A stretch of 64,000 nt of DNA from Paenibacillus sp. FSL H8-0537 (GTDB taxonomy: Bacteria; Bacillota; Bacilli; Paenibacillales; Paenibacillaceae), in contig NZ_CP150290.1 in assembly GCF_038051995.1 (NCBI RefSeq), positions 1,661,501 to 1,725,500 of the forward strand, given 5' to 3'. The notes below the pieces were generated by a model. It did no database searches. It saw only the letters and a program-made list of their open reading frames with translations, and was not told the origin of the DNA. Shown here piece by piece: positions 1-64,000 of the stretch (position 1 is its first letter; each line of letters begins with the position of its first letter). A program made the translations under genes and the position numbers.

Positions 1-354
1 GGCTATAATACGCGGCTGTCCGAGCGGGGAAGCGGCTTGTCTGCCGGCGAGCGGCAGTTGATTTCTTTTGCCCGAATTATCGTATTTCAGCCCAAAATTC
101 TCATTCTCGACGAAGCGACGGCGAATCTTGATTCCTACAGCGAGCAGCTGCTGGAGCAGGCGCTTGCGATCGTATCGAAGGGGCGCACGACGATTATTAT
201 CGCCCACCGCCTTTCTACAGTAATGAAGGCCGATCGCATTATTGTCATGCGCAAGGGTGAAATTGCCGAGCAGGGCACGCATGCAGAGCTGGTGAGACGG
301 CATGGCTATTATGAGGAGCTGTATCGCCATTCGCGGGGAAAAGTATTCGCGTGA
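1..354 (+). CDS. ABC transporter ATP-binding/permease protein, C-terminal part
   Basis: This is the tail of an ABC ATPase reading in from the left edge, so its start is outside the window. The visible 117 residues begin just before the signature motif (LSAGERQ), followed by the Walker B segment (ILILDEAT), the D-loop (ANLDS) and the H-loop histidine (IIIAHRLST). The spacing and the C-terminal stretch ([16 protein letters not shown]) are typical of type I exporters in which a membrane domain is fused to the ATPase, such as MsbA or multidrug half-transporters. The substrate cannot be told from this fragment. No obvious terminator follows before the promoter of the next gene. Confidence 0.9.
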
Positions 355-444
355 GCTGATTAAATCGTTCGAAAAATGGGTATGAATAGCAGGTATGTGT
401 TTTGCGCGAGAAAAGTAAAAAACTAGCAATGGACTTTGGGGTTT

Positions 445-473
445 TTGTCATTTTATATTAGATTTGATATAGT
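445..473 (+). promoter_or_regulatory. Sigma-A type promoter for the vWA gene
   Basis: TTGTCA at 445-450 and TATAGT at 468-473 are separated by 17 bases, a good match to the vegetative consensus. They lie about 30 bases upstream of the ribosome site of the vWA gene. This separates the Ter region from the upstream ABC gene. Confidence 0.6.
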
Positions 474-502
474 TAATAGTATCAAGCTAAGGAGGGATCT
501 CT

Positions 503-1270
503 TTGAGTATTGATCTAAGGAAGCAAGCGGAAGACCATTTAATTGATTTGAAGAAGAAAGCGACGATTTCCTTAACTAAGCGGGGGCTGAACGGGCAGGT
601 TGCCCGGGTAGCAGCCGTGTTCGATATTTCCGGCTCAATGACTAATTTGTACAGAAGCGGCATTATTCAAAAAACGGCGGAGCGCGCGCTTGCGCTTGCG
701 ATGAATTTTGATGATAACGGTGCGGCGGATGTATTCGCATTCGGACTGAGCAACCATGAAATTGGGGAAATATATCAAGCGAATTTTTATCAATTTGTAG
801 AGCGGGAAATTACGAGCAAGCACAAGCTTGAGATGGGCACGCAATATGCGGGCGTCATGAAGCAGATCGCGGACTTTTATTATCCAGGGGCGCTGAAGCT
901 TACCCGCAAGGGCGGTTTTCTCGGCTTGGGCAGCCGGACGGAATATGAAATAGATGCATCCAAAGTTAAAAATGATCCGCCCGTGTATGTCCTGTTTTTT
1001 ACAGATGGGGACAACTCCGACAAAGAGGAGACGCGCGAGCTGATTCGCGGCTTGTCACGCCTGGGGATTTTCTTCCAGTTTGTCGGCATTGGCAATGAGC
1101 GCTTCTATTTCCTGGACGAGCTGGACAACCTGGATGGCCGTTATATCGACAATGCGAATTTCCTCAAGGTGAAAAACCTCGATAAAATTTCCGACGACGA
1201 TTTGTATGACAGCCTACTTGTCGAATTCCCGACATGGCTTAAGGAAGCCAAAGCCAAACAATTATTCTAA
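503..1270 (+). CDS. vWA-domain protein of the Ter system
   Basis: A 255-residue protein with one von Willebrand factor A domain. The metal-ion-dependent adhesion site is visible as DISGSM near residues 41-46, with a threonine in MGTQYAG near 112 and the acidic loop FFTDGDNSD near 175, so metal binding should be intact. Such proteins (TerY/TerF-like) accompany TerD proteins and are thought to act as scaffolds in Ter stress complexes at the membrane. The start is TTG at 503, chosen because GGAGGG at 491-496 is well placed. It begins the Ter gene set; the TerD genes follow after about 170 bases that contain an ECF-like promoter. Confidence 0.88.
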   Translation: MSIDLRKQAEDHLIDLKKKATISLTKRGLNGQVARVAAVFDISGSMTNLYRSGIIQKTAERALALAMNFDDNGAADVFAFGLSNHEIGEIYQANFYQFVEREITSKHKLEMGTQYAGVMKQIADFYYPGALKLTRKGGFLGLGSRTEYEIDASKVKNDPPVYVLFFTDGDNSDKEETRELIRGLSRLGIFFQFVGIGNERFYFLDELDNLDGRYIDNANFLKVKNLDKISDDDLYDSLLVEFPTWLKEAKAKQLF

Positions 1271-1338
1271 ATAAATGACAGGTTAATCCAGCCTTTTCTT
1301 CCCTTAATAAAATCTTTATACGATTTGCTGAAATTCTC

Positions 1339-1365
1339 TGAAACTTGTTGGGCGCTACATCCGTA
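1339..1365 (+). promoter_or_regulatory. Candidate ECF-sigma promoter before the terD genes
   Basis: TGAAAC at 1339-1344 and CGTA at 1362-1365 match the -35 and -10 elements of SigW/SigM-type promoters, but the spacer is 17 rather than the usual 16 bases. It lies about 75 bases before the first TerD start. In Bacillus subtilis the equivalent yceCDEFGH operon is controlled by ECF sigma factors, which supports the reading. Confidence 0.5.
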
Positions 1366-1441
1366 GAAAAGGTAGAATGAAAACGAAAGCCACAGATGAC
1401 GAAGCTGCTTCGCCTGATGTGGGAAGGAGGTGACCTCGAAC

Positions 1442-2044
1442 ATGAGTATTAATCTGGTTAAGGGACAGAAAATCGATTTGACCAAAGGAACCTCCGGTCT
1501 TACCAAGCTTATGGTTGGTCTTGGCTGGGACCCAGCGGTGGAAGAGAAGAAAAGCTTTTTCGGAATGGGACGGAAGCAGGCGGCTAACATTGACTGTGAC
1601 GCTTCGGCACTGATGCTGAATGCTAACGGAAAGCTGGCAAGCCGCGAAAGCCTCATCTGCTTCTATAATAAGCAAAGTGCCTGCAACTCGGTCATTCACT
1701 CGGGTGATAATATCACGGGTGAAGGCGATGGTGATGACGAGCAAATCGGTATCGATTTGGCGAAAGTGCCAGCTGATGTGGAGAAAATTCTAGTCGTTGT
1801 CAACATTTATGAAGCTGAAGCAAGAAAGCAGGATTTCGGCATGATCCGCTCGGCTTATATCCGGGTCTTAAATGCAAATAATATGCAAGAGCTGGTAAAG
1901 TTTAATTTGACGGATAATTATTCCGGCATGACCGCTCTGATTACAGGTGAGCTTTACCGTCACAATGGCGAATGGAAATTCAACGCCATCGGTGAAGGAG
2001 CCCAAGCGCCACATATTGATATTTTGGCGGCGCGATACAAGTAA
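1442..2044 (+). CDS. terD: TerD family protein
   Basis: A 200-residue cytoplasmic TerD-domain protein. It shows the family start (INLVKGQKIDLTK), the acidic DCDASALML strand and the calcium-binding loop HSGDNITGEGDGDDEQ. Relative to the next two paralogues it has an insert of about 12 residues rich in Lys and Gly near residue 35-50. The ATG at 1442 is chosen over an in-frame GTG at 1430 because AAGGAGGTGA at about 1424-1433 places the ribosome correctly. TerD proteins bind calcium and take part in tellurite, phage and envelope stress responses. It is the first of four consecutive TerD-type genes, which probably arose by tandem duplication. Confidence 0.93.
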   Translation: MSINLVKGQKIDLTKGTSGLTKLMVGLGWDPAVEEKKSFFGMGRKQAANIDCDASALMLNANGKLASRESLICFYNKQSACNSVIHSGDNITGEGDGDDEQIGIDLAKVPADVEKILVVVNIYEAEARKQDFGMIRSAYIRVLNANNMQELVKFNLTDNYSGMTALITGELYRHNGEWKFNAIGEGAQAPHIDILAARYK

Positions 2045-2080
2045 TACCCATTCCATATAAATGAAAAGAGGTCTTTGACA

Positions 2081-2656
2081 ATGGCAATTAACTTATCCAA
2101 AGGTCAAAAAGTAGACTTGACGAAAACAAACCCAGGACTTTCCAAAATTTTGGTAGGCCTAGGCTGGGATACTAACAAATATGACGGCGGAGGCCAATTT
2201 GACCTCGACGTATCGGTATTCCTCTTGGCAGCATCGGGTAAAGTAGAAGGCGAGAAAAACTTCGTATTCTACAACAATACATCCAATGAGAACGGTTCCG
2301 TCGTACATACAGGCGACAATCGTACCGGCGAAGGCGACGGAGACGATGAGCAAATCAAAGTCGAACTGGCAGCTGTGCCTGCAAATGTAGAGAAAATAGC
2401 TTTCGCTATTACGATCTACGATGCAGAGACGCGCAACCAGAACTTTGGACAAGTTTCCAATGCGTACATCCGTATTGTGAATGAAGCAAGCAGTGAAGAA
2501 CTGATCAAATTCGATTTGGGCGAAGATTTCTCAATCGAAACGGGCGTTGTTGTAGGCGAACTTTATCGTCATAGCGGCGAATGGAAATTCAGCGCAGTCG
2601 GCAGCGGCTATAAAGACGGCTTGGGCGGTCTGGCTCGCGACTTCGGCTTGAACTAA
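2081..2656 (+). CDS. terD: TerD family protein
   Basis: A 191-residue TerD protein, closer in length to the canonical family member (about 190 residues) than the preceding paralogue. The acidic strand FDLDVSVFLL and the loop HTGDNRTGEGDGDDEQ carry the calcium ligands. The C-terminus (SGYKDGLGGLARDFGLN) is the usual family ending. The ATG at 2081 is preferred over an in-frame TTG at 2075; AAAGAGG lies 9 bases ahead. It follows the first TerD gene by 36 bases, so the two are very likely cotranscribed. Confidence 0.94.
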   Translation: MAINLSKGQKVDLTKTNPGLSKILVGLGWDTNKYDGGGQFDLDVSVFLLAASGKVEGEKNFVFYNNTSNENGSVVHTGDNRTGEGDGDDEQIKVELAAVPANVEKIAFAITIYDAETRNQNFGQVSNAYIRIVNEASSEELIKFDLGEDFSIETGVVVGELYRHSGEWKFSAVGSGYKDGLGGLARDFGLN

Positions 2657-2795
2657 CCTTTAAGAGCATACAAGCAGGGGCAGGTCCTCTTTTCTCGCGT
2701 GCGATGTGGCGGGAGGGGAGGGCAAGCCCCTTTACAGCTTTTTTCTAACGTTCCAACCTCTATCACTTAACTCTTCTAGAAAGCGGGGAAATCAT

Positions 2796-3374
2796 ATGTC
2801 TATTAACTTGTCTAAAGGCCAACGTATTGATCTCACAAAAACAAATCCAGGATTGACCAAAGTAGTTGTCGGTCTGGGCTGGGATACGAATAAATATGCA
2901 GGCGGCAGCGAATTTGACCTTGACGCTTCTGCATTTTTGCTCCATGCTGATGGAAAGGCCAAGGGAGCCGAAGATTTTATTTTCTACAATAATAGAGAAA
3001 CATACGGCGGGGCTGTGCTGCATACTGGCGACAACCGTACTGGTGAAGGTGAAGGGGACGATGAGCAAGTCGTTATCGACTTCAGTAAGGTTCCAGCACA
3101 TATCGTGCGTATCGGCATTACAGTTACGATTCATGATGCTCCTGTTCGCCAACAAAACTTCGGTCAAGTTAGCAGCGCTTTCGTACGAGTAGTTAATGAG
3201 GCGAATAACAATGAAGTGCTTCGTTTTGACCTTGGTGAAGAATTTTCGACGGAAACGGCAGTTGTATTCTGCGAATTTTACCGCCATGAGAGCGATTGGA
3301 AATTCCAGGCGATTGGAAGTGGCTTCGCTGGCGGTCTAGCCGATCTTTGCCGTAATTACGGCCTAGAGGTATGA
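2796..3374 (+). CDS. terD: TerD family protein
   Basis: A 192-residue TerD protein highly similar to the one just upstream, with FDLDASAFLL and HTGDNRTGEGEGDDEQ as intact calcium-site segments. An open frame extends upstream to 2706, but the conserved family start MSINLSKGQ begins at the ATG at 2796, which follows the purine-rich AAGCGGGGAA. Its stop overlaps the start of the TerD-TerA fusion gene by four bases (ATGA), so the two are translationally coupled. About 140 bases without a gene separate it from the preceding TerD gene. Confidence 0.94.
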   Translation: MSINLSKGQRIDLTKTNPGLTKVVVGLGWDTNKYAGGSEFDLDASAFLLHADGKAKGAEDFIFYNNRETYGGAVLHTGDNRTGEGEGDDEQVVIDFSKVPAHIVRIGITVTIHDAPVRQQNFGQVSSAFVRVVNEANNNEVLRFDLGEEFSTETAVVFCEFYRHESDWKFQAIGSGFAGGLADLCRNYGLEV

Positions 3375-4741
3375 CGGTAGCGCTCGTAAAGGGGCAGAAA
3401 GCTGATGTAACCAAGTCTAATCCGGGTTTGACCCGGATTACGGCTGCCCTGGGATGGTCAGCCCCTTCCTCCTTCGAAATCGATACTTCTGCGTTTTTGC
3501 TAGCTGCAGGCGGAAAGGTGCGAAGCGACAATGATTTGCTGTTTTACGGCAATCCATCGAATGCTTTTTTATCGTATGTCGAATCGCCGGGCGGCAATGA
3601 CCGCAAGCAGTTCAAGATCGATCTTTCCCGTACCGATGCTGCGATTGAGAAAATTGCAATTACGTTGACGATTTACGATGGCGATAAACGGAATCAGCAG
3701 TTTAGCGGAGTAGCCGGCCTATACATACGCTTCCTGAATGAAAGTACGGGCCAGGAGATTATTCGTTATGACCTTCGTGAGCCGTTCTCGGTGGAAAATG
3801 CAATTGTCATCGGTGAGCTATACAGGTACAATCAGGAGTGGAAATTTAATGCGATAGGGGCCGGATATTCCGGCGGATTGAAAGACTTATGCGGAAGCTA
3901 TGGCATTGAGGTAAAGGACGAGCCCAAAGCTCCTGCTGCGCCAACTCCTCCTCCTGCGCCGCCAGTACCATCTGCGCCGCAGACGTCTTCTGGACCACGA
4001 AATCCGCTTATTCCGCCAGCGCCTCCTAAGCCACAGGAGACGCAGGGCTCGCGCATCGTTATTCCACCAAGGCCTGGCTCTACGCCTGCCCCTGCACCAT
4101 CTGCTCCTGCTGCTTCGCAGCAGCCGACTTCAGAAGCGGCGAAAATCAATTTTTCTAAAATTGAGCTGAAAAAGAAGGGCGACGTCATTAATCTGACGAA
4201 GCAAAGCGGCGGTTTGGGTGAAATTTTGATAAACCTCAATTGGAACCAAAAAGCCGGCGGCGGATTGTTCAAACGTACGGGCATTGATCTTGACCTCGCT
4301 TGCATGTATGAGTTGAAAGATGGCAGCAAGGGCGTGATTCAGGCGCTTGGCAACAGCTTCGGTTCCCTGAACAGAGCGCCATACGTCATGTTGGATGGCG
4401 ATGATCGGACAGGCTCAGTAACGACGGGCGAAAATATCCGGATTAACGGAGAGAAAATTAAGGAAATCAAACGCTTGCTCATTTTCACCTTTATTTACAA
4501 AGGGGTGACGCGCTGGTCTGAGGCTGACGGAGTCGTCACGCTTAGCCAGCAAGGCGGCCCGGATATTATCGTTAAGCTGGATGAATACGATAATGGCCAG
4601 GCGATGTGTGCCATTGCGATGATTACGAATGTGAACAATGAAACGTTCAGTATTGAGCGGATTGTTCGGTATTTTGAAGGACATCGGAAGCTTGATAGTG
4701 CTTTCGATTGGGGTCTCAGCTGGGTTGCAGGAAGCAAATAA
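3371..4741 (+). CDS. terA: TerD-TerA fusion protein
   Basis: A 456-residue two-domain protein. Residues 1 to about 182 form a TerD domain, about 183-257 a linker very rich in Pro, Ala and Ser, and about 258-456 a TerA-type domain (KGDVINLTKQSGG, DLDLACMYEL, YVMLDGDDRTG). In the N-terminal domain the usual GDN-TGEG-GDDE calcium loop is replaced by a short SPGGNDRKQ segment, so this half has probably lost calcium binding, while the TerA half keeps an acidic GDDRTG loop. Fusions of this kind may tether separate Ter modules. It is coupled to the upstream terD gene and followed after 18 bases by terC. Confidence 0.9.
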   Translation: MTVALVKGQKADVTKSNPGLTRITAALGWSAPSSFEIDTSAFLLAAGGKVRSDNDLLFYGNPSNAFLSYVESPGGNDRKQFKIDLSRTDAAIEKIAITLTIYDGDKRNQQFSGVAGLYIRFLNESTGQEIIRYDLREPFSVENAIVIGELYRYNQEWKFNAIGAGYSGGLKDLCGSYGIEVKDEPKAPAAPTPPPAPPVPSAPQTSSGPRNPLIPPAPPKPQETQGSRIVIPPRPGSTPAPAPSAPAASQQPTSEAAKINFSKIELKKKGDVINLTKQSGGLGEILINLNWNQKAGGGLFKRTGIDLDLACMYELKDGSKGVIQALGNSFGSLNRAPYVMLDGDDRTGSVTTGENIRINGEKIKEIKRLLIFTFIYKGVTRWSEADGVVTLSQQGGPDIIVKLDEYDNGQAMCAIAMITNVNNETFSIERIVRYFEGHRKLDSAFDWGLSWVAGSK

Positions 4742-4759
4742 AATGGAGGTTAGAATGAA

Positions 4760-5500
4760 GTGGACTGGCTATCGAATTTTTTCAAAAGCATAGTGGAGAA
4801 CTACGGGCATTTCTTTGATTGGAATGCAGTAGTAACTACCCTCTCCGACCCTGTCAGCTGGGGAATTATTGGAACACTGATTATATTGGAAGGACTTTTG
4901 TCCGCCGATAATGCGCTCGTGCTCGCGGTTATGGTTAAGCATTTACCGAAGGAACAACAGAAGAGAGCTTTGTTTTACGGTATTTTGGGCGCTTATATTT
5001 TCAGGTTTCTGGCGATTGGCTTTGGTACGTATTTGGTTACGTTCACAGCCGTCAAATTCCTAGGTGCAGCTTATCTCTTGTACATCGCTTATAAAGGATT
5101 GTTCAAGGGCGGCGGCGAAGACAGTGTTGAAAACAAAGGGCAATCGTTCTGGAGAACGGTTATCGCTGTAGAATTAATGGATATTGCATTCAGTATCGAT
5201 AGTGTTATCGCGGCATTTGGTGTCAGCAAGGAAGTATGGGTATTGTTCCTTGGCGGTATTCTTGGCGTTCTGATGATGCGCGGCGTGGCCCAAGTATTCC
5301 TCAAGCTGATTGAGAAAATTCCTGAGCTGGAAAAAACGGCATTTTTCCTCATTGCGTTAATCGCAGTTAAGATGATTTTGGGGGCCTTCCATATCGAAAT
5401 CCCTCATCTCTACTTCTTCGCCCTAATCGGTCTTCTGTTTGGCGGTACAATCGTACTAAGCCTGATGAGACAAAAGAAGGGTACTTCAAACAGCAACTAG
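4760..5500 (+). CDS. TerC family integral membrane protein
   Basis: A 246-residue polytopic membrane protein with about seven hydrophobic segments. It carries the TerC hallmarks: an acidic pair in the first half (LEGLLSADNALVLA) and its inverted repeat in the second half (ELMDIAFSIDSVIAA). TerC proteins of this YceF/YkoY group export manganese in Bacillus subtilis, and their membrane Asp/Glu residues are the likely metal ligands. The start is GTG at 4760 with GGAGGT at 4745-4750; a nearby ATG at 4755 is in another frame. No manganese riboswitch is visible in front. It ends the first Ter transcription unit at a strong terminator. Confidence 0.92.
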   Translation: MDWLSNFFKSIVENYGHFFDWNAVVTTLSDPVSWGIIGTLIILEGLLSADNALVLAVMVKHLPKEQQKRALFYGILGAYIFRFLAIGFGTYLVTFTAVKFLGAAYLLYIAYKGLFKGGGEDSVENKGQSFWRTVIAVELMDIAFSIDSVIAAFGVSKEVWVLFLGGILGVLMMRGVAQVFLKLIEKIPELEKTAFFLIALIAVKMILGAFHIEIPHLYFFALIGLLFGGTIVLSLMRQKKGTSNSN

Positions 5501-5540
5501 AACATGTTTAAATAGCGGTTTATGCGGGTAATGATCCCTT

Positions 5541-5577
5541 AATCCCTCCTGGTTAAAGGGGGGATTATTTTTTTTAT
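5541..5577 (+). terminator. Rho-independent terminator after terC
   Basis: AATCCCTCC and GGGGGGATT form a nine-pair stem with one G-T pair and an eight-base loop, followed by a long T run. It probably ends the terD-terC unit or attenuates transcription into the metabolite operon. Confidence 0.8.
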
Positions 5578-5657
5578 GAGTAGATCGCGTATTTGGCGAT
5601 CGGGGCCGAGTAATTGGAACAGTGTCGATTACTGGAATGAATCAGGAGGAAACCGGA

Positions 5658-6863
5658 ATGCGATACTTTGATTATTTTACCTGGGAGGAAGAAGAAGCGG
5701 TTTTCTTCTCGGCACCTACCCCATTCAATCATACGACGGAGCGGGAGCTTCTCGCTTATGCCGTCGGAGCTGCTTTGTATTGTCCGGCTACCCGCCAAAC
5801 GATTTCCGAAGATATTTTAAACCGCAAGCATGAAGGTTTGACGACGATGGTCATTGACCTGGAGGATGCGGTTGGCGACCATTTGGTGGAAATGGCAGAG
5901 GAATCTCTGCTGCAGCAGATTTTTCGGTTATCCTCATTTTTGAAAATAGGCTCGTTATCGCGTGATCATCTTCCTCTCCTGTTCATTCGCATTCGCAGCG
6001 TGCAGCAGCTTGCCCGCATTATCGAGCGGCTGGAAGAAAAGATCAGCCTGATTACCGGCTTTATTTTCCCTAAATTTACGGCAGCAAACGGTGAAGCTTA
6101 TTTTAGTCAAATTGCGGCATTCAACTCTCAGCAGAGCGAGGGGGCACCCGTGCTTTATGGGCTGCCTATACTAGAGACGCCTGCTATTATTTATCGCGAG
6201 TCTCGCATGGAGGAATTGCTGGCGATTAAGCAGCTTTTGGATCGTTATCAGCGTTATGTACTCAACGTCCGTATTGGAGCGACAGACTTCTCCAGCTTGT
6301 TTGGGCTGCGTCGCAGCAAAACGATGACGATATACGATATTTTGCCAGTTCGCGATTGTATGGCGGATATTATCAATATATTTGGAAGAATGGATTCCTC
6401 TTATGTCATCTCGGGACCGGTATGGGAATATTTCTCAAGCAGCAAGCAGGCTCCTGTTCCTTCGCTGTTTCCTTTGCAGCCGGAGCAGCTGTCTGGAAGA
6501 GGCGAGCGCTGGCCATTGCGGCATTCGGCGGCACCGGAAACGGATGGTTTGCTGCGTGAGGTCATGATGGACAAGGAAAACGGTATTATTGGCAAAACCA
6601 TTATTCACCCGTCGCATATTCGGCCGGTGCAATCCCTCTATGCAGTTACGTATGAGGAATATATTGATGCGCAAAGCATTATTGCTAGCCATAATGGCTA
6701 TAACGGCGTACTCAAGAGCGATTATGCCAATAAAATGAATGAAGTGAAACCCCATATGAATTGGGCTAATCGAGTCATTGCAAGATCAAAAATATACGGG
6801 GTGCTGCATGAAGAACAACATTTTATCGCCTTACTCGCAAGCCAGGAGCAAGCATACGTATAA
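5658..6863 (+). CDS. HpcH/HpaI (CitE-like) C-C lyase of the Ter metabolite operon
   Basis: A 401-residue protein of the HpcH/HpaI aldolase and citrate lyase beta-subunit superfamily, TIM barrels that make or break carbon-carbon bonds on acyl-CoA or keto-acid substrates. Visible markers are the strand TTMVIDLEDAVGD near residue 69-81, with the metal-ligand type acidic residues, LLFIRIRS near 107-114 and GFIFPKF near 135. The ATG at 5658 is chosen because AGGAGG at 5644-5649 is ideally placed. It is the first gene of a run of overlapping genes (lyase, PRTases, HAD, ATP-grasp) predicted to make a nucleoside-like metabolite in Ter systems. The real substrate is unknown. Confidence 0.86.
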   Translation: MRYFDYFTWEEEEAVFFSAPTPFNHTTERELLAYAVGAALYCPATRQTISEDILNRKHEGLTTMVIDLEDAVGDHLVEMAEESLLQQIFRLSSFLKIGSLSRDHLPLLFIRIRSVQQLARIIERLEEKISLITGFIFPKFTAANGEAYFSQIAAFNSQQSEGAPVLYGLPILETPAIIYRESRMEELLAIKQLLDRYQRYVLNVRIGATDFSSLFGLRRSKTMTIYDILPVRDCMADIINIFGRMDSSYVISGPVWEYFSSSKQAPVPSLFPLQPEQLSGRGERWPLRHSAAPETDGLLREVMMDKENGIIGKTIIHPSHIRPVQSLYAVTYEEYIDAQSIIASHNGYNGVLKSDYANKMNEVKPHMNWANRVIARSKIYGVLHEEQHFIALLASQEQAYV

Positions 6864-8241
6864 CATTGTAGATGATCTTAAGGTTACGGTAACGGTGACA
6901 GCAAACCCATTCGGATTATCGCCGGATACGCTGTTTGCTATGGCAGCGCGGATGAACAAGAAGCGGGCCTTTCTGTTTGTCAGCAAAGTGCTGGGCAAGC
7001 ATCTGCCTGTTAATTCTTATACTTCGCTGCTAAGCGGCGCGGCTTTGTCTCTGCTGCTTTATAAAAGGTACGCCGAGGATGAGCAGCAGCATGTTTTGGC
7101 TAATGAACTGCTTGATGCTGCCATCGAAGGTTTGACTAGACCGGAGCGGTCTGAGCAGGTTTATCATCAGGTGATTGACGCTAAGCTTAAGCTGCCGGAA
7201 CAGGCGCTGTTCATCGGTTTTGCTGAAACAGCAACTGCGCTTGGTCACAGCATGTTTCGCGTGTTCGGTGCGGATTGTACTTATCTTCACACGACCAGGG
7301 AGCAGATTCCGGCGATGGAATCGCTCATTAGCTTTGAGGAGGAGCATTCCCACGCGGTGGCACATCGCTGTTACGCCTTGGATGCTGCCTTTTTTAACGG
7401 TAACGAGCCGATCGTTCTCGTCGATGATGAGCTCACGACTGGTAAAACAGCCTTGAATATAATACGGGATATCCAAAGGCAATTTCCCCGTCAACAATAT
7501 ATAGTAGCGTCACTGCTCGATTGGAGAACAGAAGCGGATGAGCAGCGTTTTGCGGAAGCCGCACAGGAGCTTGGCGTGTCGATTGAAGTATTGTCGCTAA
7601 TGAAGGGCGCTATCGAGGCGAAAGGAAGCTCGCCCGAGCAGGTAGCGGCCAGTGCGCAGACGCAGGCTGAGACGCCAGCAAGCGCTCGCCTGAATAAAGT
7701 GTATTTGGACGACCTGTTCGAGCTTGCGTCCTACAGCTCGGTTGATTCAGCGGGAGTGGTGAATGCCTCGCCTTATGTGGCAGGAACGGGACGCTTCGGC
7801 ATTCAGTCTAGCGATAATGGAACGCTTGATGCAAGCATTGCAGAGACTGGGGCTCAGCTGAGAAGCATGCGGGTGGGCGAGCGCACATTATGTCTGGGTA
7901 CGGGCGAGTTTATGTATATACCGATGCGAATAGCGGCGGAGCTGGGGCAAGGTGTATTTTTCCATTCAACGACGAGAAGCCCGGTTCATCCGATTGACAA
8001 GCCAGATTATGCGATTAAGTCGGGACAAACGTTTCCATCACCGGAAGATGAGCAGGTGCGGAACTTTTTTTATAATGTCGGTGTCTCGCAATACGACGAT
8101 TGTTTTATTTTTGCAGAGCGCGACTGGTCAGAGGAACGTTTTGCTCCTTTGCTGTCGGCGCTGCATACATGCGGTTTTGGGCAAATCAACGTCATTATTT
8201 GCGGTCCATCAAAGGGCAGTCATAAGGAGGAAATGGCATGA
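6808..8241 (+). CDS. Phosphoribosyltransferase with C-terminal TRSP domain
   Basis: A 477-residue protein. The PRPP-binding motif of type I phosphoribosyltransferases is clear (IVLVDDELTTGKT, near residue 202-214), preceded by FIGFAETATALG. The C-terminal third from about residue 320 (YVAGTGRFGIQ, CLGTGEFMYIPMRIA, FFHSTTRSPVH) matches the TRSP domain that accompanies this PRTase in Ter operons. The start is ATG at 6808, inside the end of the lyase gene by 56 bases. The upstream in-frame TTG at 6778 is unlikely. The expected role is transfer of a ribose 5-phosphate group during synthesis of the Ter-linked metabolite; the acceptor is unknown. Confidence 0.88.
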   Translation: MKNNILSPYSQARSKHTYNIVDDLKVTVTVTANPFGLSPDTLFAMAARMNKKRAFLFVSKVLGKHLPVNSYTSLLSGAALSLLLYKRYAEDEQQHVLANELLDAAIEGLTRPERSEQVYHQVIDAKLKLPEQALFIGFAETATALGHSMFRVFGADCTYLHTTREQIPAMESLISFEEEHSHAVAHRCYALDAAFFNGNEPIVLVDDELTTGKTALNIIRDIQRQFPRQQYIVASLLDWRTEADEQRFAEAAQELGVSIEVLSLMKGAIEAKGSSPEQVAASAQTQAETPASARLNKVYLDDLFELASYSSVDSAGVVNASPYVAGTGRFGIQSSDNGTLDASIAETGAQLRSMRVGERTLCLGTGEFMYIPMRIAAELGQGVFFHSTTRSPVHPIDKPDYAIKSGQTFPSPEDEQVRNFFYNVGVSQYDDCFIFAERDWSEERFAPLLSALHTCGFGQINVIICGPSKGSHKEEMA

Positions 8242-9419
8242 GCAGAAGCTTGCTTGAACAACGGTTGCAAAAACCGATCGGAGCTCCGAAGCCCCTTGGC
8301 AGTTATAAGCCTTCTGACGTCGTTTTTCTATTGAAGGATTTGAGCGATGTGCAGCTGGAGCGGGGTACGGAGGATCGTGAGGAAGCGATCCAATCCGGTG
8401 TGCATTATTCGGAAATGCTGCCCGTCGAATATCAGCCAACACCGGAATACATTCGGTTGTTTCACCAGACATTGACGGAGTCTGCGCAGCGGGTAGCACT
8501 TGCTGCTGGCATCGTTGCCGAACAGGTAGTAGCGCGCAGCGGCAAGCACACGGTACTTGTTTCTTTAGCGAGAGCGGGCACGCCAATTGGCATTCTTATG
8601 AAGCGCTACATAGCAGAGACGTGCGGGCTCGATGTGCCGCATTACAGCATCTCTATTATCCGCGGCAAGGGCATTGATGAAAATGCGCTGCTCTACATTT
8701 TGCAGCAGCATGGGCCCGAAGCGAAGCTTCAATTCGTCGACGGCTGGACGGGTAAAGGAGCGATTACACAGGTGCTGATTGAAGCCTGTCGAACCTTTAA
8801 GCAGAAGTATGGGATTGAGCTGGATGCGGAGCTGGCGGTACTTGCTGATCCTGCCTGCAGCTCAAGTATATTCGGTACCCGAGAGGATTTCCTCATTCCG
8901 AGTGCTTGCCTTAATTCCACCGTGTCCGGGCTGATGAGCCGCACGGTATTGCGGGGCGATATTATTGGGCCGGATGATTTTCACGGAGCGAAGTTTTATA
9001 AGGAATGGATGAAGGATGACCTATCGAATCATTTTATCGATACGGTATCCGCCTATTTTAGCCAAATATCGCAGCAGGCGAAGCAGGAAGCTGTAAAGCT
9101 GATGAATGAGAAGGCAGTGGCAACTTGGCAGGGACTGAAAGATATTAAGGCCATTCAGAAGCTTTACGGCATCGAGGATATTAATTTAGTGAAGCCGGGC
9201 GTGGGGGAGACGACACGGGTGCTGCTGCGCCGGGTGCCTTGGAAAATTCTCGTTGATCGTCTGGACAACCCGGGGCTCCAGCATATTTTGCTGCTGGCAA
9301 GCGATCGTGGTGTTCCGGTAGAAGTATTTCCCGAATTGACTTATTCCTGCTGCGGCATTATTAAACCTAAAAATAAAAAGGCGGATATTGCTGCTTCCGC
9401 CGAGGAGGAAGCTGTATGA
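8238..9419 (+). CDS. StiP-type PRTase-like protein with PELOTA-like C-terminus
   Basis: A 393-residue protein of the family named cysteine protease StiP, whose core is a divergent phosphoribosyltransferase fold (VLVSLARAGTPIG near residue 107, SIIRGKGID, LQFVDGWTGKGAIT near 163). The last about 80 residues (VLLRRVPWKILVDRLDNPG and HILLLASDRGVPVEVF) fit the PELOTA-type domain, related to ribosomal L7Ae-like RNA-binding folds, that caps these proteins. The start overlaps the previous stop by four bases (ATGA), implying coupled translation. The protease name comes from a database family and may not describe its chemistry; a role in the Ter metabolite pathway is inferred from context. Confidence 0.84.
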   Translation: MSRSLLEQRLQKPIGAPKPLGSYKPSDVVFLLKDLSDVQLERGTEDREEAIQSGVHYSEMLPVEYQPTPEYIRLFHQTLTESAQRVALAAGIVAEQVVARSGKHTVLVSLARAGTPIGILMKRYIAETCGLDVPHYSISIIRGKGIDENALLYILQQHGPEAKLQFVDGWTGKGAITQVLIEACRTFKQKYGIELDAELAVLADPACSSSIFGTREDFLIPSACLNSTVSGLMSRTVLRGDIIGPDDFHGAKFYKEWMKDDLSNHFIDTVSAYFSQISQQAKQEAVKLMNEKAVATWQGLKDIKAIQKLYGIEDINLVKPGVGETTRVLLRRVPWKILVDRLDNPGLQHILLLASDRGVPVEVFPELTYSCCGIIKPKNKKADIAASAEEEAV

Positions 9420-10267
9420 TTTTCGCCAGTGATCTTGATCAGACGCTCATTTATTCCACGAGATCGATGGGGCTGGATGGTGCGGAGGGCTCAGGGCTTG
9501 TGATGCCCGCAGAAACGAAAGATGGTCAAGTGCTGTCGTATTTTTTGACGGAAATGCTCCCGTTGCTGCAAGCTATTGCGAAGGAGGTTCATTTTATACC
9601 GGTAACGACCCGGACGATGGAGCAGTACAACCGGATTGAGCTGTTCCGCGAGCATATAGCGCCAACGTATGCGGTCACAAGCAATGGCGGCAATATTTTG
9701 GTAAATGGGGTGCGTGACGAAGCATGGAGCATGCATATTCAGAAGCTTATTGCGGCTAGCGCGGCTCCAGCTGCGGAAATTCAAGCGATTTTCGATGAGG
9801 TGGCCAGTAGCGACTGGATTCACGGCGCACGTTATTGCGACGAGCTTTTTTACGCCTACGTCATTGATCGGGAGCGGATGCCAGTAGAGCAGGTTAGCCG
9901 TGCTGTGGAACGAATTACGGCGCTAGGCTGGAAAGTATCGGTTCAAGGACGCAAAATTTATCTCGTGCCAAATGAGGTGAGCAAAAGCGCGGCGCTCTTG
10001 CATTTAAAGCAGCAGCTTGGCGCGACGGTCGTTGCTGCCTCCGGTGATTCCTTGCTCGACCAGTGTCTGCTTGATGCGGCAAGTCATGCCATTGCTCCAA
10101 GACATGGTGAGCTGTTTCGCCAAGAGCAGCGTGAGCCGGGAAACATGGCTTACACCTTTACAACGAACTCGGGCATTATGGCTTCGCAGCAAATTTTGGA
10201 CTTTGTATCGACCGTCATGGCTGAGTTTAAGACAGCAGCGGCATTCGAAAGGAAGGCAAACGTATGA
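9416..10267 (+). CDS. HAD-superfamily phosphatase of the Ter metabolite operon
   Basis: A 283-residue haloacid-dehalogenase-type hydrolase. Motif I is at the very N-terminus (SDLDQTLIYS, with both catalytic Asp residues), motif II is the Thr in PVTTRTMEQ, motif III the Lys in EVSKSAAL, and motif IV is ASGDSLLD. A C2-type cap of about 100 residues sits between motifs II and III, as in sugar-phosphate and phosphoglycolate-type phosphatases. It probably removes a phosphate from the product of the preceding phosphoribosyltransferases. Its start overlaps the StiP-like gene and its stop overlaps the ATP-grasp gene, each by four bases. Confidence 0.88.
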   Translation: MIFASDLDQTLIYSTRSMGLDGAEGSGLVMPAETKDGQVLSYFLTEMLPLLQAIAKEVHFIPVTTRTMEQYNRIELFREHIAPTYAVTSNGGNILVNGVRDEAWSMHIQKLIAASAAPAAEIQAIFDEVASSDWIHGARYCDELFYAYVIDRERMPVEQVSRAVERITALGWKVSVQGRKIYLVPNEVSKSAALLHLKQQLGATVVAASGDSLLDQCLLDAASHAIAPRHGELFRQEQREPGNMAYTFTTNSGIMASQQILDFVSTVMAEFKTAAAFERKANV

Positions 10268-11295
10268 GCAACGTAACAAAAGTATGGTTCAACCGCTGGT
10301 TTTCAGTCGCTTATCATTATATGAATGCGATTCGCAATAATAGCGATGGTGCAGCCTTTGAGCTGTACGGCACGCATGCCGATCCGAAGCATATGTCGCT
10401 GCAAGCTTGCGATGTGGTGGAGGTTGAGCCTTCTGTAAAAGGCGAGGCTTACGTTGATTTTTGCATTGAATTCTGTTTGAGGCACAAAATAGATGTGTTC
10501 GTCCCAAGGCTGAATATGCTGGATATTGTGAAGAGCATCAAGCGTTTTGATGAAATAGGCGTTAAAGTCGTCGTTTGTCAAGATGAGGAGCTGCTTGGCA
10601 AGCTGATGGTCAAGGATCAGTTTTATGAATCGGTGAGCGAAAGCGGCATTATGGTCATTCCCGATTATCATGTCGTTTCAACGGCAGAGCAGTTTAAGGC
10701 TGCCTATGACGATTTGGCTTCAAAAGGGCATCGCGTTTGCTTTAAGCCAACGGATGGCGAAGGCGGACAAGGCTTTCGCATCATTGACAATGAGCGCGAC
10801 AAGCTGGCGGATTTGTTCGGCTCGGTTTCACGCGCGCTGTCGTTTGAAGAGGTGTACCGCACCTTATCGACTGTTCCACAGTTTGGCGATTTAATGGTAA
10901 TGGAGCTGCTTGACGGGTTTGAATACAGTATCGATTGCCTAGCTGCGCCAAATGGAGAACTGCTTGCTGCAGTTCCGCGCCGCAAAGCGGGCGGACGTCT
11001 GCGCCTGCTGGATGATGTGCCGGAATTACTGGAAATTGCCCAAAGGGTTTCAGAAACATACAAAATCCCTTACAATTATAATATACAGATGAAATACAAA
11101 AATGGAGTGCCCAAGCTTCTGGAGATTAATCCGCGGATGTCTGGCGGTCTCCATGTTTCCTGTCTGAGCGGCATCAACTTCCCTTATTTGGCGGTCAAGC
11201 TGGCGCTAGGTGGAACGGTGGGCAAGCTGACGCCTGAGTATGGCGTGCTTGCCAGCCATGTTGAGCAGCCGATGCGTTTGACAGCATTCGAATAG
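10264..11295 (+). CDS. ATP-grasp ligase of the Ter metabolite operon
   Basis: A 343-residue ATP-grasp protein. The ATP-binding Lys and glycine-rich loop appear as FKPTDGEGGQGFRI near residue 160-173, followed by MVMELLDGFEYSID near 203-216 and the metal-binding end of the fold (KLLEINPRMSGG) near 279-290. ATP-grasp ligases join a carboxylate, through an acyl-phosphate, to an amine or similar nucleophile, so this enzyme could add an amino acid or acid group to the ribosylated intermediate. It is the last of five overlapping genes in the operon and is followed after 34 bases by the XpaC-like gene. Confidence 0.9.
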   Translation: MSNVTKVWFNRWFSVAYHYMNAIRNNSDGAAFELYGTHADPKHMSLQACDVVEVEPSVKGEAYVDFCIEFCLRHKIDVFVPRLNMLDIVKSIKRFDEIGVKVVVCQDEELLGKLMVKDQFYESVSESGIMVIPDYHVVSTAEQFKAAYDDLASKGHRVCFKPTDGEGGQGFRIIDNERDKLADLFGSVSRALSFEEVYRTLSTVPQFGDLMVMELLDGFEYSIDCLAAPNGELLAAVPRRKAGGRLRLLDDVPELLEIAQRVSETYKIPYNYNIQMKYKNGVPKLLEINPRMSGGLHVSCLSGINFPYLAVKLALGGTVGKLTPEYGVLASHVEQPMRLTAFE

Positions 11296-11329
11296 AAGCG
11301 AGTGGCACAGCAGGTTGGAGGGTGAGAGA

Positions 11330-12004
11330 GTGATTCAAAAACGCTCGATTATCGGAGCGGCTATCGGACTTATCATTGCCGCTGCAACAAGCTGGCTGCT
11401 GCCAGAATTTATAACGGTGCTTATCCCAGTCGCAGCTACGCTCGCGGGTGTGGTGCTCGATGAGAAGCGGCTGCTGCGCAAAACCAATATTATCGATGCG
11501 ATTCCGTCTCCGGGCCGAGGTCCTTCTGAGCCTGGGCAGCTGCCAGAAGCAGCCGTGCAGCCCTCTGCCTCTAGCGGAGGCGGAGCAGCTTCACCAGCGA
11601 TTAGTCCCATATTTGAGCCGGTGCTGGAGTATTTGGAAGTGCTGGAGGATATGGTGATCTCCGAAGGGCAGAAAAATACGCTGGACAATGAAATTGTAGA
11701 GAAATCCTGCTCGCTTTTTCTGCGTTTGCATCGGGTATTGCCGCTCCTGTCTGAACTGAATAATGATGAAATTAATCATACGGTCAGACGGCTTGTGCTC
11801 AAGGAGCTGAACAGCGTCATTAATCCTTTCTTAAGGCTGAGCGGCGACGCCAAGACGAAAAACCGTAGAATTTTGTTAAATGGTTTGCGGGATATTAATA
11901 CTAAAATTTCGGAAATTGTTGCAACGATTGAACACAAGGATTTGATGGAGCTGCAAACCAAGGCGGAGGTCATTCATAAACGCTATAACTACTCGGAGTT
12001 TTAA
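11330..12004 (+). CDS. XpaC-like membrane-anchored protein paired with TelA
   Basis: A 224-residue protein with two short N-terminal membrane segments (about residues 8-24 and 27-43), a proline/glycine-rich linker and a charged, probably helical C-terminal domain from about residue 105. It directly precedes telA, as XpaC precedes YaaN (TelA) in Bacillus subtilis, and it has the same layout. The assignment rests on context and architecture more than on a recognised motif. GTG at 11330 is chosen because TTGGAGGGTG at 11315-11324 is well spaced; the in-frame TTG at 11315 lies within that ribosome site. It probably anchors TelA at the membrane. Confidence 0.6.
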   Translation: MIQKRSIIGAAIGLIIAAATSWLLPEFITVLIPVAATLAGVVLDEKRLLRKTNIIDAIPSPGRGPSEPGQLPEAAVQPSASSGGGAASPAISPIFEPVLEYLEVLEDMVISEGQKNTLDNEIVEKSCSLFLRLHRVLPLLSELNNDEINHTVRRLVLKELNSVINPFLRLSGDAKTKNRRILLNGLRDINTKISEIVATIEHKDLMELQTKAEVIHKRYNYSEF

Positions 12005-12043
12005 TGGCGTGTCAGATTGAAAATCCGTGGGGAGGGAACTTAA

Positions 12044-13150
12044 GTGTCCATACAAACGATTCAATTGAAAAAAGAAGACGAGCAGAAGGCCGTCCAGGAA
12101 GCGGCCGTTATTATTCAGAAGGTAGCACAGGCCGATACGCTGTCGCTAGATGGCTTGATGGACGAGATGGGTAAGCTGGGCGCCAAGACGCAGGAGCGCG
12201 CAGGAGCGACGCTGAAGCAGCTGGAGCGTCCGGTTGCCACCCTTATGTCGGGCGGGTCAAGCCAAGTATCGAATCTGATTTTGTCGCTGCGTAATGAATG
12301 CGAATCTTTGCAGCAAAGTAAAAACGTTGGCTTCATTGGCAAGCTGATACGCAAGTCGCCTGTGAAAAATTACGTTTATAAATATCAGTCCGTAAGGACG
12401 AATATTGATGCGATTGTGCAAGGGCTGCGTGACGGCAAGGATGGCCTTGAAGAGAGCATCGTGAATATGCGCACGCTCAAGCGCAGCTCACTTGAGGAAA
12501 TTTATTCGCTGCAAGAGAAGATCGCGATGGGCAACAAGCTCAAGGAGCTGTTCGAAACGGAAATTGCCAAGCCGGAAAATGAGCAGCGCAAAACGTATCT
12601 GGAGCGTGGATTGCGTAAAGTCGTCACCCGCATCCAGTCGATGACCGAGGATATATTACTGTTCAATCAGGCAGTTGCCGCGACAGACATTGTCAATGAC
12701 AACAGCGATAAGCTCATTGATGCGGTCAACAACAGCATTTATAAAGCGTCTAATCTAATTACAGTGTCGGCAATGATTACGCTCGCTATCGAGGATCAGT
12801 TAAAAATCGCCAATGCAGTAGAGAGTGTAAACAGCACGATTGAAGACCAGTTCAAGCGCAATGCAGAGCTGCTCAAAACGTCAACGGAAAAGTCGGCGGA
12901 GCTGCTCAAAAAGCCAGCGATGTCGCTCGAGGCTGTCAATACGGCGATTGCCGATCTGATTACAGCGCTTGATACATCGGAGAAATCCAACCGCGACATT
13001 ATCGCGACCTGCAAAACGCATACGGAGAAGCTGGCGCAAATTAACCAGAATATGTCGAAGCGTTTAGGCTTGGAGACTGGCGGACAACCGCAATCGGCGA
13101 TTACCAGTGGAGCTGCTGGTGGAAACGAAATGGACAGGCTGCTCAGCTAA
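12044..13150 (+). CDS. telA: TelA family toxic anion resistance protein
   Basis: A 368-residue, largely helical protein of the TelA/YaaN family. Typical segments are PVKNYVYKYQSVRTNIDAIV, LEEIYSLQEKIAMGNKLKEL, and TDIVNDNSDKL near residue 210-220, where the family keeps an Asn/Asp-rich turn. The family is linked to tellurite, nisin and cell-envelope resistance, but its biochemistry is not known. GTG at 12044 follows GGAGGG at 12031-12036. It closes the Ter operon. No clear intrinsic terminator follows, and a possible 39-codon membrane peptide gene lies 100 bases downstream. Confidence 0.92.
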   Translation: MSIQTIQLKKEDEQKAVQEAAVIIQKVAQADTLSLDGLMDEMGKLGAKTQERAGATLKQLERPVATLMSGGSSQVSNLILSLRNECESLQQSKNVGFIGKLIRKSPVKNYVYKYQSVRTNIDAIVQGLRDGKDGLEESIVNMRTLKRSSLEEIYSLQEKIAMGNKLKELFETEIAKPENEQRKTYLERGLRKVVTRIQSMTEDILLFNQAVAATDIVNDNSDKLIDAVNNSIYKASNLITVSAMITLAIEDQLKIANAVESVNSTIEDQFKRNAELLKTSTEKSAELLKKPAMSLEAVNTAIADLITALDTSEKSNRDIIATCKTHTEKLAQINQNMSKRLGLETGGQPQSAITSGAAGGNEMDRLLS

Positions 13151-13249
13151 TAATAGCAGGAGGCTCGTTCTATTTTAAATATAGAAAAGCATAGGCAACA
13201 ATACTCATAGATGGCCCCACTCATTCATAGGCTTAACAAAAGCGATGGA

Positions 13250-13369
13250 ATGAGAGGATGGTTGTCTTTGATTGCAGTAGGCACGCTCGGCTTATTGATT
13301 GTAACGTTGATTATCGTTGCCAGCAGCGAACGGGTAGAGGCTATTGTAGAGCAGCATAACCAATTATAA
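13250..13369 (+). CDS. Putative single-span membrane miniprotein
   Basis: An open frame of 39 codons encoding one strongly hydrophobic segment (LIAVGTLGLLIVTLIIVASS) and a charged tail (ERVEAIVEQHNQL). The ATG at 13250 lacks a good ribosome site; a TTG at 13268 lies nine bases after AGAGGA and could be the true start, giving 33 residues. It lies between telA and an uncharacterised gene, same strand. No family recognised. The clean hydrophobic/charged pattern is the only support. Confidence 0.4.
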   Translation: MRGWLSLIAVGTLGLLIVTLIIVASSERVEAIVEQHNQL

Positions 13370-13569
13370 GCGTGGGCAGGGCCGTATTTTCTGTAATTTA
13401 AGAAGATGCGGCCATTGTTATATTTTTCGAAGGATAAGAAAGTCTAGGTTTAGCTATGAGAACGAGAATAGCGTCGAATTTTATATAATATTAGCGTAAT
13501 GGCGGATCATTTGGTAAAATTGACTTATCGGAAGATTTCGGGCCTGCTGCTCGTATGGAGGGAACGATA

Positions 13570-14130
13570 ATGTTGGATTTTTCATTTGAGATGCTGGATG
13601 AGCATACAATAAACGTAGAATACGTTTTTGGCAGCGAGAAATTTATTTTTAATTTATTTTATTCGAATGATAATTGGACCATTCATCCCTTCGATGGCAT
13701 CTTACTAAAAAATCGTGATTTATGTCGCAGCGTCATGAGTGACTTGTTTCAAAACAAATCGTTCCAAATTATGCTGGCGAAAGAAAATATTATTTTATCA
13801 TCGATACGCTCCTCCGTTAACCTGAATTCTTACGAGGAAGAGGAGCCCATGCCGGAGCCGGAGAGGCTGCGGGGCGAGCGTTATGGCGGTGATGGGGGCG
13901 GCGGCCGCGCCGAGCGGAGCGAGCTGGATGATTTCATCAATAGCCACACACTGGATGAAATTTTGGAGCTGGAGCGCAGCTTCATTGAGGAGCGGACAAC
14001 CCTTTTCAAATCGGTGCTTCAGAAAATGTTTATGGATGGCCTTGGGCCAGGCGACAGTGAATTTAATCAAATTCAGGAGCTTGTGAAGGCGTATAAGAGG
14101 GCGAGCGAGGACATCGCCAAAATTCGGTAA
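13570..14130 (+). CDS. Uncharacterised 186-residue protein
   Basis: I do not recognise a family. The N-terminal half (about residues 1-85) looks like a mixed alpha/beta domain rich in aromatic residues (VFGSEKFIFNLFY, NWTIHPFDG). It is joined by an acidic then glycine-rich linker (residues about 89-115) to a helical C-terminal domain with alternating charge (LDEILELERSFIEERTTLF). ATG at 13570 is chosen because GGAGGG at 13557-13562 is well placed; the upstream in-frame ATG at 13555 overlaps that site. It lies 46 bases before a sigma factor gene on the same strand, so it may share its transcript. Confidence 0.75.
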   Translation: MLDFSFEMLDEHTINVEYVFGSEKFIFNLFYSNDNWTIHPFDGILLKNRDLCRSVMSDLFQNKSFQIMLAKENIILSSIRSSVNLNSYEEEEPMPEPERLRGERYGGDGGGGRAERSELDDFINSHTLDEILELERSFIEERTTLFKSVLQKMFMDGLGPGDSEFNQIQELVKAYKRASEDIAKIR

Positions 14131-14176
14131 TGCCAATATTAAAGTCTATTATCCTATTTAAGTTTGGAGAGAAATT

Positions 14177-14803
14177 ATGGATGCTTCCCAGTTAGCGGTT
14201 CGGATCAAAGAGAAGGACCCGTTGGTTTTCGCGGAAATTACAAAGGTCTATTATGATAGGCTGTTTTCAACTGCTTATAGGATGCTTGGCAGCCGTCAGG
14301 AAAGCGAAGATGTCCTGCAAGAGACGTTTATTCGCCTGCTGACGAATATCGATAAGTTTGATCCTTCCAAAAACTTCACAACCTGGATTTTTCAAATTAC
14401 GATTAACTTATGTATTGATACGCTTAGAAAACGCAAAACGCGTCGCAGCGTTTCTTTGGATGCGGAGCCGGATTATTTTATGTCGCAATGGCCGCTCAAG
14501 GAAACGCTGCCGAGCCCGGATAAAGGGCCGGAGCACGTGTATTTGGAGCAGGAGCTGTCCGAGGAGCTGTCCGAGGTGATGAAGGGCTTGTCCGATAAGG
14601 ACCGCGAGCTGGTCGTGAAGCGATATTTTTACGATATGTCGCTGGACGAAATTAGCCAGGAAACACAGGTTCCTGTTGGCACCATAAAATCACGGTTATT
14701 TCGCGTGCGTCAGCTATTGAAGAAAAAATGGAGCATACTAAACTTACGCGGTGCTTCCTTGAATTTTCTTAGCAGCATGATGATGGGCGGGCCGCTTTTC
14801 TAA
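14177..14803 (+). CDS. ECF-type RNA polymerase sigma factor
   Basis: A 208-residue extracytoplasmic-function sigma factor. Region 2 runs from about residue 20 to 93 (RMLGSRQESEDVLQETFIRL and the -10 recognition helix TTWIFQITINLCIDTLRK); region 4 lies near residues 135-185, with the helix-turn-helix MSLDEISQETQVPVGTIKSRL. No anti-sigma factor gene follows; the next gene encodes an AIM24 protein. It could read the TGAAAC/CGTA promoter found before the terD genes, but that link is only inferred. The C-terminus carries an unusual short Met/Gly tail (MMMGGPLF). The ribosome site is GGAGAG. Confidence 0.9.
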   Translation: MDASQLAVRIKEKDPLVFAEITKVYYDRLFSTAYRMLGSRQESEDVLQETFIRLLTNIDKFDPSKNFTTWIFQITINLCIDTLRKRKTRRSVSLDAEPDYFMSQWPLKETLPSPDKGPEHVYLEQELSEELSEVMKGLSDKDRELVVKRYFYDMSLDEISQETQVPVGTIKSRLFRVRQLLKKKWSILNLRGASLNFLSSMMMGGPLF

Positions 14804-14866
14804 AAGCGTGGTGGCAACATCTTCTACGCCCGAAGGCAGTACGAATGATCGGAGGAGTAAATTGAA

Positions 14867-15541
14867 ATGAGACATGAAATTTTATACCGCGGCGCTTTTC
14901 CATTATTGAAGGTGCTGTTGGAGCGCGGCGAGACGATTAAAGCAGAGTCAGGTGCAATGGTATCGATGTCGCCAAACCTTGAGCTGAAGGGTACGCTGGA
15001 TGGCGGCATTATGCGCGGCCTTGGCCGAATGCTGAGCGGCGAGAAATTTTTCTTTCAAGAGCTGTCTGCAACGCGCGGTCCAGGTGAAGCGCTGCTTGCT
15101 TCCGCAGCGATTGGCGATATTGAATCGATTGAGCTTGATGGATCGTACAAGCTGTATGTGCAGAAGGACGGCTTCTTGGCTGGAACGCCTGGCATTGAGG
15201 TTAACACGAAGATGCAAAACCTGGCGAAAGGCTTCTTGTCGGGCGAAGGCTTCTTTATTGTTGAAATTAGCGGTAAAGGAACGGTGTTTCTTTCCTCCTA
15301 CGGAACGATTCATGCGGTGCAGCTGGCCGCGGGCGAGGAAGTTATCATCGATAACGGACATCTGGTTGCATGGCCTGATTATATGGATTACCGGATCGAG
15401 AAGGCTGCGAGTGGCTGGTTGTCCAGCATTACAAGTGGCGAAGGGGTTGTGTGCCGATTCCGCGGCGAAGGCGTCGTCTTGATTCAAACGAGAAATCCGA
15501 AAAGCTTTGGCGGCTGGATTAATCAGTTTATTCCAAAGTGA
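14867..15541 (+). CDS. AIM24/TIGR00266 family protein
   Basis: A 224-residue protein of the AIM24 beta-sandwich family. The N-terminal GAFPLLKVLLERGETIKAES and the motif SGAMVSMSPNLEL are typical, as are the repeated glycine-rich turns (GGIMRGLGRMLSGEKFFFQ). Members resemble the tryptophan RNA-binding attenuator fold and are called Mth1 or YjbQ-like in places, but their role is unknown. In Firmicutes they occur near envelope-stress genes. ATG at 14867 follows GGAGGAG at a proper distance. A bidirectional terminator separates it from the convergent peroxidase gene. Confidence 0.88.
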   Translation: MRHEILYRGAFPLLKVLLERGETIKAESGAMVSMSPNLELKGTLDGGIMRGLGRMLSGEKFFFQELSATRGPGEALLASAAIGDIESIELDGSYKLYVQKDGFLAGTPGIEVNTKMQNLAKGFLSGEGFFIVEISGKGTVFLSSYGTIHAVQLAAGEEVIIDNGHLVAWPDYMDYRIEKAASGWLSSITSGEGVVCRFRGEGVVLIQTRNPKSFGGWINQFIPK

Positions 15542-15583
15542 TAAAACGAAGGTACATAGACGGACAGGCCTGAAAGGGTTAAG

Positions 15584-15640
15584 AAAAAGCAAGGCGTTTA
15601 GCTCGGGTAGACGAGCTAGGCACCTTGCTTTTTATTTTTT
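15584..15640. terminator. Bidirectional terminator
   Basis: AAAAAGCAAGG and CCTTGCTTTTT form an 11-pair stem around an inner hairpin (GCTCG...CGAGC). The A and T flanks make it work in both directions, for the AIM24 gene and for the convergent glutathione peroxidase gene. Confidence 0.85.
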
Positions 15641-16184
15641 AAAGCAGTGCTCGTATCGCTGCTTCAAGCTCCAGTGGCTGCACAGTCGGTTCAAAACGGC
15701 CAGACACTTGGCCGCTGCGATCAAGGAGAAACTTGGAAAAATTCCACTTGATTCCGTCTCCAGCGTGGAGCTCGGGGTATTTTTCACTTAAAAATTGATC
15801 TAGCCACTTGCCGTTTGGGGTTAGTGTATCGAAACCGCGAAATGGAGCTTCGCTCACCAAATAGTGAAACAAAGGATGAGCGGTTTCGCCGCGAACGTCC
15901 ACCTTGCTGAGCAGAGTGAAAGTGATGCTAAAGCTTTGTTCGCAATAGGCTCTTATTTCAGCGTCGCTGCCTGGTTCTTTGTCGTTAAATTGATTGCAGG
16001 GGAAAGCCAATATTTCAAATCCCTGGTGGTGATGCTTTTCGTAAAGCTGCTGCAGCGCGGCAAATTGGCTGGAATAACCGCATTGACTAGCCGTATTAAC
16101 AATTAGCAAAACCTTCCCCTGATAGGCTGACCAATCCAGCCATTCGCCGGTCATCGTTTTTACTTGAAAGTCATAGATGGACAA
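15639..16184 (-). CDS. bsaA: Glutathione peroxidase (thiol peroxidase-like, Cys type)
   Basis: A 181-residue thioredoxin-fold peroxidase that reduces hydroperoxides, usually with thioredoxin in bacteria of this type. The peroxidatic residue is the Cys in NTASQCGYSSQF near residue 36, in place of selenocysteine, and the family motifs LAFPCNQF and WNFSKFLLD are present. The chosen start is TTG at 16184, because AGGGAG lies eight bases ahead and the protein then begins at the normal family position (LSIYDFQVKT). A longer in-frame start at 16220 would add residues not usual for the family. It stands alone and convergent with the AIM24 gene. Confidence 0.9.
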   Translation of the reverse strand: MSIYDFQVKTMTGEWLDWSAYQGKVLLIVNTASQCGYSSQFAALQQLYEKHHHQGFEILAFPCNQFNDKEPGSDAEIRAYCEQSFSITFTLLSKVDVRGETAHPLFHYLVSEAPFRGFDTLTPNGKWLDQFLSEKYPELHAGDGIKWNFSKFLLDRSGQVSGRFEPTVQPLELEAAIRALL

Positions 16185-16286
16185 GTTGTTCGCTCCCTTC
16201 GGCGCTATACAACCCATCATAGGACAATTCTATTTATTGGTCTAATATATAATGGAGATAAAGGTTATAGTTTTCACCTATGTCGA

Positions 16287-18563
16287 TCAGCCATGCTGGG
16301 CGAGTCTTGATTTGCGATAGTCGGCGGGGGTGACGCCGAAGCTCTTCTTGAACATGCGATGGAAATAGGAGCTGCTCGTATAGCCGCTTTTGTCTGCAAT
16401 ATCGACGACGGACCAATCGGTATTTTCCAAATAATCCTTGGCATGCTCGAGCCGCACCTGATTAATGACGTCAACGACAGCAGTCAGCGTCTGCTGCTTG
16501 TAAACCCGGCTAATATAGATGGAAGACATATCCAGTTCCTCGGCGATCCAATTCAAGCATAGATTGGAGCTCGCGAAGTCGCGCTCAATCAGCTCATTGA
16601 TTTTACGAATGAGATCGCTTTGCTTGAGCGTGCGCTTCTCCATCAACCTTGCTTGAATATCATCAAATAAAGTGAAAAATAAGGCGTTCATTTCCTCCAC
16701 CGTCTCGAATTTATCGAGGGAAGGCATATTCGTATTCAGCCCGGTTTCGACCTCGAGGCTGTTATTTTTATGAATCGTGTACAAAATCGTATTGACCGTC
16801 ATCGTTAAATGCGAGATGGCGAGCTGCACGACGTGAATCGGATATTCAGCCGTTTCCTCTACAATAGAGGCGAAAATCTGCTTCGCATCGACATTTTTGG
16901 AAGCCATCAATGCATCGGTCAGCTTCTTCTCCTTATCGACGGGGAATTTATATTCCTTCGCTTTGAGCTCCATAATATTTTGCGAATAGATCAAGCAGCC
17001 CTGCCCATAAAATAAGCGGTGAAGCGAAGCCTCCTTCACCTGTTTATAGAGAGAGGCAAGCTGCTGAGGCTGTTGCGCCTCCGGGCTGTATGTCATAGAA
17101 ATGCCAATACGCAAATATTCCAAGCTGGATTGCTGAATTTGCAGCAGCATCGTCCGCAGCAGCTCATCATCCGGCTGTTCCGTCGATTCGAGGCGGCCCA
17201 GCATCAGCACAACGCTGTCTTCGTTCATATCCACTGTTTCGACGCGGTAATGCTTCAGCCCAATTTCCCAGCTAATGTTCATAATCGCGAATTTATAAGC
17301 GAGCAAATCATTGCCTCGCGTTTCCCTGAGCGCTTCCAAATCATCAATTTTAATTAATACAACGCGGTAATGGTTCGTAAAATCAAACGTAATGCCGCTT
17401 TGCTCCAGCTTGTCGAGCTGGGTCTTGGTCTGCAATTGCTGCGCGCCTTCCAGCAGGTTGCGTAAAATATTTTGTCTAACCGTATAGGAGCTGTTGCGCC
17501 GTTCGGTCTCGAGCATATTCATTTTGTCCATAATATGATGAATCGGACGGTAGAGCAAACGTGACAGCAACCAGGAAATAAGCAGGCCGATGGCGAGAAT
17601 GGCGGCCGCAATGGCAAGCGTCGTATTGCGAATGGCACTTACTTTTCCGGTGATTTCGCCATAAGGCGTGACACGAACATATTGCCATTCGAGCGCATCC
17701 GAGGATGTATAGGAAATGAGCGATTTTTGGCCGTCAAATCGCGCCACAACATAGCCCGGCTGCTGCTGTCCGTAAATTTGTGATGAAAGCATGTCATTAT
17801 CCTGCTCGCTCAGCGATTTAGGGGCAAGCGTATCACGCGAAAGCATGCGCTGGCGATCATCGATAATAAAGGATTTACCGAGTGACTCGCTTGCCACGGT
17901 TCCAATATCTTTATTGATCCACGACGATGAAATATTGACGATGACCGCCGAGTTTATCGTTTGGCTTTTGCCGACCGCATCGTAGCCTAAATAAGTGTAT
18001 ACATGATGCACGGGAGAAGGCTGGCCAGGCAATAATGGGCTGTTTGTATCCTCCGGAATATAGGAACGGGGAATAGGAGTAAACGGCTTATACGTCTGGT
18101 AATCGTCTAACGTCTGCAAAATGCCTTTATCGGAAATTTCCTCCATGGTAAAAATCCCGCTTTGCCCGGAACGATTGGCAATGTAAAATTGATTGCTGGC
18201 TGAATTGTATACATAAATCGACTCAATAAACGGCATGGAGCTCAAGTAGTTGGTCAAATCATTCATGGCTGCCGTCACATCATAAATATTAGGCTTCGTA
18301 TAAAAAAGCAGCTTGGAAATCGTAAACGTCCGATACAGCTGGAAGGTGAGCGACTGGGCGCTCTCCGTCATGCTGTTCACTTCCTGGCTGGTCTGGGTCA
18401 GGCTGCTGACATCAGATAAATAGGCTTGCTTCAGGTCCAGCCGTGTATAAGCAAGATAATAGAAGAAGGACGAGATAAGCAGCGTCAATACGATACATAA
18501 TGTAATGCTGAGCAGAAACCTGCTGTAGAGCTTCCCGTTATTTTTCCATGCGGTGACTTTCAT
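16287..18563 (-). CDS. Membrane-anchored AraC-family regulator with extracellular sensor
   Basis: A 758-residue one-component regulator. A first membrane helix lies at about residues 16-37, a large extracellular sensor region follows to about 310, and a second helix (LAIAAAILAIGLLISWLLSRLLY) at about 314-336 leads to a cytoplasmic segment. The AraC DNA-binding domain is at the C-terminus (IAEELDMSSIYISRVYKQQ, and SGYTSSSYFHRMFKKSFGVTPADYRK). This layout is common in Paenibacillus next to sugar importers. It is divergent from a decayed beta-galactosidase gene and the importer at 20.4-24.7 kb, its likely targets. AGAGGGGGG precedes the ATG. A palindrome resembling a carbon catabolite site lies just upstream. 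Confidence 0.92.
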   Translation of the reverse strand: MKVTAWKNNGKLYSRFLLSITLCIVLTLLISSFFYYLAYTRLDLKQAYLSDVSSLTQTSQEVNSMTESAQSLTFQLYRTFTISKLLFYTKPNIYDVTAAMNDLTNYLSSMPFIESIYVYNSASNQFYIANRSGQSGIFTMEEISDKGILQTLDDYQTYKPFTPIPRSYIPEDTNSPLLPGQPSPVHHVYTYLGYDAVGKSQTINSAVIVNISSSWINKDIGTVASESLGKSFIIDDRQRMLSRDTLAPKSLSEQDNDMLSSQIYGQQQPGYVVARFDGQKSLISYTSSDALEWQYVRVTPYGEITGKVSAIRNTTLAIAAAILAIGLLISWLLSRLLYRPIHHIMDKMNMLETERRNSSYTVRQNILRNLLEGAQQLQTKTQLDKLEQSGITFDFTNHYRVVLIKIDDLEALRETRGNDLLAYKFAIMNISWEIGLKHYRVETVDMNEDSVVLMLGRLESTEQPDDELLRTMLLQIQQSSLEYLRIGISMTYSPEAQQPQQLASLYKQVKEASLHRLFYGQGCLIYSQNIMELKAKEYKFPVDKEKKLTDALMASKNVDAKQIFASIVEETAEYPIHVVQLAISHLTMTVNTILYTIHKNNSLEVETGLNTNMPSLDKFETVEEMNALFFTLFDDIQARLMEKRTLKQSDLIRKINELIERDFASSNLCLNWIAEELDMSSIYISRVYKQQTLTAVVDVINQVRLEHAKDYLENTDWSVVDIADKSGYTSSSYFHRMFKKSFGVTPADYRKSRLAQHG

Positions 18564-18583
18564 AGCTGTCCCCCCTCTTTTTA

Positions 18584-18595
18584 GTAAGCGCTTAC
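18584..18595. promoter_or_regulatory. Palindrome resembling a CcpA (cre) site
   Basis: GTAAGCGCTTAC is a perfect 12-base palindrome 21 bases upstream of the AraC-family gene. It agrees with the core of the cre consensus at most positions but deviates at the outer ones. A related half-match is at 24873-24884. Confidence 0.35.
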
Positions 18596-18946
18596 GTTTT
18601 TTTAGTTTCTAAGTGATTTGGCTAACGTTTGCTTGTATATGCGTATATGTCAGTTTGTTCACCTGAGCTCTGGCACATCTTATGTTCATATTATAAACTT
18701 CACTGTGCCAACCGTACAATGTTTTCTATGCATAAAATTGAACGCTCTTGCTTTGAACGCTATGAACAAACCGAACTAGAGTGAACTTTTTGGCAAAACC
18801 TATACGTTCAGATGATAAACCTATTGCTTTCCTTTAGAAATTTTCCTCGAATTCGCAGTGCAATATCGATAAGTCGAAGGGAAAGTGACAAAATGATTCA
18901 TTCCAAGATTCCAAAATATGGTATGTCAGTGACTATAATCCTGATC

Positions 18947-20101
18947 TTGCGGGGCCTGAAGCAGGGCAAGCCGTTCATGCTGATGGAGCAGACGCCAAGC
19001 CAGCAAAACTGGCAGCCCTACAACAGCCTCAAGCGTCCGGGCGTCATGCGGCTGTGGAGCTATCAGGCGGTGGCGCATGGAGCCGACACGGTGATGTTCT
19101 TCCAGCTGCGCCGCTCGATCGGCGCTTGCGAGAAATATCATGGCGCGCTAAACGAGCATGTCGGACATGAGCATACGCGCGTATTCCGTGAATGCGCGCA
19201 GCTTGGGCGCGAGCTTGAGGCGCTGGGCGACAAGCTGCTGGATGCCACGGTACATGCGGAAGCCGCGCTGCTGTTTGATATCGACTACTGGAATGCGGTT
19301 GAGATCACGAGCGGTCCAAGCGTGGACTTGAACTATTTGGATCAGGCGCAGCGCTATTATAAAGCTTTTTATGACCAAAACATTCAAATGGACGTCATCA
19401 GCCCGCTCAGCGACTTCTCCAAGTACAAGATCGTAGTCGCTCCCGTCATGTATATGCTTAAGCCAGGCGTAGCCGAGCGCATCGAAGCGTTCGTGCAGGC
19501 CGGCGGCACGTTTATAACGACGTTTTTCAGCGGTATCGTCAATGAAAATGATCTGGTCACGCTGGGCGGCTATCCAGGCGCCTTAAGAAAGCTGCTTGGC
19601 GTCTGGGTCGAGGAAATCGACAGCTTGACGCCAGATATGCGCAATACCGTCGAAGTGGGCGAGCGTTTTGGACATATCGCAGGGGGCTCCTATGAGTGTG
19701 AGCTGCTATGCGATTTGCTTCATTTAGAAGGTGCCGAGGCGATAGGTAGCTATGGCTCTGATTTTTATGCGGGGATGCCAGCGCTAACCGTCAATCGCTA
19801 TGGGAAAGGCGAAGCCTATTATGTGGCGACGGTTCCTGAGCAGAAGCTGCTCAGCGGGCTGGTGCAGACGCTATGCGAGAAGCTGGGCATCGAAGCGCCG
19901 CTTCGCGCAGCCTCTGGAGTCGAGCTTGCGCAGCGTCATAAAGGGGAAGAAGCATACACCTTCGTGCTGAATCATAATCCTTTTGAATCCAAGCTTGAGC
20001 TGGGAGAAGTGGGATACACCGATTTGCTGACCAGTGAGCGCTTATCCGGAGCAGTAACGATCGAACCGTATGGCGTCATGATTCTTCAAATCTCGACATA
20101 G
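18947..20101 (+). pseudogene. Truncated GH42 beta-galactosidase
   Basis: From about 18947 the reading frame encodes the second half of a family 42 beta-galactosidase. It includes the segment with the nucleophile Glu (FMLMEQTPSQQNWQPYN), WSYQAVAHGADTVMFFQLRRS, and the trimerisation and C-terminal domains. The intact family has about 680 residues; roughly the first 300, including the acid/base Glu of the TIM barrel, are missing. The open frame runs back to 18812 but the encoded start is unlike the family and has no ribosome site. The break may be a deletion or replacement. The remnant points to an earlier galactoside-utilisation role of this locus. Confidence 0.82.
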
Positions 20102-20119
20102 GCAAGGTTATTATAAAAG

Positions 20120-20160
20120 AGCCGTTTTCCTGTTCACACCGGGAAAAGCGGCTTTTTCTC
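20120..20160 (+). terminator. Terminator after the GH42 remnant
   Basis: AGCCGTTTTCC pairs with GGGAAAAGCGGCT around a short loop, followed by TTTTT. Confidence 0.75.
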
Positions 20161-20197
20161 TATGTTTTTTTCACTTTGCAGCGTTAGTAGACAGCCT

Positions 20198-20261
20198 GTG
20201 AAAAGCTGAAAAATGCATAGAGGTGCAATTCGTTCACCTGTGTTTTCGCAGCTTTTTTCAC
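20198..20261. repeat. Imperfect inverted repeat upstream of the ABC importer
   Basis: GTGAAAAGCTG at 20198-20208 is mirrored by CAGCTTTTTTCAC at 20249-20261 with two extra T bases, and an inner GGTG/CACC pair adds to the stem. It lies in the 350-base gap between the GH42 remnant and the permease gene, which otherwise holds no gene. It could be a second terminator, an operator or a transcript leader structure. Confidence 0.5.
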
Positions 20262-20448
20262 TAATTGCCGGATGTTGCTCTAGATGAGCGTTTCGAGCCT
20301 GCTATACACTTAGGGCACAACGAACGACGCAGCATAAGCAGTTGCCAAGAAGTTAAGCAAGTGAGGATAAGGGCAATTGCAGCTAGCGCCGTACAAATGA
20401 AAACAAGAAAAAGCAAAGCTGAAAGCTGAAAGGGGAGACATAGCCTGC

Positions 20449-21372
20449 ATGAATACCAGAAGAGGTTTTTTTCACGAGCTGATCACCAACCGCATTTTAT
20501 TTCTCATGCTGCTGCCGACGATTTTATTTTTCATCATCAATTCATACTTACCGATGGTTGGCATCTATTACGCTTTCACGAGGTTCGATTATAATACGAG
20601 CTTATTCAATAGTGAATTCGTTGGGCTGGAGAACTTCAAGTTTTTATGGCAATCAGGCATTTTAACTAAACTGACCTTAAATACGATTGGCTACAATATA
20701 GCCTTCATCGGGCTTGGCAATGTGCTTGCCATCGCGCTGGCTATTCTGCTAAGCGAGCTAAAAACAAAATGGTTCAAGAAGCTGACCCAGTCGGTTATGT
20801 TTTTGCCTTATTTCGTATCGTTCGTTATCCTGAGCGTTATCGTGTACAATTTGTTCAACTATGAAAGCGGATTCTTGAACACGCTGCTCAAGCAGCTCAG
20901 CATCGAGCCGGTTGATGTGTACAATACACCTTGGGTGTGGGTGCCGCTCATTATTTTGTTCTATCTATGGAAAAACCTCGGTTACAGCATGGTTATCTAT
21001 CTAGCTGCTATTACAGGCATCAGCGATGAATATTATGAAGCGGCCAAAATTGACGGCGCGAACATTTTTCAACGGATCTGGTACATTACGGTTCCCATGC
21101 TGAAAACGACATTCGTCGTCCTGCTGCTGTTCGCTCTCGGCAGCATTATGAAAGGACAGTTCGACTTGTTCTATCAATTAATTGGCAACAACGGCGTGCT
21201 GTATGATGCGACGGATATTCTCGATACTTATGTGTACCGCTCGCTGAAAGTTACGTTTGATATTGGGATGTCGACTGCTGCGGGTCTTTACCAATCGTTG
21301 TTCGGCTTCATTCTGATTATGACGGTCAACTATATTATTCGAAAAATAAACGACGAATACGCATTGTTCTAG
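20449..21372 (+). CDS. Sugar ABC transporter permease (LplB-like)
   Basis: A 307-residue inner permease of the CUT1 family with about six membrane helices. The ATPase-docking EAA loop is seen as EYYEAAKIDGANIFQRIWYITVP near residue 195. Members of this LplB/YtcP pair import oligosaccharides together with a lipoprotein and a shared MsmX-type ATPase; no ATPase gene is present here. AAGGGGAGA precedes the ATG. Unusually, its partner permease gene begins only 731 bases downstream, the gap being filled with structured repeats. Transcription probably continues, because the partner and the binding protein have no other obvious promoter. Confidence 0.92.
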   Translation: MNTRRGFFHELITNRILFLMLLPTILFFIINSYLPMVGIYYAFTRFDYNTSLFNSEFVGLENFKFLWQSGILTKLTLNTIGYNIAFIGLGNVLAIALAILLSELKTKWFKKLTQSVMFLPYFVSFVILSVIVYNLFNYESGFLNTLLKQLSIEPVDVYNTPWVWVPLIILFYLWKNLGYSMVIYLAAITGISDEYYEAAKIDGANIFQRIWYITVPMLKTTFVVLLLFALGSIMKGQFDLFYQLIGNNGVLYDATDILDTYVYRSLKVTFDIGMSTAAGLYQSLFGFILIMTVNYIIRKINDEYALF

Positions 21373-21403
21373 GTGGGTGATGAAAAAGAGGCTGTGTTGC
21401 ATG

Positions 21404-21514
21404 AAAAGGTTGGTTTCCGATCGCCATTACCCTTGAATTTCCTCGAATCCCCTTCCATAAAGGGGGAAATTCAAGGGTAAAAGCGAACGCTACGCTTCTC
21501 CAACTCAACCTTTT
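21404..21514 (-). repeat. Structured dispersed repeat, copy A (inverted)
   Basis: This is one of three copies of a roughly 110-base element, read here on the minus strand. It starts AAAAGGTTGAGTTGGAGAAG and ends GGCGATCGGAAACCAACCTTTT. The ends pair with each other, and an internal 14-pair perfect stem (ACCCTTGAATTTCC with GGAAATTCAAGGGT) encloses a second small hairpin. Weaker inverted similarity extends 30 bases further on both sides. No open frame is conserved between copies, so it appears to be a non-coding structured element. Confidence 0.8.
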
Positions 21515-21559
21515 CATTCCACTTCGCCTTTTTCATCTCCCTCCTAGGGGGAGGGAAAA

Positions 21560-21770
21560 GCAGCTTAGCCGCTTTTGCGCTTGCGCCGTAACTTTAAGTT
21601 CAAAACCAAGAACCAAAACCAAGAACCAAAACCAAGAACCAAAACCTTAGCGCTTGCGCCTTATCTTTAAGAGCCAAGAGTAAGAGCAGTAACAAATCTT
21701 TTACCGTATTCGCGTTTGCGTTATATGTTCGAGAGCCAGAGCAAGTGCGCTTGTTTTACGCTTAAGCGAG
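21560..21770 (+). repeat. Degenerate and 13-base tandem repeats
   Basis: CCAAAACCAAGAA is repeated about three and a half times at 21601-21648. Around it a degenerate unit beginning GCGCTTGCGCC recurs near 21578, 21651 and 21709, each followed by a related TTTAAG or TTCGAG segment and a CCAAGAG-like end. Together with copies A and B of the structured repeat this fills the gap between two cotranscribed permease genes. No gene is seen in it. Confidence 0.7.
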
Positions 21771-21916
21771 TGTATAAGCTTGGGAGCGAAGAGATCTTAA
21801 ACACAAAGATGTAGACAGTTATAAGAGTCAAATCAATTGGTTTCTGCTGTATGAATTCGATCTTTGTAGTTCGTGTTTTAGAAGGAGGGTGTTGGTGAAG
21901 GGGGCCTGAGCGGAGT

Positions 21917-22027
21917 AAAAGGTTTGAGCTGGAGAAGCGAATGCGTTCGCTTTTGTCCGTGGAAATTAACCGCTGGCGGTATAGTTGAAAATTTCCATGG
22001 GCAATGGCGATCGTAAGCCAAACTTTT
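21917..22027 (+). repeat. Structured dispersed repeat, copy B
   Basis: The direct-orientation partner of copy A, 400 bases away. It begins AAAAGGTTTGAGCTGGAGAAG and ends ATGGCGATCGTAAGCCAAAC. The internal stem (GTCCGTGGAAATT with AATTTCCATGGGC) pairs over 13 positions with two G-T pairs and encloses ACCG-CTGG-CGGT. The stem sequence differs wholly from those of copies A and C but has the same place and length. Flanking similarity extends to about 21891 and 22055. Confidence 0.8.
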
Positions 22028-22103
22028 TGCGCAGCGACGAACCTACCCTCACCAAGCGCACTTATTCTAATCACCGACACAAAGAGAACATGGAGGTTAC
22101 TTT

Positions 22104-22997
22104 ATGAAAATCAAAGACGACAGCTATATGCTGCTGTTCCGCATTATTGCTTTCACAGTTATTTTGCTCACGTCAATCGCTTGCCTGTTTCCGTTTCTGC
22201 TCATTGTCTCAGCTTCGTTCACTCAGAACGAATCGATTCTCCGCGACGGGTATCATTTAATCCCGCAGGTGTTTTCACTCGAAGGCTACAAAACGGTACT
22301 GCGATTCCCGCAGCAGGTCATCAATGCCTACACCGTAACGATCATTACGACAGTTGTCGGTACATTTCTCGGTCTGTTTTTCATTACGATGGCCGGTTAC
22401 GTTCTGCAGCGCAGAGATTTTAAATATCGGAATTTTTTCTCCTTCTTTATTTATTTCACGACGCTGTTCGGGGGCGGCCTTGTGCCGTGGTACATTATGC
22501 TGACGAAATATTTGCAGCTCACCGATACGTATGCGGTGCTCATTCTTCCAGGACTTATGACGCCGTTTCTCATTATATTGATGAAAAATTTCATCCGCTC
22601 CGCCGTTCCCGATGAGGTAACGGAATCGGCCAAAATCGATGGCGCGAATGATTTTACGATCTACGCTCGCATCGTGCTGCAATTATCGATGCCAGGCATC
22701 GCAACCGTCGGGCTGTTCCTGGCGCTGGCTTACTGGAATGACTGGTTTACATCCTCACTGTTCATTAATGACACGACGATGTACCAGCTTCAATATTATC
22801 TCTACAATATCATCAATGCGATGAGCTTCCTGTCACAGATGGGAGCAGGCACAGGCGTTTCGCTTGGTGGCGACATGCCGATGGAATCGACCAAGATGGC
22901 AATGGCGATTATTGTTACCGGCCCGATTTTGTTCCTCTACCCTTTCGTTCAGCGTTATTTTGTAAAAGGCTTGACGATTGGGGCTGTAAAAGGTTAG
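22104..22997 (+). CDS. Sugar ABC transporter permease (YtcP-like)
   Basis: A 297-residue CUT1 permease, partner of the one at 20449-21372. It has six predicted helices and the EAA loop EVTESAKIDGANDFTIYARIVLQL near residue 172. The C-terminal RYFVKGLTIGAVKG is the standard ending of this subfamily. TGGAGG precedes the ATG at a good distance. The solute-binding lipoprotein gene follows after 85 bases, so these genes form one importer whose ATPase must be supplied from elsewhere, as with MsmX. Confidence 0.93.
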   Translation: MKIKDDSYMLLFRIIAFTVILLTSIACLFPFLLIVSASFTQNESILRDGYHLIPQVFSLEGYKTVLRFPQQVINAYTVTIITTVVGTFLGLFFITMAGYVLQRRDFKYRNFFSFFIYFTTLFGGGLVPWYIMLTKYLQLTDTYAVLILPGLMTPFLIILMKNFIRSAVPDEVTESAKIDGANDFTIYARIVLQLSMPGIATVGLFLALAYWNDWFTSSLFINDTTMYQLQYYLYNIINAMSFLSQMGAGTGVSLGGDMPMESTKMAMAIIVTGPILFLYPFVQRYFVKGLTIGAVKG

Positions 22998-23082
22998 AAC
23001 TGTACCAGAGTGCATAGCGACAAGCTTGCTACTAGGGTCCAGCTAACATATATAGGTTCAACTTATAAAAGGGAGGATTCAC

Positions 23083-24678
23083 ATGATGAAGAAAAAGAGC
23101 AAAGGTTTAGTCATGCTTCTCACCGTAATGCTGCTTATGAGCATGATCGCAGCTTGCAGCGGCAATGGTGGCGGAAATACGGCAGCATCCAGTAGTCCAG
23201 CAGATAGCGCAGGAGCTACCGCATCTCCGGACAATGCGCAAGCAGGCGAGAAAACGGGTATCGATACTTCCAAAAAAGTAGAATTGCAATTTTATATGCT
23301 AGGCGATGCGCCGAAGGATTTGGCTGCGATTCAAGACAAAATCAACGAAATGGCGCTTCAGGATTTGAATGCAACCGTCAAATTCAACTACACGTCATGG
23401 ACCGATTGGGAGCAAAAATATAAATTGCTGCTTGGCTCCGGCCAACAGGTCGACCTGATCTTTACAGCAGAATGGACGCAATACCAGTCCTATGCGAAAA
23501 AAGGCGCTTTCCAGCCACTCGACAAGCTGCTTCCTGTAGCTGCGCCGAAGCTGAATGAATTTGTGCCAAAAGATATGTGGGATGCGGTTAAAATCGACAA
23601 TCAAATCTTTACCGTTCCGGCAACGTACAAAGAGTATGTAACGAATGGTTTCGTATGGCGGGAGGATCTTCGTAAAAAATACAACCTTCCTGAACCAAAA
23701 GACTTGAAAACGTATGAAGAGTATTTGGCTGGCATTAAAGCCAATGAGCCGAGCATGCGTCCAATCGCACTTGGCGCAGACGTTCGCGGCAGCCTTGTGA
23801 ACCAAATTCGTGATATCGAGCACAAAGCAATTGGCGCGCTGCCTTATGGTCTTGGCGTGAACTACTTTGAGCCAGGCAACATTTACACGTACTGGGGCTC
23901 GGATGAGCAAAAAGCGGATTTGGAGCTGATTCAACGCTGGCAGAAAAACGGCTACATCCCGAAAAACGTGCTCAACATCAACGACGTTATTCAGGAGCAG
24001 CTGACAAGCGGCAAAGCAGCAACGATTTTCGGGGACAACCCAACTCGTTTTAATGATTCGGTTATTAAAGTGCAAGCGGCTCACCCGGATTGGGAGCTGA
24101 AATACTACCCATTCCCGCTTACAACAGGCATTGCAACACCAGTACATGCCATTCATAACGGCTATGCGATTCCAACCAGCAGCAAAAACGCAGAGCGTGC
24201 ACTGGCATTCTATGAAAAAATGGTTACAGACAAACGCTACAACCTGTTGACTCAATACGGTGTTGAAGGCAAAAACTATGAAGTGAAAGATGGTTACTAC
24301 CAAATGATCGGCGATGCAAGCTCCAACGGCTTTGCTCGTGAAGGAATGAACGGCTGGGCTTGGAGAAATCCAGAATTCATGCTGTTTGACAAAAACTATG
24401 ACGGCGTAAAAGCGATCTTCGACGAGCTGGACAAAATCCAAGTTCCAGACAAATTTAACGGCTTTGCCGAAGATTACAGCACTTACCAAGCCGAGAGAGC
24501 AGCACTTGAGCAAGTGGAGAAGCAATATCTGTTCCCGCTGCAAGCTGGTCTCGTAGACAATATCGAGGAAGGCTTGAAAACATTCATGGACAAAGCGAAG
24601 CAAGCTGGACTTGAGAAAATTCAAGCTGATTACACGAAACAATGGCAAGCTTATGTAACAGAAAATAATATTAAATAA
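23083..24678 (+). CDS. Extracellular solute-binding lipoprotein of the sugar importer
   Basis: A 531-residue binding protein (family 1, LplA-like). A lipoprotein signal peptide ends in the lipobox MIAAC, with Cys about residue 25, followed by a flexible Gly/Ser/Ala stretch. The mature protein has the sizes and segments usual for oligosaccharide-binding partners of LplB/YtcP permeases (DLIFTAEWTQYQSYAKKGAF, FGDNPTRFNDSVIK). It should sit on the outer face of the membrane and deliver an oligosaccharide to the two upstream permeases. The exact sugar is unknown; the neighbouring GH42 remnant hints at galactosides. Two consecutive ATGs begin the frame after GGGAGGA. Confidence 0.93.
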   Translation: MMKKKSKGLVMLLTVMLLMSMIAACSGNGGGNTAASSSPADSAGATASPDNAQAGEKTGIDTSKKVELQFYMLGDAPKDLAAIQDKINEMALQDLNATVKFNYTSWTDWEQKYKLLLGSGQQVDLIFTAEWTQYQSYAKKGAFQPLDKLLPVAAPKLNEFVPKDMWDAVKIDNQIFTVPATYKEYVTNGFVWREDLRKKYNLPEPKDLKTYEEYLAGIKANEPSMRPIALGADVRGSLVNQIRDIEHKAIGALPYGLGVNYFEPGNIYTYWGSDEQKADLELIQRWQKNGYIPKNVLNINDVIQEQLTSGKAATIFGDNPTRFNDSVIKVQAAHPDWELKYYPFPLTTGIATPVHAIHNGYAIPTSSKNAERALAFYEKMVTDKRYNLLTQYGVEGKNYEVKDGYYQMIGDASSNGFAREGMNGWAWRNPEFMLFDKNYDGVKAIFDELDKIQVPDKFNGFAEDYSTYQAERAALEQVEKQYLFPLQAGLVDNIEEGLKTFMDKAKQAGLEKIQADYTKQWQAYVTENNIK

Positions 24679-24719
24679 ACGACAAACTCGTACCAGAGGC
24701 AGCTCTCGGTATAGGTGGA

Positions 24720-24763
24720 AAAGCGGCGGTGTGTCCCTGAGGGACATAACTGCCGCTTTTCTT
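24720..24763 (+). terminator. Terminator of the importer operon
   Basis: AAAGCGGCGGTGTGTCCC and GGGACATAACTGCCGCTTTT form a long imperfect stem around a TGA loop, ending in TTTTC. Confidence 0.8.
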
Positions 24764-24952
24764 ATGCAATAAGAGAGGAGATAAGATGCAGACGCTAGTC
24801 GATGCCGTGAGGTATATGAATCAAGTAGTACAATGACAGTTAAATGATTAACGGATATTCGACCTTTTGAATCAAGCGCTTACATAGCGGACTATGCTAC
24901 AATACATTTATAGTGATCCTTCTTATAAAAGGTTTAGAGAGGATGTTAATCA

Positions 24953-26113
24953 TTGGATAAAGTCAGAATTGGCATATTAGGCCTTGGAAATATGGGAACG
25001 GGACACGCCCGTTATTTGATTGAAGGAAGAGTAGAGGGCGCCGTGCTTGCGGCGGTGACAGATGTGCGGCCCGAACGTTTAGAGCTGGCAGCTCAGGAGT
25101 GGGGCACAGAACTAAAGCTGTATTCGACGGCAGAGGAACTATTCAGCTCAGGTGAGGTGGACGCGGTGTTCATCTGCACACCGCATTATGATCATCCGCA
25201 GCAGGCAACCGCAGCGCTGAAGGCTGGGCTGCATGTATTAATTGAAAAGCCTGCTGGCGTTTATACAAAACAGGTTCGTGAGATGAATGAAGCGGCAGCG
25301 CACAGCAATAAAGTATTCGGCATTATGTACAATCAACGCACGAATCCGCTATATGCGAAGCTTCGCGATTTGATTACATCCGGGGAGCTTGGGGAAGTTC
25401 GCCGCACGAACTGGATTATTACGAACTGGTACCGCTCGCAGAGCTATTATGATTCCGGCGGATGGCGTGCAACGTGGGCTGGCGAAGGTGGCGGCGTACT
25501 GCTGAACCAAGACCCGCATCAGCTTGACCTGTGGCAGTGGACGACAGGGATGATGCCGAAGCGCGTACGTGCTTTTTGCTCCTTTGGCAAACATCGTGAC
25601 ATTGAAGTGGAGAACGATGTGACGGCTTATGTGGAATATGAAAATGGAGCAACCGGTGTATTTGTCACTTCGACCTTTGAATCACCGGGCACAAATCGTT
25701 TTGAGATTTCCGGTGAACGCGGCAAAATTGTCATTGAAAATGACAAAATGACGTTCTCGCGGCTACGCGTGTCTGAAACCGAATTTAATGCTAACTTTAA
25801 AGGCGGCTTCGGCCAGCCGGAATGTTGGAAATTTGAAATTCCGGTCAGTGATGGCGGCAATCACATGAGCATTACTCAGGATTGGGTAAATGCGATCCTG
25901 CATGGCACGCCACTGCTTGCTCCTGGCGAAGAGGGAATTAAGGGACTGGAGCTATCCAATGCGATGCTGCTTTCCACTTGGACCGATGGATGGGTCGATC
26001 TTCCGATTAACGAGGATTTATTTTATGAGAAGCTTCAGGAGAGAATACGCAGCTCGGATAAGAACAAAGATATGAACAGTTATGAGACGCTGGATGTTAA
26101 AGGTACCCATTAA
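24953..26113 (+). CDS. Gfo/Idh/MocA family oxidoreductase
   Basis: A 386-residue NAD(P)-dependent sugar or inositol dehydrogenase-like enzyme. The Rossmann motif is at the N-terminus (IGILGLGNMGTGHARYL), and the catalytic-Lys region is LIEKPAGVYTKQ near residue 98, with GGVLLNQDPHQLDLWQW as the typical substrate-domain His motif. Such proteins oxidise or epimerise sugars using a bound nicotinamide. The start is TTG at 24953 after GAGAGGA. It opens an operon of five genes on the same strand (two oxidoreductases, isomerase, AraC regulator, esterase), which suggests breakdown of an unusual sugar. Confidence 0.9.
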   Translation: MDKVRIGILGLGNMGTGHARYLIEGRVEGAVLAAVTDVRPERLELAAQEWGTELKLYSTAEELFSSGEVDAVFICTPHYDHPQQATAALKAGLHVLIEKPAGVYTKQVREMNEAAAHSNKVFGIMYNQRTNPLYAKLRDLITSGELGEVRRTNWIITNWYRSQSYYDSGGWRATWAGEGGGVLLNQDPHQLDLWQWTTGMMPKRVRAFCSFGKHRDIEVENDVTAYVEYENGATGVFVTSTFESPGTNRFEISGERGKIVIENDKMTFSRLRVSETEFNANFKGGFGQPECWKFEIPVSDGGNHMSITQDWVNAILHGTPLLAPGEEGIKGLELSNAMLLSTWTDGWVDLPINEDLFYEKLQERIRSSDKNKDMNSYETLDVKGTH

Positions 26114-26148
26114 ATACTAACGAGCAAGCGAGAGGGAGGCAATATTTT

Positions 26149-27219
26149 ATGTCAACAGCAAATGGAATGAACTATGCCCCGAAAGGCAAGCCAAAGCCAG
26201 TAGTTAAAGAGGGAGAATTTGTATTCGCTGCTTTGTCGCTTGATCATGGACATATCTATGGCATGTGTAATGGTCTTCGTGAAGCGGGCGGTACACTCAA
26301 GTGGGTTTATGATCCAGACCCGAAGAAGGTAGAAGCGTTTGTACGCGCCTATCCTGAGGTTCGCCCGGCGGAATCGAAGCAGCAAATTTTGCAGGATGCG
26401 GAAGTGGTGCTCGTTGCAGCAGCGGCGATAACGAATTTGCGCGGCCCGCTTGGCGTCGAGGTTATGAAGCATGGCAAGCATTATTTTACCGACAAAGCGC
26501 CGTTTACGACGCTTGAGCAGTTGGCTGAGGCGCGTAAAGTAACGGCGGCTACAGGCAAAATTTATGCAGTTTATTACAGCGAACGCTTACATGTGGAATC
26601 CGCAGAGTTCGCTGGGCAGCTTGTGAAGGACGGAGCTGTTGGTCGTGTGCTGAATGTATTGGGGTTGGGACCGCATCGTTTGAATGCAGCGGCTAGGCCT
26701 GACTGGTTCTTCAATAAGGAACAGTACGGCGGCATTATTTGTGATCTTGCCAGCCATCAAATTGAGCAGTTTCTGTATTTCGCCGGCTGCAAGGATGCGA
26801 CGGTGCAATCCAGCAAAATAGCTAATTACAATAACAAGCAATACCCAGAGCTTGAGGACTTTGGTGACGTTACAATGATTGGCGACAACGGGGCTACTCA
26901 TTATTCTCGCGTGGACTGGTTTACACCGGATGGCTTGTCTACTTGGGGAGATGGGCGGACGATTATTCTCGGCACAGAAGGCTATATCGAGCTGCGCAAA
27001 TATGTCGATTTGACGAGAGGTGGCAGCGACCATCTGTTCCTCGTGAATGGAGGCGGCGAGCAAAAAATTGATGTGAAGGACAAGGTAGGATTCCCTTATT
27101 TTGGAGCGCTTATTCTTGATTGCTTGAATGGCACGGAGCTTGCGATGACGCAGGCGCATACGTTTAAAGCGGCAGAGCTGAGCTTGCAGGCGCAATTGCA
27201 GGCTGTCCGGGTCGAATAG
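26149..27219 (+). CDS. Gfo/Idh/MocA family oxidoreductase with DKAP motif
   Basis: A 356-residue protein related to the preceding enzyme. Its N-terminus carries an extra 25 residues before the nucleotide-binding strand, and the usual G-x-G-x-x-G loop is replaced by SLDHGHIYGMCNGL. The catalytic EKP signature is changed to DKAP (HYFTDKAPFTT, near residue 113). This belongs to a divergent subfamily seen in sugar-catabolism clusters, and the true cofactor use is uncertain. The conserved GGIICDLASHQIEQFLYF supplies the active-site Asp and His. It is probably cotranscribed with the preceding gene, after a 35-base gap. Confidence 0.85.
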   Translation: MSTANGMNYAPKGKPKPVVKEGEFVFAALSLDHGHIYGMCNGLREAGGTLKWVYDPDPKKVEAFVRAYPEVRPAESKQQILQDAEVVLVAAAAITNLRGPLGVEVMKHGKHYFTDKAPFTTLEQLAEARKVTAATGKIYAVYYSERLHVESAEFAGQLVKDGAVGRVLNVLGLGPHRLNAAARPDWFFNKEQYGGIICDLASHQIEQFLYFAGCKDATVQSSKIANYNNKQYPELEDFGDVTMIGDNGATHYSRVDWFTPDGLSTWGDGRTIILGTEGYIELRKYVDLTRGGSDHLFLVNGGGEQKIDVKDKVGFPYFGALILDCLNGTELAMTQAHTFKAAELSLQAQLQAVRVE

Positions 27220-27279
27220 GGAAGGAGCGGAGGGAGCAAAGCATACAATAGGGTTCGAGGAAGGGAGAAGGGTGAATCG

Positions 27280-28146
27280 ATGATGAAATTGTCTGTATTT
27301 ACGGTAGCAACACCGGAGCTGGGGCCCGAGGAGCTGGCAGCCGCGGCGCAAGAGGCGGGAATTCATGCTGTAGAATGGCGCTACAAGGAAGCGCCCGATG
27401 CGGCTGTGGCGAGTCAGGAGCCTTCTTTCTGGGGCAACAACCGTTGTACGATTTTCCCTTCAGGCGGAGATGACATGCTGGGCCGCTTCGGAAAGGCTGC
27501 GGCTGATCATGGACTGACAACGCTCAGCCTGACCCCATATCTTACCGCTGGCGATTTGGAGGCTACCGAGCAGGTGCTGAAAGCGGCGAAGCGGGTAGGG
27601 GCGTCCTTTATCCGGGTTGGTGTTCCGAGTTATGACCGCACAAGGCCATTCGGCGAGCTGTTCACGCTGGCACGGACGTATTTGCAGCAAACCCAGGAGC
27701 TATGCCGGAAGTATGGCGTTAAAGGCTTAGTCGAGACCCATCATCAGACGATTGCGGCAAGCGCTTCCGCGGCTTATCGGCTATGCGAAGGGCTGGACCC
27801 AGATTGTATTGGCGTACTTTACGATCCCGGCAACATGGTTTACGAAGGCTTTGAAAACTACCGGATGGGGCTAGAGCTGCTAGGTCCGTATTTGGCACAT
27901 GTGCATGTGAAAAATGCGAGCTGGCAAGCTGGCCCAGAGGAAACGGATGGCAGCATTAGCTGGAAGGCAGACTGGACGGGACTTGCTAAAGGGGTAGTGC
28001 CGTGGAAGCAAATCATTGAGGATTTGCAGGCTGTCGGCTACTACGGCTATCTCGGCATTGAAGATTTCAGCAAGGAATTTGCGGAGTCTCCAGACATGCT
28101 GCGTCATTTTGTCCGCTATATTAACGGACTGCAGTCGCAAGGTTAA
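27280..28146 (+). CDS. Sugar phosphate isomerase/epimerase (TIM barrel)
   Basis: A 288-residue xylose-isomerase-like TIM-barrel protein. Metal-ligand segments include VKGLVETHHQ near residue 150, GVLYDPGNMVYEG near 183, HVHVKNASW near 207 and YLGIEDFSKEF near 250, each with the Glu, Asp or His residues expected to hold a divalent metal. Members isomerise or epimerise keto sugars and inositol derivatives. It sits between the two oxidoreductases and an AraC regulator, so it probably acts on their product. The first of two ATGs is used after GGAAGGGAGAAGGG. Confidence 0.9.
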   Translation: MMKLSVFTVATPELGPEELAAAAQEAGIHAVEWRYKEAPDAAVASQEPSFWGNNRCTIFPSGGDDMLGRFGKAAADHGLTTLSLTPYLTAGDLEATEQVLKAAKRVGASFIRVGVPSYDRTRPFGELFTLARTYLQQTQELCRKYGVKGLVETHHQTIAASASAAYRLCEGLDPDCIGVLYDPGNMVYEGFENYRMGLELLGPYLAHVHVKNASWQAGPEETDGSISWKADWTGLAKGVVPWKQIIEDLQAVGYYGYLGIEDFSKEFAESPDMLRHFVRYINGLQSQG

Positions 28147-28147
28147 A

Positions 28148-28966
28148 ATGATCGATTTCAGCTACCAAATCCAAACACCGCTTGAACCTATTTTTCATTC
28201 GCATACCTATTATGAGGTTTATTATTTTCATGAAGGAAAATGCAACTATTTGATAGGCGATCAAATATATCATATGCAGCCGGGCGATTTGATGATTTTG
28301 TTCGGCATGACCCTGCATTGCGCCAAAATCGACCCTTCGGTTCCTTATGTGCGTTCGATTGTCCATTTCGAGCCTTCGCTGCTGCGCCCGCTGCTGGAGC
28401 TGCCGCAGGCGCTTAATGTCATGGAACCGTTTGAGGAGCTGCGCAACCACCGCCTGCGGCTCAGAGGCGAGCATAAGGAAGAGTCTGAGCGGCTTCTGGC
28501 TCAAATGCATGTGCATCAGCAGCGGGGCGATGCGATAGGCAGCAACCGCCTGCTGCTTGCCTTTGTTGATCTATTATATTTTATTTTTGGTTTATGCGAG
28601 CAGCCACTGAGGGAACGGCAAGAGTTTTCTACGGATAAGGAGCAGACGGTTCAGCGCATCATTTCTTTGCTGGAGCACAGCTATACAGACGATTTGCATA
28701 TGGAGCAGCTGGAAGAAAGGCTTCATCTAAGCAAGTCGTATATCGCTAGGCTGTTTAAGGATGTGACGGGTGTAACGGTGTTTCACTATGTGTATCGAAG
28801 GCGGATCAATGAGGCGAAAATCATCTTTTTGATGGAACCGTCCGTCACGGTTACAGAAGCTTGCTATCGCCTTGGTTATAAGCATTTAGCTCATTTCAGC
28901 AGAATGTTCAAGCAGTTCGTCGGTGTATCGCCAGAGCAGTTCAAGCGGCGCGAGACGCAAGGCTAA
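28148..28966 (+). CDS. AraC-family regulator with cupin domain
   Basis: A 272-residue cytoplasmic regulator. Residues about 1-110 form a cupin ligand-binding domain (HSHTYYEVYYF, with metal-type His residues, and MQPGDLMILFG). The C-terminal third contains the two helix-turn-helix units (LEERLHLSKSYIARLFKDVTG and ACYRLGYKHLAHFSRMFKQFVG). An open frame continues upstream to 28016 inside the isomerase gene, but the domain starts at the ATG at 28148, one base after the isomerase stop. It probably controls its own operon in response to the sugar. Confidence 0.9.
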   Translation: MIDFSYQIQTPLEPIFHSHTYYEVYYFHEGKCNYLIGDQIYHMQPGDLMILFGMTLHCAKIDPSVPYVRSIVHFEPSLLRPLLELPQALNVMEPFEELRNHRLRLRGEHKEESERLLAQMHVHQQRGDAIGSNRLLLAFVDLLYFIFGLCEQPLRERQEFSTDKEQTVQRIISLLEHSYTDDLHMEQLEERLHLSKSYIARLFKDVTGVTVFHYVYRRRINEAKIIFLMEPSVTVTEACYRLGYKHLAHFSRMFKQFVGVSPEQFKRRETQG

Positions 28967-28992
28967 TCGTGAAAATAAGGGGAATGATTAGG

Positions 28993-29649
28993 GTGAGGCT
29001 GGAACGTGGGCAGAAGCTGTTGTTCATTGGGGACTCGATTACGGATTGCGATCGGAACAAGCAGGATGGCGAGGGACTGTTCGGCGCGCTTGGCAGAGGT
29101 TACGTAGCTCAGGTAGATGCGCTGCTGCAAGCGGTATATCCGGAGCTCGGCATTCGCGTAGTAAACATGGGAACGAGCGGGCATACGGTCCGTGATTTGA
29201 AAGCGAGATGGCAGGAGGATGTGACGGATAAAAAACCGGACGTTCTTTCGATCATGATCGGCATCAATGACGTTTGGCGCCAATATGATACGCCGTTTAT
29301 TACGGAATGGCATGTATATATCGAGGAGTACGAGCAAACGCTGCGCGAGTTCGTAGCGCAGGCGAAGCCGGTTGCCAGCAGCGGTATCGTGCTGATGACG
29401 CCTTTCTTTCTGGAAAGCAATGAGCAGGATGCGATGCGCCGCACGATGGACGAATATGGTGCTGTTGTGCGCCGTATTGCAGATGAAACGGGCTGTCTGT
29501 TCATTGATACACAGGCGGCATTTAATAAAGTGCTGGCCCATCTGTATTCCGCTACCTTGGCGTGGGATCGCATACATCCGACGGCAGCAGGCCATGCGGT
29601 GCTGGCGAGAGCCTTTTTGCAGGCAATGGATTTCGATTGGACGAAATAA
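28993..29649 (+). CDS. SGNH/GDSL-type esterase
   Basis: A 218-residue hydrolase. The four SGNH blocks are present: GDSIT with the catalytic Ser near residue 14, the Gly in NMGTSGHTV, the Asn in IGINDVWR, and the Asp and His in DRIHPTAAGH near 190. It has no signal peptide, so it is probably cytoplasmic and removes acyl groups from sugars taken up by the cell. The start is uncertain: GTG at 28993 is favoured because AAGGGG lies ahead at good spacing and relatives begin there, but GTG at 28969 or ATG at 28984 remain possible. Confidence 0.88.
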   Translation: MRLERGQKLLFIGDSITDCDRNKQDGEGLFGALGRGYVAQVDALLQAVYPELGIRVVNMGTSGHTVRDLKARWQEDVTDKKPDVLSIMIGINDVWRQYDTPFITEWHVYIEEYEQTLREFVAQAKPVASSGIVLMTPFFLESNEQDAMRRTMDEYGAVVRRIADETGCLFIDTQAAFNKVLAHLYSATLAWDRIHPTAAGHAVLARAFLQAMDFDWTK

Positions 29650-29671
29650 AATGGGCTGAAGCCCAGAAGAG

Positions 29672-29703
29672 AAGCTTATCCGCTGCGGATAAGCTTTTTT
29701 TGA
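29672..29703 (+). terminator. Terminator of the oxidoreductase operon
   Basis: AGCTTATCCG and CGGATAAGCT form a perfect ten-pair stem with a CTG loop, followed by seven T bases. Confidence 0.88.
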
Positions 29704-29778
29704 TTTTAATGCTGTATAAGTTTTTTGCGTGAGAGTTTTAAAAAAAGTAGACGATGGAAGTGAAATAATAAACATGTT

Positions 29779-29829
29779 GCCAAAACTAATATCATTAGTT
29801 ATTATAAAACTAATGATATTAGTTTTGGC
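29779..29829. promoter_or_regulatory. Tandem palindromic operator before the hydrolase/TetR genes
   Basis: Two perfect 22-base arms (29779-29800 and 29808-29829) are mirror images around a seven-base spacer. Each arm holds the shorter palindrome AACTAAT-NNN-ATTAGTT, so two TetR-size operators lie 24 bases apart, centre to centre. They stand 35 bases upstream of the metallo-hydrolase start and the TetR-family gene follows that gene, so self-controlled repression is likely. Confidence 0.75.
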
Positions 29830-29863
29830 GCAGCCAGCACAAACTAACGAGGAGTGATGCATT

Positions 29864-30586
29864 GTGAGAATGACTAGACACCAGCATATCTATCAGTTGA
29901 CCTACTTGCCCCATGTATTTCCTGTAAATTGCTATTTGATCGAAGAAGAGGACGGCTTGACGCTGATTGATGCAGCACTGCCGAATAATGCCGAAGCGAT
30001 TATGCAGGCAGCACACAAGCTCGGCAAGCCGATTGTGCGAATCGTACTGACGCATGCGCATGATGATCATATTGGCGCGTTGGATAAGCTAAAAGCACAG
30101 CTGCCAGATGCAATTGTAGCGATATCGGCGAGAGATGCGCGATTGCTGCGTGGAGACCGTTCATTGGAGCCAGGTGAGCCGATTACCCCAATTAAAGGTG
30201 GTGTGCCGAAAAATGTAGCAACGAAGCCGGACCTGCTTCTGCAAGACGGCGATCGTATCGGCTCGCTGCTGGCGGTTGCAGCGCCGGGACATACGCCTGG
30301 CTCCATGGCTTTCCTCGATACGAGAGGCGGCGAGCTGATTGCCGGTGACGCTTTTCAATTGCGCGGGGGCCTTGCAGTAAGCGGACAAGTTCGGCCGTTG
30401 TTTCCATTTCCGGCATGGGCAACCTGGAATAAGCAGCAGTCGCTGCTTAGCGCTCAGCGCTTGCTTGCGCTGAAACCGTCTTTGCTGGCAGTTGGACATG
30501 GCAACCTGCTTGTTGACCCGGTGGTCGCAATGGAGCAGGCCATCAAAGTGGCTGAACGCAAGCTCGCTGCTTCTATGGTACATTAG
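29864..30586 (+). CDS. Metallo-beta-lactamase-fold hydrolase
   Basis: A 240-residue MBL-fold hydrolase. The zinc-binding motif H-x-H-x-D-H is present (THAHDDHIG, near residue 66), with further ligands in PGHTPGSM near 144, IAGDAFQ near 163 and the C-terminal VGHGN. It lacks an export signal, so it acts in the cytoplasm; the substrate (thioester, lactone or glutathione adduct) cannot be told. GTG at 29864 has GAGGAG ten bases ahead; ATG at 29870 is an alternative. It shares a transcript with the TetR gene 58 bases downstream, behind the double operator. Confidence 0.9.
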   Translation: MRMTRHQHIYQLTYLPHVFPVNCYLIEEEDGLTLIDAALPNNAEAIMQAAHKLGKPIVRIVLTHAHDDHIGALDKLKAQLPDAIVAISARDARLLRGDRSLEPGEPITPIKGGVPKNVATKPDLLLQDGDRIGSLLAVAAPGHTPGSMAFLDTRGGELIAGDAFQLRGGLAVSGQVRPLFPFPAWATWNKQQSLLSAQRLLALKPSLLAVGHGNLLVDPVVAMEQAIKVAERKLAASMVH

Positions 30587-30644
30587 AGCAAACAGCACAC
30601 GGATATAATGGATACTGATTTCACAACAGCAAGGAGAAGATGAT

Positions 30645-31220
30645 ATGTCGCCAAGAATAGGCTTGGATTTACCGACGATTGTTCGGACAGCCGCAGAAAT
30701 TGCCAATACGCAAGGGCTCGAAGCAGTGACGATGGCATCGCTTTCACAGAAGCTGGGCATTCGCTCTCCCTCCTTATACAACCACATAGACGGTTTGGGC
30801 GGAGTGAAACTGGCGTTAGCCATTTATGGCTTGCGTGAATTGAACGAGCAGATGAGTAAAGCGGTAGAAGGGCTGACAGGGGAAGACGCCGTTTATGCGG
30901 CGGGCAAAGCCTATATTGCTTATGCCCGCTCGAATCCGGGTGTTTACGAGGCGACAGTTCCGGCTCAATCGCAGGATAATGCTGAATTTAAAGCAATTAG
31001 CGAGCAGCTGATCGGACTCATTATTAATCTGCTTGATCGCTACAACTTAAAGCATGAGACGGCGATTCATATCGTCCGCGGCTTGCGCAGCCTGCTGCAT
31101 GGATTTAGCTCAATCGAGCAGAAAGGCGGCTTCGGCTTGCCCTATCAATTGGACGAATCGCTGCAGCTTGTGCTGCAAACGTATTTGTCGGGTATTCGAC
31201 AAATATGTATAGAAGAGTAA
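30645..31220 (+). CDS. TetR/AcrR-family regulator
   Basis: A 191-residue one-component repressor. The N-terminal helix-turn-helix is VTMASLSQKLGIRSPSLYNHI, near residue 29-49. The C-terminal region (IHIVRGLRSLLHGFSSIEQKGGFG) matches the WHG-type ligand domain common in Bacillaceae and Paenibacillaceae. It lies downstream of the MBL hydrolase and most likely binds the two palindromes at 29779-29829. AAGGAGAAG precedes the ATG. It is convergent with the AT-rich ABC gene block that begins 30 bases later. Confidence 0.9.
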   Translation: MSPRIGLDLPTIVRTAAEIANTQGLEAVTMASLSQKLGIRSPSLYNHIDGLGGVKLALAIYGLRELNEQMSKAVEGLTGEDAVYAAGKAYIAYARSNPGVYEATVPAQSQDNAEFKAISEQLIGLIINLLDRYNLKHETAIHIVRGLRSLLHGFSSIEQKGGFGLPYQLDESLQLVLQTYLSGIRQICIEE

Positions 31221-31249
31221 CATCTTTATTCTAATTGCAGCATGTCTAC

Positions 31250-32605
31250 TTAATTTCGCTTCCGAATAAATATTTCCTTCCTTATACAATATAAGGATAA
31301 ACATATGAAAAATACAATCAAGTGAATATACCATTTTGAAGCAGGGACATAGTCCATAACTATTTTTAAGGGAATAGAAAGGATGAAAAATTGAAAATAA
31401 TAAAATAATTTATTTATGTTAGATAATTTTTTTTGCGGAATGGATATACTTCTACTGATGAAGTAAAAACTGAAAAAAGATAAAAAAATAACACCTGTCA
31501 TTTGAATGGCACTAGTTCCTGTAGCAAATTCGATAAGCATTAAAAATATTAAAAATAAAACTAAAATATAAGCATCGATTAAATCAATAATAAGATTTAT
31601 TTTCCTGTTTTTAATGGGGAACTCAAATAAATAAGAATTTTTAAATATAGGATATTCTAATTGTAGGGTTAGAAATGTAACAAGACATATCATGTAAGGA
31701 ATATCTACAAATGCAGCCTTGGGCATATTAAAAAAAGGAGCTAGAACTACATCGTTAAAGCAGGATAAAAGAGTTACAACAGTAAAAATACGAATAATTC
31801 TACCCATATAGTCAGAATTTCTAAGCAAGCGGGTTATGTGAGTAGTTAACATTGCCTTTGTATGTTTATTTAAATAGAGCATACGGGTAGAGAGTTTCAT
31901 AAGTTTACTTGTGAAATTGAAATAAAATATTGCGTTTCGGTTGAATTGATTCATTTGTTGAGCAGCGAGTAGCGGGCCTGTGAGTAAGCCTAAAATGGTT
32001 AAAATTATAATAATATAAGCAGCAAATGAAGGTGAATATTGAAAAATAGATAGACTAAGCATTTGCTTTTTGTTTAGTACGTACAGTAGTGTGGAGCATG
32101 AAAAAAACAAAATTGAAAACCAAATACTCAAACCAGGTAAACTTTTTAAATATCCCAATAAAAACTCGAAATAAAGTCGTAAAAATCGTATTGCTTCCAA
32201 CAATATAACGAATATAATCACAGTTTTCAAACTGGTATCATTCCAAAGTAAAATTAAAGCTGCAATAAGATATTCTAATAAAATAAAAAGCTTTAAGGAG
32301 CTAACGAAATAAACCTTATAAAAATAAGCAGCAGGCTTGATTGGCATAGAACCAACAAATTTGCTTAGCGTAGGGATGCTTTTCAAAATGGCAGCAGTGA
32401 AAAATAAAAGAATTAAATTTAGAGCCAAATGGATGCCGATGTAATATTCTATAGTTATTGCTGTTCCAAAATTTGTGATGCCTATAAGGATGAGACTCAT
32501 AAAAAAGCCAAGGTTGCAAAAATCAATGATGGCTTGTTTCGTTACATTTGAAATACGATCGTCATAAGCAATGGATAAAAGTTTTCTGAAAGCAGACAGA
32601 TTCAT
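31250..32605 (-). CDS. Polytopic membrane protein, probable ABC exporter/immunity subunit
   Basis: A 451-residue protein with about ten hydrophobic segments and few recognisable motifs. Its start overlaps the stop of the ABC ATPase gene by four bases (ATGA), so it is almost certainly the membrane partner of that ATPase, as in YthPQ- or EcsAB-like exporters. The base composition is strongly AT-rich compared with the genes on either side. It lies last in a minus-strand operon behind a small Trp-rich peptide gene, which suggests export of, or self-protection from, that peptide. Confidence 0.72.
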   Translation of the reverse strand: MNLSAFRKLLSIAYDDRISNVTKQAIIDFCNLGFFMSLILIGITNFGTAITIEYYIGIHLALNLILLFFTAAILKSIPTLSKFVGSMPIKPAAYFYKVYFVSSLKLFILLEYLIAALILLWNDTSLKTVIIFVILLEAIRFLRLYFEFLLGYLKSLPGLSIWFSILFFSCSTLLYVLNKKQMLSLSIFQYSPSFAAYIIIILTILGLLTGPLLAAQQMNQFNRNAIFYFNFTSKLMKLSTRMLYLNKHTKAMLTTHITRLLRNSDYMGRIIRIFTVVTLLSCFNDVVLAPFFNMPKAAFVDIPYMICLVTFLTLQLEYPIFKNSYLFEFPIKNRKINLIIDLIDAYILVLFLIFLMLIEFATGTSAIQMTGVIFLSFFSFYFISRSISIPQKKLSNINKLFYYFQFFILSIPLKIVMDYVPASKWYIHLIVFFICLSLYCIRKEIFIRKRN

Positions 32606-33285
32606 ATAATATCCTCTTTCACTACATGAATACCATTATGGATAAGTTCAAAAATAAGATCGGCAACCTCTTCACCATAATTACGAATATGTGTAGTAAG
32701 AAGGGTTCCCATACCTTGTAATTTTCTATGCTGATAAGCTTGTTGAATAAAAAGCACGGCATCAGTATCTAAGCCCTCATAAATCTCATCACAGACGAGA
32801 AGCTTTGGACATATAAGCATGGCTGCTATGAACTGGATTTTCTTTTTAGTTCCAAAGGAAAGCTTTGAGAAAAGAGTATCCAGTTCGCTTAAGACATTTA
32901 AATCCTCTGCAAGATGGTTCACTTGTTCTATTCGTTCATAAGGAATCATATAAATTTCCTTAAGAAAATGAAAAAATTCGTTTGGAGTCAACAGCTCGAT
33001 AAATTGCTGATGGTCAGATGAAATGAAAAAAGTGTTTGATCTTAGACTTATACGGTCAGATAAAGGATTGCCGGCAATTTCTATAATTCCAGCGTCAATT
33101 CGTTCATAATGAAGCAAGCATTTTAGGAATACACTTTTGCCAACGCCATTTGCTCCTCTTAATACATAAATGGAGGGTGCCGGCATAGTAAAGTTGATTC
33201 TGTTTAATACAAGTTTTTTGCCAAAGCTTTTAGATACATTTCTTACATCAATAAGAGGAGGAGGCGATGTTGTATTCATTGACAT
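32602..33285 (-). CDS. ABC transporter ATP-binding protein
   Basis: A 227-residue ABC ATPase. Walker A is LRGANGVGKS near residue 38, the signature is a variant (KLSFGTKKK), Walker B is LLVCDEIYEGLD with the catalytic Glu, and TTHIRNYG holds the H-loop His. The signature departs from the usual LSGGQ, as is common in small exporter ATPases of antibiotic and bacteriocin clusters. It pairs with the overlapping membrane protein. Expression probably depends on the peptide gene's promoter about 300 bases upstream, with a hairpin in between. Confidence 0.88.
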   Translation of the reverse strand: MSMNTTSPPPLIDVRNVSKSFGKKLVLNRINFTMPAPSIYVLRGANGVGKSVFLKCLLHYERIDAGIIEIAGNPLSDRISLRSNTFFISSDHQQFIELLTPNEFFHFLKEIYMIPYERIEQVNHLAEDLNVLSELDTLFSKLSFGTKKKIQFIAAMLICPKLLVCDEIYEGLDTDAVLFIQQAYQHRKLQGMGTLLTTHIRNYGEEVADLIFELIHNGIHVVKEDII

Positions 33286-33363
33286 AGTTTATACCAATCC
33301 TTATAATAATTTATTAAAGGTAAGCCAGAGGGAGTTTTTTTGGTCTTATCTCATCACTTTTTT

Positions 33364-33392
33364 GCTCAGCGTTCGTGGCGCTGGGCTTTTTT
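33364..33392 (+). terminator. Hairpin with T run between peptide gene and ABC gene
   Basis: GCTCAGCG (33364-33371) and CGCTGGGC (33379-33386) form an eight-pair stem with a TTCGTGG loop and TTTTTT on the plus strand. It is a terminator only for plus-strand transcripts, yet both neighbouring genes are on the minus strand; on that strand it is a hairpin without a U run that could protect or uncouple the peptide message. Confidence 0.55.
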
Positions 33393-33594
33393 AGTTATCT
33401 CCGAAAGCAGCTTTCAAAGCTTCAAAAATGAGTTCAACATATACGGATTTTTCTATCAGCCATTGAGTGGCTTGCCATACGCCAGCATCCCATGCTGCTT
33501 TAAAGCTGCTCCATGCTGACCCAATAACCCCTTTGATTACATCCCAAGCTTTTGAACCCAATTTAATAATATAGGCAATAATTTTTACGATCAT
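33391..33594 (-). CDS. Candidate leaderless bacteriocin-like peptide
   Basis: A 67-residue peptide with no signal or double-glycine leader. It is rich in Trp (five residues), Ala, Lys and Ile, and looks like a string of amphipathic helices. The segments YIIKLGSKAW and AGVWQATQWLIEK resemble those of aureocin A53 and lacticin Q, which are leaderless bacteriocins. The peptide is longer than those (about 50 residues) and nearly charge-neutral, which is a caveat. ATG at 33594 follows AGAGGAGATG; an in-frame start at 33630 is less likely. The ABC genes that follow may provide export or immunity. Confidence 0.62.
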   Translation of the reverse strand: MIVKIIAYIIKLGSKAWDVIKGVIGSAWSSFKAAWDAGVWQATQWLIEKSVYVELIFEALKAAFGDN

Positions 33595-33944
33595 ATATTC
33601 ATCTCCTCTAATTTCCCCCTCTGACTTCACCTGGGTATAATAGTATACTTATTTTACAATTTGGTAAATTTCGCATATGCGCAATTAATTGGTTAAAAAT
33701 TCAATAAAAACATTTAAAAGACTTTTGTTTTCTTGATTTTGATAGAGGTAGTACTGTGGAATTATTCCTTGTAGATCTTATCGCTAGACCCAAAAAGTTA
33801 AGTTTAGAAGGATATAAGCGCCGGGTTTTTCGGTAAAAGTGAAATTTTTGTGAAATTTATTAATTGCTAAAAGATTGAAATTTAAATAAAAATATGGTAT
33901 TAATTATGTATTGATTGTCTAAATGTATGAAAGGAGTGGGGGAA
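33595..33944. other. AT-rich divergent intergenic region
   Basis: No gene is seen in these 350 bases. The region must hold the promoters of the minus-strand peptide operon and the plus-strand LuxR/ABC genes. A possible -10 (TATACT on the minus strand, near 33640) and the palindrome CGCATATGCG near 33673 are visible, but neither is certain. Confidence 0.5.
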
Positions 33945-34109
33945 ATGAGAAGGGTTTTTGAAGTGCTAAGTTTTGTTGGGATAGTAGGTTATCTTTGTTG
34001 CCGAATCTTTTTTTATGAAGAGACACAGACGCTGAGATTCCTATTTGGAGGCGCGGCATTATTAGGTTTCGTAGGTAGAGTATTTTTGAGAGAAAGGAAA
34101 ACTGTATAA
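33945..34109 (+). CDS. Small two-span membrane protein
   Basis: A 54-residue protein with two hydrophobic segments (about residues 7-23 and 31-46) and a basic end (FLRERKTV). ATG at 33945 follows AAAGGAGTGGGGG. I recognise no family. It immediately precedes a LuxR-type HTH gene with a two-base gap, so the two are coupled. A role in sensing or immunity in the bacteriocin-like island is possible but only inferred from position. Confidence 0.6.
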   Translation: MRRVFEVLSFVGIVGYLCCRIFFYEETQTLRFLFGGAALLGFVGRVFLRERKTV

Positions 34110-34111
34110 AA

Positions 34112-34330
34112 ATGGAATTGAGCGCAACGGAGAAGAAAATATTGTTGCTCATTTGCAGGGAAAAGCCTAATAAAGAGATCGCCTCCATTTTGTATATTTC
34201 GAAGCGAATGGTTGATTATCATGTAACGTCCATACTTGGAAAGTTTAACGTAGCTACTCGGGTCGGAGCTGCTGTATTTGCTTTGCAAAATCAAATTATC
34301 ACTTCCGAGGATATAAATGAAAACGTTTAA
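34112..34330 (+). CDS. Stand-alone LuxR/GerE-type HTH protein
   Basis: A 72-residue protein consisting only of a GerE-type helix-turn-helix (LSATEKKILLLICREKPNKE, then VDYHVTSILGKFNVATRVGA). There is no receiver or ligand domain, as in GerE itself (74 residues). It has no obvious strong ribosome site, fitting translation coupled to the two-span protein just upstream. It probably activates the ABC genes that follow, or the divergent peptide operon. Confidence 0.87.
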   Translation: MELSATEKKILLLICREKPNKEIASILYISKRMVDYHVTSILGKFNVATRVGAAVFALQNQIITSEDINENV

Positions 34331-34369
34331 AATAGATTTGATGAAGTAAATATAATACAGGAGGACATT

Positions 34370-35056
34370 ATGTTCGGAATTGTTTTAAAAGAGTATCTGG
34401 GGCTAATAAAAGGCGTGAAATCTATTCTTGTCATCCTATTTGTAACGTCCGTATCTATTTTGGCCGCTCAGTATGCTTCAAGCAGTACATTTTTGGCAGA
34501 GGCAGCTGGAGGTTCTCAAGGAACGGAGCTTGCGGGGTTATCCTTTATTTTTATTTTGTTCGGGGCATTGTTTATCTACATATTATCCCATGATATTGTG
34601 AACCGGGATATTGAATTGCAAAGAATAAGGCTTCTCATTACAAAAACTTCTCGGAGAAACGTAATAATTGGAAAGTTTATCTCCGTTTTTGCTTTTTGGG
34701 CAAGCGTTACTTTAATCACCTTTGCGTGTATTTCTATCAGCACTCAGACTTTTCATATTACTCCACTAATTGTATTGTGGGTTTTCATAGCCTTTCATTC
34801 TGGAGTAGCGATCATGATGTCGACTATCATTACGAAGCATAGCTATACGGTACTTATCAGTTTAATCGGTGGGCTTGTCATTCCAGGTGTAGGGATTTGG
34901 AGTTTATTTAACAAAACGGTTATAGCCAATATTTTAAGTTATGCGCTGCCTTATTATATTGCAATGGATGATTATCGCTTTATTGCTTTAACAGTTGTTG
35001 AGGTTGCTCTTATGTTAATCATCTCCATTATCGTTTTTGAAAGAAAGGAACTCTAG
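34370..35056 (+). CDS. ABC-2 type transporter permease
   Basis: A 228-residue membrane protein with about six helices and a large loop after the first (SSTFLAEAAGGSQGTELAG). The cytoplasmic NRDIELQRIRLLITKTSRR segment resembles the coupling region of ABC-2 permeases. It lies six bases before the ABC ATPase gene, so the two form one exporter. AGGAGG lies before the ATG. The likely role in this island is immunity or self-protection, as in LanFEG-like systems; the substrate is not known. Confidence 0.8.
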   Translation: MFGIVLKEYLGLIKGVKSILVILFVTSVSILAAQYASSSTFLAEAAGGSQGTELAGLSFIFILFGALFIYILSHDIVNRDIELQRIRLLITKTSRRNVIIGKFISVFAFWASVTLITFACISISTQTFHITPLIVLWVFIAFHSGVAIMMSTIITKHSYTVLISLIGGLVIPGVGIWSLFNKTVIANILSYALPYYIAMDDYRFIALTVVEVALMLIISIIVFERKEL

Positions 35057-35061
35057 TTCAG

Positions 35062-35982
35062 ATGACTATACTAAAAGTGGACGGATTAACCAAGGAATAT
35101 AGAAATCACAAGGTAGTGGATGAAATTAGCTTTTCGCTAAATAAGGGTGAGATTTTTGCCTTTCTAGGCAGGAATGGGGCCGGGAAAAGCACTACGATAA
35201 ATATGTTGACGGGAATTTTAAAACCTACTCGCGGAAGTATAGAAATCTTTGACCAACCTTACCAAAATTTAAATCGAATTAAATCACGAATGGGTGTTCT
35301 GCCTGATAATAGCAATTATTATAATGACATGACTGCCCTGCAGCATATGTTTTTTTTCGCTCGCATTAAAGGCTTTGGGACAAACAAGAAAGCGATGCTC
35401 AAATTGTTAGAGGAAGTTGGCTTAGGAGAGCATGCTAATAAGAAAGTAGGCAAATTCTCGTTAGGAATGAAAAAGAAATTAGGTATCGCTCAAGCCTTAA
35501 TTGGCTCTCCTGAATTGCTCTTTCTTGACGAACCTACCTCAACGCTCGATATTGAGTCATCTATTATAATTCGAGATTTAATTTTAAAATGGGCCTCACA
35601 AGGAACCACTGTGTTTATGACCTCGCATAACCTTGATGAGGTGGAAAGAGTGTGCAGTCGTATCGCTATACTTCATAAAGGGAAAATTGAGAAAATAGGA
35701 AGTATGAAGGAGCTGCAGCAGTCTCATGATGAGCATGTTCGGCTAAAAATTAAATATCAATCCAATACTGAGAATGAATTTCAACTATGGATGAATGAAG
35801 TGAACCAATTCGCAGAAATTGCGGCATGGAACAATGAATGGGTGGAATTAAACATAACAAACGAAGGCGTAATTCCTCATATAGTCAATGGAGCAGTTCG
35901 CTATCATTTAGACCTATTTCGGATAGAGGTTGAACATACTTCATTGGAAACCATTTTTGTTAACCACGAAAATAAAGATTGA
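35062..35982 (+). CDS. ABC transporter ATP-binding protein
   Basis: A 306-residue ATPase of the drug/bacteriocin-exporter (CcmA-like) class. Walker A is FLGRNGAGKST near residue 35-45, the signature is FSLGMKKKLGIAQAL, Walker B is LLFLDEPTSTLD, and the H-loop is MTSHNLDEVE. About 70 residues follow the ATPase core, as in BcrA and NatA-type proteins. It works with the permease encoded just upstream. The gene is AT-rich like the rest of the island, and the sequence returns to the usual base composition soon after its end. Confidence 0.92.
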   Translation: MTILKVDGLTKEYRNHKVVDEISFSLNKGEIFAFLGRNGAGKSTTINMLTGILKPTRGSIEIFDQPYQNLNRIKSRMGVLPDNSNYYNDMTALQHMFFFARIKGFGTNKKAMLKLLEEVGLGEHANKKVGKFSLGMKKKLGIAQALIGSPELLFLDEPTSTLDIESSIIIRDLILKWASQGTTVFMTSHNLDEVERVCSRIAILHKGKIEKIGSMKELQQSHDEHVRLKIKYQSNTENEFQLWMNEVNQFAEIAAWNNEWVELNITNEGVIPHIVNGAVRYHLDLFRIEVEHTSLETIFVNHENKD

Positions 35983-36027
35983 AAAATAATGCTCCTTTTG
36001 CATAAAATAGTTTTCCTGATTGTAAGT

Positions 36028-36402
36028 ATGAGGGAGGAACCTATTTTTCCAGAAGGGAGTGGGCTGTCCATTACGAAGCAAAAGCTGCCGCGAACCTCGC
36101 TACTGTCTATTGGAGGGATGCTGCTTCCCCTTGTCATTCACGGCATTCATTTGCTGCTGCCACTGCTGTTGACTGGAAGTATAGCAATGGAAAGCAGCAT
36201 GCATAGGCATCACGGTGAGGCGGCCAGCTCGGGAGCAGATTGGGTGGGCTTGCTGCTAAGCGGGATTACGGCTATTTCTGTCATCGTCACGATCATTTAT
36301 TTGTACCGCATCTGGACCAGCAAAACCTGCAGCAAAACGAACGCATGGCTGTACACGGGCATTTCCGTTGTGTGCTTCGTGCTCATCGCCGCAACATTAT
36401 AA
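36028..36402 (+). CDS. Small uncharacterised membrane protein
   Basis: A 124-residue protein with about three hydrophobic helices (residues about 29-52, 74-93 and 106-124) and a His-rich loop (MHRHHGEAASS). I recognise no named family. The start is uncertain: ATG at 36028 is given, but no clear ribosome site precedes it, and the open frame extends back to 35989. It lies 45 bases after the ABC ATPase gene, but its base composition is that of the host chromosome, so it is probably not part of the island. Confidence 0.55.
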   Translation: MREEPIFPEGSGLSITKQKLPRTSLLSIGGMLLPLVIHGIHLLLPLLLTGSIAMESSMHRHHGEAASSGADWVGLLLSGITAISVIVTIIYLYRIWTSKTCSKTNAWLYTGISVVCFVLIAATL

Positions 36403-36417
36403 GGCAATAGGGAAGGC

Positions 36418-36456
36418 TCAAAGCCAGCTAGCGGCTGGAGCTTTCTCTTTTTTTTG
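36418..36456 (+). terminator. Probable terminator
   Basis: AGCCAGC and GGCTGGAGCT-like arms form a short hairpin followed by TTTCTCTTTTTTTT. The stem is modest but the T tract is long. Confidence 0.55.
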
Positions 36457-36533
36457 CAAAAATCTTCTGTTGCGCTTCCTGTTGAATTTTGCTCTAATGA
36501 GAGTAAAAGAATGAATGAACACTCTTTGGAAAA

Positions 36534-37820
36534 ATGAAGAGATTCGAAAGGAAGCAGCAGAAGATGGAAACGAAAGCCCGATTGCATAAATTTGGCATGC
36601 AAATGACTCCCCGTGTATGGTACAACGCTAAAATTGATGTGGGCGCATCCCTATTATTCAGCTTGTTTAATGTCGTGCTTAACCAGTTTTACATGCCGTT
36701 TGCGATACAGCAGGGAGCGACGAACTTTCAAGTAGGGCTATTGTCGGCTGCTCCGGCAATCGGCCTTATTTTCTCGCCGCTGTGGGCGAATTGGATCGAG
36801 AAGAGCAACAATCCGAAGCCATTTATGATTATTCCCAACTTAATTGGCAGGCTGCTTCTGCTGCTGCCGGCATTGTTTGCTCAACCTTCGGTGTTTGTGG
36901 CAACGGCGCTCGTTTTTCAAATTTTGATGGGTATCCAGGCTCCGGCTTATGCAGCATTAGTATCCCGCATGTATCCGCCAGATGTAAGAGGCAGGCTGAT
37001 GGGCTATGTGCGAGTGGCCATGGGAGCCATTATGATCCCACTAGCCTATTTGGTCGGAAAATGGGCGGATGCGTCCGGTACGTCGTGGCCGCTCGTCTGT
37101 GCAGCAGCAGCTGGGACATTGTCTATATTGCTGTTCCAAACGCTGCGTCTGCCAAAAATTCCGTTGAAAAGGGTGGTTGCTCCGGGCGCTGCCGTGACGC
37201 GCTTCTCGCTGCGGGACCAGTGGAAGCTCGTGTCAGGCAATAAGAAGCTTGCAGTGCTGCTGGCGGCAACATCACTTGCAGGCTTCGGCAATATGCTGTC
37301 GATCCCGCTTTACCAAATTATTCAGGTGCAGGTGCTTGAACTAAGCAATGTGCAGATTGGATATGCGCGGGTCGCTTATTTTATCGGATTGTTGGTCACC
37401 TATTTTATTGCGGGCTGGATGATTGACCGCTTTGATATCCGCTATACGATATTGGGCGGCATTGCAGCCTATGCCATCGTTCCGATGCTCTATGGATTTA
37501 TAGGTACCTATTCTGCTGTCATTCTCGGCAACGGCATTCAGGGAATTGGCGAAGCGATTTGGGATATTGGCATTTTGGCTTATATTTTTAGGCTTGCTCC
37601 CGGCCGGGAGGCGGTTGTGTTCGGCATCCATCTGATGCTGTTCGGCTTGAGAGGCACGCTTGGGCCATTGCTGAGCGCAGGTTTGTCAGACAGTGTGCCG
37701 CTCAGTACACTGCTTATCGGGGCTGCTATTTTTGGCTGCGTCGGGACGCTGCTCTTCATAATCGGCAACCGCAAGCGGGCGGGAACACCGCTAGCAAACG
37801 GTACTACGCTAGGAGAGTAA
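36534..37820 (+). CDS. MFS transporter
   Basis: A 428-residue major facilitator protein with about twelve helices in two halves. The loop between helices 2 and 3 is SPLWANWIEKSNNPKPFM, near residue 83, and RMYPPDVRGRLMGYVRVAMG lies near 146. The second half contains GWMIDRFDIRYTILGG in the matching loop position. The fold is that of drug or sugar-phosphate exporters; the substrate is unknown. ATG at 36534 is given, but ATG at 36564 could be used, with AAAGGA ahead. It stands alone. Confidence 0.87.
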   Translation: MKRFERKQQKMETKARLHKFGMQMTPRVWYNAKIDVGASLLFSLFNVVLNQFYMPFAIQQGATNFQVGLLSAAPAIGLIFSPLWANWIEKSNNPKPFMIIPNLIGRLLLLLPALFAQPSVFVATALVFQILMGIQAPAYAALVSRMYPPDVRGRLMGYVRVAMGAIMIPLAYLVGKWADASGTSWPLVCAAAAGTLSILLFQTLRLPKIPLKRVVAPGAAVTRFSLRDQWKLVSGNKKLAVLLAATSLAGFGNMLSIPLYQIIQVQVLELSNVQIGYARVAYFIGLLVTYFIAGWMIDRFDIRYTILGGIAAYAIVPMLYGFIGTYSAVILGNGIQGIGEAIWDIGILAYIFRLAPGREAVVFGIHLMLFGLRGTLGPLLSAGLSDSVPLSTLLIGAAIFGCVGTLLFIIGNRKRAGTPLANGTTLGE

Positions 37821-37916
37821 AAACAGGTGGCAGGACGCTTGTCCTGCGTACAACTAGAGAACACTTACAACCAGAGTTGGAAACGGCTGATCATCATTTA
37901 TAGGAGGAAAACAATA

Positions 37917-39023
37917 ATGACAGATGTTTTTCGATTTGATTTTGGTATTGGAGCTGCGAGGGATGAGCATGTGAAGGTAACGGACTCTACGTTGTACGAG
38001 CCAGGCAGAGGCTATGGATTCAGCTCGGTGACGAAGGTGACGGCGAAGCGCCGGGCGGAAGCAGAGGGCATGGGCAGCGACTTCTGCATCCCTTTGGAAA
38101 CTTCTTTTTTGCTTGATGTTGAAAATGGTATCTACACTGTGAATCTATTAATCGGCGACGCCATAACCGTTACAGAGACGACGATTAAAGCGGGCTGCGG
38201 TCGGCTCGTTGCCCAGCGCTTAAGGACGGTAGCAGGCGAGTTTATTCGCTATAGCTTCGCTTTGTCGGTAAGAGATGGTCAAATCCGCCTGGCCTTTACG
38301 GGATTGGCGCCGCGTATTAATGCACTCGAGGTGCTTTCTTCCAACCAAACGCCGACCATTTTTCTTGCTGGGGATTCAACGGTTACGGATCAGCCGGAGG
38401 ATGGTTATCCCTATGCAGGCTGGGGCCAAATGCTGCCCAAATGGTTCAAGCAGGACGTAGCCATTGAGAACAGGGCGGTTTCCGGGCGCAGCTCCAAAAG
38501 CTTCATCGGAGAAGGCCGACTCGATGGAATCTTTCAATGGATGAAGCCGCGGGACGTGCTGCTGATCCAGTTTGGCCATAATGACCAGAAGCCGGATGAG
38601 GAGCGGCGTACGGAGCCTTTTACTACTTATAAGGAATATTTAAAGCGATACATAGACGGGGCCCGGCAGCGCGAGGCGCTTCCTGTGTTGGTGACATCCG
38701 TACAGCGGCGATTTTATGAAGCAGATGGTAGTCTCGTCGATACGCATGGCGAATATTTGATTGCGATGAGGGAGCTCGCCGAGGAGGAAAACGTACCGTT
38801 AATCGACTTGGCGGAGGAAAGCCGCAAGCTGTTTGAGAAGCTTGGACCGGAAGCGACGAAATCGGTATTTATGTGGGCGGCGCCAGGCGAGTTTATAAAT
38901 TTCCCCAATGGCGTAGAGGACAATACGCATTTTCAGGAGCGCGGTGCGCTGCAAGTTGCCGGCCTAGTTGTGGAGCAGCTGAAGCAATTGAGGCTGGGGG
39001 CTATTCAGGTCGCGTTCCGCTAA
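37917..39023 (+). CDS. Rhamnogalacturonan acetylesterase-like protein (CE12)
   Basis: A 368-residue SGNH hydrolase with an N-terminal beta-rich domain of about 140 residues and a C-terminal esterase domain. The catalytic Ser lies in FLAGDSTVTDQ, the block II Gly in NRAVSGRSSKSF, and block III in LIQFGHNDQKP; the C-terminal His is in EDNTHFQERGAL. This matches RhgT/YesT enzymes that remove acetyl groups from pectin-derived rhamnogalacturonan. There is no signal peptide, so it probably works inside the cell on imported oligomers. ATG at 37917 follows AGGAGG at 37902-37907. Confidence 0.88.
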   Translation: MTDVFRFDFGIGAARDEHVKVTDSTLYEPGRGYGFSSVTKVTAKRRAEAEGMGSDFCIPLETSFLLDVENGIYTVNLLIGDAITVTETTIKAGCGRLVAQRLRTVAGEFIRYSFALSVRDGQIRLAFTGLAPRINALEVLSSNQTPTIFLAGDSTVTDQPEDGYPYAGWGQMLPKWFKQDVAIENRAVSGRSSKSFIGEGRLDGIFQWMKPRDVLLIQFGHNDQKPDEERRTEPFTTYKEYLKRYIDGARQREALPVLVTSVQRRFYEADGSLVDTHGEYLIAMRELAEEENVPLIDLAEESRKLFEKLGPEATKSVFMWAAPGEFINFPNGVEDNTHFQERGALQVAGLVVEQLKQLRLGAIQVAFR

Positions 39024-39153
39024 GCGTTGTTATCGCTAAGTGAGATCTGCACATTCAGTGGACGTTCAGGGGGCATTCATACGGTGTTCATAATGGTTTG
39101 ATAAGCTGAGCTTGTACATTCAAGCAAGGCTTATTGAAAGGAAGCGAACCTTT

Positions 39154-39867
39154 ATGAAAAATTGGAAAACACTACTAAGTACGATTCTCATAATGGCCAC
39201 CTTGGCTGCATGCAGTGCCAATCAGACAGCGACGAATACGACTGCTGCCGGCACGGAAGCGGCCGCTACGCAGAGTGGTACACAAGCGGATGCTGGTGCT
39301 GGCCAAGCGCAGGGCGGTCCGGGCCAAGGCGGCATGATGATGGGAGGCACAATGGGCATGATCAAATCCATTGATGGGCAGACCATTACGTTGTACAAAT
39401 CTTCCTTTACGCCAGGTGAACGCCAAGGAGGCGGCGAGCCTCCAGCGCAAGGAGATGCACAGCAAGGTGAAGCAGGAGCGTTGCCAGATGGAACACAGCC
39501 GGAGCCGCCAGCACAGGATGGTGGACAAGCTGCTGAGGGGCAGGGCGGTGGCCGGATGAATATGGAGAACATGTTCACCGAGGAGACGGTGGAAGTGACG
39601 GTGACCGATGCGACAACGATTACAGCCATTTCCTTCGAAAACAACCAGCGCGTAGAAACGGCCAAGACGCTTGCCGACTTGAAAGCCGATGACATTGTTA
39701 CCTACACGGTAACCGATGGCACTCAGGATGTGGCGACGATTCAAATCGGCGGCATGATGGGTGGAGGAATGGGCGGAGGCCGGCCAGGCGGCCAAGGCGC
39801 AGGTGGTGGTGCAGCGGGCCAAGGCTCTGATGCTGCGGCAGAAGCATCTCCTACAGCAACTTCATAA
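39154..39867 (+). CDS. Low-complexity lipoprotein
   Basis: A 237-residue secreted protein with a lipoprotein signal ending in the lipobox TLAAC (Cys about residue 21). The mature part contains Ala/Thr/Gln-rich and Gly/Met-rich stretches (GGMMMGGTMGMIK, MMGGGMGGGRPGG) around a small folded region (MIKSIDGQTITLYK; TEETVEVTVTDATTIT) similar to DUF5666-like OB-type modules. Related proteins are common lipoproteins of unknown role in Paenibacillus. ATG at 39154 follows AAAGGAAG. The Met-rich parts could bind metal ions such as copper, but that is a guess. Confidence 0.8.
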   Translation: MKNWKTLLSTILIMATLAACSANQTATNTTAAGTEAAATQSGTQADAGAGQAQGGPGQGGMMMGGTMGMIKSIDGQTITLYKSSFTPGERQGGGEPPAQGDAQQGEAGALPDGTQPEPPAQDGGQAAEGQGGGRMNMENMFTEETVEVTVTDATTITAISFENNQRVETAKTLADLKADDIVTYTVTDGTQDVATIQIGGMMGGGMGGGRPGGQGAGGGAAGQGSDAAAEASPTATS

Positions 39868-40255
39868 GGACATTGCAACCGAATAAAGGAAATGGCGACC
39901 CTAATGGCTGCTCTTTCTTTTTTATTGTGCAAGTAGAGAAGCACCCTCGTCAGCTATATTCCTCTCGCCCTCAAAACCGGCAACGTTGGCAGGGGATCAT
40001 TTCCATTTTTGAAGGACAGAGGTATCGCTATTTTAGCTTTTTATACAAATTCAGCCCGTAAGCGGACAGCAAATCAGCTATTGTCCTCATGATTACGTCA
40101 AAATGACGAATGGTGAAGCATTAGCGGCTCCTGAGTCCGCAGGATTCTTCATAACCGATATTCTGTTGAAATAGCGGATTCTGTGTCCACCAAGCTTCTG
40201 ATACTCTCATTATCATCTGCGTACACAACCTATTATGTGGCAGCAAGCGCTGCTT
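39868..40255. other. Intergenic region without a recognised gene
   Basis: No convincing coding frame is present in this 390-base stretch between convergent genes. Short motifs of the type AGCGGN-n-TCCGC occur twice (near 40122 and 40173), a pattern also seen near 24887 and 55394 in other gaps of this window. Their function is unknown. Confidence 0.4.
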
Positions 40256-40306
40256 TAAATGCAAGAGACCCTGGGGAGCTTAGCTCCCTAGGGTCTCTTG
40301 CATTTA
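40256..40306. repeat. Near-perfect 51-base palindrome after cobA
   Basis: The two 25-base halves, beginning TAAATGCAAGAGACCCT and ending AGGGTCTCTTGCATTTA, are complementary apart from one mismatch, with almost no loop. It lies ten bases past the stop of cobA. It may be a terminator for the nir operon, although no T run stands outside the stem. Confidence 0.7.
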
Positions 40307-40316
40307 AAAATTTCTG

Positions 40317-41105
40317 TCAGCCAATTAATTGCCCGGCCTGTTGCTCCGCTTGCTGCTCTGCCAAGAGCAGCTGCTCCCGCACTTTGACAACCTCGCCGAT
40401 AATAATTAACGCCGGGTTGCTGAGCTGTACAGAAGCGGCAAGATTATGAATATGCTCAAGTGTCCCCGTAAAGGTACGCTGCCTCGAGGTGGTGCCTCGT
40501 TCAATAAGTGCAACGGGCGTCGTAGCGGCCTTCCCATGCTTCAGCAGCTCTTCGCGAATGGCGCCAAGCTGGCTGACCCCCATATAAATCGCTAAAGTAT
40601 CTACGCTGTGTGCAAGCAGATCCCAGCGTACAGGAGCTTTATCCCCATGGCAGCGGGTGCCTGTGACGCAGGCGAAGGATGAAGCATGCTCTCGGTGTGT
40701 AAGCGGAATATTCGCGGCTGCTGCTGCTCCGATGGCGGACGTAATACCAGGAATCACCTCATAAGGAATGCCATGCTTGGCAAGCTCCAGCGTTTCCTCG
40801 CCGCCGCGTCCAAAGACGAAGGGGTCGCCGCCCTTCAGCCGAACGACATTTTTTCCTTGGCTAGCATATTGTACAAGCAGTTGATTAATTTGATCCTGTG
40901 GTATAGCATGGGCGTTCGGTGCTTTGCCACAATAGATGAGCTCGACGTTTTTGCTGGCATAATCGAGCAGCTCAGTCGTAGCGAGCCTGTCATACAAAAT
41001 AATGTCAGCCGACTGGATGCGCCGCATGGCTTTTACAGTAATGAGCTCGGGATCGCCTGGACCCGCTCCGACAATATAAACTGTACCTGGTGCTTGCTTC
41101 ATCAT
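40317..41105 (-). CDS. cobA: Uroporphyrinogen-III C-methyltransferase
   Basis: A 262-residue SAM-dependent methylase that converts uroporphyrinogen III to precorrin-2, the first step toward siroheme. Motifs: VYIVGAGPGDPELITVKA at the N-terminus, LYDRLATTELL, VRLKGGDPFVFGRGGEE near residue 85 and PGITSAIGAAAAANIPLTHR near 118. It ends the nitrite reductase operon, where siroheme is the NirB cofactor. The ATG overlaps the stop of nirC by four bases. A second siroheme enzyme (oxidase/chelatase) is not in the window. Confidence 0.95.
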   Translation of the reverse strand: MMKQAPGTVYIVGAGPGDPELITVKAMRRIQSADIILYDRLATTELLDYASKNVELIYCGKAPNAHAIPQDQINQLLVQYASQGKNVVRLKGGDPFVFGRGGEETLELAKHGIPYEVIPGITSAIGAAAAANIPLTHREHASSFACVTGTRCHGDKAPVRWDLLAHSVDTLAIYMGVSQLGAIREELLKHGKAATTPVALIERGTTSRQRTFTGTLEHIHNLAASVQLSNPALIIIGEVVKVREQLLLAEQQAEQQAGQLIG

Positions 41106-41971
41106 AGACCACTTCCTTTGGCGACAATCGCTCCAACTGCTGCTGGCTCGGATTTTATCTGTGCTTTAAAGCCTACAGCTTGGTTTTTCGGCGAAGAATG
41201 GGACAAATACAGCATCATCCCTGTGAACACTGCACCGCCAATAAAATTGCCAACGAGTACGGGGATTTGATTCCATACCCACCAGTCAGAAAAGCTGACG
41301 TGAGCGCCAAACAGCATGCCTGCGGGAATGACGAACATATTAACGACAGCATGCTCAAAGCCTTGGGCGAAGAAGATGACGATTGGCAGCCACATCGCAA
41401 TGATTTTGCCGCCCGTTGATTTGGATGTCATCGCCATTACAACGCCGAGTGTTACCATCCAGTTGCACAAAATGGCTTTAATAACAACAAGCATCATGCC
41501 CTCAGACCCCATATGCTTGTAGCCAATTGTTTTCGTTTCGCTAAGCTGTATAATCATTTGAATGAGCGGATTGCTCATATCGGTGAACATTTTCGTAATG
41601 ACTAAACCATACAATAGCGCATAGGCAGCGCAGCCAATGAGATGTCCGGCGATCACCCAAATATAATTGGACAGCATTCGGGATACGCTCGTCCTGCGGG
41701 CAAGAACAGCTAGCGGAAGGAGTGCAAAGCTGCCAGTGACAAGCTCCAATCCAAGGAGAACAATGATGACGAACCCGGCTGGAAATACTAGAGCACCTGC
41801 AAGACCAAGTGAGGTTTGGCTCGTTGCTGTAAACGCAAGCGTGGTGGCAAAAGCCAAAATCGCTCCCCCGAGAAACCCGCGAACGAGCATTTGCAGCGTG
41901 CCAGCATTTGCTTTTGCAGCCCCGGTATCGATCATAGCGTCTATTACTTCTGCGGGTTTGATGTAGGACAT
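41102..41971 (-). CDS. nirC: Formate/nitrite transporter family protein
   Basis: A 289-residue membrane channel of the FNT family with six helices. Typical segments are GFLGGAILAFATTLAFTATS near residue 29, LVTGSFALLPLAVLARR near 77, AILCNWMVTLGVVMA with the pore Asn, and GFEHAVVNMFVIPAGM near 210. It imports nitrite for assimilation by NirBD. AAGGAG precedes the ATG. It lies 100 bases after nirD in the operon, upstream of and overlapping cobA. Confidence 0.93.
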   Translation of the reverse strand: MSYIKPAEVIDAMIDTGAAKANAGTLQMLVRGFLGGAILAFATTLAFTATSQTSLGLAGALVFPAGFVIIVLLGLELVTGSFALLPLAVLARRTSVSRMLSNYIWVIAGHLIGCAAYALLYGLVITKMFTDMSNPLIQMIIQLSETKTIGYKHMGSEGMMLVVIKAILCNWMVTLGVVMAMTSKSTGGKIIAMWLPIVIFFAQGFEHAVVNMFVIPAGMLFGAHVSFSDWWVWNQIPVLVGNFIGGAVFTGMMLYLSHSSPKNQAVGFKAQIKSEPAAVGAIVAKGSGL

Positions 41972-42071
41972 AATGGTTTCTCCTTAAGATTAGCAATTAC
42001 ATAACTTGCTCTCTATTATAAAAGTAAAACGATGATATTAGGAAATAAGTAATATTTATAAATTTAATAAA

Positions 42072-42383
42072 TTAAATCGTTACATAGATAGCGCCGTCCT
42101 CTGGATCAATTTCAGTATCAAAAGTCATTACACAGCCGTCATCCGGATCCTTGACCAATCCGCTTTGGAGGTCAACCTTCCAATCATGCAGCGGACAATG
42201 GACAACTGTACCGCATACCATGCCTTCGGATAATAGTCCGCCCTTATGGGGACAACGATTTTCAATAGCCAGCACACTGCCGTCCTCAAGACGAAATAAT
42301 GCAATTTCCGTCTCCTTCACACGAACGGTGCGTGAGCCGCGAATATCAATATCAGATAATTTGCCAATCAGCAGTTTGCTCAT
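42072..42383 (-). CDS. nirD: Nitrite reductase small subunit
   Basis: A 103-residue Rieske-type protein. The [2Fe-2S] ligands are visible in ENRCPHKGG near residue 42 and VVHCPLHDWKVDL near 60. It forms NADH-dependent nitrite reductase with NirB, reducing nitrite to ammonia in the cytoplasm. AGGAGGG stands before the ATG, and the gene follows nirB by 18 bases. Confidence 0.95.
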   Translation of the reverse strand: MSKLLIGKLSDIDIRGSRTVRVKETEIALFRLEDGSVLAIENRCPHKGGLLSEGMVCGTVVHCPLHDWKVDLQSGLVKDPDDGCVMTFDTEIDPEDGAIYVTI

Positions 42384-42401
42384 ATTTAATCCCTCCTGAT
42401 G

Positions 42402-44837
42402 TTAGACCGGCAGTGGGCCGGCAATCGGTTCGAAGTTTTTACGCAATTCATCGTTATCAACAATTTCTTTCCAAGGATCTGTAGTCACGCTGAGTGCTTT
42501 CTGTACACGTTCCATGAGCGCGAGACGGTCTTCCTGCTTCTCCAACGCTTTCTTCACTGTATCAAGACCAACACGGTCGATCCAGTGTGCTGTCCGCTCA
42601 TTCCATTGCCCTGTTTCGCGGTAGTATTGCAAGTAAGCACTCGTCCATTCCATAACCTCTTCTTCTGTTTTTACCGTAGTCAGCAGGTCGCAGGCTCTTA
42701 CCTTTACGCCAGCATTGCCGCCAACATGAATTTCCCATGCCCCATCAATAGCTACGACGCCCAAATCTTTAATCGTTGCTTCCGCACAGTTGCGGGGACA
42801 TCCGGATACCGCCAGCTTGAACTTCGCTGGAGCGTTCAGTCGCTCAAAAGCTTTTTCCATCTTAATGCCCATAGCCATGGCATCCTGTGTGCCGAAGCGG
42901 CAGAATGTATTTCCGACGCATGTTTTTACGGTACGGAGCGTTTTGCCGTAGGCGTGGCCCGAAGCCATCTCCAGCTCCTCCCACATTTTTGGCAAATCTT
43001 CTTTCTTTACACCGAACAAGTCAAGGCGCTGACCGCCTGTAAATTTCACCAGTGGCACATTGAATTTCTCTGCTACCGAAGCTATTTTAATCAAGTCGGC
43101 TGGAGTCGTCACACCGCCATAAATACGTGGAACGACGGAATAAGTACCGTCCTTCTGAATGTTGGCGTGATAACGCTCATTCGTGAAGCGGGATTCCTTC
43201 TCATCGACATATTCCTCCGGGAACAGCATGCCGAGGTAGTAGTTGAGGGAAGGGCGGCACTTCGAGCAGCCTTCTTTGTTATTCCAGTCGAGCACATGCA
43301 TCACTTCTTTGACAGTCATTAGACGCATGCTTTGGATTTGTTCTACGATTTCATCACGGCCAAGCGATGTGCAGCCGCAAATACCTTCCTTCGCCGATTC
43401 ACCAACCTTATCACCTGCGTAAAAATGCAGCAGTCCTTCGATGTCAGCTTTGCAGCCGCCGCAGGATGCGGATGCCTTCGTGCAGGCTTTTAGCTCACCA
43501 AATGTATGGCAGCCTTTGTTAAGGACCGCATCGCCAATGGCACCTTTAGTGACGCCGTTGCAGCCGCAGACGATTTCATCATCGGGCATATTTTCCAGAC
43601 GGCTTGCACCGCCACCTGACTTGCCAAGCAGATCGCTCGAAATGCCGAGCAGCAGTTCTTTCTCGCGGCCTTCAATCGATTCTCCGCTTTTAATGGAAGC
43701 AAACAACGAAGCACCATCTGCTGTGTCTCCGAATAATACTGCACCAACCAGCTTGCCGTTCCGTATAACGATCTTTTTATAAGTGCCTGCCACATCATCT
43801 TGAATCCGCATTGCGCGTGAGCCCTCTGTCTCAACAAAGCGCCCCGCCGAAAAAACATCGACACCGGAAACCTTTAGTTTGGTGGAAGTTACCGATCCGG
43901 CATAACCAGCCGTTTCTACGCCAGCGAGACGTTTAGCGAGCACCGCGCCTTGCTCATACAATGGAGCCACAAGGCCGTAAGCAACGCCTCTATGCTCGAC
44001 ACATTCTCCAAGTGCTGATACATGAGGGATATTCGTATTCATAAAATCATCGACGAGTATGCCGTTGTTATAGTCAATACCGGAGCTTTTCGCCAAATCG
44101 ACATTCGGACGAATACCGACCGCCATTACAATCAGATCAGTAGCCAAGTGGCTTCCATCGGTAAATTGCAGCTCCTTGACTCTGCCGCGGCCTGTAATAG
44201 AAGCGGAGTGCTTGCTGAGCAGAAATTTCATGCCTTGCGTTTCAAGTTCTTTTCTCAGCATGAGCGAGGCCGCTTCATCCAGCTGGCGTTCCATAATATA
44301 AGGATGTTTATGAATGACCGTGACTTCCATACCGAGGTTGAGCAAGCCGCGGGCAGCTTCTAAGCCGAGCAGGCCAGCGCCGATAACGGCTGCTTTTTTG
44401 TACGATTTTGCTGCGCTGAACATTTTTTCGCAATCTTGAATATCGCGGAAGGCAATGACGCCTTCTTTATCTGCGCCGGGAATAGGGAGCATAAAGGCTT
44501 TGGAGCCTGTTGCGATAACCACTTCATCATAAGGGGCTTCAATGCCGCTTTCGGAAATAACAACTTTGCGCTGCGTATCGATTTTCTTGATCGATTGATT
44601 CGTATGAAGCGTAATGTTGTTTTCCTTGTACCAATCCCAATCATTAATAATGATATCTTTAAGCTCGGTGCTGCCCGCTAGGACGGTGGACAACATAATA
44701 CGATTATAGTTAGGGTGCGGCTCCGCACCGAAAATCGTGATTTCGTAAGTATCTGGGGCGAGCTTGAGCAAATGCTCGATTGCACGGACACCTGCCATGC
44801 CGTTGCCGATAAGGACTAATTTTTTAGGGACTGTCAT
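42402..44837 (-). CDS. nirB: NADH-dependent nitrite reductase large subunit
   Basis: An 811-residue assimilatory nitrite reductase. Order of domains: an FAD/NAD(P)-binding oxidoreductase domain (IGNGMAGVRA near residue 10; GAGLLGLEAARGL near 152), a BFD-like [2Fe-2S] domain (CGCNGVTKGA near 433, CTKASASCGGC), a second similar Cys-rich unit (CGCTS; GCSKCRPSLNYYLG), and the nitrite/sulfite reductase domains with the siroheme-[4Fe-4S] Cys residues in TCVGNTFCRFG and SGCPRNCAE. GAGGAGAG precedes the ATG. A terminator in the leader suggests antitermination by the divergently encoded ANTAR protein. Confidence 0.96.
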   Translation of the reverse strand: MTVPKKLVLIGNGMAGVRAIEHLLKLAPDTYEITIFGAEPHPNYNRIMLSTVLAGSTELKDIIINDWDWYKENNITLHTNQSIKKIDTQRKVVISESGIEAPYDEVVIATGSKAFMLPIPGADKEGVIAFRDIQDCEKMFSAAKSYKKAAVIGAGLLGLEAARGLLNLGMEVTVIHKHPYIMERQLDEAASLMLRKELETQGMKFLLSKHSASITGRGRVKELQFTDGSHLATDLIVMAVGIRPNVDLAKSSGIDYNNGILVDDFMNTNIPHVSALGECVEHRGVAYGLVAPLYEQGAVLAKRLAGVETAGYAGSVTSTKLKVSGVDVFSAGRFVETEGSRAMRIQDDVAGTYKKIVIRNGKLVGAVLFGDTADGASLFASIKSGESIEGREKELLLGISSDLLGKSGGGASRLENMPDDEIVCGCNGVTKGAIGDAVLNKGCHTFGELKACTKASASCGGCKADIEGLLHFYAGDKVGESAKEGICGCTSLGRDEIVEQIQSMRLMTVKEVMHVLDWNNKEGCSKCRPSLNYYLGMLFPEEYVDEKESRFTNERYHANIQKDGTYSVVPRIYGGVTTPADLIKIASVAEKFNVPLVKFTGGQRLDLFGVKKEDLPKMWEELEMASGHAYGKTLRTVKTCVGNTFCRFGTQDAMAMGIKMEKAFERLNAPAKFKLAVSGCPRNCAEATIKDLGVVAIDGAWEIHVGGNAGVKVRACDLLTTVKTEEEVMEWTSAYLQYYRETGQWNERTAHWIDRVGLDTVKKALEKQEDRLALMERVQKALSVTTDPWKEIVDNDELRKNFEPIAGPLPV

Positions 44838-44883
44838 AATGGTTCTCTCCTCTCAAATAGGGCAGCTCTGTCTAGGTAAATAT

Positions 44884-44945
44884 AAAAAGCCTGATTTCGC
44901 TGCCAAGGACACAGTTGTGCTTTCCTTGGTAGAACGAAACCAGGC
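44884..44945 (-). terminator. Leader terminator upstream of nirB
   Basis: On the minus strand, GCCTGGTTTCG pairs with CGAAATCAGGC (one G-T pair), and within it CCAAGGA pairs with TCCTTGG. A T-rich run (CTTTTTATATTT) follows, 47 bases before the nirB start. An intrinsic terminator in the leader is expected for control by an ANTAR antiterminator. Confidence 0.8.
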
Positions 44946-45009
44946 TCCGTTGCCGGTTCAATCGAATACGCCATTGTACTCGTGAAAAAACGTTATAGTT
45001 GATAGTGCT

Positions 45010-45039
45010 ACTATACACTGGATTTTTATATCATGTCAA
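45010..45039 (-). promoter_or_regulatory. Sigma-A type promoter of the nirB operon
   Basis: On the minus strand TTGACA (45039-45034) and TATAGT (45015-45010) are 18 bases apart. Transcription from here would cross the leader terminator before nirB. Confidence 0.65.
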
Positions 45040-45140
45040 TATACCTAACGTAAATTGTTGTATAATTTGAGGTGTCGACAAATTAAAGGTTTTTGTGTTA
45101 TAAATATTCACAACAGTTAAATAGGAGGGGGCGCTCCTGA

Positions 45141-45761
45141 ATGCGTTCTTTATTACTAATTGAACATAAAGCAGTCGAGCGGGAGTCTGAACAACAGAAA
45201 AACCAGGCAGACCGTGATTTAAGCAGGCTATTCCCTGAAGTTATATTGGAATCCAGCGGTTATTTTGTTTTGCATGGCAGCAGCGAGGAGCTTGCGCGCA
45301 AGCATATCGCTCAATCGGATGCGATAGTATTAAATCTCCCATTAAACGAAGTAAAGTATTGGGGCACTAAGCTGCTGGGTTGGAAAAAGATTCCGATGCT
45401 TTGGTGGTGCAGTGCCGAAACCGCAACGCTTTCGAATGCTTTTTGCGAGGATGATCTTCCGGTGGATGGCATCATTACGCCGCTTATGAGCGAGCAGGAG
45501 CTGCATTGGGCATTCCATTTTGGCGCAAAGCAATGCAGTGAGCGTCAGCAATGGCATATGGAGCGCCAGCAGCTCGAAGGCCGTCTGGAAGAACGGAAAT
45601 GGATCGACATGGCGAAGGGTATTTTATGCGACATTAAGAAAGTTTCCGAAGCGGAGGCTTATGACTTGCTGCGCAAGCAGGCGATGAATGAACGCAAACG
45701 TCTCGTGGATGTAGCGACATCCATTGTGAAGGTTTATCAGCTGCTGCAGGAGCAAAAATAA
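45141..45761 (+). CDS. ANTAR-domain antiterminator (nitrate/nitrite regulation)
   Basis: A 206-residue regulator. The last about 60 residues (ERKWIDMAKGILCDIKKVSE, then EAYDLLRKQAMNERKRLVDV) form the ANTAR RNA-binding three-helix domain. The N-terminal 130 residues look like a degenerate receiver domain (SDAIVLNLPLNEVKYWG, DGIITPLMSEQEL) lacking a clear phosphorylation Asp. It is divergent from nirB, whose leader contains a terminator, so it probably prevents termination when nitrate or nitrite is present, as NasR and related proteins do. AGGAGGGGG stands before the ATG. The next gene (TrpD2-like) is cotranscribed. Confidence 0.87.
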   Translation: MRSLLLIEHKAVERESEQQKNQADRDLSRLFPEVILESSGYFVLHGSSEELARKHIAQSDAIVLNLPLNEVKYWGTKLLGWKKIPMLWWCSAETATLSNAFCEDDLPVDGIITPLMSEQELHWAFHFGAKQCSERQQWHMERQQLEGRLEERKWIDMAKGILCDIKKVSEAEAYDLLRKQAMNERKRLVDVATSIVKVYQLLQEQK

Positions 45762-45773
45762 GGGGGAGTACCA

Positions 45774-46841
45774 ATGATTACCAATCTACTGAAGGAAGTC
45801 GGGCGCGGCAAAAGGGGGGCGCGTGATTTGACCTATGATGAAGCGGTGCAAGCAGCCGAATGGATTGTGAATCTGGAGGCGACTCAGGCTCAGATTGGCG
45901 CTTTTTTTATGGCGGAGCGAATTAAAATGGAAAGCGTTGAGGAGCTCGAAGCTTTCGTCAACGTGTGCCGGAGCCAGGCCCGCCGTGAGCATGTGCAGGA
46001 GGGAATTGACTGTGCAGGACCATACGACGGCAGGAAAAAATCATTTTACGCCACCTTCGCGACCTCCTTCGTCTTAGCGGCTGCTGGATTGCCGGTTACG
46101 CTGCACGGCACAGCTTCGCTTCCTCCCAAATGGGGCATTACGCTGCAGGATCTGCTGCTTGAGCTGGGTATAGATCCGAAGCAGCTCTCACAGGAGGCAT
46201 CACTTGAAGCTGCTAGGGAGACGGGCATTCTGTTCGTTCCAGCAGAAGAGTGGTGTCCGCCGCTTAAGCGGCTGCATGGACTGCGTGAGGAAATGGGTAT
46301 GCGAACGGTGCTGAACACAGCTGAGAAGCTTGTCGATTATGGGCATTCGCCTTATATCATATTCGGCGTTTATCACAATACGGTGTTTGACCGCACGTCC
46401 AAGCTAATGATGAATTTGAACTATAAGAAGGCGCTCATTGTCCAAGGAACGGAGGGCTCGGAGGATTTGTTCATCGAGCGGCCAACCAGGACGTATCAGG
46501 TGGAAAACGGTGAAGCCAGCCTGCAAATCATCGATCCAGATGCGTATGGACTGGAGCTGACGCCTCCCGAGGTGGACTGGACGCCTGCCGAGCAAATTGC
46601 CGTGACGGAAGCTGTGCTTAACGGAGGTGGCCATCTTGCTTTTATGAACCAGGTGCTGCTTAATGCAGCGGTTCGGCTTCATTTGGCAGAGCGCGTCGAT
46701 TCCATTGAAGAAGGTTTGTATACATGCAAGGATTTGATCGACAATGGGACGGCATGGGAGCTCTATGTGAAGTGGAAGGTTAGCTTGCTTGTCTCGCTGC
46801 AGCAGCAGCCGCTTCATAAGGCGACTGTGACGACCCCTTAG
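45774..46841 (+). CDS. TrpD2/YbiB-like phosphoribosyltransferase family protein
   Basis: A 355-residue protein with the fold of anthranilate phosphoribosyltransferase: an N-terminal helical domain (RDLTYDEAVQAAEWIV; QIGAFFMAERIKMESVEEL) and a C-terminal domain. The glycine-rich PRPP loop of true TrpD enzymes (GTGGD) is absent; the corresponding region reads CAGPYDGRKKSFYATFA, so it is unlikely to make phosphoribosyl-anthranilate. Such TrpD2 proteins bind nucleic acids in some bacteria. It lies 12 bases after the ANTAR gene, suggesting a shared role in nitrogen control. The ribosome site is AGGGGGAG. Confidence 0.82.
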   Translation: MITNLLKEVGRGKRGARDLTYDEAVQAAEWIVNLEATQAQIGAFFMAERIKMESVEELEAFVNVCRSQARREHVQEGIDCAGPYDGRKKSFYATFATSFVLAAAGLPVTLHGTASLPPKWGITLQDLLLELGIDPKQLSQEASLEAARETGILFVPAEEWCPPLKRLHGLREEMGMRTVLNTAEKLVDYGHSPYIIFGVYHNTVFDRTSKLMMNLNYKKALIVQGTEGSEDLFIERPTRTYQVENGEASLQIIDPDAYGLELTPPEVDWTPAEQIAVTEAVLNGGGHLAFMNQVLLNAAVRLHLAERVDSIEEGLYTCKDLIDNGTAWELYVKWKVSLLVSLQQQPLHKATVTTP

Positions 46842-46876
46842 TCGTAACCGTGTATAGATATCCTATCATTTACATG

Positions 46877-46928
46877 AAAAAAGCAGTCTTCAAGCTCGCG
46901 TTGCGGGCAATTTGAAGGCTGCTTTTTG
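46877..46928. terminator. Bidirectional terminator after the TrpD2-like gene
   Basis: AAAAAGCAG-T-CTTCAA pairs with TTGAAG-G-CTGCTTTTT around an 18-base loop that itself contains a GCTCGC/GCGGGC-like pairing. Confidence 0.8.
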
Positions 46929-47074
46929 GTATGGAATGAGTTAGTGATCTTCGAGCACGAAGCAAAGCAGGCGATGCCAGATCGCCTGCTTGAATGAATA
47001 AAATCATAACTTAAAATCACAGCTTGTCCAATTGCCAGAATAGCAAGAGCTCAGCTTGCAGAAGCATACTTAGC

Positions 47075-47302
47075 TTAATAAAGGGAAATGGTTAACGTAT
47101 CCTTCTCATGATACGAATGCAGCGTAGCTTCGCTGCCGACAATTTCGACGCTGATCAGCGACTTGATACAGAGCTTAAGCGCATTTTTTCCAGTGTTCAG
47201 CTTGCGGTTCAGTACATCGGTCAGTTTCTCGACAGCTTTTTTATTCGTATCCGTTATATAGACGGGAATCGTTTTATTTTGAAACAACAGCATTGTTTTC
47301 AT
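47075..47302 (-). CDS. Small conserved-looking hypothetical protein
   Basis: A 75-residue basic protein with no signal and no recognised domain. It reads like a small alpha/beta protein: a strand (MLLFQNKTIPVYITD), a helix rich in Lys and Leu (AVEKLTDVLNRKLNTG), and two further strands (SVEIVGSEATLHSYH; TLTISLY). GGAGGAAA stands at the right distance before the ATG on the minus strand. It is a monocistronic gene between a convergent TrpD2-like gene and an AraC regulator gene. Nothing shows its function. Confidence 0.7.
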   Translation of the reverse strand: MKTMLLFQNKTIPVYITDTNKKAVEKLTDVLNRKLNTGKNALKLCIKSLISVEIVGSEATLHSYHEKDTLTISLY

Positions 47303-47452
47303 AAAGGATTTCCTCCGCTCATTGGCTAATTTTAATTTAACTTTACTTGATGAATCTTAAGCGAATCTTAAAAAAAAGTTATGAAAAGGTTACAAAATCG
47401 TAATTTTTTCTAAAAACATAAGAATGTATAAGTTTGCACCTATAATAGGCTT

Positions 47453-48421
47453 CTATTTCTCGGACTGAAACGCGCCTTGCCGCCAAAGAGCAGCGACAGC
47501 CGTTTCACCTTGTAATGCGCCATTTTGGACCGGATTCCGCTTTTGCTTGCGAAAATCGGAGGGGGTGCAGTTCAACGTCTTGCGAAACACTTTAACAAAA
47601 TAGCTGATATGGTCGAAGCCGACCTCCAGCGCGATGTCTGAAATTTTGCGTTCCGTGTGCAGCAGCAGCTCGGCCGCCTGATTCACCCGATAGGCGTTCA
47701 AATATTCAACCGGCGTCTGTCTCGTCATTGATTTGAAAAAACGGAAAAACTGTCCTTCGCTCATCGGAATTTGCTCCGCCAGCTCGCCAATGCGTATTGG
47801 TCTGCGATAATGCAGCTGGATATAGAGGATGCTTTTCTTAAGCCGCTCTATTCGAGTTCTGTCATCCGATCTTGCCTCACTGCGATTGCACGCCCGGTTC
47901 TCAATGGCGATCTCATGCAGCATTAAGTAAAAATACCCTTTCACCGCAGCTTCGAATCCAGCATAAGGAGCTCTGCAGCAGTTGATCATCGATCGGAGCA
48001 GGAAGAGCAGCTGCCGCTTCCATCCGTTGTCCGGTGATATATGCCTCGGGAACGTCTTTTTCTTCTCCTGGAACGGACGAACGCAGGTTTCTTGTACAGC
48101 ATCGTAGCTTGTGCTATCCAGCCAGCGAACGTCAAAAACGATGGCGCAATAGGTGCAGGAGGAGCCATTTAAAGAGTGCCCCGCATGGATATCTCCGCTG
48201 TCGATGAAGACGGCTTCGCCTGCGCGAACGGGAAAATACTCAGTGTCAATCTGGAAGAGCATCTCGCCCTCTAATACAACTAGAAACTCAGCCTCGTCAT
48301 GCCAGTGGCAATCTACATTTACCTCACCAGGTGCATATTCCATCCAGTAAGCAGCAAGAGGAAAGGTAACATCGCCATGCATGCGGTCTTCCCTGAGCGA
48401 ATGACGCAGCGTCAGATCCAT
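47453..48421 (-). CDS. AraC-family regulator with cupin domain
   Basis: A 322-residue cytoplasmic regulator. The N-terminal cupin is seen in DCHWHDEAEFLVVLEGEMLF near residue 38 and VRAGEAVFIDSGDIHAGH near 65. The C-terminal HTH pair is LAEQIPMSEGQFFRFFKSMTR and VGFDHISYFVKVFRKTLNCTPSDFRK. ATG at 48421 is chosen, nine bases after GGAGG; the in-frame TTG at 48430 overlaps the ribosome site. It is divergent from the GH31 alpha-xylosidase gene, its probable target, in response to a xyloglucan sugar. Confidence 0.9.
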   Translation of the reverse strand: MDLTLRHSLREDRMHGDVTFPLAAYWMEYAPGEVNVDCHWHDEAEFLVVLEGEMLFQIDTEYFPVRAGEAVFIDSGDIHAGHSLNGSSCTYCAIVFDVRWLDSTSYDAVQETCVRPFQEKKKTFPRHISPDNGWKRQLLFLLRSMINCCRAPYAGFEAAVKGYFYLMLHEIAIENRACNRSEARSDDRTRIERLKKSILYIQLHYRRPIRIGELAEQIPMSEGQFFRFFKSMTRQTPVEYLNAYRVNQAAELLLHTERKISDIALEVGFDHISYFVKVFRKTLNCTPSDFRKQKRNPVQNGALQGETAVAALWRQGAFQSEK

Positions 48422-48571
48422 TGCAGTCAACCTCCGGTGATGAAGAAATCAGAATGGTGTTATAAACGGGCATAATTCTGTTAGTTTGTTGCTTTGCTTA
48501 TCAGTATAATGCAAAATAGAACGATTTTAAAGTCAAATAACCTATATAAAAGCAGAAAGGTCGGTTCTATT

Positions 48572-50893
48572 ATGAAATTTACTGACGGCAACTGGATGCT
48601 GCGCAAACAGTATGACCTTTTGGGCGCGGTACAAGCCCATGATTTCGAGCAAAAGGATGGCGTGCTTACGGCTTATGCGTCTCCGCGTCCTATATTGTCA
48701 CGTTCCAATATGTTAGATACGATGCTGCTTACGGTTCGGTTTCATTCTCCGATGCCAGGCGTTGTCGGCGTTAAGCTGATTCATCACATGGGCGTGCGTG
48801 AGCGTGGTCCTGTATTCGAGCTGACGAAGGAAACCGGCCATTTCGTTACTATAGAAGAAACAGAAGAAGCGGCGATCCTGACAAGCGGCAGCCTCAGCGT
48901 CCATATTCGCAAAGGCCCGGAGTGGTCAGTGGATTTCTACCGCGGCTCCGAGCGCATTACTGGAAGCCGGCAGAAATCGATGGCGTATATTACGGAAGGC
49001 AAAGAGAAAGCCTATATGCGCGAAGAGCTGGATCTTGGTGTGGGCGAATGGGTTTATGGACTCGGCGAGCGTTTTACACCTTTCGTGCGCAACGGCCAGG
49101 TCGTCGATATTTGGAATCAGGATGGCGGCACAAGCTCCGAGCAAGCGTACAAAAATATTCCTTTCTATGTAACGAATAAAGGCTACGGCGTATTCGTCAA
49201 CCAACCGGATCTTGTTTCCTTTGAGATTGCCTCGGAGAAAGTGAAAAAGGTTCAATTCCATGTGACTGGCGAATCCCTTGAATATTTCGTTATTGATGGC
49301 CCGACGATTAAAGAGGTGCTTGGCAAATATACCGAGCTGACAGGCAAGCCTTCTTTGCCGCCGGCATGGACGTTCGGCCTGTGGCTGTCGACCTCTTTTA
49401 CAACAAATTATGATGAAGCAACGGTGAACTCCTTCGTCGATGGCATGGAAGAGCGCGGTTTGCCGCTGCATGTATTCCACTTCGACTGTTTCTGGATGCG
49501 CGATTTCCACTGGACGGATTTCAAATGGGACGAGCGGATATTCCCGGACCCTGTCGGCATGCTGAAGCGCCTGAAAGAGAAGGGGCTCAAAATATGTGTA
49601 TGGATTAACCCTTACATTGCGCAGCGCTCCCGTCTGTTTGAAGAGGGCAGAGACAATGGCTATTTGATCAAAAAGCCAAATGGCGACGTATGGCAATGGG
49701 ATATGTGGCAGCCTGGCATGGGTATCGTGGACTTCACGAATCCTGCGGCATGTGAATGGTACAAGGGCTACCTGCGTGAGCTTGTAGATATGGGCGTCGA
49801 CAGCTTTAAAACCGACTTCGGCGAGCGGATTCCGACCGATGTGGTGTACCATGACGGCTCTGACCCTGAAAAAATGCATAATTTCTACACCTACCAATAC
49901 AACAAGGTTGTATTTGAGGTATTGGAAGAGAAGCTGGGCAAAAATGAAGCTGCGCTGTTCGCGCGTTCCGCTACCGTTGGCGGTCAGAAATTCCCGGTTC
50001 ACTGGGGCGGCGACTGCTACGCGGATTATGAGTCAATGGCAGAATCGCTGCGTGGCGGCCTGTCGCTGGGCTTGTCCGGCTTTGGCTTCTGGAGCCATGA
50101 TATCGGCGGCTTTGAGAGCACAGCTCCAGCCCATGTCTTCAAACGCTGGCTTGCGTTTGGCTTGCTTTCCAGCCACAGCCGTCTGCATGGCAGCAGATCG
50201 TACCGTGTGCCTTGGGCGTATGACACGGAGGCGGTTGATGTTACCCGCTTCTTCACGAAGCTCAAATGCAGCCTGATGCCTTACCTGTTTAATACAGCTG
50301 CGCAAGCGGTGGAGCAAGGTTTGCCGTCGATGCGTGCAATGGTGCTGGAATTCCCGGAAGATCCAACATCCGAGTTCCTTGATCGCCAGTACATGCTGGG
50401 TGATTCCATTATGGTTGCTCCTGTATTCGACGAAAACGGCTTTGTGCAATATTATTTACCGGAAGGCAGCTGGACGCATCTACTGACTGGAGAGATCGTA
50501 GAAGGTGGAAAATGGTTCAAGGAAACGCATAACTTCCTCTCGCTTCCATTGTTCGTCCGTCCAAATTCGATCATCGCAATCGGTGCGAATGATAGGAAAC
50601 CGGATTATGACTATGCTGACGGCGTGAAGCTGACGGCTTACAGCCTTGCTGATGGAGCATCGGCATCAACCACGGTTCGCGACATTAAAGGCGCTGCCGA
50701 ACTGCTCGTTACCATGAAACGCGAAGGCAATGAAGTCGCAGTTAAAGTACAGGGCAGCGGCAAAGCGCTCAGCCTGGCACTTCACGGCATTGGTGAAATG
50801 GCTAAAGTCGATGGCGCTGCTTCGCTTCTGGGTGGCATTGTATCCATTGCTGCTGGCGTGAAAGAAACGGCATTGACGATTACGTTGAAGTAA
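48572..50893 (+). CDS. yicI: Alpha-xylosidase (GH31)
   Basis: A 773-residue glycoside hydrolase of family 31, matching the length of Escherichia coli YicI. The catalytic nucleophile is the Asp in DSFKTDFGERIP near residue 416, and the acid/base Asp is in HWGGDCYADYESM near 485. The N-terminal beta-domain (residues 1 to about 245) and the C-terminal beta-sandwich are both complete. It releases xylose from the non-reducing end of xyloglucan oligosaccharides inside the cell, since no signal peptide is seen. ATG at 48572 follows AAAGG at some distance. A strong terminator follows. Confidence 0.95.
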   Translation: MKFTDGNWMLRKQYDLLGAVQAHDFEQKDGVLTAYASPRPILSRSNMLDTMLLTVRFHSPMPGVVGVKLIHHMGVRERGPVFELTKETGHFVTIEETEEAAILTSGSLSVHIRKGPEWSVDFYRGSERITGSRQKSMAYITEGKEKAYMREELDLGVGEWVYGLGERFTPFVRNGQVVDIWNQDGGTSSEQAYKNIPFYVTNKGYGVFVNQPDLVSFEIASEKVKKVQFHVTGESLEYFVIDGPTIKEVLGKYTELTGKPSLPPAWTFGLWLSTSFTTNYDEATVNSFVDGMEERGLPLHVFHFDCFWMRDFHWTDFKWDERIFPDPVGMLKRLKEKGLKICVWINPYIAQRSRLFEEGRDNGYLIKKPNGDVWQWDMWQPGMGIVDFTNPAACEWYKGYLRELVDMGVDSFKTDFGERIPTDVVYHDGSDPEKMHNFYTYQYNKVVFEVLEEKLGKNEAALFARSATVGGQKFPVHWGGDCYADYESMAESLRGGLSLGLSGFGFWSHDIGGFESTAPAHVFKRWLAFGLLSSHSRLHGSRSYRVPWAYDTEAVDVTRFFTKLKCSLMPYLFNTAAQAVEQGLPSMRAMVLEFPEDPTSEFLDRQYMLGDSIMVAPVFDENGFVQYYLPEGSWTHLLTGEIVEGGKWFKETHNFLSLPLFVRPNSIIAIGANDRKPDYDYADGVKLTAYSLADGASASTTVRDIKGAAELLVTMKREGNEVAVKVQGSGKALSLALHGIGEMAKVDGAASLLGGIVSIAAGVKETALTITLK

Positions 50894-50952
50894 ATGAAAT
50901 AAATATTGAAATAAACAAACGGCATAATGCTGGATGTTTATCTAAAACAGAC

Positions 50953-51001
50953 CAACGCCTTGTGACGACCGGACCAACAGTCGTCGCAGGGCGTTTTTTT
51001 C
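50953..51001 (+). terminator. Terminator after the alpha-xylosidase gene
   Basis: AACGCCTTGTGACGAC and GTCGTCGCAGGGCGTT form a long stem around a ten-base loop, followed by a T7 run. Confidence 0.88.
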
Positions 51002-51147
51002 CTGGAGTAAAAGTCAGCATTCAACAAAATAACATATAAAAAGACTAACATGACAGCTGTTTTTTGCAGCGCTCCTTCTATATAATTTGAAAGGTGAGGT
51101 ACAAGACTTGAGAAACTAAATTCACAATATAAAGGAGTGCGGCCAAA

Positions 51148-51918
51148 GTGGGACAAATCGGAATTGGTTTACAATTGTATACGCTCCGTGACGCAACAGC
51201 GGAAGACTTCGAAGGTACGCTGCGCAAGGTTGCGGCAATGGGCTATGAAGGCGTGGAGTTTGCAGGTTATGGCGGTATTGAAGCGGAGAAAATGCGTGAT
51301 TTGCTCCAAGAGCTTGGATTGAAAGCAATCGGAAGCCATATCGGCCTGCATTTGCTGGAGAGCCAGCTGGACGAAGAAATCGCTTACTTGAAAACAATTG
51401 GCGCAAAATATGCGATTTGTCCTTATTTGCTGGATGATCAGCGCAGCGCTGAAGCCTGGGCGAAGCATTTTGTAGCTTTTGAGGAATACGGTAAACGTTT
51501 CCGCGAGGCGGGTATTGATTTTGCTTATCATAACCATGATTTTGAATTTAAAGTGGAAATCGACGGCAAAGAAGTGTTTGATGCGCTTTATGAGCGAATC
51601 AGCCCTGAACTGTTGAAAGTAGAAATGGATATCGGCTGGGTACAATTTTCCGGCAAAGATCCGCTTGCTTACATTGCGAAATATGCAGGACGTCTGCCTT
51701 TGCTTCATTTGAAGGACTACCGCGACAACAATGGCCAACTGCCAATAGATACGGTAGAACTGGGCCGTGGCGATCTTCCGCTGCTTCCTATCATTAATAG
51801 TGCGGTTGAAGCGGGTGCAGAATGGCTGATCGTTGAGCAGGACACTTGCGCGAATCCGCCGCTTGAAGCAGTAGCGGAAAGCATGGACTGGCTGAAAAAG
51901 AATTTTCTGAACGCTTAA
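51148..51918 (+). CDS. Sugar phosphate isomerase/epimerase
   Basis: A 256-residue TIM-barrel protein of the xylose-isomerase-like superfamily. Metal-site segments are FAYHNHDFEFKV near residue 126, KVEMDIGWVQFSG near 155, LLHLKDYRD near 184 and WLIVEQDTC near 230. The start GTG at 51148 has AAAGGAG ahead. The gene pairs with the oxidoreductase that follows, a frequent arrangement in pathways for inositol and 3-keto sugars. Its substrate is not known. Confidence 0.92.
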   Translation: MGQIGIGLQLYTLRDATAEDFEGTLRKVAAMGYEGVEFAGYGGIEAEKMRDLLQELGLKAIGSHIGLHLLESQLDEEIAYLKTIGAKYAICPYLLDDQRSAEAWAKHFVAFEEYGKRFREAGIDFAYHNHDFEFKVEIDGKEVFDALYERISPELLKVEMDIGWVQFSGKDPLAYIAKYAGRLPLLHLKDYRDNNGQLPIDTVELGRGDLPLLPIINSAVEAGAEWLIVEQDTCANPPLEAVAESMDWLKKNFLNA

Positions 51919-51975
51919 TATGCGAATTTGGCTTGACCCTATACATTAATTATTGAAAAGGCAGGGATACATTTC

Positions 51976-52995
51976 ATGAGCAAAATTAGAGTAGCAGTAG
52001 TAGGCTGTGGTTCCATCTCCAAATATCGTCACATTCCGGAGTATGCAGACAATGAGAATGTAGAATTAGTCGCATTCGTTGATCCGGTTATTGAGCGTGC
52101 AGAAGGCTATGCGGAGAAGCATGGCGGCAAAGCCTTTGCAGACTATGAGACGATGCTGGCTGAAATCAAGCCGGATGCGGTTAGCGTATGTACACCGAAT
52201 GCGCTTCATGCACCAGTAGCCATTGCGGCAGCAAATGCTGGCGCACATGTATTGGTTGAGAAGCCGATGGCAGCTACGGATGAAGAAGCGGCAGCAATGA
52301 TTGAAGCGGCAGCGAAAAATGGCGTTAAGCTGATGGTTGGACATAACCAACGCTTCATGCCGCCGCATGTAAAAGCGAAGGAATTGCTGAAAACGGGCAT
52401 TATCGGCAAAGTATTGACATTCCGTACGTCGTTCGGCCACCCAGGTCCGGATGCATGGAGCATTGACGGCGCAGAAAGCTGGTTTTTCCGCAAGCCGGAA
52501 GCGATCATGGGCGCAATGGGCGATCTTGGCGTGCACAAATCCGACCTGATCCGTTGGCTGCTGGACGATGAAGTGACTCAAATTGCTGGCTTCGTTGGCA
52601 CAGTAGACAAAGACAGCGATGTAGACGACAACGCAAACTGCGTGCTTCGCATGAAGAGCGGCGCAATGGGTTCGCTAGTAGCTAGCTGGACTTATTATAA
52701 AGGTGAGGACAACAGCACGATTTTGTGGGGCTCCAAAGGCGTTATGAAAATCGGTACGCACCCAGAAGATCAAGTAATCATTGAGCTGCGCGACGGTACA
52801 GTGGAGCGCTACAAAACAGGTGAAATCTCCACAAATGAGAAGCAGCTGTCGAGTTTCGTGATCGATAAATTCATTGATTCCATCGTCAATGACACAACTC
52901 CTGCTGTAACGGGCGAAGAGGGCCGCAAATCACTTAAAGTTATTTTGAGCGCCTTCGAATCCCAAGCAACGGGCAAATTCATCGACATCAACTAA
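51976..52995 (+). CDS. Gfo/Idh/MocA family oxidoreductase
   Basis: A 339-residue NAD(P)-dependent dehydrogenase-like protein. The Rossmann motif is VAVVGCGSISKYRHIPEY at the N-terminus; the catalytic Lys is in VLVEKPMAATDEEAAAMI near residue 96; GAMGDLGVHKSDLIRWLL near 182 supplies the active-site Asp and His. It probably oxidises a sugar or inositol at carbon 3 and works with the isomerase gene 57 bases upstream, transcribed from the same promoter. The next gene in this direction is 470 bases away, after terminators and a structured repeat. Confidence 0.93.
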   Translation: MSKIRVAVVGCGSISKYRHIPEYADNENVELVAFVDPVIERAEGYAEKHGGKAFADYETMLAEIKPDAVSVCTPNALHAPVAIAAANAGAHVLVEKPMAATDEEAAAMIEAAAKNGVKLMVGHNQRFMPPHVKAKELLKTGIIGKVLTFRTSFGHPGPDAWSIDGAESWFFRKPEAIMGAMGDLGVHKSDLIRWLLDDEVTQIAGFVGTVDKDSDVDDNANCVLRMKSGAMGSLVASWTYYKGEDNSTILWGSKGVMKIGTHPEDQVIIELRDGTVERYKTGEISTNEKQLSSFVIDKFIDSIVNDTTPAVTGEEGRKSLKVILSAFESQATGKFIDIN

Positions 52996-53031
52996 TTATT
53001 ATTCATTGATCTATTCACACTCTCTATATGG

Positions 53032-53100
53032 TAGGGATAACAAGCTAAGCGCGTTATCCCTAAAAAACTGCCTTCGCCGACTTAAATGGTGAAGGCTTTT
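53032..53100 (+). terminator. Two consecutive hairpins, the second with a T run
   Basis: TAGGGATAAC and GTTATCCCTA (53032-53062) form a ten-pair stem followed by A bases; then GCCTTCGCC pairs with GGTGAAGGC (about 53070-53096), followed by TTTT. Together they end the isomerase-oxidoreductase operon. Confidence 0.75.
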
Positions 53101-53133
53101 AAAATTGGTGGTGAAGAGTGGCAAGTGGTGGAG

Positions 53134-53247
53134 TGAAAGGTTTGAGCTGGAGAAGCGTGAGCGTTCGTTTTTGCCTTTGCATTTCAACCGTTGAGCGGTC
53201 TAATTCATGAAATGCAAAGGCAATGACGATCGTAGACCAAACCTTTC
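53134..53247 (+). repeat. Structured dispersed repeat, copy C
   Basis: The third copy of the element found at 21404 and 21917. AAAGGTTTGAGCTGGAGAAG begins it and CAATGACGATCGTAGACC with CAAACCTTT ends it; the terminal nine bases pair perfectly. An inner 13-pair stem GCCTTTGCATTTC/GAAATGCAAAGGC encloses ACCG-TTGAG-CGGT. Similarity between the outer flanks extends to about 53104 and 53281. No gene is seen around it up to the PadR gene. Confidence 0.8.
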
Positions 53248-53466
53248 GCGCAGCAGCTTGTGCCCATATTTCACCATCATTTTTAACGTCTCTCCGTCTC
53301 AAGGAGGAGAGACACTCGGGCGCTGGTATTGTTTTTAGCTTAGTATATAGCAATATAGAATAGCATATGGTAAATTAAGTACAACAGCGAATACGTATCG
53401 TTCACTATTCGATATTATCGAATAGCGGCAGCAATAGCATTTCAATGAAAGCAAGGAGCGTCGATT

Positions 53467-53787
53467 ATGAATGTGCAGTTTAAGAAAGGTGTGCTGGAGC
53501 TATGCGTTCTCGTCTTGACATCGGAGGGAGACCGTTACGGCTATGAACTGGCGGTGAAAATATCGTCCAAGTTCGAGGTAGCCGTCGGGAGTGTCTATCC
53601 GCTGCTCAACCGTCTAACACAGGAAGGCTACTTTTCGACTTATCTCAAGGAATCAAATGAAGGGCCGCCACGCAAATATTATCAGCTGACGGAGGCCGGC
53701 TGGCTGCATATGAGAGCGCTCATTGTGGAATGGTCGAGCTTCTCGACAGCTGTAAACGAAATTATTGAGGAAGGGATTCGACCATAA
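53467..53787 (+). CDS. PadR-family transcriptional regulator
   Basis: A 106-residue winged-helix regulator. The PadR signature is clear (LELCVLVLTSEGDRYGYELAV near residue 9-29, cited in part, then VGSVYPLLNRLTQEGYF and PPRKYYQLTEAG), including the Tyr-rich wing. It is the short form without a large C-terminal helical domain. In this arrangement (PadR, DUF1700, DUF4097) it represses its own operon and senses envelope stress or drugs. The stop overlaps the next ATG by one base, so the three genes form one operon. AAGGAG precedes the start. Confidence 0.93.
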   Translation: MNVQFKKGVLELCVLVLTSEGDRYGYELAVKISSKFEVAVGSVYPLLNRLTQEGYFSTYLKESNEGPPRKYYQLTEAGWLHMRALIVEWSSFSTAVNEIIEEGIRP

Positions 53788-54344
53788 TGATGACGAAACA
53801 AAATTATATGGGTGAGCTGGAGAGATTGCTCGCCAAAGTGCCTGAGCAGCAGCGGCGAGAGTGGCTGTTCGATTATTATAGTCATTTTCAGCAGGCAGAG
53901 GAGCATGGGCAGAGCGAGCATGAGGCGGCCTTGGAATTGGGTGATCCAAGACAGATTGCGAGCGAGCTGCTGCTTGGTTATAAAGTAGAGCGGGCTGAAG
54001 CGGACAAAAGCTTCGGCAACACGTCTAAGGCGGTGCTTGCAACGGTGAGCTTGGGATTTTTCAATATCGTATTTGTATTAGGGCCTTATGTGGCTGCAGT
54101 TGGCGTGCTTATTGCCCTATGGGCGACTAGCTTTGCGTTTGGATTGGCAGGCGTCACAACGGTGCTGGAGAGCATGTGGAGCGGCATGTTTACACTAACC
54201 CAAGCAGCCTCTATTGGGCTCGTCCTCATTGGCTTGAGCATTTTGCTGGGCGTAGGCGTTAATGCTCTGACAAAAGGATTTTTCGCTGCAACGGTTAAAT
54301 ATTTGAAGTTTAATACGAAAATTATCAGGGGGAAAAAGCAATGA
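53787..54344 (+). CDS. DUF1700 family membrane protein
   Basis: A 185-residue protein. The N-terminal region (MGELERLLAKVPEQQRREWL, then ALELGDPRQIASELL) is the hallmark helical domain of DUF1700, followed by three hydrophobic segments (about residues 84-112, 115-131 and 147-163). These proteins sit in the membrane and are encoded between PadR regulators and DUF4097 proteins, probably as part of an envelope signalling or anti-regulatory unit. Its start and end both overlap the neighbouring genes, which fits coupled translation. Confidence 0.9.
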   Translation: MMTKQNYMGELERLLAKVPEQQRREWLFDYYSHFQQAEEHGQSEHEAALELGDPRQIASELLLGYKVERAEADKSFGNTSKAVLATVSLGFFNIVFVLGPYVAAVGVLIALWATSFAFGLAGVTTVLESMWSGMFTLTQAASIGLVLIGLSILLGVGVNALTKGFFAATVKYLKFNTKIIRGKKQ

Positions 54345-55288
54345 GAAAGGCAATAGCTGTCGCACTTATTTTACTGGGGATCGGATTAGCTGGTGCCATT
54401 TATTCTTTTAGCTGGGATGAGCTGCTGTCGTTCGGAACGAAGCCTGTAAGCCAGGAGAAAACAATTGAAGCTGCTGGCGTAAGCAGCTTGACGGTAGAAT
54501 CAGGCTCGATGGATATCGAAGTGGTACGAGGCAGCTCAGATCAAATTGTTGCACACTTGGAAGGCCGGGTAAGCTCGAAATATTTAAACAAGGTAAAGCT
54601 CGAAACTGAGCAGAACGGAGATAAATTAGTCATTAAGAGCTCGTTTAATACGGGTTTTACTATAGGTATCAACTTTTCTTCCATTAAGCTCATTGTCGAG
54701 CTGCCTGAACGCAGTTGGGATGACGTGACGCTGAAGGCGAACAGCGGCAGCATCAGCGCAGCCGATATGAACAGTCGCACTTTGGTGATGCTAACCTCTT
54801 CAGGACTGTTGAAGGGTGAGAACTTGTCTGCAGATGAGATGGAATATAAAACGACTAGTGGAGAAATTGAGCTGCTTGGCGTGACTGGGGAAAGCATGAA
54901 GCTGGATGTCAGTTCTGGCAACATTAAAGTCGAGGACTATAAGGCAAAAACGGTCAAGTTCAACGCGACAAGCGGCGAAGCAAGCTTTATTAATGGTACG
55001 GGAGAGCTGAACGGCAAAGCGAGCAGTGGAAACATAAAAGTTGAAGCGGAAAAAATTACTCACAGCATGAAGCTCGATGTTACCTCGGGCAACATCGTCG
55101 TTGAAGCGGAGCAGCCGCCAAAGTCTGCTGAGCTTAAGCTGAAAACATCATCGGGTAGCCAGAAGGTGGAATGGAACGAGGTTCAAGCGGAAAAAGAGGA
55201 TGATCGTTCCTTTGCTGGCACAATTGGGGATGGTTCGGACATCTCAATTGATTTGAAAACCAGCTCGGGCAATATTACGCTTAAATAG
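54341..55288 (+). CDS. DUF4097 beta-strand repeat protein
   Basis: A 315-residue exported protein anchored by one N-terminal hydrophobic helix (about residues 4-22). The rest is a right-handed beta-solenoid of repeats of the type SGNIKVE: SSGNIKVEDY, SSGNIKVEAE, TSGNIVVEAE and SSGNITLK are visible at regular intervals. Members (called LiaG-like or adhesin-like) are thought to lie on the outer face of the membrane. It is the last gene of the PadR operon, overlapping the DUF1700 gene by four bases. Its function is not known. Confidence 0.92.
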   Translation: MRKAIAVALILLGIGLAGAIYSFSWDELLSFGTKPVSQEKTIEAAGVSSLTVESGSMDIEVVRGSSDQIVAHLEGRVSSKYLNKVKLETEQNGDKLVIKSSFNTGFTIGINFSSIKLIVELPERSWDDVTLKANSGSISAADMNSRTLVMLTSSGLLKGENLSADEMEYKTTSGEIELLGVTGESMKLDVSSGNIKVEDYKAKTVKFNATSGEASFINGTGELNGKASSGNIKVEAEKITHSMKLDVTSGNIVVEAEQPPKSAELKLKTSSGSQKVEWNEVQAEKEDDRSFAGTIGDGSDISIDLKTSSGNITLK

Positions 55289-55316
55289 CGTGTGTAAAAT
55301 AGGCAGCAAGCTGAAG

Positions 55317-55352
55317 GTCCCGCGAAGCCAAGCGCAGCGGGGCTTTTTTCTA
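55317..55352 (+). terminator. Terminator of the PadR operon
   Basis: CCCGC and GCGGGG arms around GAAGCCAAGCGCA form a hairpin followed by CTTTTTT. Confidence 0.7.
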
Positions 55353-55654
55353 TTTTATATATGTTCTGTGATTGGAAAATGAGGGGTTTATGAGCGGATT
55401 CTAATATGGCGGATGCTTTAAATGAAGGACATGCGGACATGGAGTGAAAAAAGGCAGGCGCCACGATTCTTTCAGCCGCCTTTACAAAGTGAGCAGTTTC
55501 TCATAAACGCCTGAAAACGGTTTAAAACGCGAGGAAATCGCTTGTTTTACCATTTTTTGAGCCGTGTAACCGCCCAAATGCCATGTTACGATAGTTTGCG
55601 TCGGGATGACCGGCACACACAAATTACACACAACTTCGAGGAGGAGATTTCATA
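55353..55654. other. Intergenic region before the CAP-domain gene
   Basis: No gene is seen in these 300 bases. It must hold the promoter of the CAP-domain gene. GGCGGATG- and AGCGGATT-like words recur near 55394-55410, similar to those in other gaps of this window. Confidence 0.4.
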
Positions 55655-56452
55655 ATGAAGAAGCAACCATTTAAAGTAGGTGTCGCTGCCGTAGCCGCAG
55701 CCGCATTAATCGGTGCAGGCGTAGCAGTACCATCGACGGTGGGAGCAGCACCAGCAGTGAAGGCGAACTCCAAGATTACTGCTTATAGCATTGACCAAGA
55801 CTTGTTGAAGCAAATTGCGGAGCAATACGGAATAGATTTGAGCAAGATTAACTTTAACGGTATTACAATCAGCTTCCCTAACGGAACAACAACGGATACA
55901 GGAACAAGCAAGCCGAGCACAGGAACAAGCAAGCCAAGTACAGGAACGACGAAGCCAAGCACGGGCTCTGGTTCCACTGGCAGCACGAAACCAAGCACAG
56001 GCTCTGGTACCACGGGAACAACGAAGCCAACGACAGGAACAGGCTCTGGTTCTTCGAATTCGGGCAGCGGTACAACTGTCGATCAAAGCGCTTATCAAAG
56101 CGAAGTTGTCAAAATTGTAAACCAAGAGCGTGCAAGCGCTGGTCTTCCAGCTTTGACGGTCGATGCACTGCTTACAAAAGTTGCGGTAGCAAAAGCGAAG
56201 GATATGGCCGACAACAAATATTTCAGCCATACATCCCCAACTTACGGATCGCCGTTTGATATGATGAAGAGCTTCGGTGTTAGCTACTCTTACGCAGGTG
56301 AGAACATTGCTGCCGGACAACGCAACCCGTCCGAGGTTATGACAGCATGGATGAACAGCACAGGTCACCGTGAAAATATTTTGAGCAAAAACTTCGGCAA
56401 AATCGGTGTTGGCTATTACAACGGCCAATGGGTACAAGAATTTACGAACTAG
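55655..56452 (+). CDS. CAP-domain (SCP/YkwD-like) secreted protein
   Basis: A 265-residue secreted protein. A signal peptide spans about residues 1-31 (cut after VGAAPA). A region of about 45 residues is made of repeats of GTSKPSTGTTKPST-like units rich in Thr, Ser and Gly, a flexible wall-spanning linker. The C-terminal 120 residues form a CAP domain (VVKIVNQERASAGLPALTVD, KYFSHTSPTYGSPF, YAGENIAAGQRNP, STGHRENILSKNFGKIGVGY), with His, Glu and His of the putative metal site. Such proteins are extracellular and sporulation- or wall-linked in Bacilli. GAGGAGGAG precedes the ATG. Confidence 0.93.
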   Translation: MKKQPFKVGVAAVAAAALIGAGVAVPSTVGAAPAVKANSKITAYSIDQDLLKQIAEQYGIDLSKINFNGITISFPNGTTTDTGTSKPSTGTSKPSTGTTKPSTGSGSTGSTKPSTGSGTTGTTKPTTGTGSGSSNSGSGTTVDQSAYQSEVVKIVNQERASAGLPALTVDALLTKVAVAKAKDMADNKYFSHTSPTYGSPFDMMKSFGVSYSYAGENIAAGQRNPSEVMTAWMNSTGHRENILSKNFGKIGVGYYNGQWVQEFTN

Positions 56453-56560
56453 AAGTGAATAGAAACAAGCGATCATAAGCTAAATCTTTCACGCCGCGCA
56501 GCTTCTTGCCCGCGCGGCTAAGTAAACGATGGACTTAATCGATTTTGGAGGATATTTGCG

Positions 56561-57253
56561 ATGAAAAAGCTTAGTATTTCGGCTGCTGCTCTCGTGCTTA
56601 CGTGCGCGCTGGCAGCAGCCCCCGCTAACGCGGCGGTTCAAACACATAAAGCGGCAGATGGCGATACGTTCTGGAAGCTGTCCCAGCAGTATAAGGTTGA
56701 TTTAGACAAACTGCTAGCAGCTAATCCAAAAATTAACCCGCTGAACATAATGGTAGGCATGAAATTGAATGTTCCGGTTGCGGCTGCAGCGGTGAAAGCA
56801 AATGCCAAAGCAGCGGCAAATTCAGATAGCGCGGCGAAAGTCAGCGCTCAGGCACAGCCTAAAGCAGCAGTAATTAAAGCGGAAAGCTTGTCGGCAAAAA
56901 GCATTATTGCAAGCAACGGCAATAGCTATACGTTCAGCAAGCAGCTGAATGTAAAAGCGACCGCTTACACAGCGGCAGCCTCGGAAAATGGAAAATGGGG
57001 CGCCGTCGATTATTTTGGCAACCCGCTTAAAGTAGGAACAGTGGCGGTAGATTCCTCGGTTATTCCGCTTGGAACGAAGCTTTATGTGACAGGCTACGAT
57101 TATAATGGTTTGCCGAGTGGCGGCATGATTGCTGTAGCGAATGATATGGGTGGAGCGATTAAAGGTAATCGCATCGATATTTTTGTACCTGGAAGCACAG
57201 CTACTGCTAAAAGCTTTGGCATTCAAGACGTTAAAGTATATATGGTCAATTAG
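56561..57253 (+). CDS. LysM and 3D-domain secreted protein
   Basis: A 230-residue exported cell-wall protein. The signal peptide ends near residue 25 (PANAA). A LysM module follows at about residues 28-72 (AADGDTFWKLSQQYKVDLDKLL; MVGMKLNVP). After an Ala-rich linker the C-terminal 3D domain (KATAYTAAASENGKWGAVDYFG, VAVDSSVIPLGTKLYV, AVANDMGGAIKGNRIDIFV) holds the three Asp residues of the family, as in YocH and lytic transglycosylases. It probably binds and trims peptidoglycan outside the cell. The gene follows the CAP gene by 108 bases and may share control. TGGAGG precedes the ATG. Confidence 0.93.
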   Translation: MKKLSISAAALVLTCALAAAPANAAVQTHKAADGDTFWKLSQQYKVDLDKLLAANPKINPLNIMVGMKLNVPVAAAAVKANAKAAANSDSAAKVSAQAQPKAAVIKAESLSAKSIIASNGNSYTFSKQLNVKATAYTAAASENGKWGAVDYFGNPLKVGTVAVDSSVIPLGTKLYVTGYDYNGLPSGGMIAVANDMGGAIKGNRIDIFVPGSTATAKSFGIQDVKVYMVN

Positions 57254-57377
57254 AGCAACACGTCAAAATAGGTCTGTTGCGTTATCCAATTTAACGCTGT
57301 TTCCAATAACCCTATGTACAAGCCTAGCGTTCCTCGACACTGAGGAGCGCTTGGCTTGTTTGTATATCTGCAAGGGG

Positions 57378-58229
57378 CTAACGGATGCGCCTTTCCGCAC
57401 TTTGTCCGAGCAGCTCTGGCAATGTGACAATGCGATAGCCCTTCTGCTGAAGGGAAGCAATGAGCTGCGGCAGCGCCTCGATTGTACCAGAGAGGCTTTG
57501 CGTAACGCCGCCACCGGCATGCTGCAGGATGATGGAGCCTGGGCGAAGCGTTTTATGCATATTGCTTAAAATGACCTTGCTCGAAGGGTTGTTTTTCCAA
57601 TCTGCCGAATCAACATCCCAATTCACAACGATATAGCCGTTGTTTTTGGCCCAAGCGACTTGATTAGGCAGCATTTCGCCATAGGGTGGCCGAAAAAAGT
57701 GCGGATGATACGGAATAATTCGACTAATGATCGCATCGGTATGCCACACTTGACGGTGAAAAGCATTCGGTGACAGCTTCGACATCACCTCATGATTGTA
57801 AGAATGATTGCCGATGATGTGGCCTTCGCGATGAATTCTTTTTACGATTTCGGGATACTTATTGGCTCGCATGCCAACAAGAAAGAAAGTTGCCTGAACA
57901 TGATGCTTCGCCAATATATCCAGGATCGCGGGTGTAAAGCGTGGATCAGGAGCATCATCGAATGTTAGCGCTGCTTCTTTTTTTAGGCGCGGTCCGTTAA
58001 GAAAATAGGCGCCGGGATAGCGCTGCTGCAGCTTAACCCATGACATGCTGTCGGCGCGGCGTTTTTTGCCTGATTTAGCTTTATCCGCCTGACTTAGGCT
58101 GCTGCTGCTGTCTGCTATGGCCGCCAGCTCGGCGCTTGCCTTGGAGCTTGCACTCAGCGCTTCTGTGGATGTTAGGAAGGTGGCGATAATGAGCAGCAAA
58201 ATCATCAATTTGTTCAGGCGCTGGAGCAT
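57378..58229 (-). CDS. Polysaccharide deacetylase family protein
   Basis: A 283-residue secreted carbohydrate esterase-4 enzyme with an N-terminal signal or anchor (residues about 5-22). The NodB motifs are ALTFDDAPDPRF near residue 86 with the catalytic Asp pair, GNHSYNHEVMSKL near 138 with the two metal His, FFRPPYGE near 177, and NWDVDSADWKNN near 202, then IILQHAGGG. Usually such enzymes remove N-acetyl groups from peptidoglycan or related polymers. It is convergent with the 3D-domain gene and divergent from the acetyl esterase gene. Confidence 0.93.
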   Translation of the reverse strand: MLQRLNKLMILLLIIATFLTSTEALSASSKASAELAAIADSSSSLSQADKAKSGKKRRADSMSWVKLQQRYPGAYFLNGPRLKKEAALTFDDAPDPRFTPAILDILAKHHVQATFFLVGMRANKYPEIVKRIHREGHIIGNHSYNHEVMSKLSPNAFHRQVWHTDAIISRIIPYHPHFFRPPYGEMLPNQVAWAKNNGYIVVNWDVDSADWKNNPSSKVILSNMHKTLRPGSIILQHAGGGVTQSLSGTIEALPQLIASLQQKGYRIVTLPELLGQSAERRIR

Positions 58230-58370
58230 TTTATGATGTCCTCCATTCGGTCGGGCATACAGCCGTAATAAACGTTATTTTTCCCTAAATAACGCCTTTC
58301 ATCCGCTTTACAAGTCAAGGGCACAGGCTTAAAATTAATGGGATTAGAACATAAGATGGAGGTTTGAACA

Positions 58371-59345
58371 ATGCCGTTATTAGATATGCCTGTTCATGAA
58401 TTACATAAATATCAAGGCAGCAGTCCAAAGCCCGCAGATTTCGATGCTTATTGGGAGCGGGCCCTCGCTGAGCTTGAAGCAACAGATGCGAATGTCGAAT
58501 TGGTGGCAAGCGCTTTCCAAACAGCTTCTGCGGAGTGCTATGACCTGTATTTTACAGGGGTGCGCGGCGCGAGAATTCATGCCAAATACCTTCGCCCTAG
58601 ACAAAGCGGTCAGCAGCCTCACCCGGCAGTTGTTATGTTCCACGGCTATTCGGGTTCTTCTGGGGACTGGGCGGATAAGCTGAGCTTTGTATCGCTTGGC
58701 TACTCGGTGCTGGCACTGGACGTTCGTGGACAAGGTGGCTATTCTGAGGATAGCGGCAGAGTCAAAGGCACGACGCTAAATGGGCATTTTGTTCGCGGCC
58801 TTGATGGCGATGCAGACAATATGCTGTTCCGTCACATTTTCCTTGATACGGCGCAGCTCGCTCGTATTGCAATGGAATTGCCTGAGGTGGATGCAAATGA
58901 GGTATATGCAACGGGCTGGTCACAAGGCGGTGCTCTTACGATTGCATGCGCAGCACTGGAGCCGCGCGTGAAGAAGCTGGCGCCGGTTTATCCATTCCTC
59001 AGCGACTATCGCCGCGTGTATGAGATGGATTTGGCAAAGGATGCATACGCTGAATTGCGTACGTATTTCCGCCATTTCGATCCGCAGCATAAGCGTGAGG
59101 AGGAAATTTTTACAAAGCTCGGTTATATTGATATTCAATTTCTGGCGGAGCGTATTCGCGGAGAGGTGCTGCTTGGCGTAGGCCTCAGTGACCCCATCTG
59201 CCCGCCTTCGACCCAGTTTGCCGCCTACAATAAAATTCAGTCGCCGAAGCGGGTGGAAATTTATCCGGATTTTGGCCATGAAGGTTTGCCAGGGCTGCAT
59301 GATCAAATTATGAATTTCTTCGTTCCAGGTAAAGCAAATGGCTGA
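58371..59345 (+). CDS. Acetylxylan esterase / cephalosporin C deacetylase (CE7)
   Basis: A 324-residue alpha/beta hydrolase. The nucleophile Ser is in ATGWSQGGALT near residue 184, matching the GxSQG motif, with the CE7-specific LDVRGQGG near 121 and ARIHAKYLRPR near 65. The Asp lies in LGVGLSDPICPPST and the His in DFGHEGLPG near 305. CE7 enzymes remove acetyl groups from xylo-oligosaccharides and from short acyl esters in the cytoplasm. TGGAGGTTT stands before the ATG. Its stop overlaps the next gene by eight bases, so the two are cotranscribed. Confidence 0.94.
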   Translation: MPLLDMPVHELHKYQGSSPKPADFDAYWERALAELEATDANVELVASAFQTASAECYDLYFTGVRGARIHAKYLRPRQSGQQPHPAVVMFHGYSGSSGDWADKLSFVSLGYSVLALDVRGQGGYSEDSGRVKGTTLNGHFVRGLDGDADNMLFRHIFLDTAQLARIAMELPEVDANEVYATGWSQGGALTIACAALEPRVKKLAPVYPFLSDYRRVYEMDLAKDAYAELRTYFRHFDPQHKREEEIFTKLGYIDIQFLAERIRGEVLLGVGLSDPICPPSTQFAAYNKIQSPKRVEIYPDFGHEGLPGLHDQIMNFFVPGKANG

Positions 59346-60132
59346 AGATAGGTATCGGCTGTTAAAGGAGCGGTTTAATCTGATTGTAGATGAGCCTGCT
59401 GAAGTGGTCTACACAAGTGCCGCTGCAGCCTTGCTTGAACAGCCTGTGATGGAGGAGCTGCTTGGAATATACCAGCCGCTTGTGAATGGAATGGAGCAAA
59501 TCGTTGCTGAAGTTTATGCGGCCTCTTGGTTTCGCAGGCCGATGCTGGCTCTCGTTTATTTGCTGGCGAAATATCGCATGGCTCCAAATTTGTCGCTGGA
59601 TAATTTGACGCTGTATGTGTGCAAAGCAGACGGATATTATCATGTGTATTTCAGGTTAAACAATGCTGAGCTGCTTCAATCTCCAGCTACGGAGAAGGAG
59701 GCTGGGGAATGGGCACGCGCGCGGCTTGAGGTTTTTTTTCACGAGACAATTGCTCCGTTTTTTCATAGCATAGAGCGTGCTGGAACGGCGAAAGCCAGCC
59801 TGCTGTGGGGGCAGCTGCCCACGTCGCTTGCGTATGAGTATGGTGTCATGATGGCTTCCTCGGAAAGCGAAGGGGTGAAGGAATCCGTTGATACGTTGTA
59901 TAAGACGATGAAGACGCTTGATCCTGCGATTTTTTATCGCAAAAGGAACCCTTTGGATGTTAAGTTTCAATATACGGAAGCCATCGATGACCCGGCAAAA
60001 CAGATGCGTATTAAATATGCTTGCTGCCACTATTATAAAGTCGAAGGCGGCCGTTACTGTTATACCTGCCCGCGTATTAGCAATACGGAACGGGACCAGC
60101 GTCGCAGCGAGCACCGTGCGAAGCTGAAATAG
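59338..60132 (+). CDS. FhuF-like [2Fe-2S] ferric-siderophore reductase-type protein
   Basis: A 264-residue cytoplasmic protein. The C-terminal motif C-C-x10-C-x2-C (CCHYYKVEGGRYCYTC, near residue 226-241) is the FhuF-type ligand set for a [2Fe-2S] centre. The N-terminal part is helical (LYVCKADGYYHVYF, RLEVFFHETIAPFFHSIE). FhuF reduces ferric iron from imported siderophores; here no siderophore genes are nearby and the gene is coupled to a CE7 esterase gene, so the role of the pair is unclear. The ribosome site is weak, consistent with coupling. A terminator follows. Confidence 0.85.
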   Translation: MAEDRYRLLKERFNLIVDEPAEVVYTSAAAALLEQPVMEELLGIYQPLVNGMEQIVAEVYAASWFRRPMLALVYLLAKYRMAPNLSLDNLTLYVCKADGYYHVYFRLNNAELLQSPATEKEAGEWARARLEVFFHETIAPFFHSIERAGTAKASLLWGQLPTSLAYEYGVMMASSESEGVKESVDTLYKTMKTLDPAIFYRKRNPLDVKFQYTEAIDDPAKQMRIKYACCHYYKVEGGRYCYTCPRISNTERDQRRSEHRAKLK

Positions 60133-60164
60133 AGCTTGCCGAAATAGAGCTTGCCCAAATACAG

Positions 60165-60206
60165 GATCATTGTCGCTTATGCATGCAGGGTGGCAATGAT
60201 CTTTTT
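60165..60206 (+). terminator. Terminator after the FhuF-like gene
   Basis: GATCATTGTC and GGCAATGATC pair over ten positions with one G-T pair, followed by TTTTT. Confidence 0.8.
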
Positions 60207-60240
60207 GGCAAAATAAATATTATAAGGAAGGGGAAGGTGA

Positions 60241-60393
60241 TTGCAACGATATAGCTATTATCATTTTCGTTATTTTTCACGTTCCTCTGAGCCACTCTCA
60301 ATAAAGCTTTTTGCATTATTGTTTGTCATTGGCAGTACGGTTTTGCTGGTAAAGATTTTTTTTCGCTTCATCGACTTTTTGTATGCGATGTAA
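60241..60393 (+). CDS. Putative small membrane protein
   Basis: A 50-codon frame starting at TTG, directly after a purine-rich GGAAGGGGAAGGTGA. The first half is aromatic and basic (YSYYHFRYFSRSS) and the second half is one hydrophobic helix (LFALLFVIGSTVLLVKIFF) with a short tail. No family is recognised. The good ribosome site and clear transmembrane pattern are the support; it has not been compared with other genomes. Confidence 0.5.
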   Translation: MQRYSYYHFRYFSRSSEPLSIKLFALLFVIGSTVLLVKIFFRFIDFLYAM

Positions 60394-60622
60394 GCACTTG
60401 CCATCATAAGGAGTTCTTTAGAATCGGTTTAAATGTAAAGGAGGAGTCATCTCTCCCATTAGAGATATAACTAACCATTTTTAATTAACTGAAAATTGCG
60501 AATTTTCTTATTGTAACTTCATGATTTTTAAACTATAATGAGTCCCAAGAACTATACATATAGAGATAATTAGGGAAACGCGTATATATAATGACTTTTT
60601 TACAACTAGGAGGAATGTGGGT

Positions 60623-61042
60623 ATGGAGTTGGAATCAATGTCGCTGGCAAGACAAGTTGATTTTGTGTTTCGGCAATTGGAAGAGGAATTAATGAATGCG
60701 ATTGCAGGAACGGTATGTATACATATCCGCAACAATGCGGTTGGTAAATTTGGGATGAGGCATAATCCTTTAGAGACGAGGAATGGCCAGTTTGAAAAGC
60801 TGAACTCAGGCATGACCGCTAAGCAGGTGCAGGATTTTCGCAAGATGGCGATAGAAGGTCTTAAATATAGACGCAATTGGACGCATGGCGAGATTATGTA
60901 CGATTTTGCCGTAAAAAATGGGGCGGGATCATGGTCGGCGAGCGTCTGTTATGAGTCAAATTACAATACGTCGAACTGGAGCTACCGCTACAAGCAGCCG
61001 CGCCAATCGAATTTGCGCGAGCTGTACCCTGGTGCTGAATAA
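60623..61042 (+). CDS. Hypothetical 139-residue protein
   Basis: No family recognised. It has an N-terminal helix (ARQVDFVFRQLEEELMNAIA), then a strand pattern (GTVCIHIRNNAVGKFGMRHNP), a helix (MTAKQVQDFRKMAIEGLKYR) and a Trp/Tyr-rich C-terminal part (GSWSASVCYESNYNTSNWSYRY). The strong AGGAGG at 60608-60613 selects the ATG at 60623 rather than GTG at 60617. An opposite-strand frame at 60508-60876 overlaps it but has no ribosome site and weaker codon pattern. It is monocistronic with a good terminator after it. Confidence 0.8.
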   Translation: MELESMSLARQVDFVFRQLEEELMNAIAGTVCIHIRNNAVGKFGMRHNPLETRNGQFEKLNSGMTAKQVQDFRKMAIEGLKYRRNWTHGEIMYDFAVKNGAGSWSASVCYESNYNTSNWSYRYKQPRQSNLRELYPGAE

Positions 61043-61063
61043 AGCAGGGAATATAGAAGGTAG

Positions 61064-61117
61064 AAGAAGCCTCCGGAACCGCTGTACGTCAAGCGGAATG
61101 AACCGGAGGCTTCTTTT
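61064..61117. terminator. Bidirectional terminator
   Basis: AGAAGCCTCCGG and CCGGAGGCTTCT form a 12-pair stem with an inner CCGCT/AGCGG hairpin, followed by TTTT on the plus strand. Confidence 0.85.
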
Positions 61118-61139
61118 GTTCAATGCTCAGGCTATAAGA

Positions 61140-62042
61140 CTAAAAATCAAAATTTGCATATACATAAGGCGACTCGGGCGCCTCAATCCGTTTAATCGTG
61201 TCCAGCTTTAACGTCAAAATTTCGTTGCCATTATACATGGAGGTCATCAGCTTACCCGATACATTTACCCAATCATCTGCGGCAAATTCCTTATATTCGT
61301 CTGCATGGCTTACTTGAACCATCAAACCATACGGAATGGCATCCGCCGAGCAGCAGGTCATGGCGAAGCGGCTAACAGCAAAACGCTGCTCCCCCATGTC
61401 ATCTTCTTTGTAAATAAAACCGCTGATGTCGATCGTTTTGTCCATAAAATTATCGCGGAACAAATCGAGTGTTGTTAACGTCTCGATATAAGTCGCTTCC
61501 GATACGGCAATTTCCGGCTTCTGATACAGCTTCATGCCATATTCGGCATGGGCCTTCGTGTATTCATCATACGGAAAACGCTCTGCCAATGTCAGCGGCT
61601 TTGGCGCAATGGAAGCGGACGGCTCAGGCAAGGAAGCGGCAAGCTGGCCAGACTCGGAACCGAGTGGCTGGACAGTGGTAGAAGCCGTGAAGCTTACGCC
61701 TTTCTTCGCTGCGGCCGTACTCCCGAGAACACCGGCAGGGGAGAGGAAGCCGAGCGCTAGCGGAAAAATAAACAGGCTGTAAATGACCGTGTTTTTGAAC
61801 ACGGATGGCGATGGGGCATGCTCACAGCCGCATTCAGCCGAATGCTTATGCTGCTGGCGCCGCTCTTTCAAAGCGAGAAACAGCTGATGCATGGCTGCTG
61901 CATACAATCCAAGAGCAGACAGCTTCACATAGAGCTCCATCCTTGGCGCAATATAAAGGGAGAGCTGATCGGAGCGGGATAAATAAACGATAAGCAAGGC
62001 GAATGCAGTTAATATGAGAGCTCTAAACAGGTGATGCTTCAT
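61140..62042 (-). CDS. ycgQ: TIGR03943 family membrane protein (YcgQ-like)
   Basis: A 300-residue protein with three to four N-terminal hydrophobic segments (residues about 5-21, 32-52 and 82-102), a His/Cys-rich cytosolic loop between the second and third (HKHSAECGCEH), and a soluble C-terminal half (DISGFIYKEDDM; RFAMTCCSADAIPYGLMVQ) typical of TIGR03943. ATG at 62042 is chosen because GGAGGT lies six bases ahead and it overlaps the stop of the upstream permease gene (ATGA). With that permease it forms a conserved two-gene pair, here under a Zur-type box, so a role with zinc is likely. Confidence 0.88.
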   Translation of the reverse strand: MKHHLFRALILTAFALLIVYLSRSDQLSLYIAPRMELYVKLSALGLYAAAMHQLFLALKERRQQHKHSAECGCEHAPSPSVFKNTVIYSLFIFPLALGFLSPAGVLGSTAAAKKGVSFTASTTVQPLGSESGQLAASLPEPSASIAPKPLTLAERFPYDEYTKAHAEYGMKLYQKPEIAVSEATYIETLTTLDLFRDNFMDKTIDISGFIYKEDDMGEQRFAVSRFAMTCCSADAIPYGLMVQVSHADEYKEFAADDWVNVSGKLMTSMYNGNEILTLKLDTIKRIEAPESPYVYANFDF

Positions 62043-63109
62043 AACCATACCTCCATAATCCATGAGCCGAGCCCAACCAATATGAAGCAGAGAAGGGCGA
62101 GCGCCAGTACAATTTTGAGCCGAAAGGCGGACAGCAGCATGAGCATATTTTTGAAATCAATCATCGGGCCAAACACAAGAAAGGCGAGCAGCGGGCCGCC
62201 TGTAAACACATTGCCGAAGGAAGCGGCGATAAAGGCATCCGATGTTGAGCAAATCGATAAAATAAAGGCGAAAGCCATCATCGCCATATAAGATAGCAGC
62301 GGCTGATCGGCTACAGTCGCAAGCACACTCCGGTCCATAGTTGTCTGAATCGCAGCTGTCAGCATGGCGCCGAAAATTAAATATTTTCCCATCTCAAAAA
62401 ATTCATCAGAAGCATGTCCTAGCATAGCAGAAAATCGGCTGCCGAGACTGCCCCGAGGCTCCGCGTGATGATGCTCGTGAGAGTGGCTGTGATCATGCTT
62501 ATGTGCATGATGGTCTTCCTGATTGGAATGGACAGCGGGCTGGGAATCGGCCTCGCCGCGAAGCGGACTTTTGCGCATAAACATATGCATGATCAGTCCG
62601 ATAATAACAGCGACCGCAAACGCAAGAATAAGGCGAGCATAGGCCATTTCGGGAGCTGAGCGAAAAGCAGCAAAGGTGGCTGTGAACACGATTGGGTTGA
62701 CGACGGGCCCGGCAAGCAAATATACAATGCCGATATAAGCGGGCATGCCTTTGCGGATAAGCCGCCTGACGACGGGAATCATGCCGCATTCGCAAAGCGG
62801 AAAAGCAAGTCCAAGCAAGCCGCCGAACAGGACCCCGGCAATCGGATTTTTAGGCGTAAACCGGCGAATCATCTCATCCGTGACGAATACTTGAAGCAGG
62901 CCGGAGAACAGCACGCCAAGCAGGATAAACGGTATTGCCTCTAAAATAATGCTCAAAAATGTAATTTTGAAGGATTGGGCGTGTGAATAGTCCAGGAAGG
63001 CGAACGGTGAGGGCCGATTCAAAGCAATAGCGATAATAATCCCGGCACAGCCAAGCGCCAGCAGAAAGCTTATGTAGCGAAACCTGAAAATCGGCATATA
63101 AAACCACAC
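62039..63109 (-). CDS. ycgR: Permease, COG0701 family (YcgR-like)
   Basis: A 356-residue protein with about eight helices. Typical segments are AIPFILLGVLFSGLLQVFV, FPLCECGMIPVVRRLIRKG with the paired Cys of the family near residue 103, and GPVVNPIVFTATFAAF; a His-rich loop (HAHKHDHSHSHEHHH, near residue 201) follows and could bind zinc. The start is GTG at 63109, or ATG at 63097. The gene lies directly behind a promoter whose transcription start region overlaps a near-consensus Zur box, so it is presumably expressed in zinc shortage. Its partner gene overlaps it by four bases. Confidence 0.9.
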   Translation of the reverse strand: MWFYMPIFRFRYISFLLALGCAGIIIAIALNRPSPFAFLDYSHAQSFKITFLSIILEAIPFILLGVLFSGLLQVFVTDEMIRRFTPKNPIAGVLFGGLLGLAFPLCECGMIPVVRRLIRKGMPAYIGIVYLLAGPVVNPIVFTATFAAFRSAPEMAYARLILAFAVAVIIGLIMHMFMRKSPLRGEADSQPAVHSNQEDHHAHKHDHSHSHEHHHAEPRGSLGSRFSAMLGHASDEFFEMGKYLIFGAMLTAAIQTTMDRSVLATVADQPLLSYMAMMAFAFILSICSTSDAFIAASFGNVFTGGPLLAFLVFGPMIDFKNMLMLLSAFRLKIVLALALLCFILVGLGSWIMEVWL

Positions 63110-63121
63110 CCGCTTTTCTTA

Positions 63122-63136
63122 TAGTAATAATTACGA
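63122..63136 (-). promoter_or_regulatory. Probable Zur box and promoter of the ycgRQ-like operon
   Basis: Read on the minus strand, TCGTAATTATTACTA matches the Bacillus Zur consensus TCGTAATNATTACGA at all positions but one. A TATAAT -10 element (63141-63136) sits directly next to it, so bound Zur would block transcription. The operator lies 13 bases before the GTG start. Confidence 0.75.
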
Positions 63137-63208
63137 TTATATCACAGTTTATGCTGCCGGAAAGCAAAATAGGACAACTTTATGAGCAGAAAGCGGCTGC
63201 TTTGCTGC

Positions 63209-63236
63209 TTGACATTGGCTGTTAGCGCTGTATAAT
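63209..63236 (+). promoter_or_regulatory. trpS: Sigma-A promoter of trpS
   Basis: TTGACA (63209-63214) and TATAAT (63231-63236) with a 16-base spacer, both perfect hexamers. It stands directly upstream of the T-box leader. Confidence 0.85.
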
Positions 63237-63242
63237 CATTGT

Positions 63243-63512
63243 AAATGCGATGACGGGAACAAGTAAGCGCAGGCAAATTGCGACCAGAGAGCCGGTGGGT
63301 GGTGTGAACCGGTGCAAGCCTGAAGCCGAATGGGCCCCCGAGCCGAAAGCGAAACGCAGCGATTCGCGCTGCCGATGCTTCTCCGGAAATTCCCCGTTAT
63401 GGAATATTGAAGGCTGTTCCGATTGTTAAGTCGCCCCATAATGGCGGCTGCGGATAGCGAATTAGGGTGGCACCACGGTCCCTCGTCCCTTGCGGCGGGG
63501 GATTTTTTGCGT
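63243..63512 (+). ncRNA. Tryptophan T-box leader riboswitch
   Basis: A T-box leader that reads uncharged tRNA-Trp. The specifier-type segment GAA-TGG places a UGG codon at 63331-63333 in stem I. The conserved T-box sequence AGGGTGGCACCACGG is at about 63464-63478, and TCCCTCGT with GCGGGGGA forms the terminator (about 63480-63508) with six T bases. When tRNA-Trp is uncharged, the antiterminator forms and trpS is expressed. The exact 5' end is inferred from the promoter. Confidence 0.95.
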
Positions 63513-63542
63513 TGATTTTTAAATTGGAGAGGAAGATTGAAG

Positions 63543-64000
63543 ATGAAAAAAGTATTATCAGGCATTCAGCCAAGCGGTCAGCTCACACTCGGCAATTACA
63601 TTGGTGCAATGAAAAACTTCGTCAAATTGCAGCATACCGAGCAATGTTTTTTTATGATTGTTGACCTGCATGCTGCGACGCAGCTGCCAGACCCAGCCGC
63701 TCTGCGCGAGCAGACGGAAGCGGTAGCAGCTTGTTATATTGCCGCTGGTATTGACCCGGCGAAAGCAAGCATTTTCGTCCAGTCGCATGTGCGGTCACAT
63801 GCTGAGCTGGGATGGATTTTCACAACGCTGTCTTATATGGGCGAGCTGGAGCGTATGACGCAGTTTAAGGACAAGTCACAAGGCAAGGACTCGATTCCGG
63901 CAGGGCTGTTCGTTTATCCATCCTTAATGGCTGCTGATATTCTGCTTTATAACGCTGATCTGGTTCCGGTAGGTGACGATCAAAAGCAGCATTTGGAGCT
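63543..64000 (+). CDS. trpS: Tryptophanyl-tRNA synthetase, N-terminal part
   Basis: The first about 152 residues of tryptophan-tRNA ligase, cut by the right edge of the window. The HIGH-type motif is seen in SGIQPSGQLTLGNYIGAM at residues 6-23, followed by FFMIVDLHAATQLP and FVQSHVRSHAELGWIF; ADILLYNADLVPVGDDQKQHLE lies at the end and is normal for the family. ATG at 63543 follows GGAGAGGA. The T-box leader in front confirms the amino acid specificity through its UGG specifier. Confidence 0.96.
   Translation, partial: MKKVLSGIQPSGQLTLGNYIGAMKNFVKLQHTEQCFFMIVDLHAATQLPDPAALREQTEAVAACYIAAGIDPAKASIFVQSHVRSHAELGWIFTTLSYMGELERMTQFKDKSQGKDSIPAGLFVYPSLMAADILLYNADLVPVGDDQKQHLE

Follow-up and report, generated by a model that had tools for sequence, protein, structure and literature searches.

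It has long been asked whether the MITE-like repeats of bacterial genomes are mere junk or functional RNA parts. Several known families come close to the element considered here. ERIC and YPAL are MITE-like, intergenic palindromes of 100-200 bp that form one long RNA stem-loop, and ERIC affects mRNA stability in a manner for which orientation matters (PMC2229807). BOX elements of Streptococcus pneumoniae are interspersed repeats that are structured and transcribed, can contain or lack the module boxB, and are reported to be over-represented between convergent genes (PMC3049150). The Bacillus cereus group harbors the intergenic repeats bcr1-bcr18, of which some are MITE-like and some (bcr10 and bcr18) have a conserved RNA structure and are found in transcripts (PMC3446304). 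REPs measure 20-40 bp (PMC3733652).

The window analyzed here, a stretch of 64,000 nucleotides of the genome of Paenibacillus sp. FSL H8-0537, contains three copies (A, B, and C) of a repeat that a preliminary description had noticed for its structure. Matches to R1, a model built from 17 copies, placed all three at the positions and on the strands first proposed, and sequence and folds agree with the description of inner stems that differ in every copy and are self-complementary, including the two G-T pairs of copy B. The shared ends that had been quoted do pair with each other, but they form the middle helix and are not the limits of the element, as an outer helix lies beyond them. Likewise, the three copies are real, but about 40 copies, not three, occur in the same genome. 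With a probability of roughly 0.55, we regard them as members of a new family of structured, ERIC/BOX-like MITEs that would act in cis on co-transcribed mRNAs, with BOX and bcr compared by description. The features in the window are as follows.

20449..21372, plus strand: ABC transporter permease gene (BPD_transp_1), upstream of copies A and B (Pfam E 1.1e-17)
21373..21549, approximate ends, minus strand: copy A including outer helix H1 (fold of extended copy, ORF list)
21399..21517, minus strand: copy A, structured core H2-H4 (R1 match 125.5 bits; fold z -6.2)
21429..21442 with partner 21465..21478, minus strand: copy A, inner stem arms (sequence, fold)
21877..22070, approximate ends, plus strand: copy B including outer helix H1 (fold of extended copy)
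21915..22032, plus strand: copy B, structured core (R1 match 115 bits; fold z -5.3)
21955..21967, plus strand: copy B, inner stem 5′ arm (sequence, fold; two G-U pairs with 21990-22002)
21990..22002, plus strand: copy B, inner stem 3′ arm (sequence, fold)
22104..22997, plus strand: ABC transporter permease gene (BPD_transp_1), downstream of copies A and B (Pfam E 7.3e-11)
51976..52995, plus strand: GFO/IDH/MocA oxidoreductase gene, upstream of copy C (Pfam)
53104..53281, approximate ends, plus strand: copy C including outer helix H1 (fold of extended copy)
53133..53251, plus strand: copy C, structured core (R1 match 120.7 bits; fold z -8.2)
53173..53185, plus strand: copy C, inner stem 5′ arm (sequence, fold)
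53209..53221, plus strand: copy C, inner stem 3′ arm (sequence, fold)
53467..53787, plus strand: PadR regulator gene, downstream of copy C (Pfam)

Copy A is antisense and copy B sense to the flanking permease genes, and copy C lies between the oxidoreductase and PadR regulator genes assigned by Pfam. By the ORF list, copy A with its H1 begins close to a stop codon whose last base is 21372. A PHROGs comparison of one permease returned nothing informative.

Folds of extended copies indicate a full element of about 175 nt in which the core is enclosed by H1. The hairpin runs from H1 through an internal loop to H2, then to an asymmetric, conserved loop containing GGAGAAGCG, to H3, which contains CGATCG, and finally to H4, the inner stem, which is nearly free in sequence. 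Loop sequences are conserved across copies and helices are nearly sequence-free; the outer arms are inverted repeats that vary between copies, H1 and H2 differ between lineages as subfamilies, and a third, optional helix of roughly 40 nt occurs at one fixed place. On the strength of the folds and covariation, the transcript is predicted to be one long stem-loop. The z scores listed for the motif strands refer to 200 dinucleotide shuffles, none of which folded as well, and the opposite strands of A, B, and C also fold well (z -6.6, -2.6, and -7.7) because the copies are near-palindromes.

A search of this genome and other Paenibacillus genomes, proposed in the preliminary description, recovered the family widely. 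The 7.0-Mb genome of strain FSL H8-0537 (G000) carries about 40 copies, 42 of which were kept, some partly degenerate, besides short deletion remnants. Among 37 genomes of the genus, the number of matches, scored with opposite-strand echoes included, ranged from 0 to 61, with at least 30 in 14 genomes and none in five (G009, G011, G018 at 63% completeness, G019, and G025), and the element is therefore dispensable. It is present in 249 of 296 genomes of the host's order, and a class-wide survey found it in 38 of 398 genomes, all 38 within that order. At loci around purC, 24 of 44 carry it. Two sets of copies were compiled. The first comprises 87 copies from 74 and 89 match rows (42 from G000, 27 from G013, and 18 from G032, the latter two numbers being lower bounds of at least 27 and at least 18 drawn from the strongest matches listed), leaving out echoes on the opposite strand and, as remnants, L137, L140, and L123:354-397. 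The second comprises 83 copies from named species, selected from 159 rows as full matches of at least 58 bits, leaving out echoes and partial, insert-bearing, or weaker rows. A strain of Paenibacillus polymyxa is among the carriers (copy L219).

At the Rfam gathering score there were no matches in the window or in 15 further loci, and the element, though common in this large order, therefore escapes annotation there. A permissive Rfam search with one copy gave 15 matches, the best with an E value of 0.043 to a microRNA, all under the cut-offs and judged to be chance. The literature searched, mostly excluding subscription papers, contained no report of such a Paenibacillus repeat, and neither there nor in Rfam was a described family found that matches it. 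Phage and plasmid collections had no match to copy C. In IMG/VR, a short pattern occurred in 19 stretches. Six of these matched in full at more than 77 bits, in each case close to an end of the stretch as stored, and L165 matched partially and more weakly.

Selection on the structure, as first claimed, is evident from covariation, from compensated changes at single loci, and from the strand signature described below. In the covariation check that had been suggested, an alignment of 95 copies showed double compensatory change at 31 of 36 pairs, with 95.7% of cells paired and a covariation score of 0.605, against 0.185 when shuffled and at most 0.119 when slid. The comparison of orthologous copies covered 32 copy pairs from 21 loci, one locus entering as a triangle. 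It excluded L139/L102, whose left part is lost in G000; L041/L119, which are inverted; the second copy of L129; and most pairs between G013 and G032. In H4, with the apical helix included, 24 of 492 pairs had changed on both sides from one Watson-Crick pair to another. From these counts, H4 changes at about 10% per site, near the flank divergence of 11%, yet it stays paired, and individual copies are therefore under selection. Uncompensated stem breaks, which the preliminary description had named as evidence against a structured RNA, exist but are a minority: 4.3% of cells are unpaired in the 95 copies, and orthologous H4 shows 15 one-sided changes from Watson-Crick to A-C or another mismatch versus the 24 compensated ones. 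One-sided H4 changes in these orthologues led to G-U in seven cases and to A-C in six, with no strand bias, and larger structural losses are deletions.

The RNA strand left its own signature. In H2 and H4 of 116 of 125 copies, from the own genome and the named species, G-U outnumbered A-C on the motif strand by 122:41 (p 1.5e-10), a count that is not fully independent because the named copies include orthologous ones; H3 was left out because of its fixed non-Watson-Crick columns. The outer helix H1 of the same copies served as an internal control and was even, at 63:64. The core excess together with the even H1 means that selection sees RNA, and since H1 stays complementary without strand bias, the palindrome may in part be maintained as DNA. 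Orientation was set by a sequence motif, not by wobble pairs; the motif could be placed in 82 of the 83 copies from named species and in 78 of the other 87, and where both strands were scored, almost all scores differed between the strands by tens of bits. The ratio was 63:10 in sense copies and 26:12 in antisense copies (Fisher p 0.043).

Of 125 copies, 124 fall outside the called genes. Between co-directional genes, sense copies outnumber antisense copies by 60:26; the 26 antisense to both neighbors are among 112 placed copies, 17 of which lie between convergent genes, and a gene's transcript would carry the reverse complement of an antisense copy. No terminator-like site, that is, a G+C hairpin with a T tract, was found in the A/B and C regions, and the 5′ flanks gave no clear excess of promoters (34 of 123 versus 29 of 123 in shuffles), making read-through transcription the likely source of the RNA. 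In 38 of 122 copies, however, the 5′ flank carries a terminator-like hairpin on the motif strand, so some copies may not be part of the upstream transcript. With the contig start taken as the origin, an assumption, 31 of 42 own-genome copies are on the leading strand, as are all 23 copies sense to both neighbors; a replication-strand rule was set aside because gene direction and replication direction are thereby inseparable. A transcript map of P. riograndensis has been published (PMC5670726).

The cis-acting reading would work as follows. A short, formerly mobile, non-autonomous element that carries a long structured RNA hairpin as its payload inserts between genes and would then be carried in vivo in the transcript of the neighboring gene or operon. 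The folded RNA may act in cis on that mRNA and, as with ERIC or BOX, would most likely affect its processing or stability. By admitting an endonuclease, for example RNase III, or by blocking exonucleases, the hairpin could separate the fates of upstream and downstream genes, with a possible gain to the host.

Past mobility is evident from intergenic placement, from orthologous sites that lack a copy, from one in-place inversion, and from occasional tandem arrangement. At 4 of 12 tested orthologous sites the element is missing in one or both relatives (L039 and L045 in both, L051 in G013, and L057 in G032), tandem arrays are seen, and the L041 locus is inverted in place between G000 and G032. 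A duplicated TATAAAAG-like stretch, a putative target duplication, is visible at L039 only.

Another explanation is that the RNA serves the element itself, being bound by a mobility protein, so that copies are selfish and only those that fold can spread. Lineage-specific H1/H2 subfamilies, tandem arrays, element-free sites, and insertion in both orientations all fit, as does a Y1 transposase gene in the own genome. Y1_Tnp is the partner of REPs. Its domain (PF01797) occurs in 4 of the 37 genus genomes (G000, G003, G014, and G035) but 13 of the 14 with at least 30 matches lack it, and no autonomous partner element was found. If selection acted on source copies alone, pairing in fixed copies would also decay as fast as neutral change dictates, whereas orthologous H4 keeps its pairs by double change while diverging almost as fast as its flanks, and we consider this explanation unlikely. 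The preliminary description had offered a non-coding RNA, a processing site, or a mobile element of the REP/MITE kind. A strict REP assignment finds no support in the size (about 175 nt) or in the Y1 distribution just described, despite the Y1 gene of G000; the options are not mutually exclusive, and the evidence favors a MITE-like element with a selected structured RNA transcript.

DNA-level templating, in which palindrome arms are copied from each other by template switching or arm recombination with no selection on RNA, would account for the inversion at L041, which demonstrates flipping, for the unbiased complementarity of H1, and for several adjacent pairs replaced together between L055 and L104. 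Such a process cannot favor G-T over A-C on one strand, as the core does and H1 does not, and the motif-based orientation, with its large score differences between strands, did not draw on wobble pairs; we hold templating to be very improbable. The conserved loops and nearly sequence-free helices would suit small RNA genes that are independent units acting in trans, for instance as sponges for an RNA-binding protein reading GGAGAAGCG and CGATCG, and the G-U lean persists in antisense copies. The 5′ sides show no clear promoter excess, however, and matches per genus genome vary from none to 61 with echoes included, which leaves trans-acting RNAs with a poor chance of being the explanation. The cis-acting MITE family is the preferred reading.

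For the old question of junk or function, the family offers what is usually lacking: dozens of copies in a genome, orthologous copies to compare, sequence-free helices that reveal compensation, and an outer helix as a control for strand bias. A broader proposal, which we put forward tentatively and at less than even odds, is that of an order-wide mobile RNA module whose insertions can become locus-specific cis-regulatory RNAs kept by selection for shape, with conserved loops read by one host factor and interchangeable helices, and which was used repeatedly in gaps around purC in several genera. The purC-adjacent copies provide a concrete, testable place for function.

Among known systems, REP/BIME sequences are likewise multi-copy extragenic palindromes, but the Paenibacillus element differs from those associated with RAYT in its length of about 175 nt and in that most carriers in the genus lack Y1_Tnp, G000 being an exception. 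By description only, it resembles bcr1-bcr18 of the B. cereus group as a Gram-positive intergenic repeat, and its optional helix of roughly 40 nt can be likened to boxB of BOX. Beside the convergent-gene excess reported for BOX stands a raw count of 17 of 112 Paenibacillus copies between convergent genes. Unlike ERIC and YPAL, it occurs in other bacteria, has nearly sequence-free helices with strong compensatory change, and shows a putative target duplication at one site only. Its size within the 100-200 bp range, multiple intergenic copies, predicted single stem-loop, and past mobility nonetheless liken it to elements of the ERIC/NEMIS/BOX kind.

The three copies reported for the window (A on the minus strand, B and C on the plus strand) are all present in the sequence, and their motif strands, which carry the conserved motif of the element, out-fold shuffled sequences, in agreement with the claim of structure. 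The opposite strands also fold well against shuffles, as expected because the copies are near-palindromes. The shared ends were said to pair with each other and do form a helix, but this is the middle helix, H2, rather than the outermost part of the element. Another helix, H1, encloses it in each copy, and the whole forms a nested hairpin some 175 nt long, organized from the outside in as follows.

H1, outermost helix
Internal loop, between H1 and H2
H2, middle helix, formed by the common ends
Asymmetric loop, inside H2, carrying GGAGAAGCG on its 5′ side
H3, GCGTTCGC paired with GCGATCG around a central pyrimidine mismatch
H4, inner stem, varying in sequence between copies, followed by the apical part

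H4 is thus the inner stem that the preliminary description had as different in every copy, and so it proved. Rfam returned no family at gathering score in the window and 15 further loci, and no published description of the element family was found in the literature searched.

Seven own-genome copies are longer (157-161 versus about 118 nt), the extra length being an additional hairpin, about 40 nt long, at a fixed position within the left arm of H3 (stretches L129, with two copies, L130, L131, L132, L133, and L136). This hairpin is absent from orthologues of four of the seven (the first L129 copy, L131, L133, and L136) and is seemingly common to the relative G013 in the second L129 copy; at the L047 site such a hairpin occurs in the relative G032 and is missing from the own genome. 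Two purC copies from another genus (L394 and L395) have a different hairpin sequence at the same place, and the differences between them inside it are compensated changes. The optional hairpin is also seen in L354, again roughly 40 nt long and in the left arm of H3.

The genome search proposed earlier was made with a covariance model, R1, built from 17 copies after an initial pattern search. At E ≤0.1 it matched the own genome 61 times, many of these matches being opposite-strand echoes; 42 copies were kept for analysis, and short remnants exist besides. Counting the own genome each time, R1 was positive in 39 of 60 genomes of relatives, and a broader model from 95 copies, R2, in 249 of 296 genomes across the order. 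A class-wide draw of 398 genomes yielded 38 positives (the own genome, 36 of the same family, and one of the same order). A pattern scan of named genomes found at least 120 stretches; among the 80 listed, the titles name Paenibacillus for 79 and Saccharibacillus for one. Six IMG/VR stretches (L155, L157, L158, L164, L166, and L168) carry a full element at most about 850 bases from one end, perhaps as host flank of prophages.

Selection on the structure is borne out by two comparisons. Across 95 copies, 94 of them distinct, both sides changed at 31 of 36 pairs, paired cells amounted to 95.7%, and the covariation score was 0.605, versus 0.185 after shuffling and at most 0.119 when partners were slid; fitting the alignment to the model biases it towards structure, a minor worry because the gap is so large. 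The stronger test is that of orthologous copies, matched across three related genomes by their flanks (32 copy pairs, 21 loci). Both-sided replacement of one Watson-Crick pair by another occurred at 24 of 492 aligned pairs in H4 (counted with the apical helix), 6 of 442 in H2, and 8 of 722 in H1. H4 changes per site (~10%) nearly as much as the flanks (11%), and by our own arithmetic for independent changes at the H4 rate about 5 double changes, about 2 of them complementary, are expected; 28 were seen, 24 complementary. H4 therefore drifts in sequence while its pairing is kept, copy by copy. Uncompensated breaks of the inner stem, which had been named as evidence against a structured RNA, do exist, but 15 one-sided changes that turned a Watson-Crick pair into A-C or another mismatch stand against the 24 compensated ones, with seven more to G-U.

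G-U pairs are tolerated in RNA and A-C pairs are not, with the reverse holding for the complementary strand. To score both mismatches alike, the palindromes of 116 copies from the own genome and named species were each aligned with their reverse complements. H2 and H4 together held 122 G-U versus 41 A-C (p = 1.5e-10; this and the following p values assume independent mismatches, which these are not fully), and H1 held 63 versus 64. The ratio was 63:10 in copies sense to both neighbours and 26:12 in antisense copies (Fisher p = 0.043), or 79:11 and 35:17 with the two relatives added (p = 0.004), where orthologues repeat in the sample. Because of this excess, stronger in sense copies, the core is read as being under selection as motif-strand RNA, more so where a gene transcript would carry it. 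Counting against an RNA reading, antisense copies lean to G-U as well, and one-sided H4 changes in orthologues went to G-U and A-C almost equally (7 and 6).

Nearly all copies (124 of 125, 42 from the own genome and 83 named) lie outside script-called genes. Among the 112 with a called gene on each side, those flanked by co-directional genes comprise 60 in sense and 26 in antisense; convergent genes flank 17 and divergent genes 9. In 79 of the 112, the distance to a gene is shorter at the 3′ (right) end. Terminator-like hairpins occur in 38 and 33 of 122 left flanks on the two strands and in 10 and 16 of 122 right flanks, an excess partly due to the longer left gap; no clear excess of promoters was found near copies. 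Neighbouring copies on opposite strands, at most 1.3 kb apart, are divergent in nine cases (orthologous pairs at purC account for three) and convergent in three, all straddling purC. Copies A and B are one such divergent pair, with an ABC permease gene on either side, and their spacer contains a short tandem repeat of CCAAGAACCAAAA units (21600-21647). The same window has a 429-aa ORF (18812-20101) that matches the GH42 catalytic profile at its end alone (283-375 of 376) plus later domains; this may be a beta-galactosidase gene that is truncated or interrupted.

P. taichungensis, P. pabuli, and P. xylanilyticus have copies between purB, purC, and the presumed purQ, a GATase_5 gene (gene identities from Pfam in L186 and L233 and from protein similarity in P. 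pabuli). Among family purC loci, the 30 best matches from 59 genomes have a copy within about 1.5 kb in 16 cases, and 8 of 14 hand-chosen loci from the other 29 have one, giving 24 of 44 in seven genera (g1, g18, g19, g20, g23, g27, and g29), or 20 of 40 once the four loci of g19 are set aside, the genus closest to the species where the association was first noticed. A random 4-kb own-genome stretch would hold a copy with a chance of about 2% (42 copies in 7.0 Mb; our own arithmetic); no copy lies at purC in the own genome or in G032. Position and orientation vary between genera, so repeated insertion at purC, rather than a single ancient one, is possible.

Four of 12 own-genome sites lack the element in one or both relatives (L039 and L045 in both, L051 in G013, and L057 in G032). 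Gaps between flank matches fit an occupied site in both relatives at L048 and L054; L047 is occupied in G032, and G013 there lacks the element and part of the flank; L034, L035, and L056 retain remnants in one relative. A TATAAAAG-like stretch is duplicated at L039; the other sites have diverged too far for a duplication to be delimited. Between the own genome (L041) and G032, one orthologous copy has been inverted in place, and its core is deleted in G013; L293, L294, and L295 show these forward, inverted, and core-deleted states of the element at the same locus in three genomes. Tandem arrays occur: genome G021 has one of four 151-base units, seen at L087:1639-2241 as copies 99% alike beside a predicted solute-binding protein gene, and L201 and L373 hold further close series. 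The Y1 transposase of REP systems, the family looked for as an autonomous partner, occurs in 4 of 37 genus genomes, the own genome included, and in 1 of 14 with at least 30 element matches; no partner was found among the 37.

The element family is mobile in origin, with an RNA core selected at single loci. Its placement and strand signature, and the analogues described in PMC2229807, PMC3446304, PMC3049150, PMC2267715, and PMC5670726, suggest that the folded element would affect mRNA processing or stability in cis. It is the same kind of structured repeat as ERIC and BOX.
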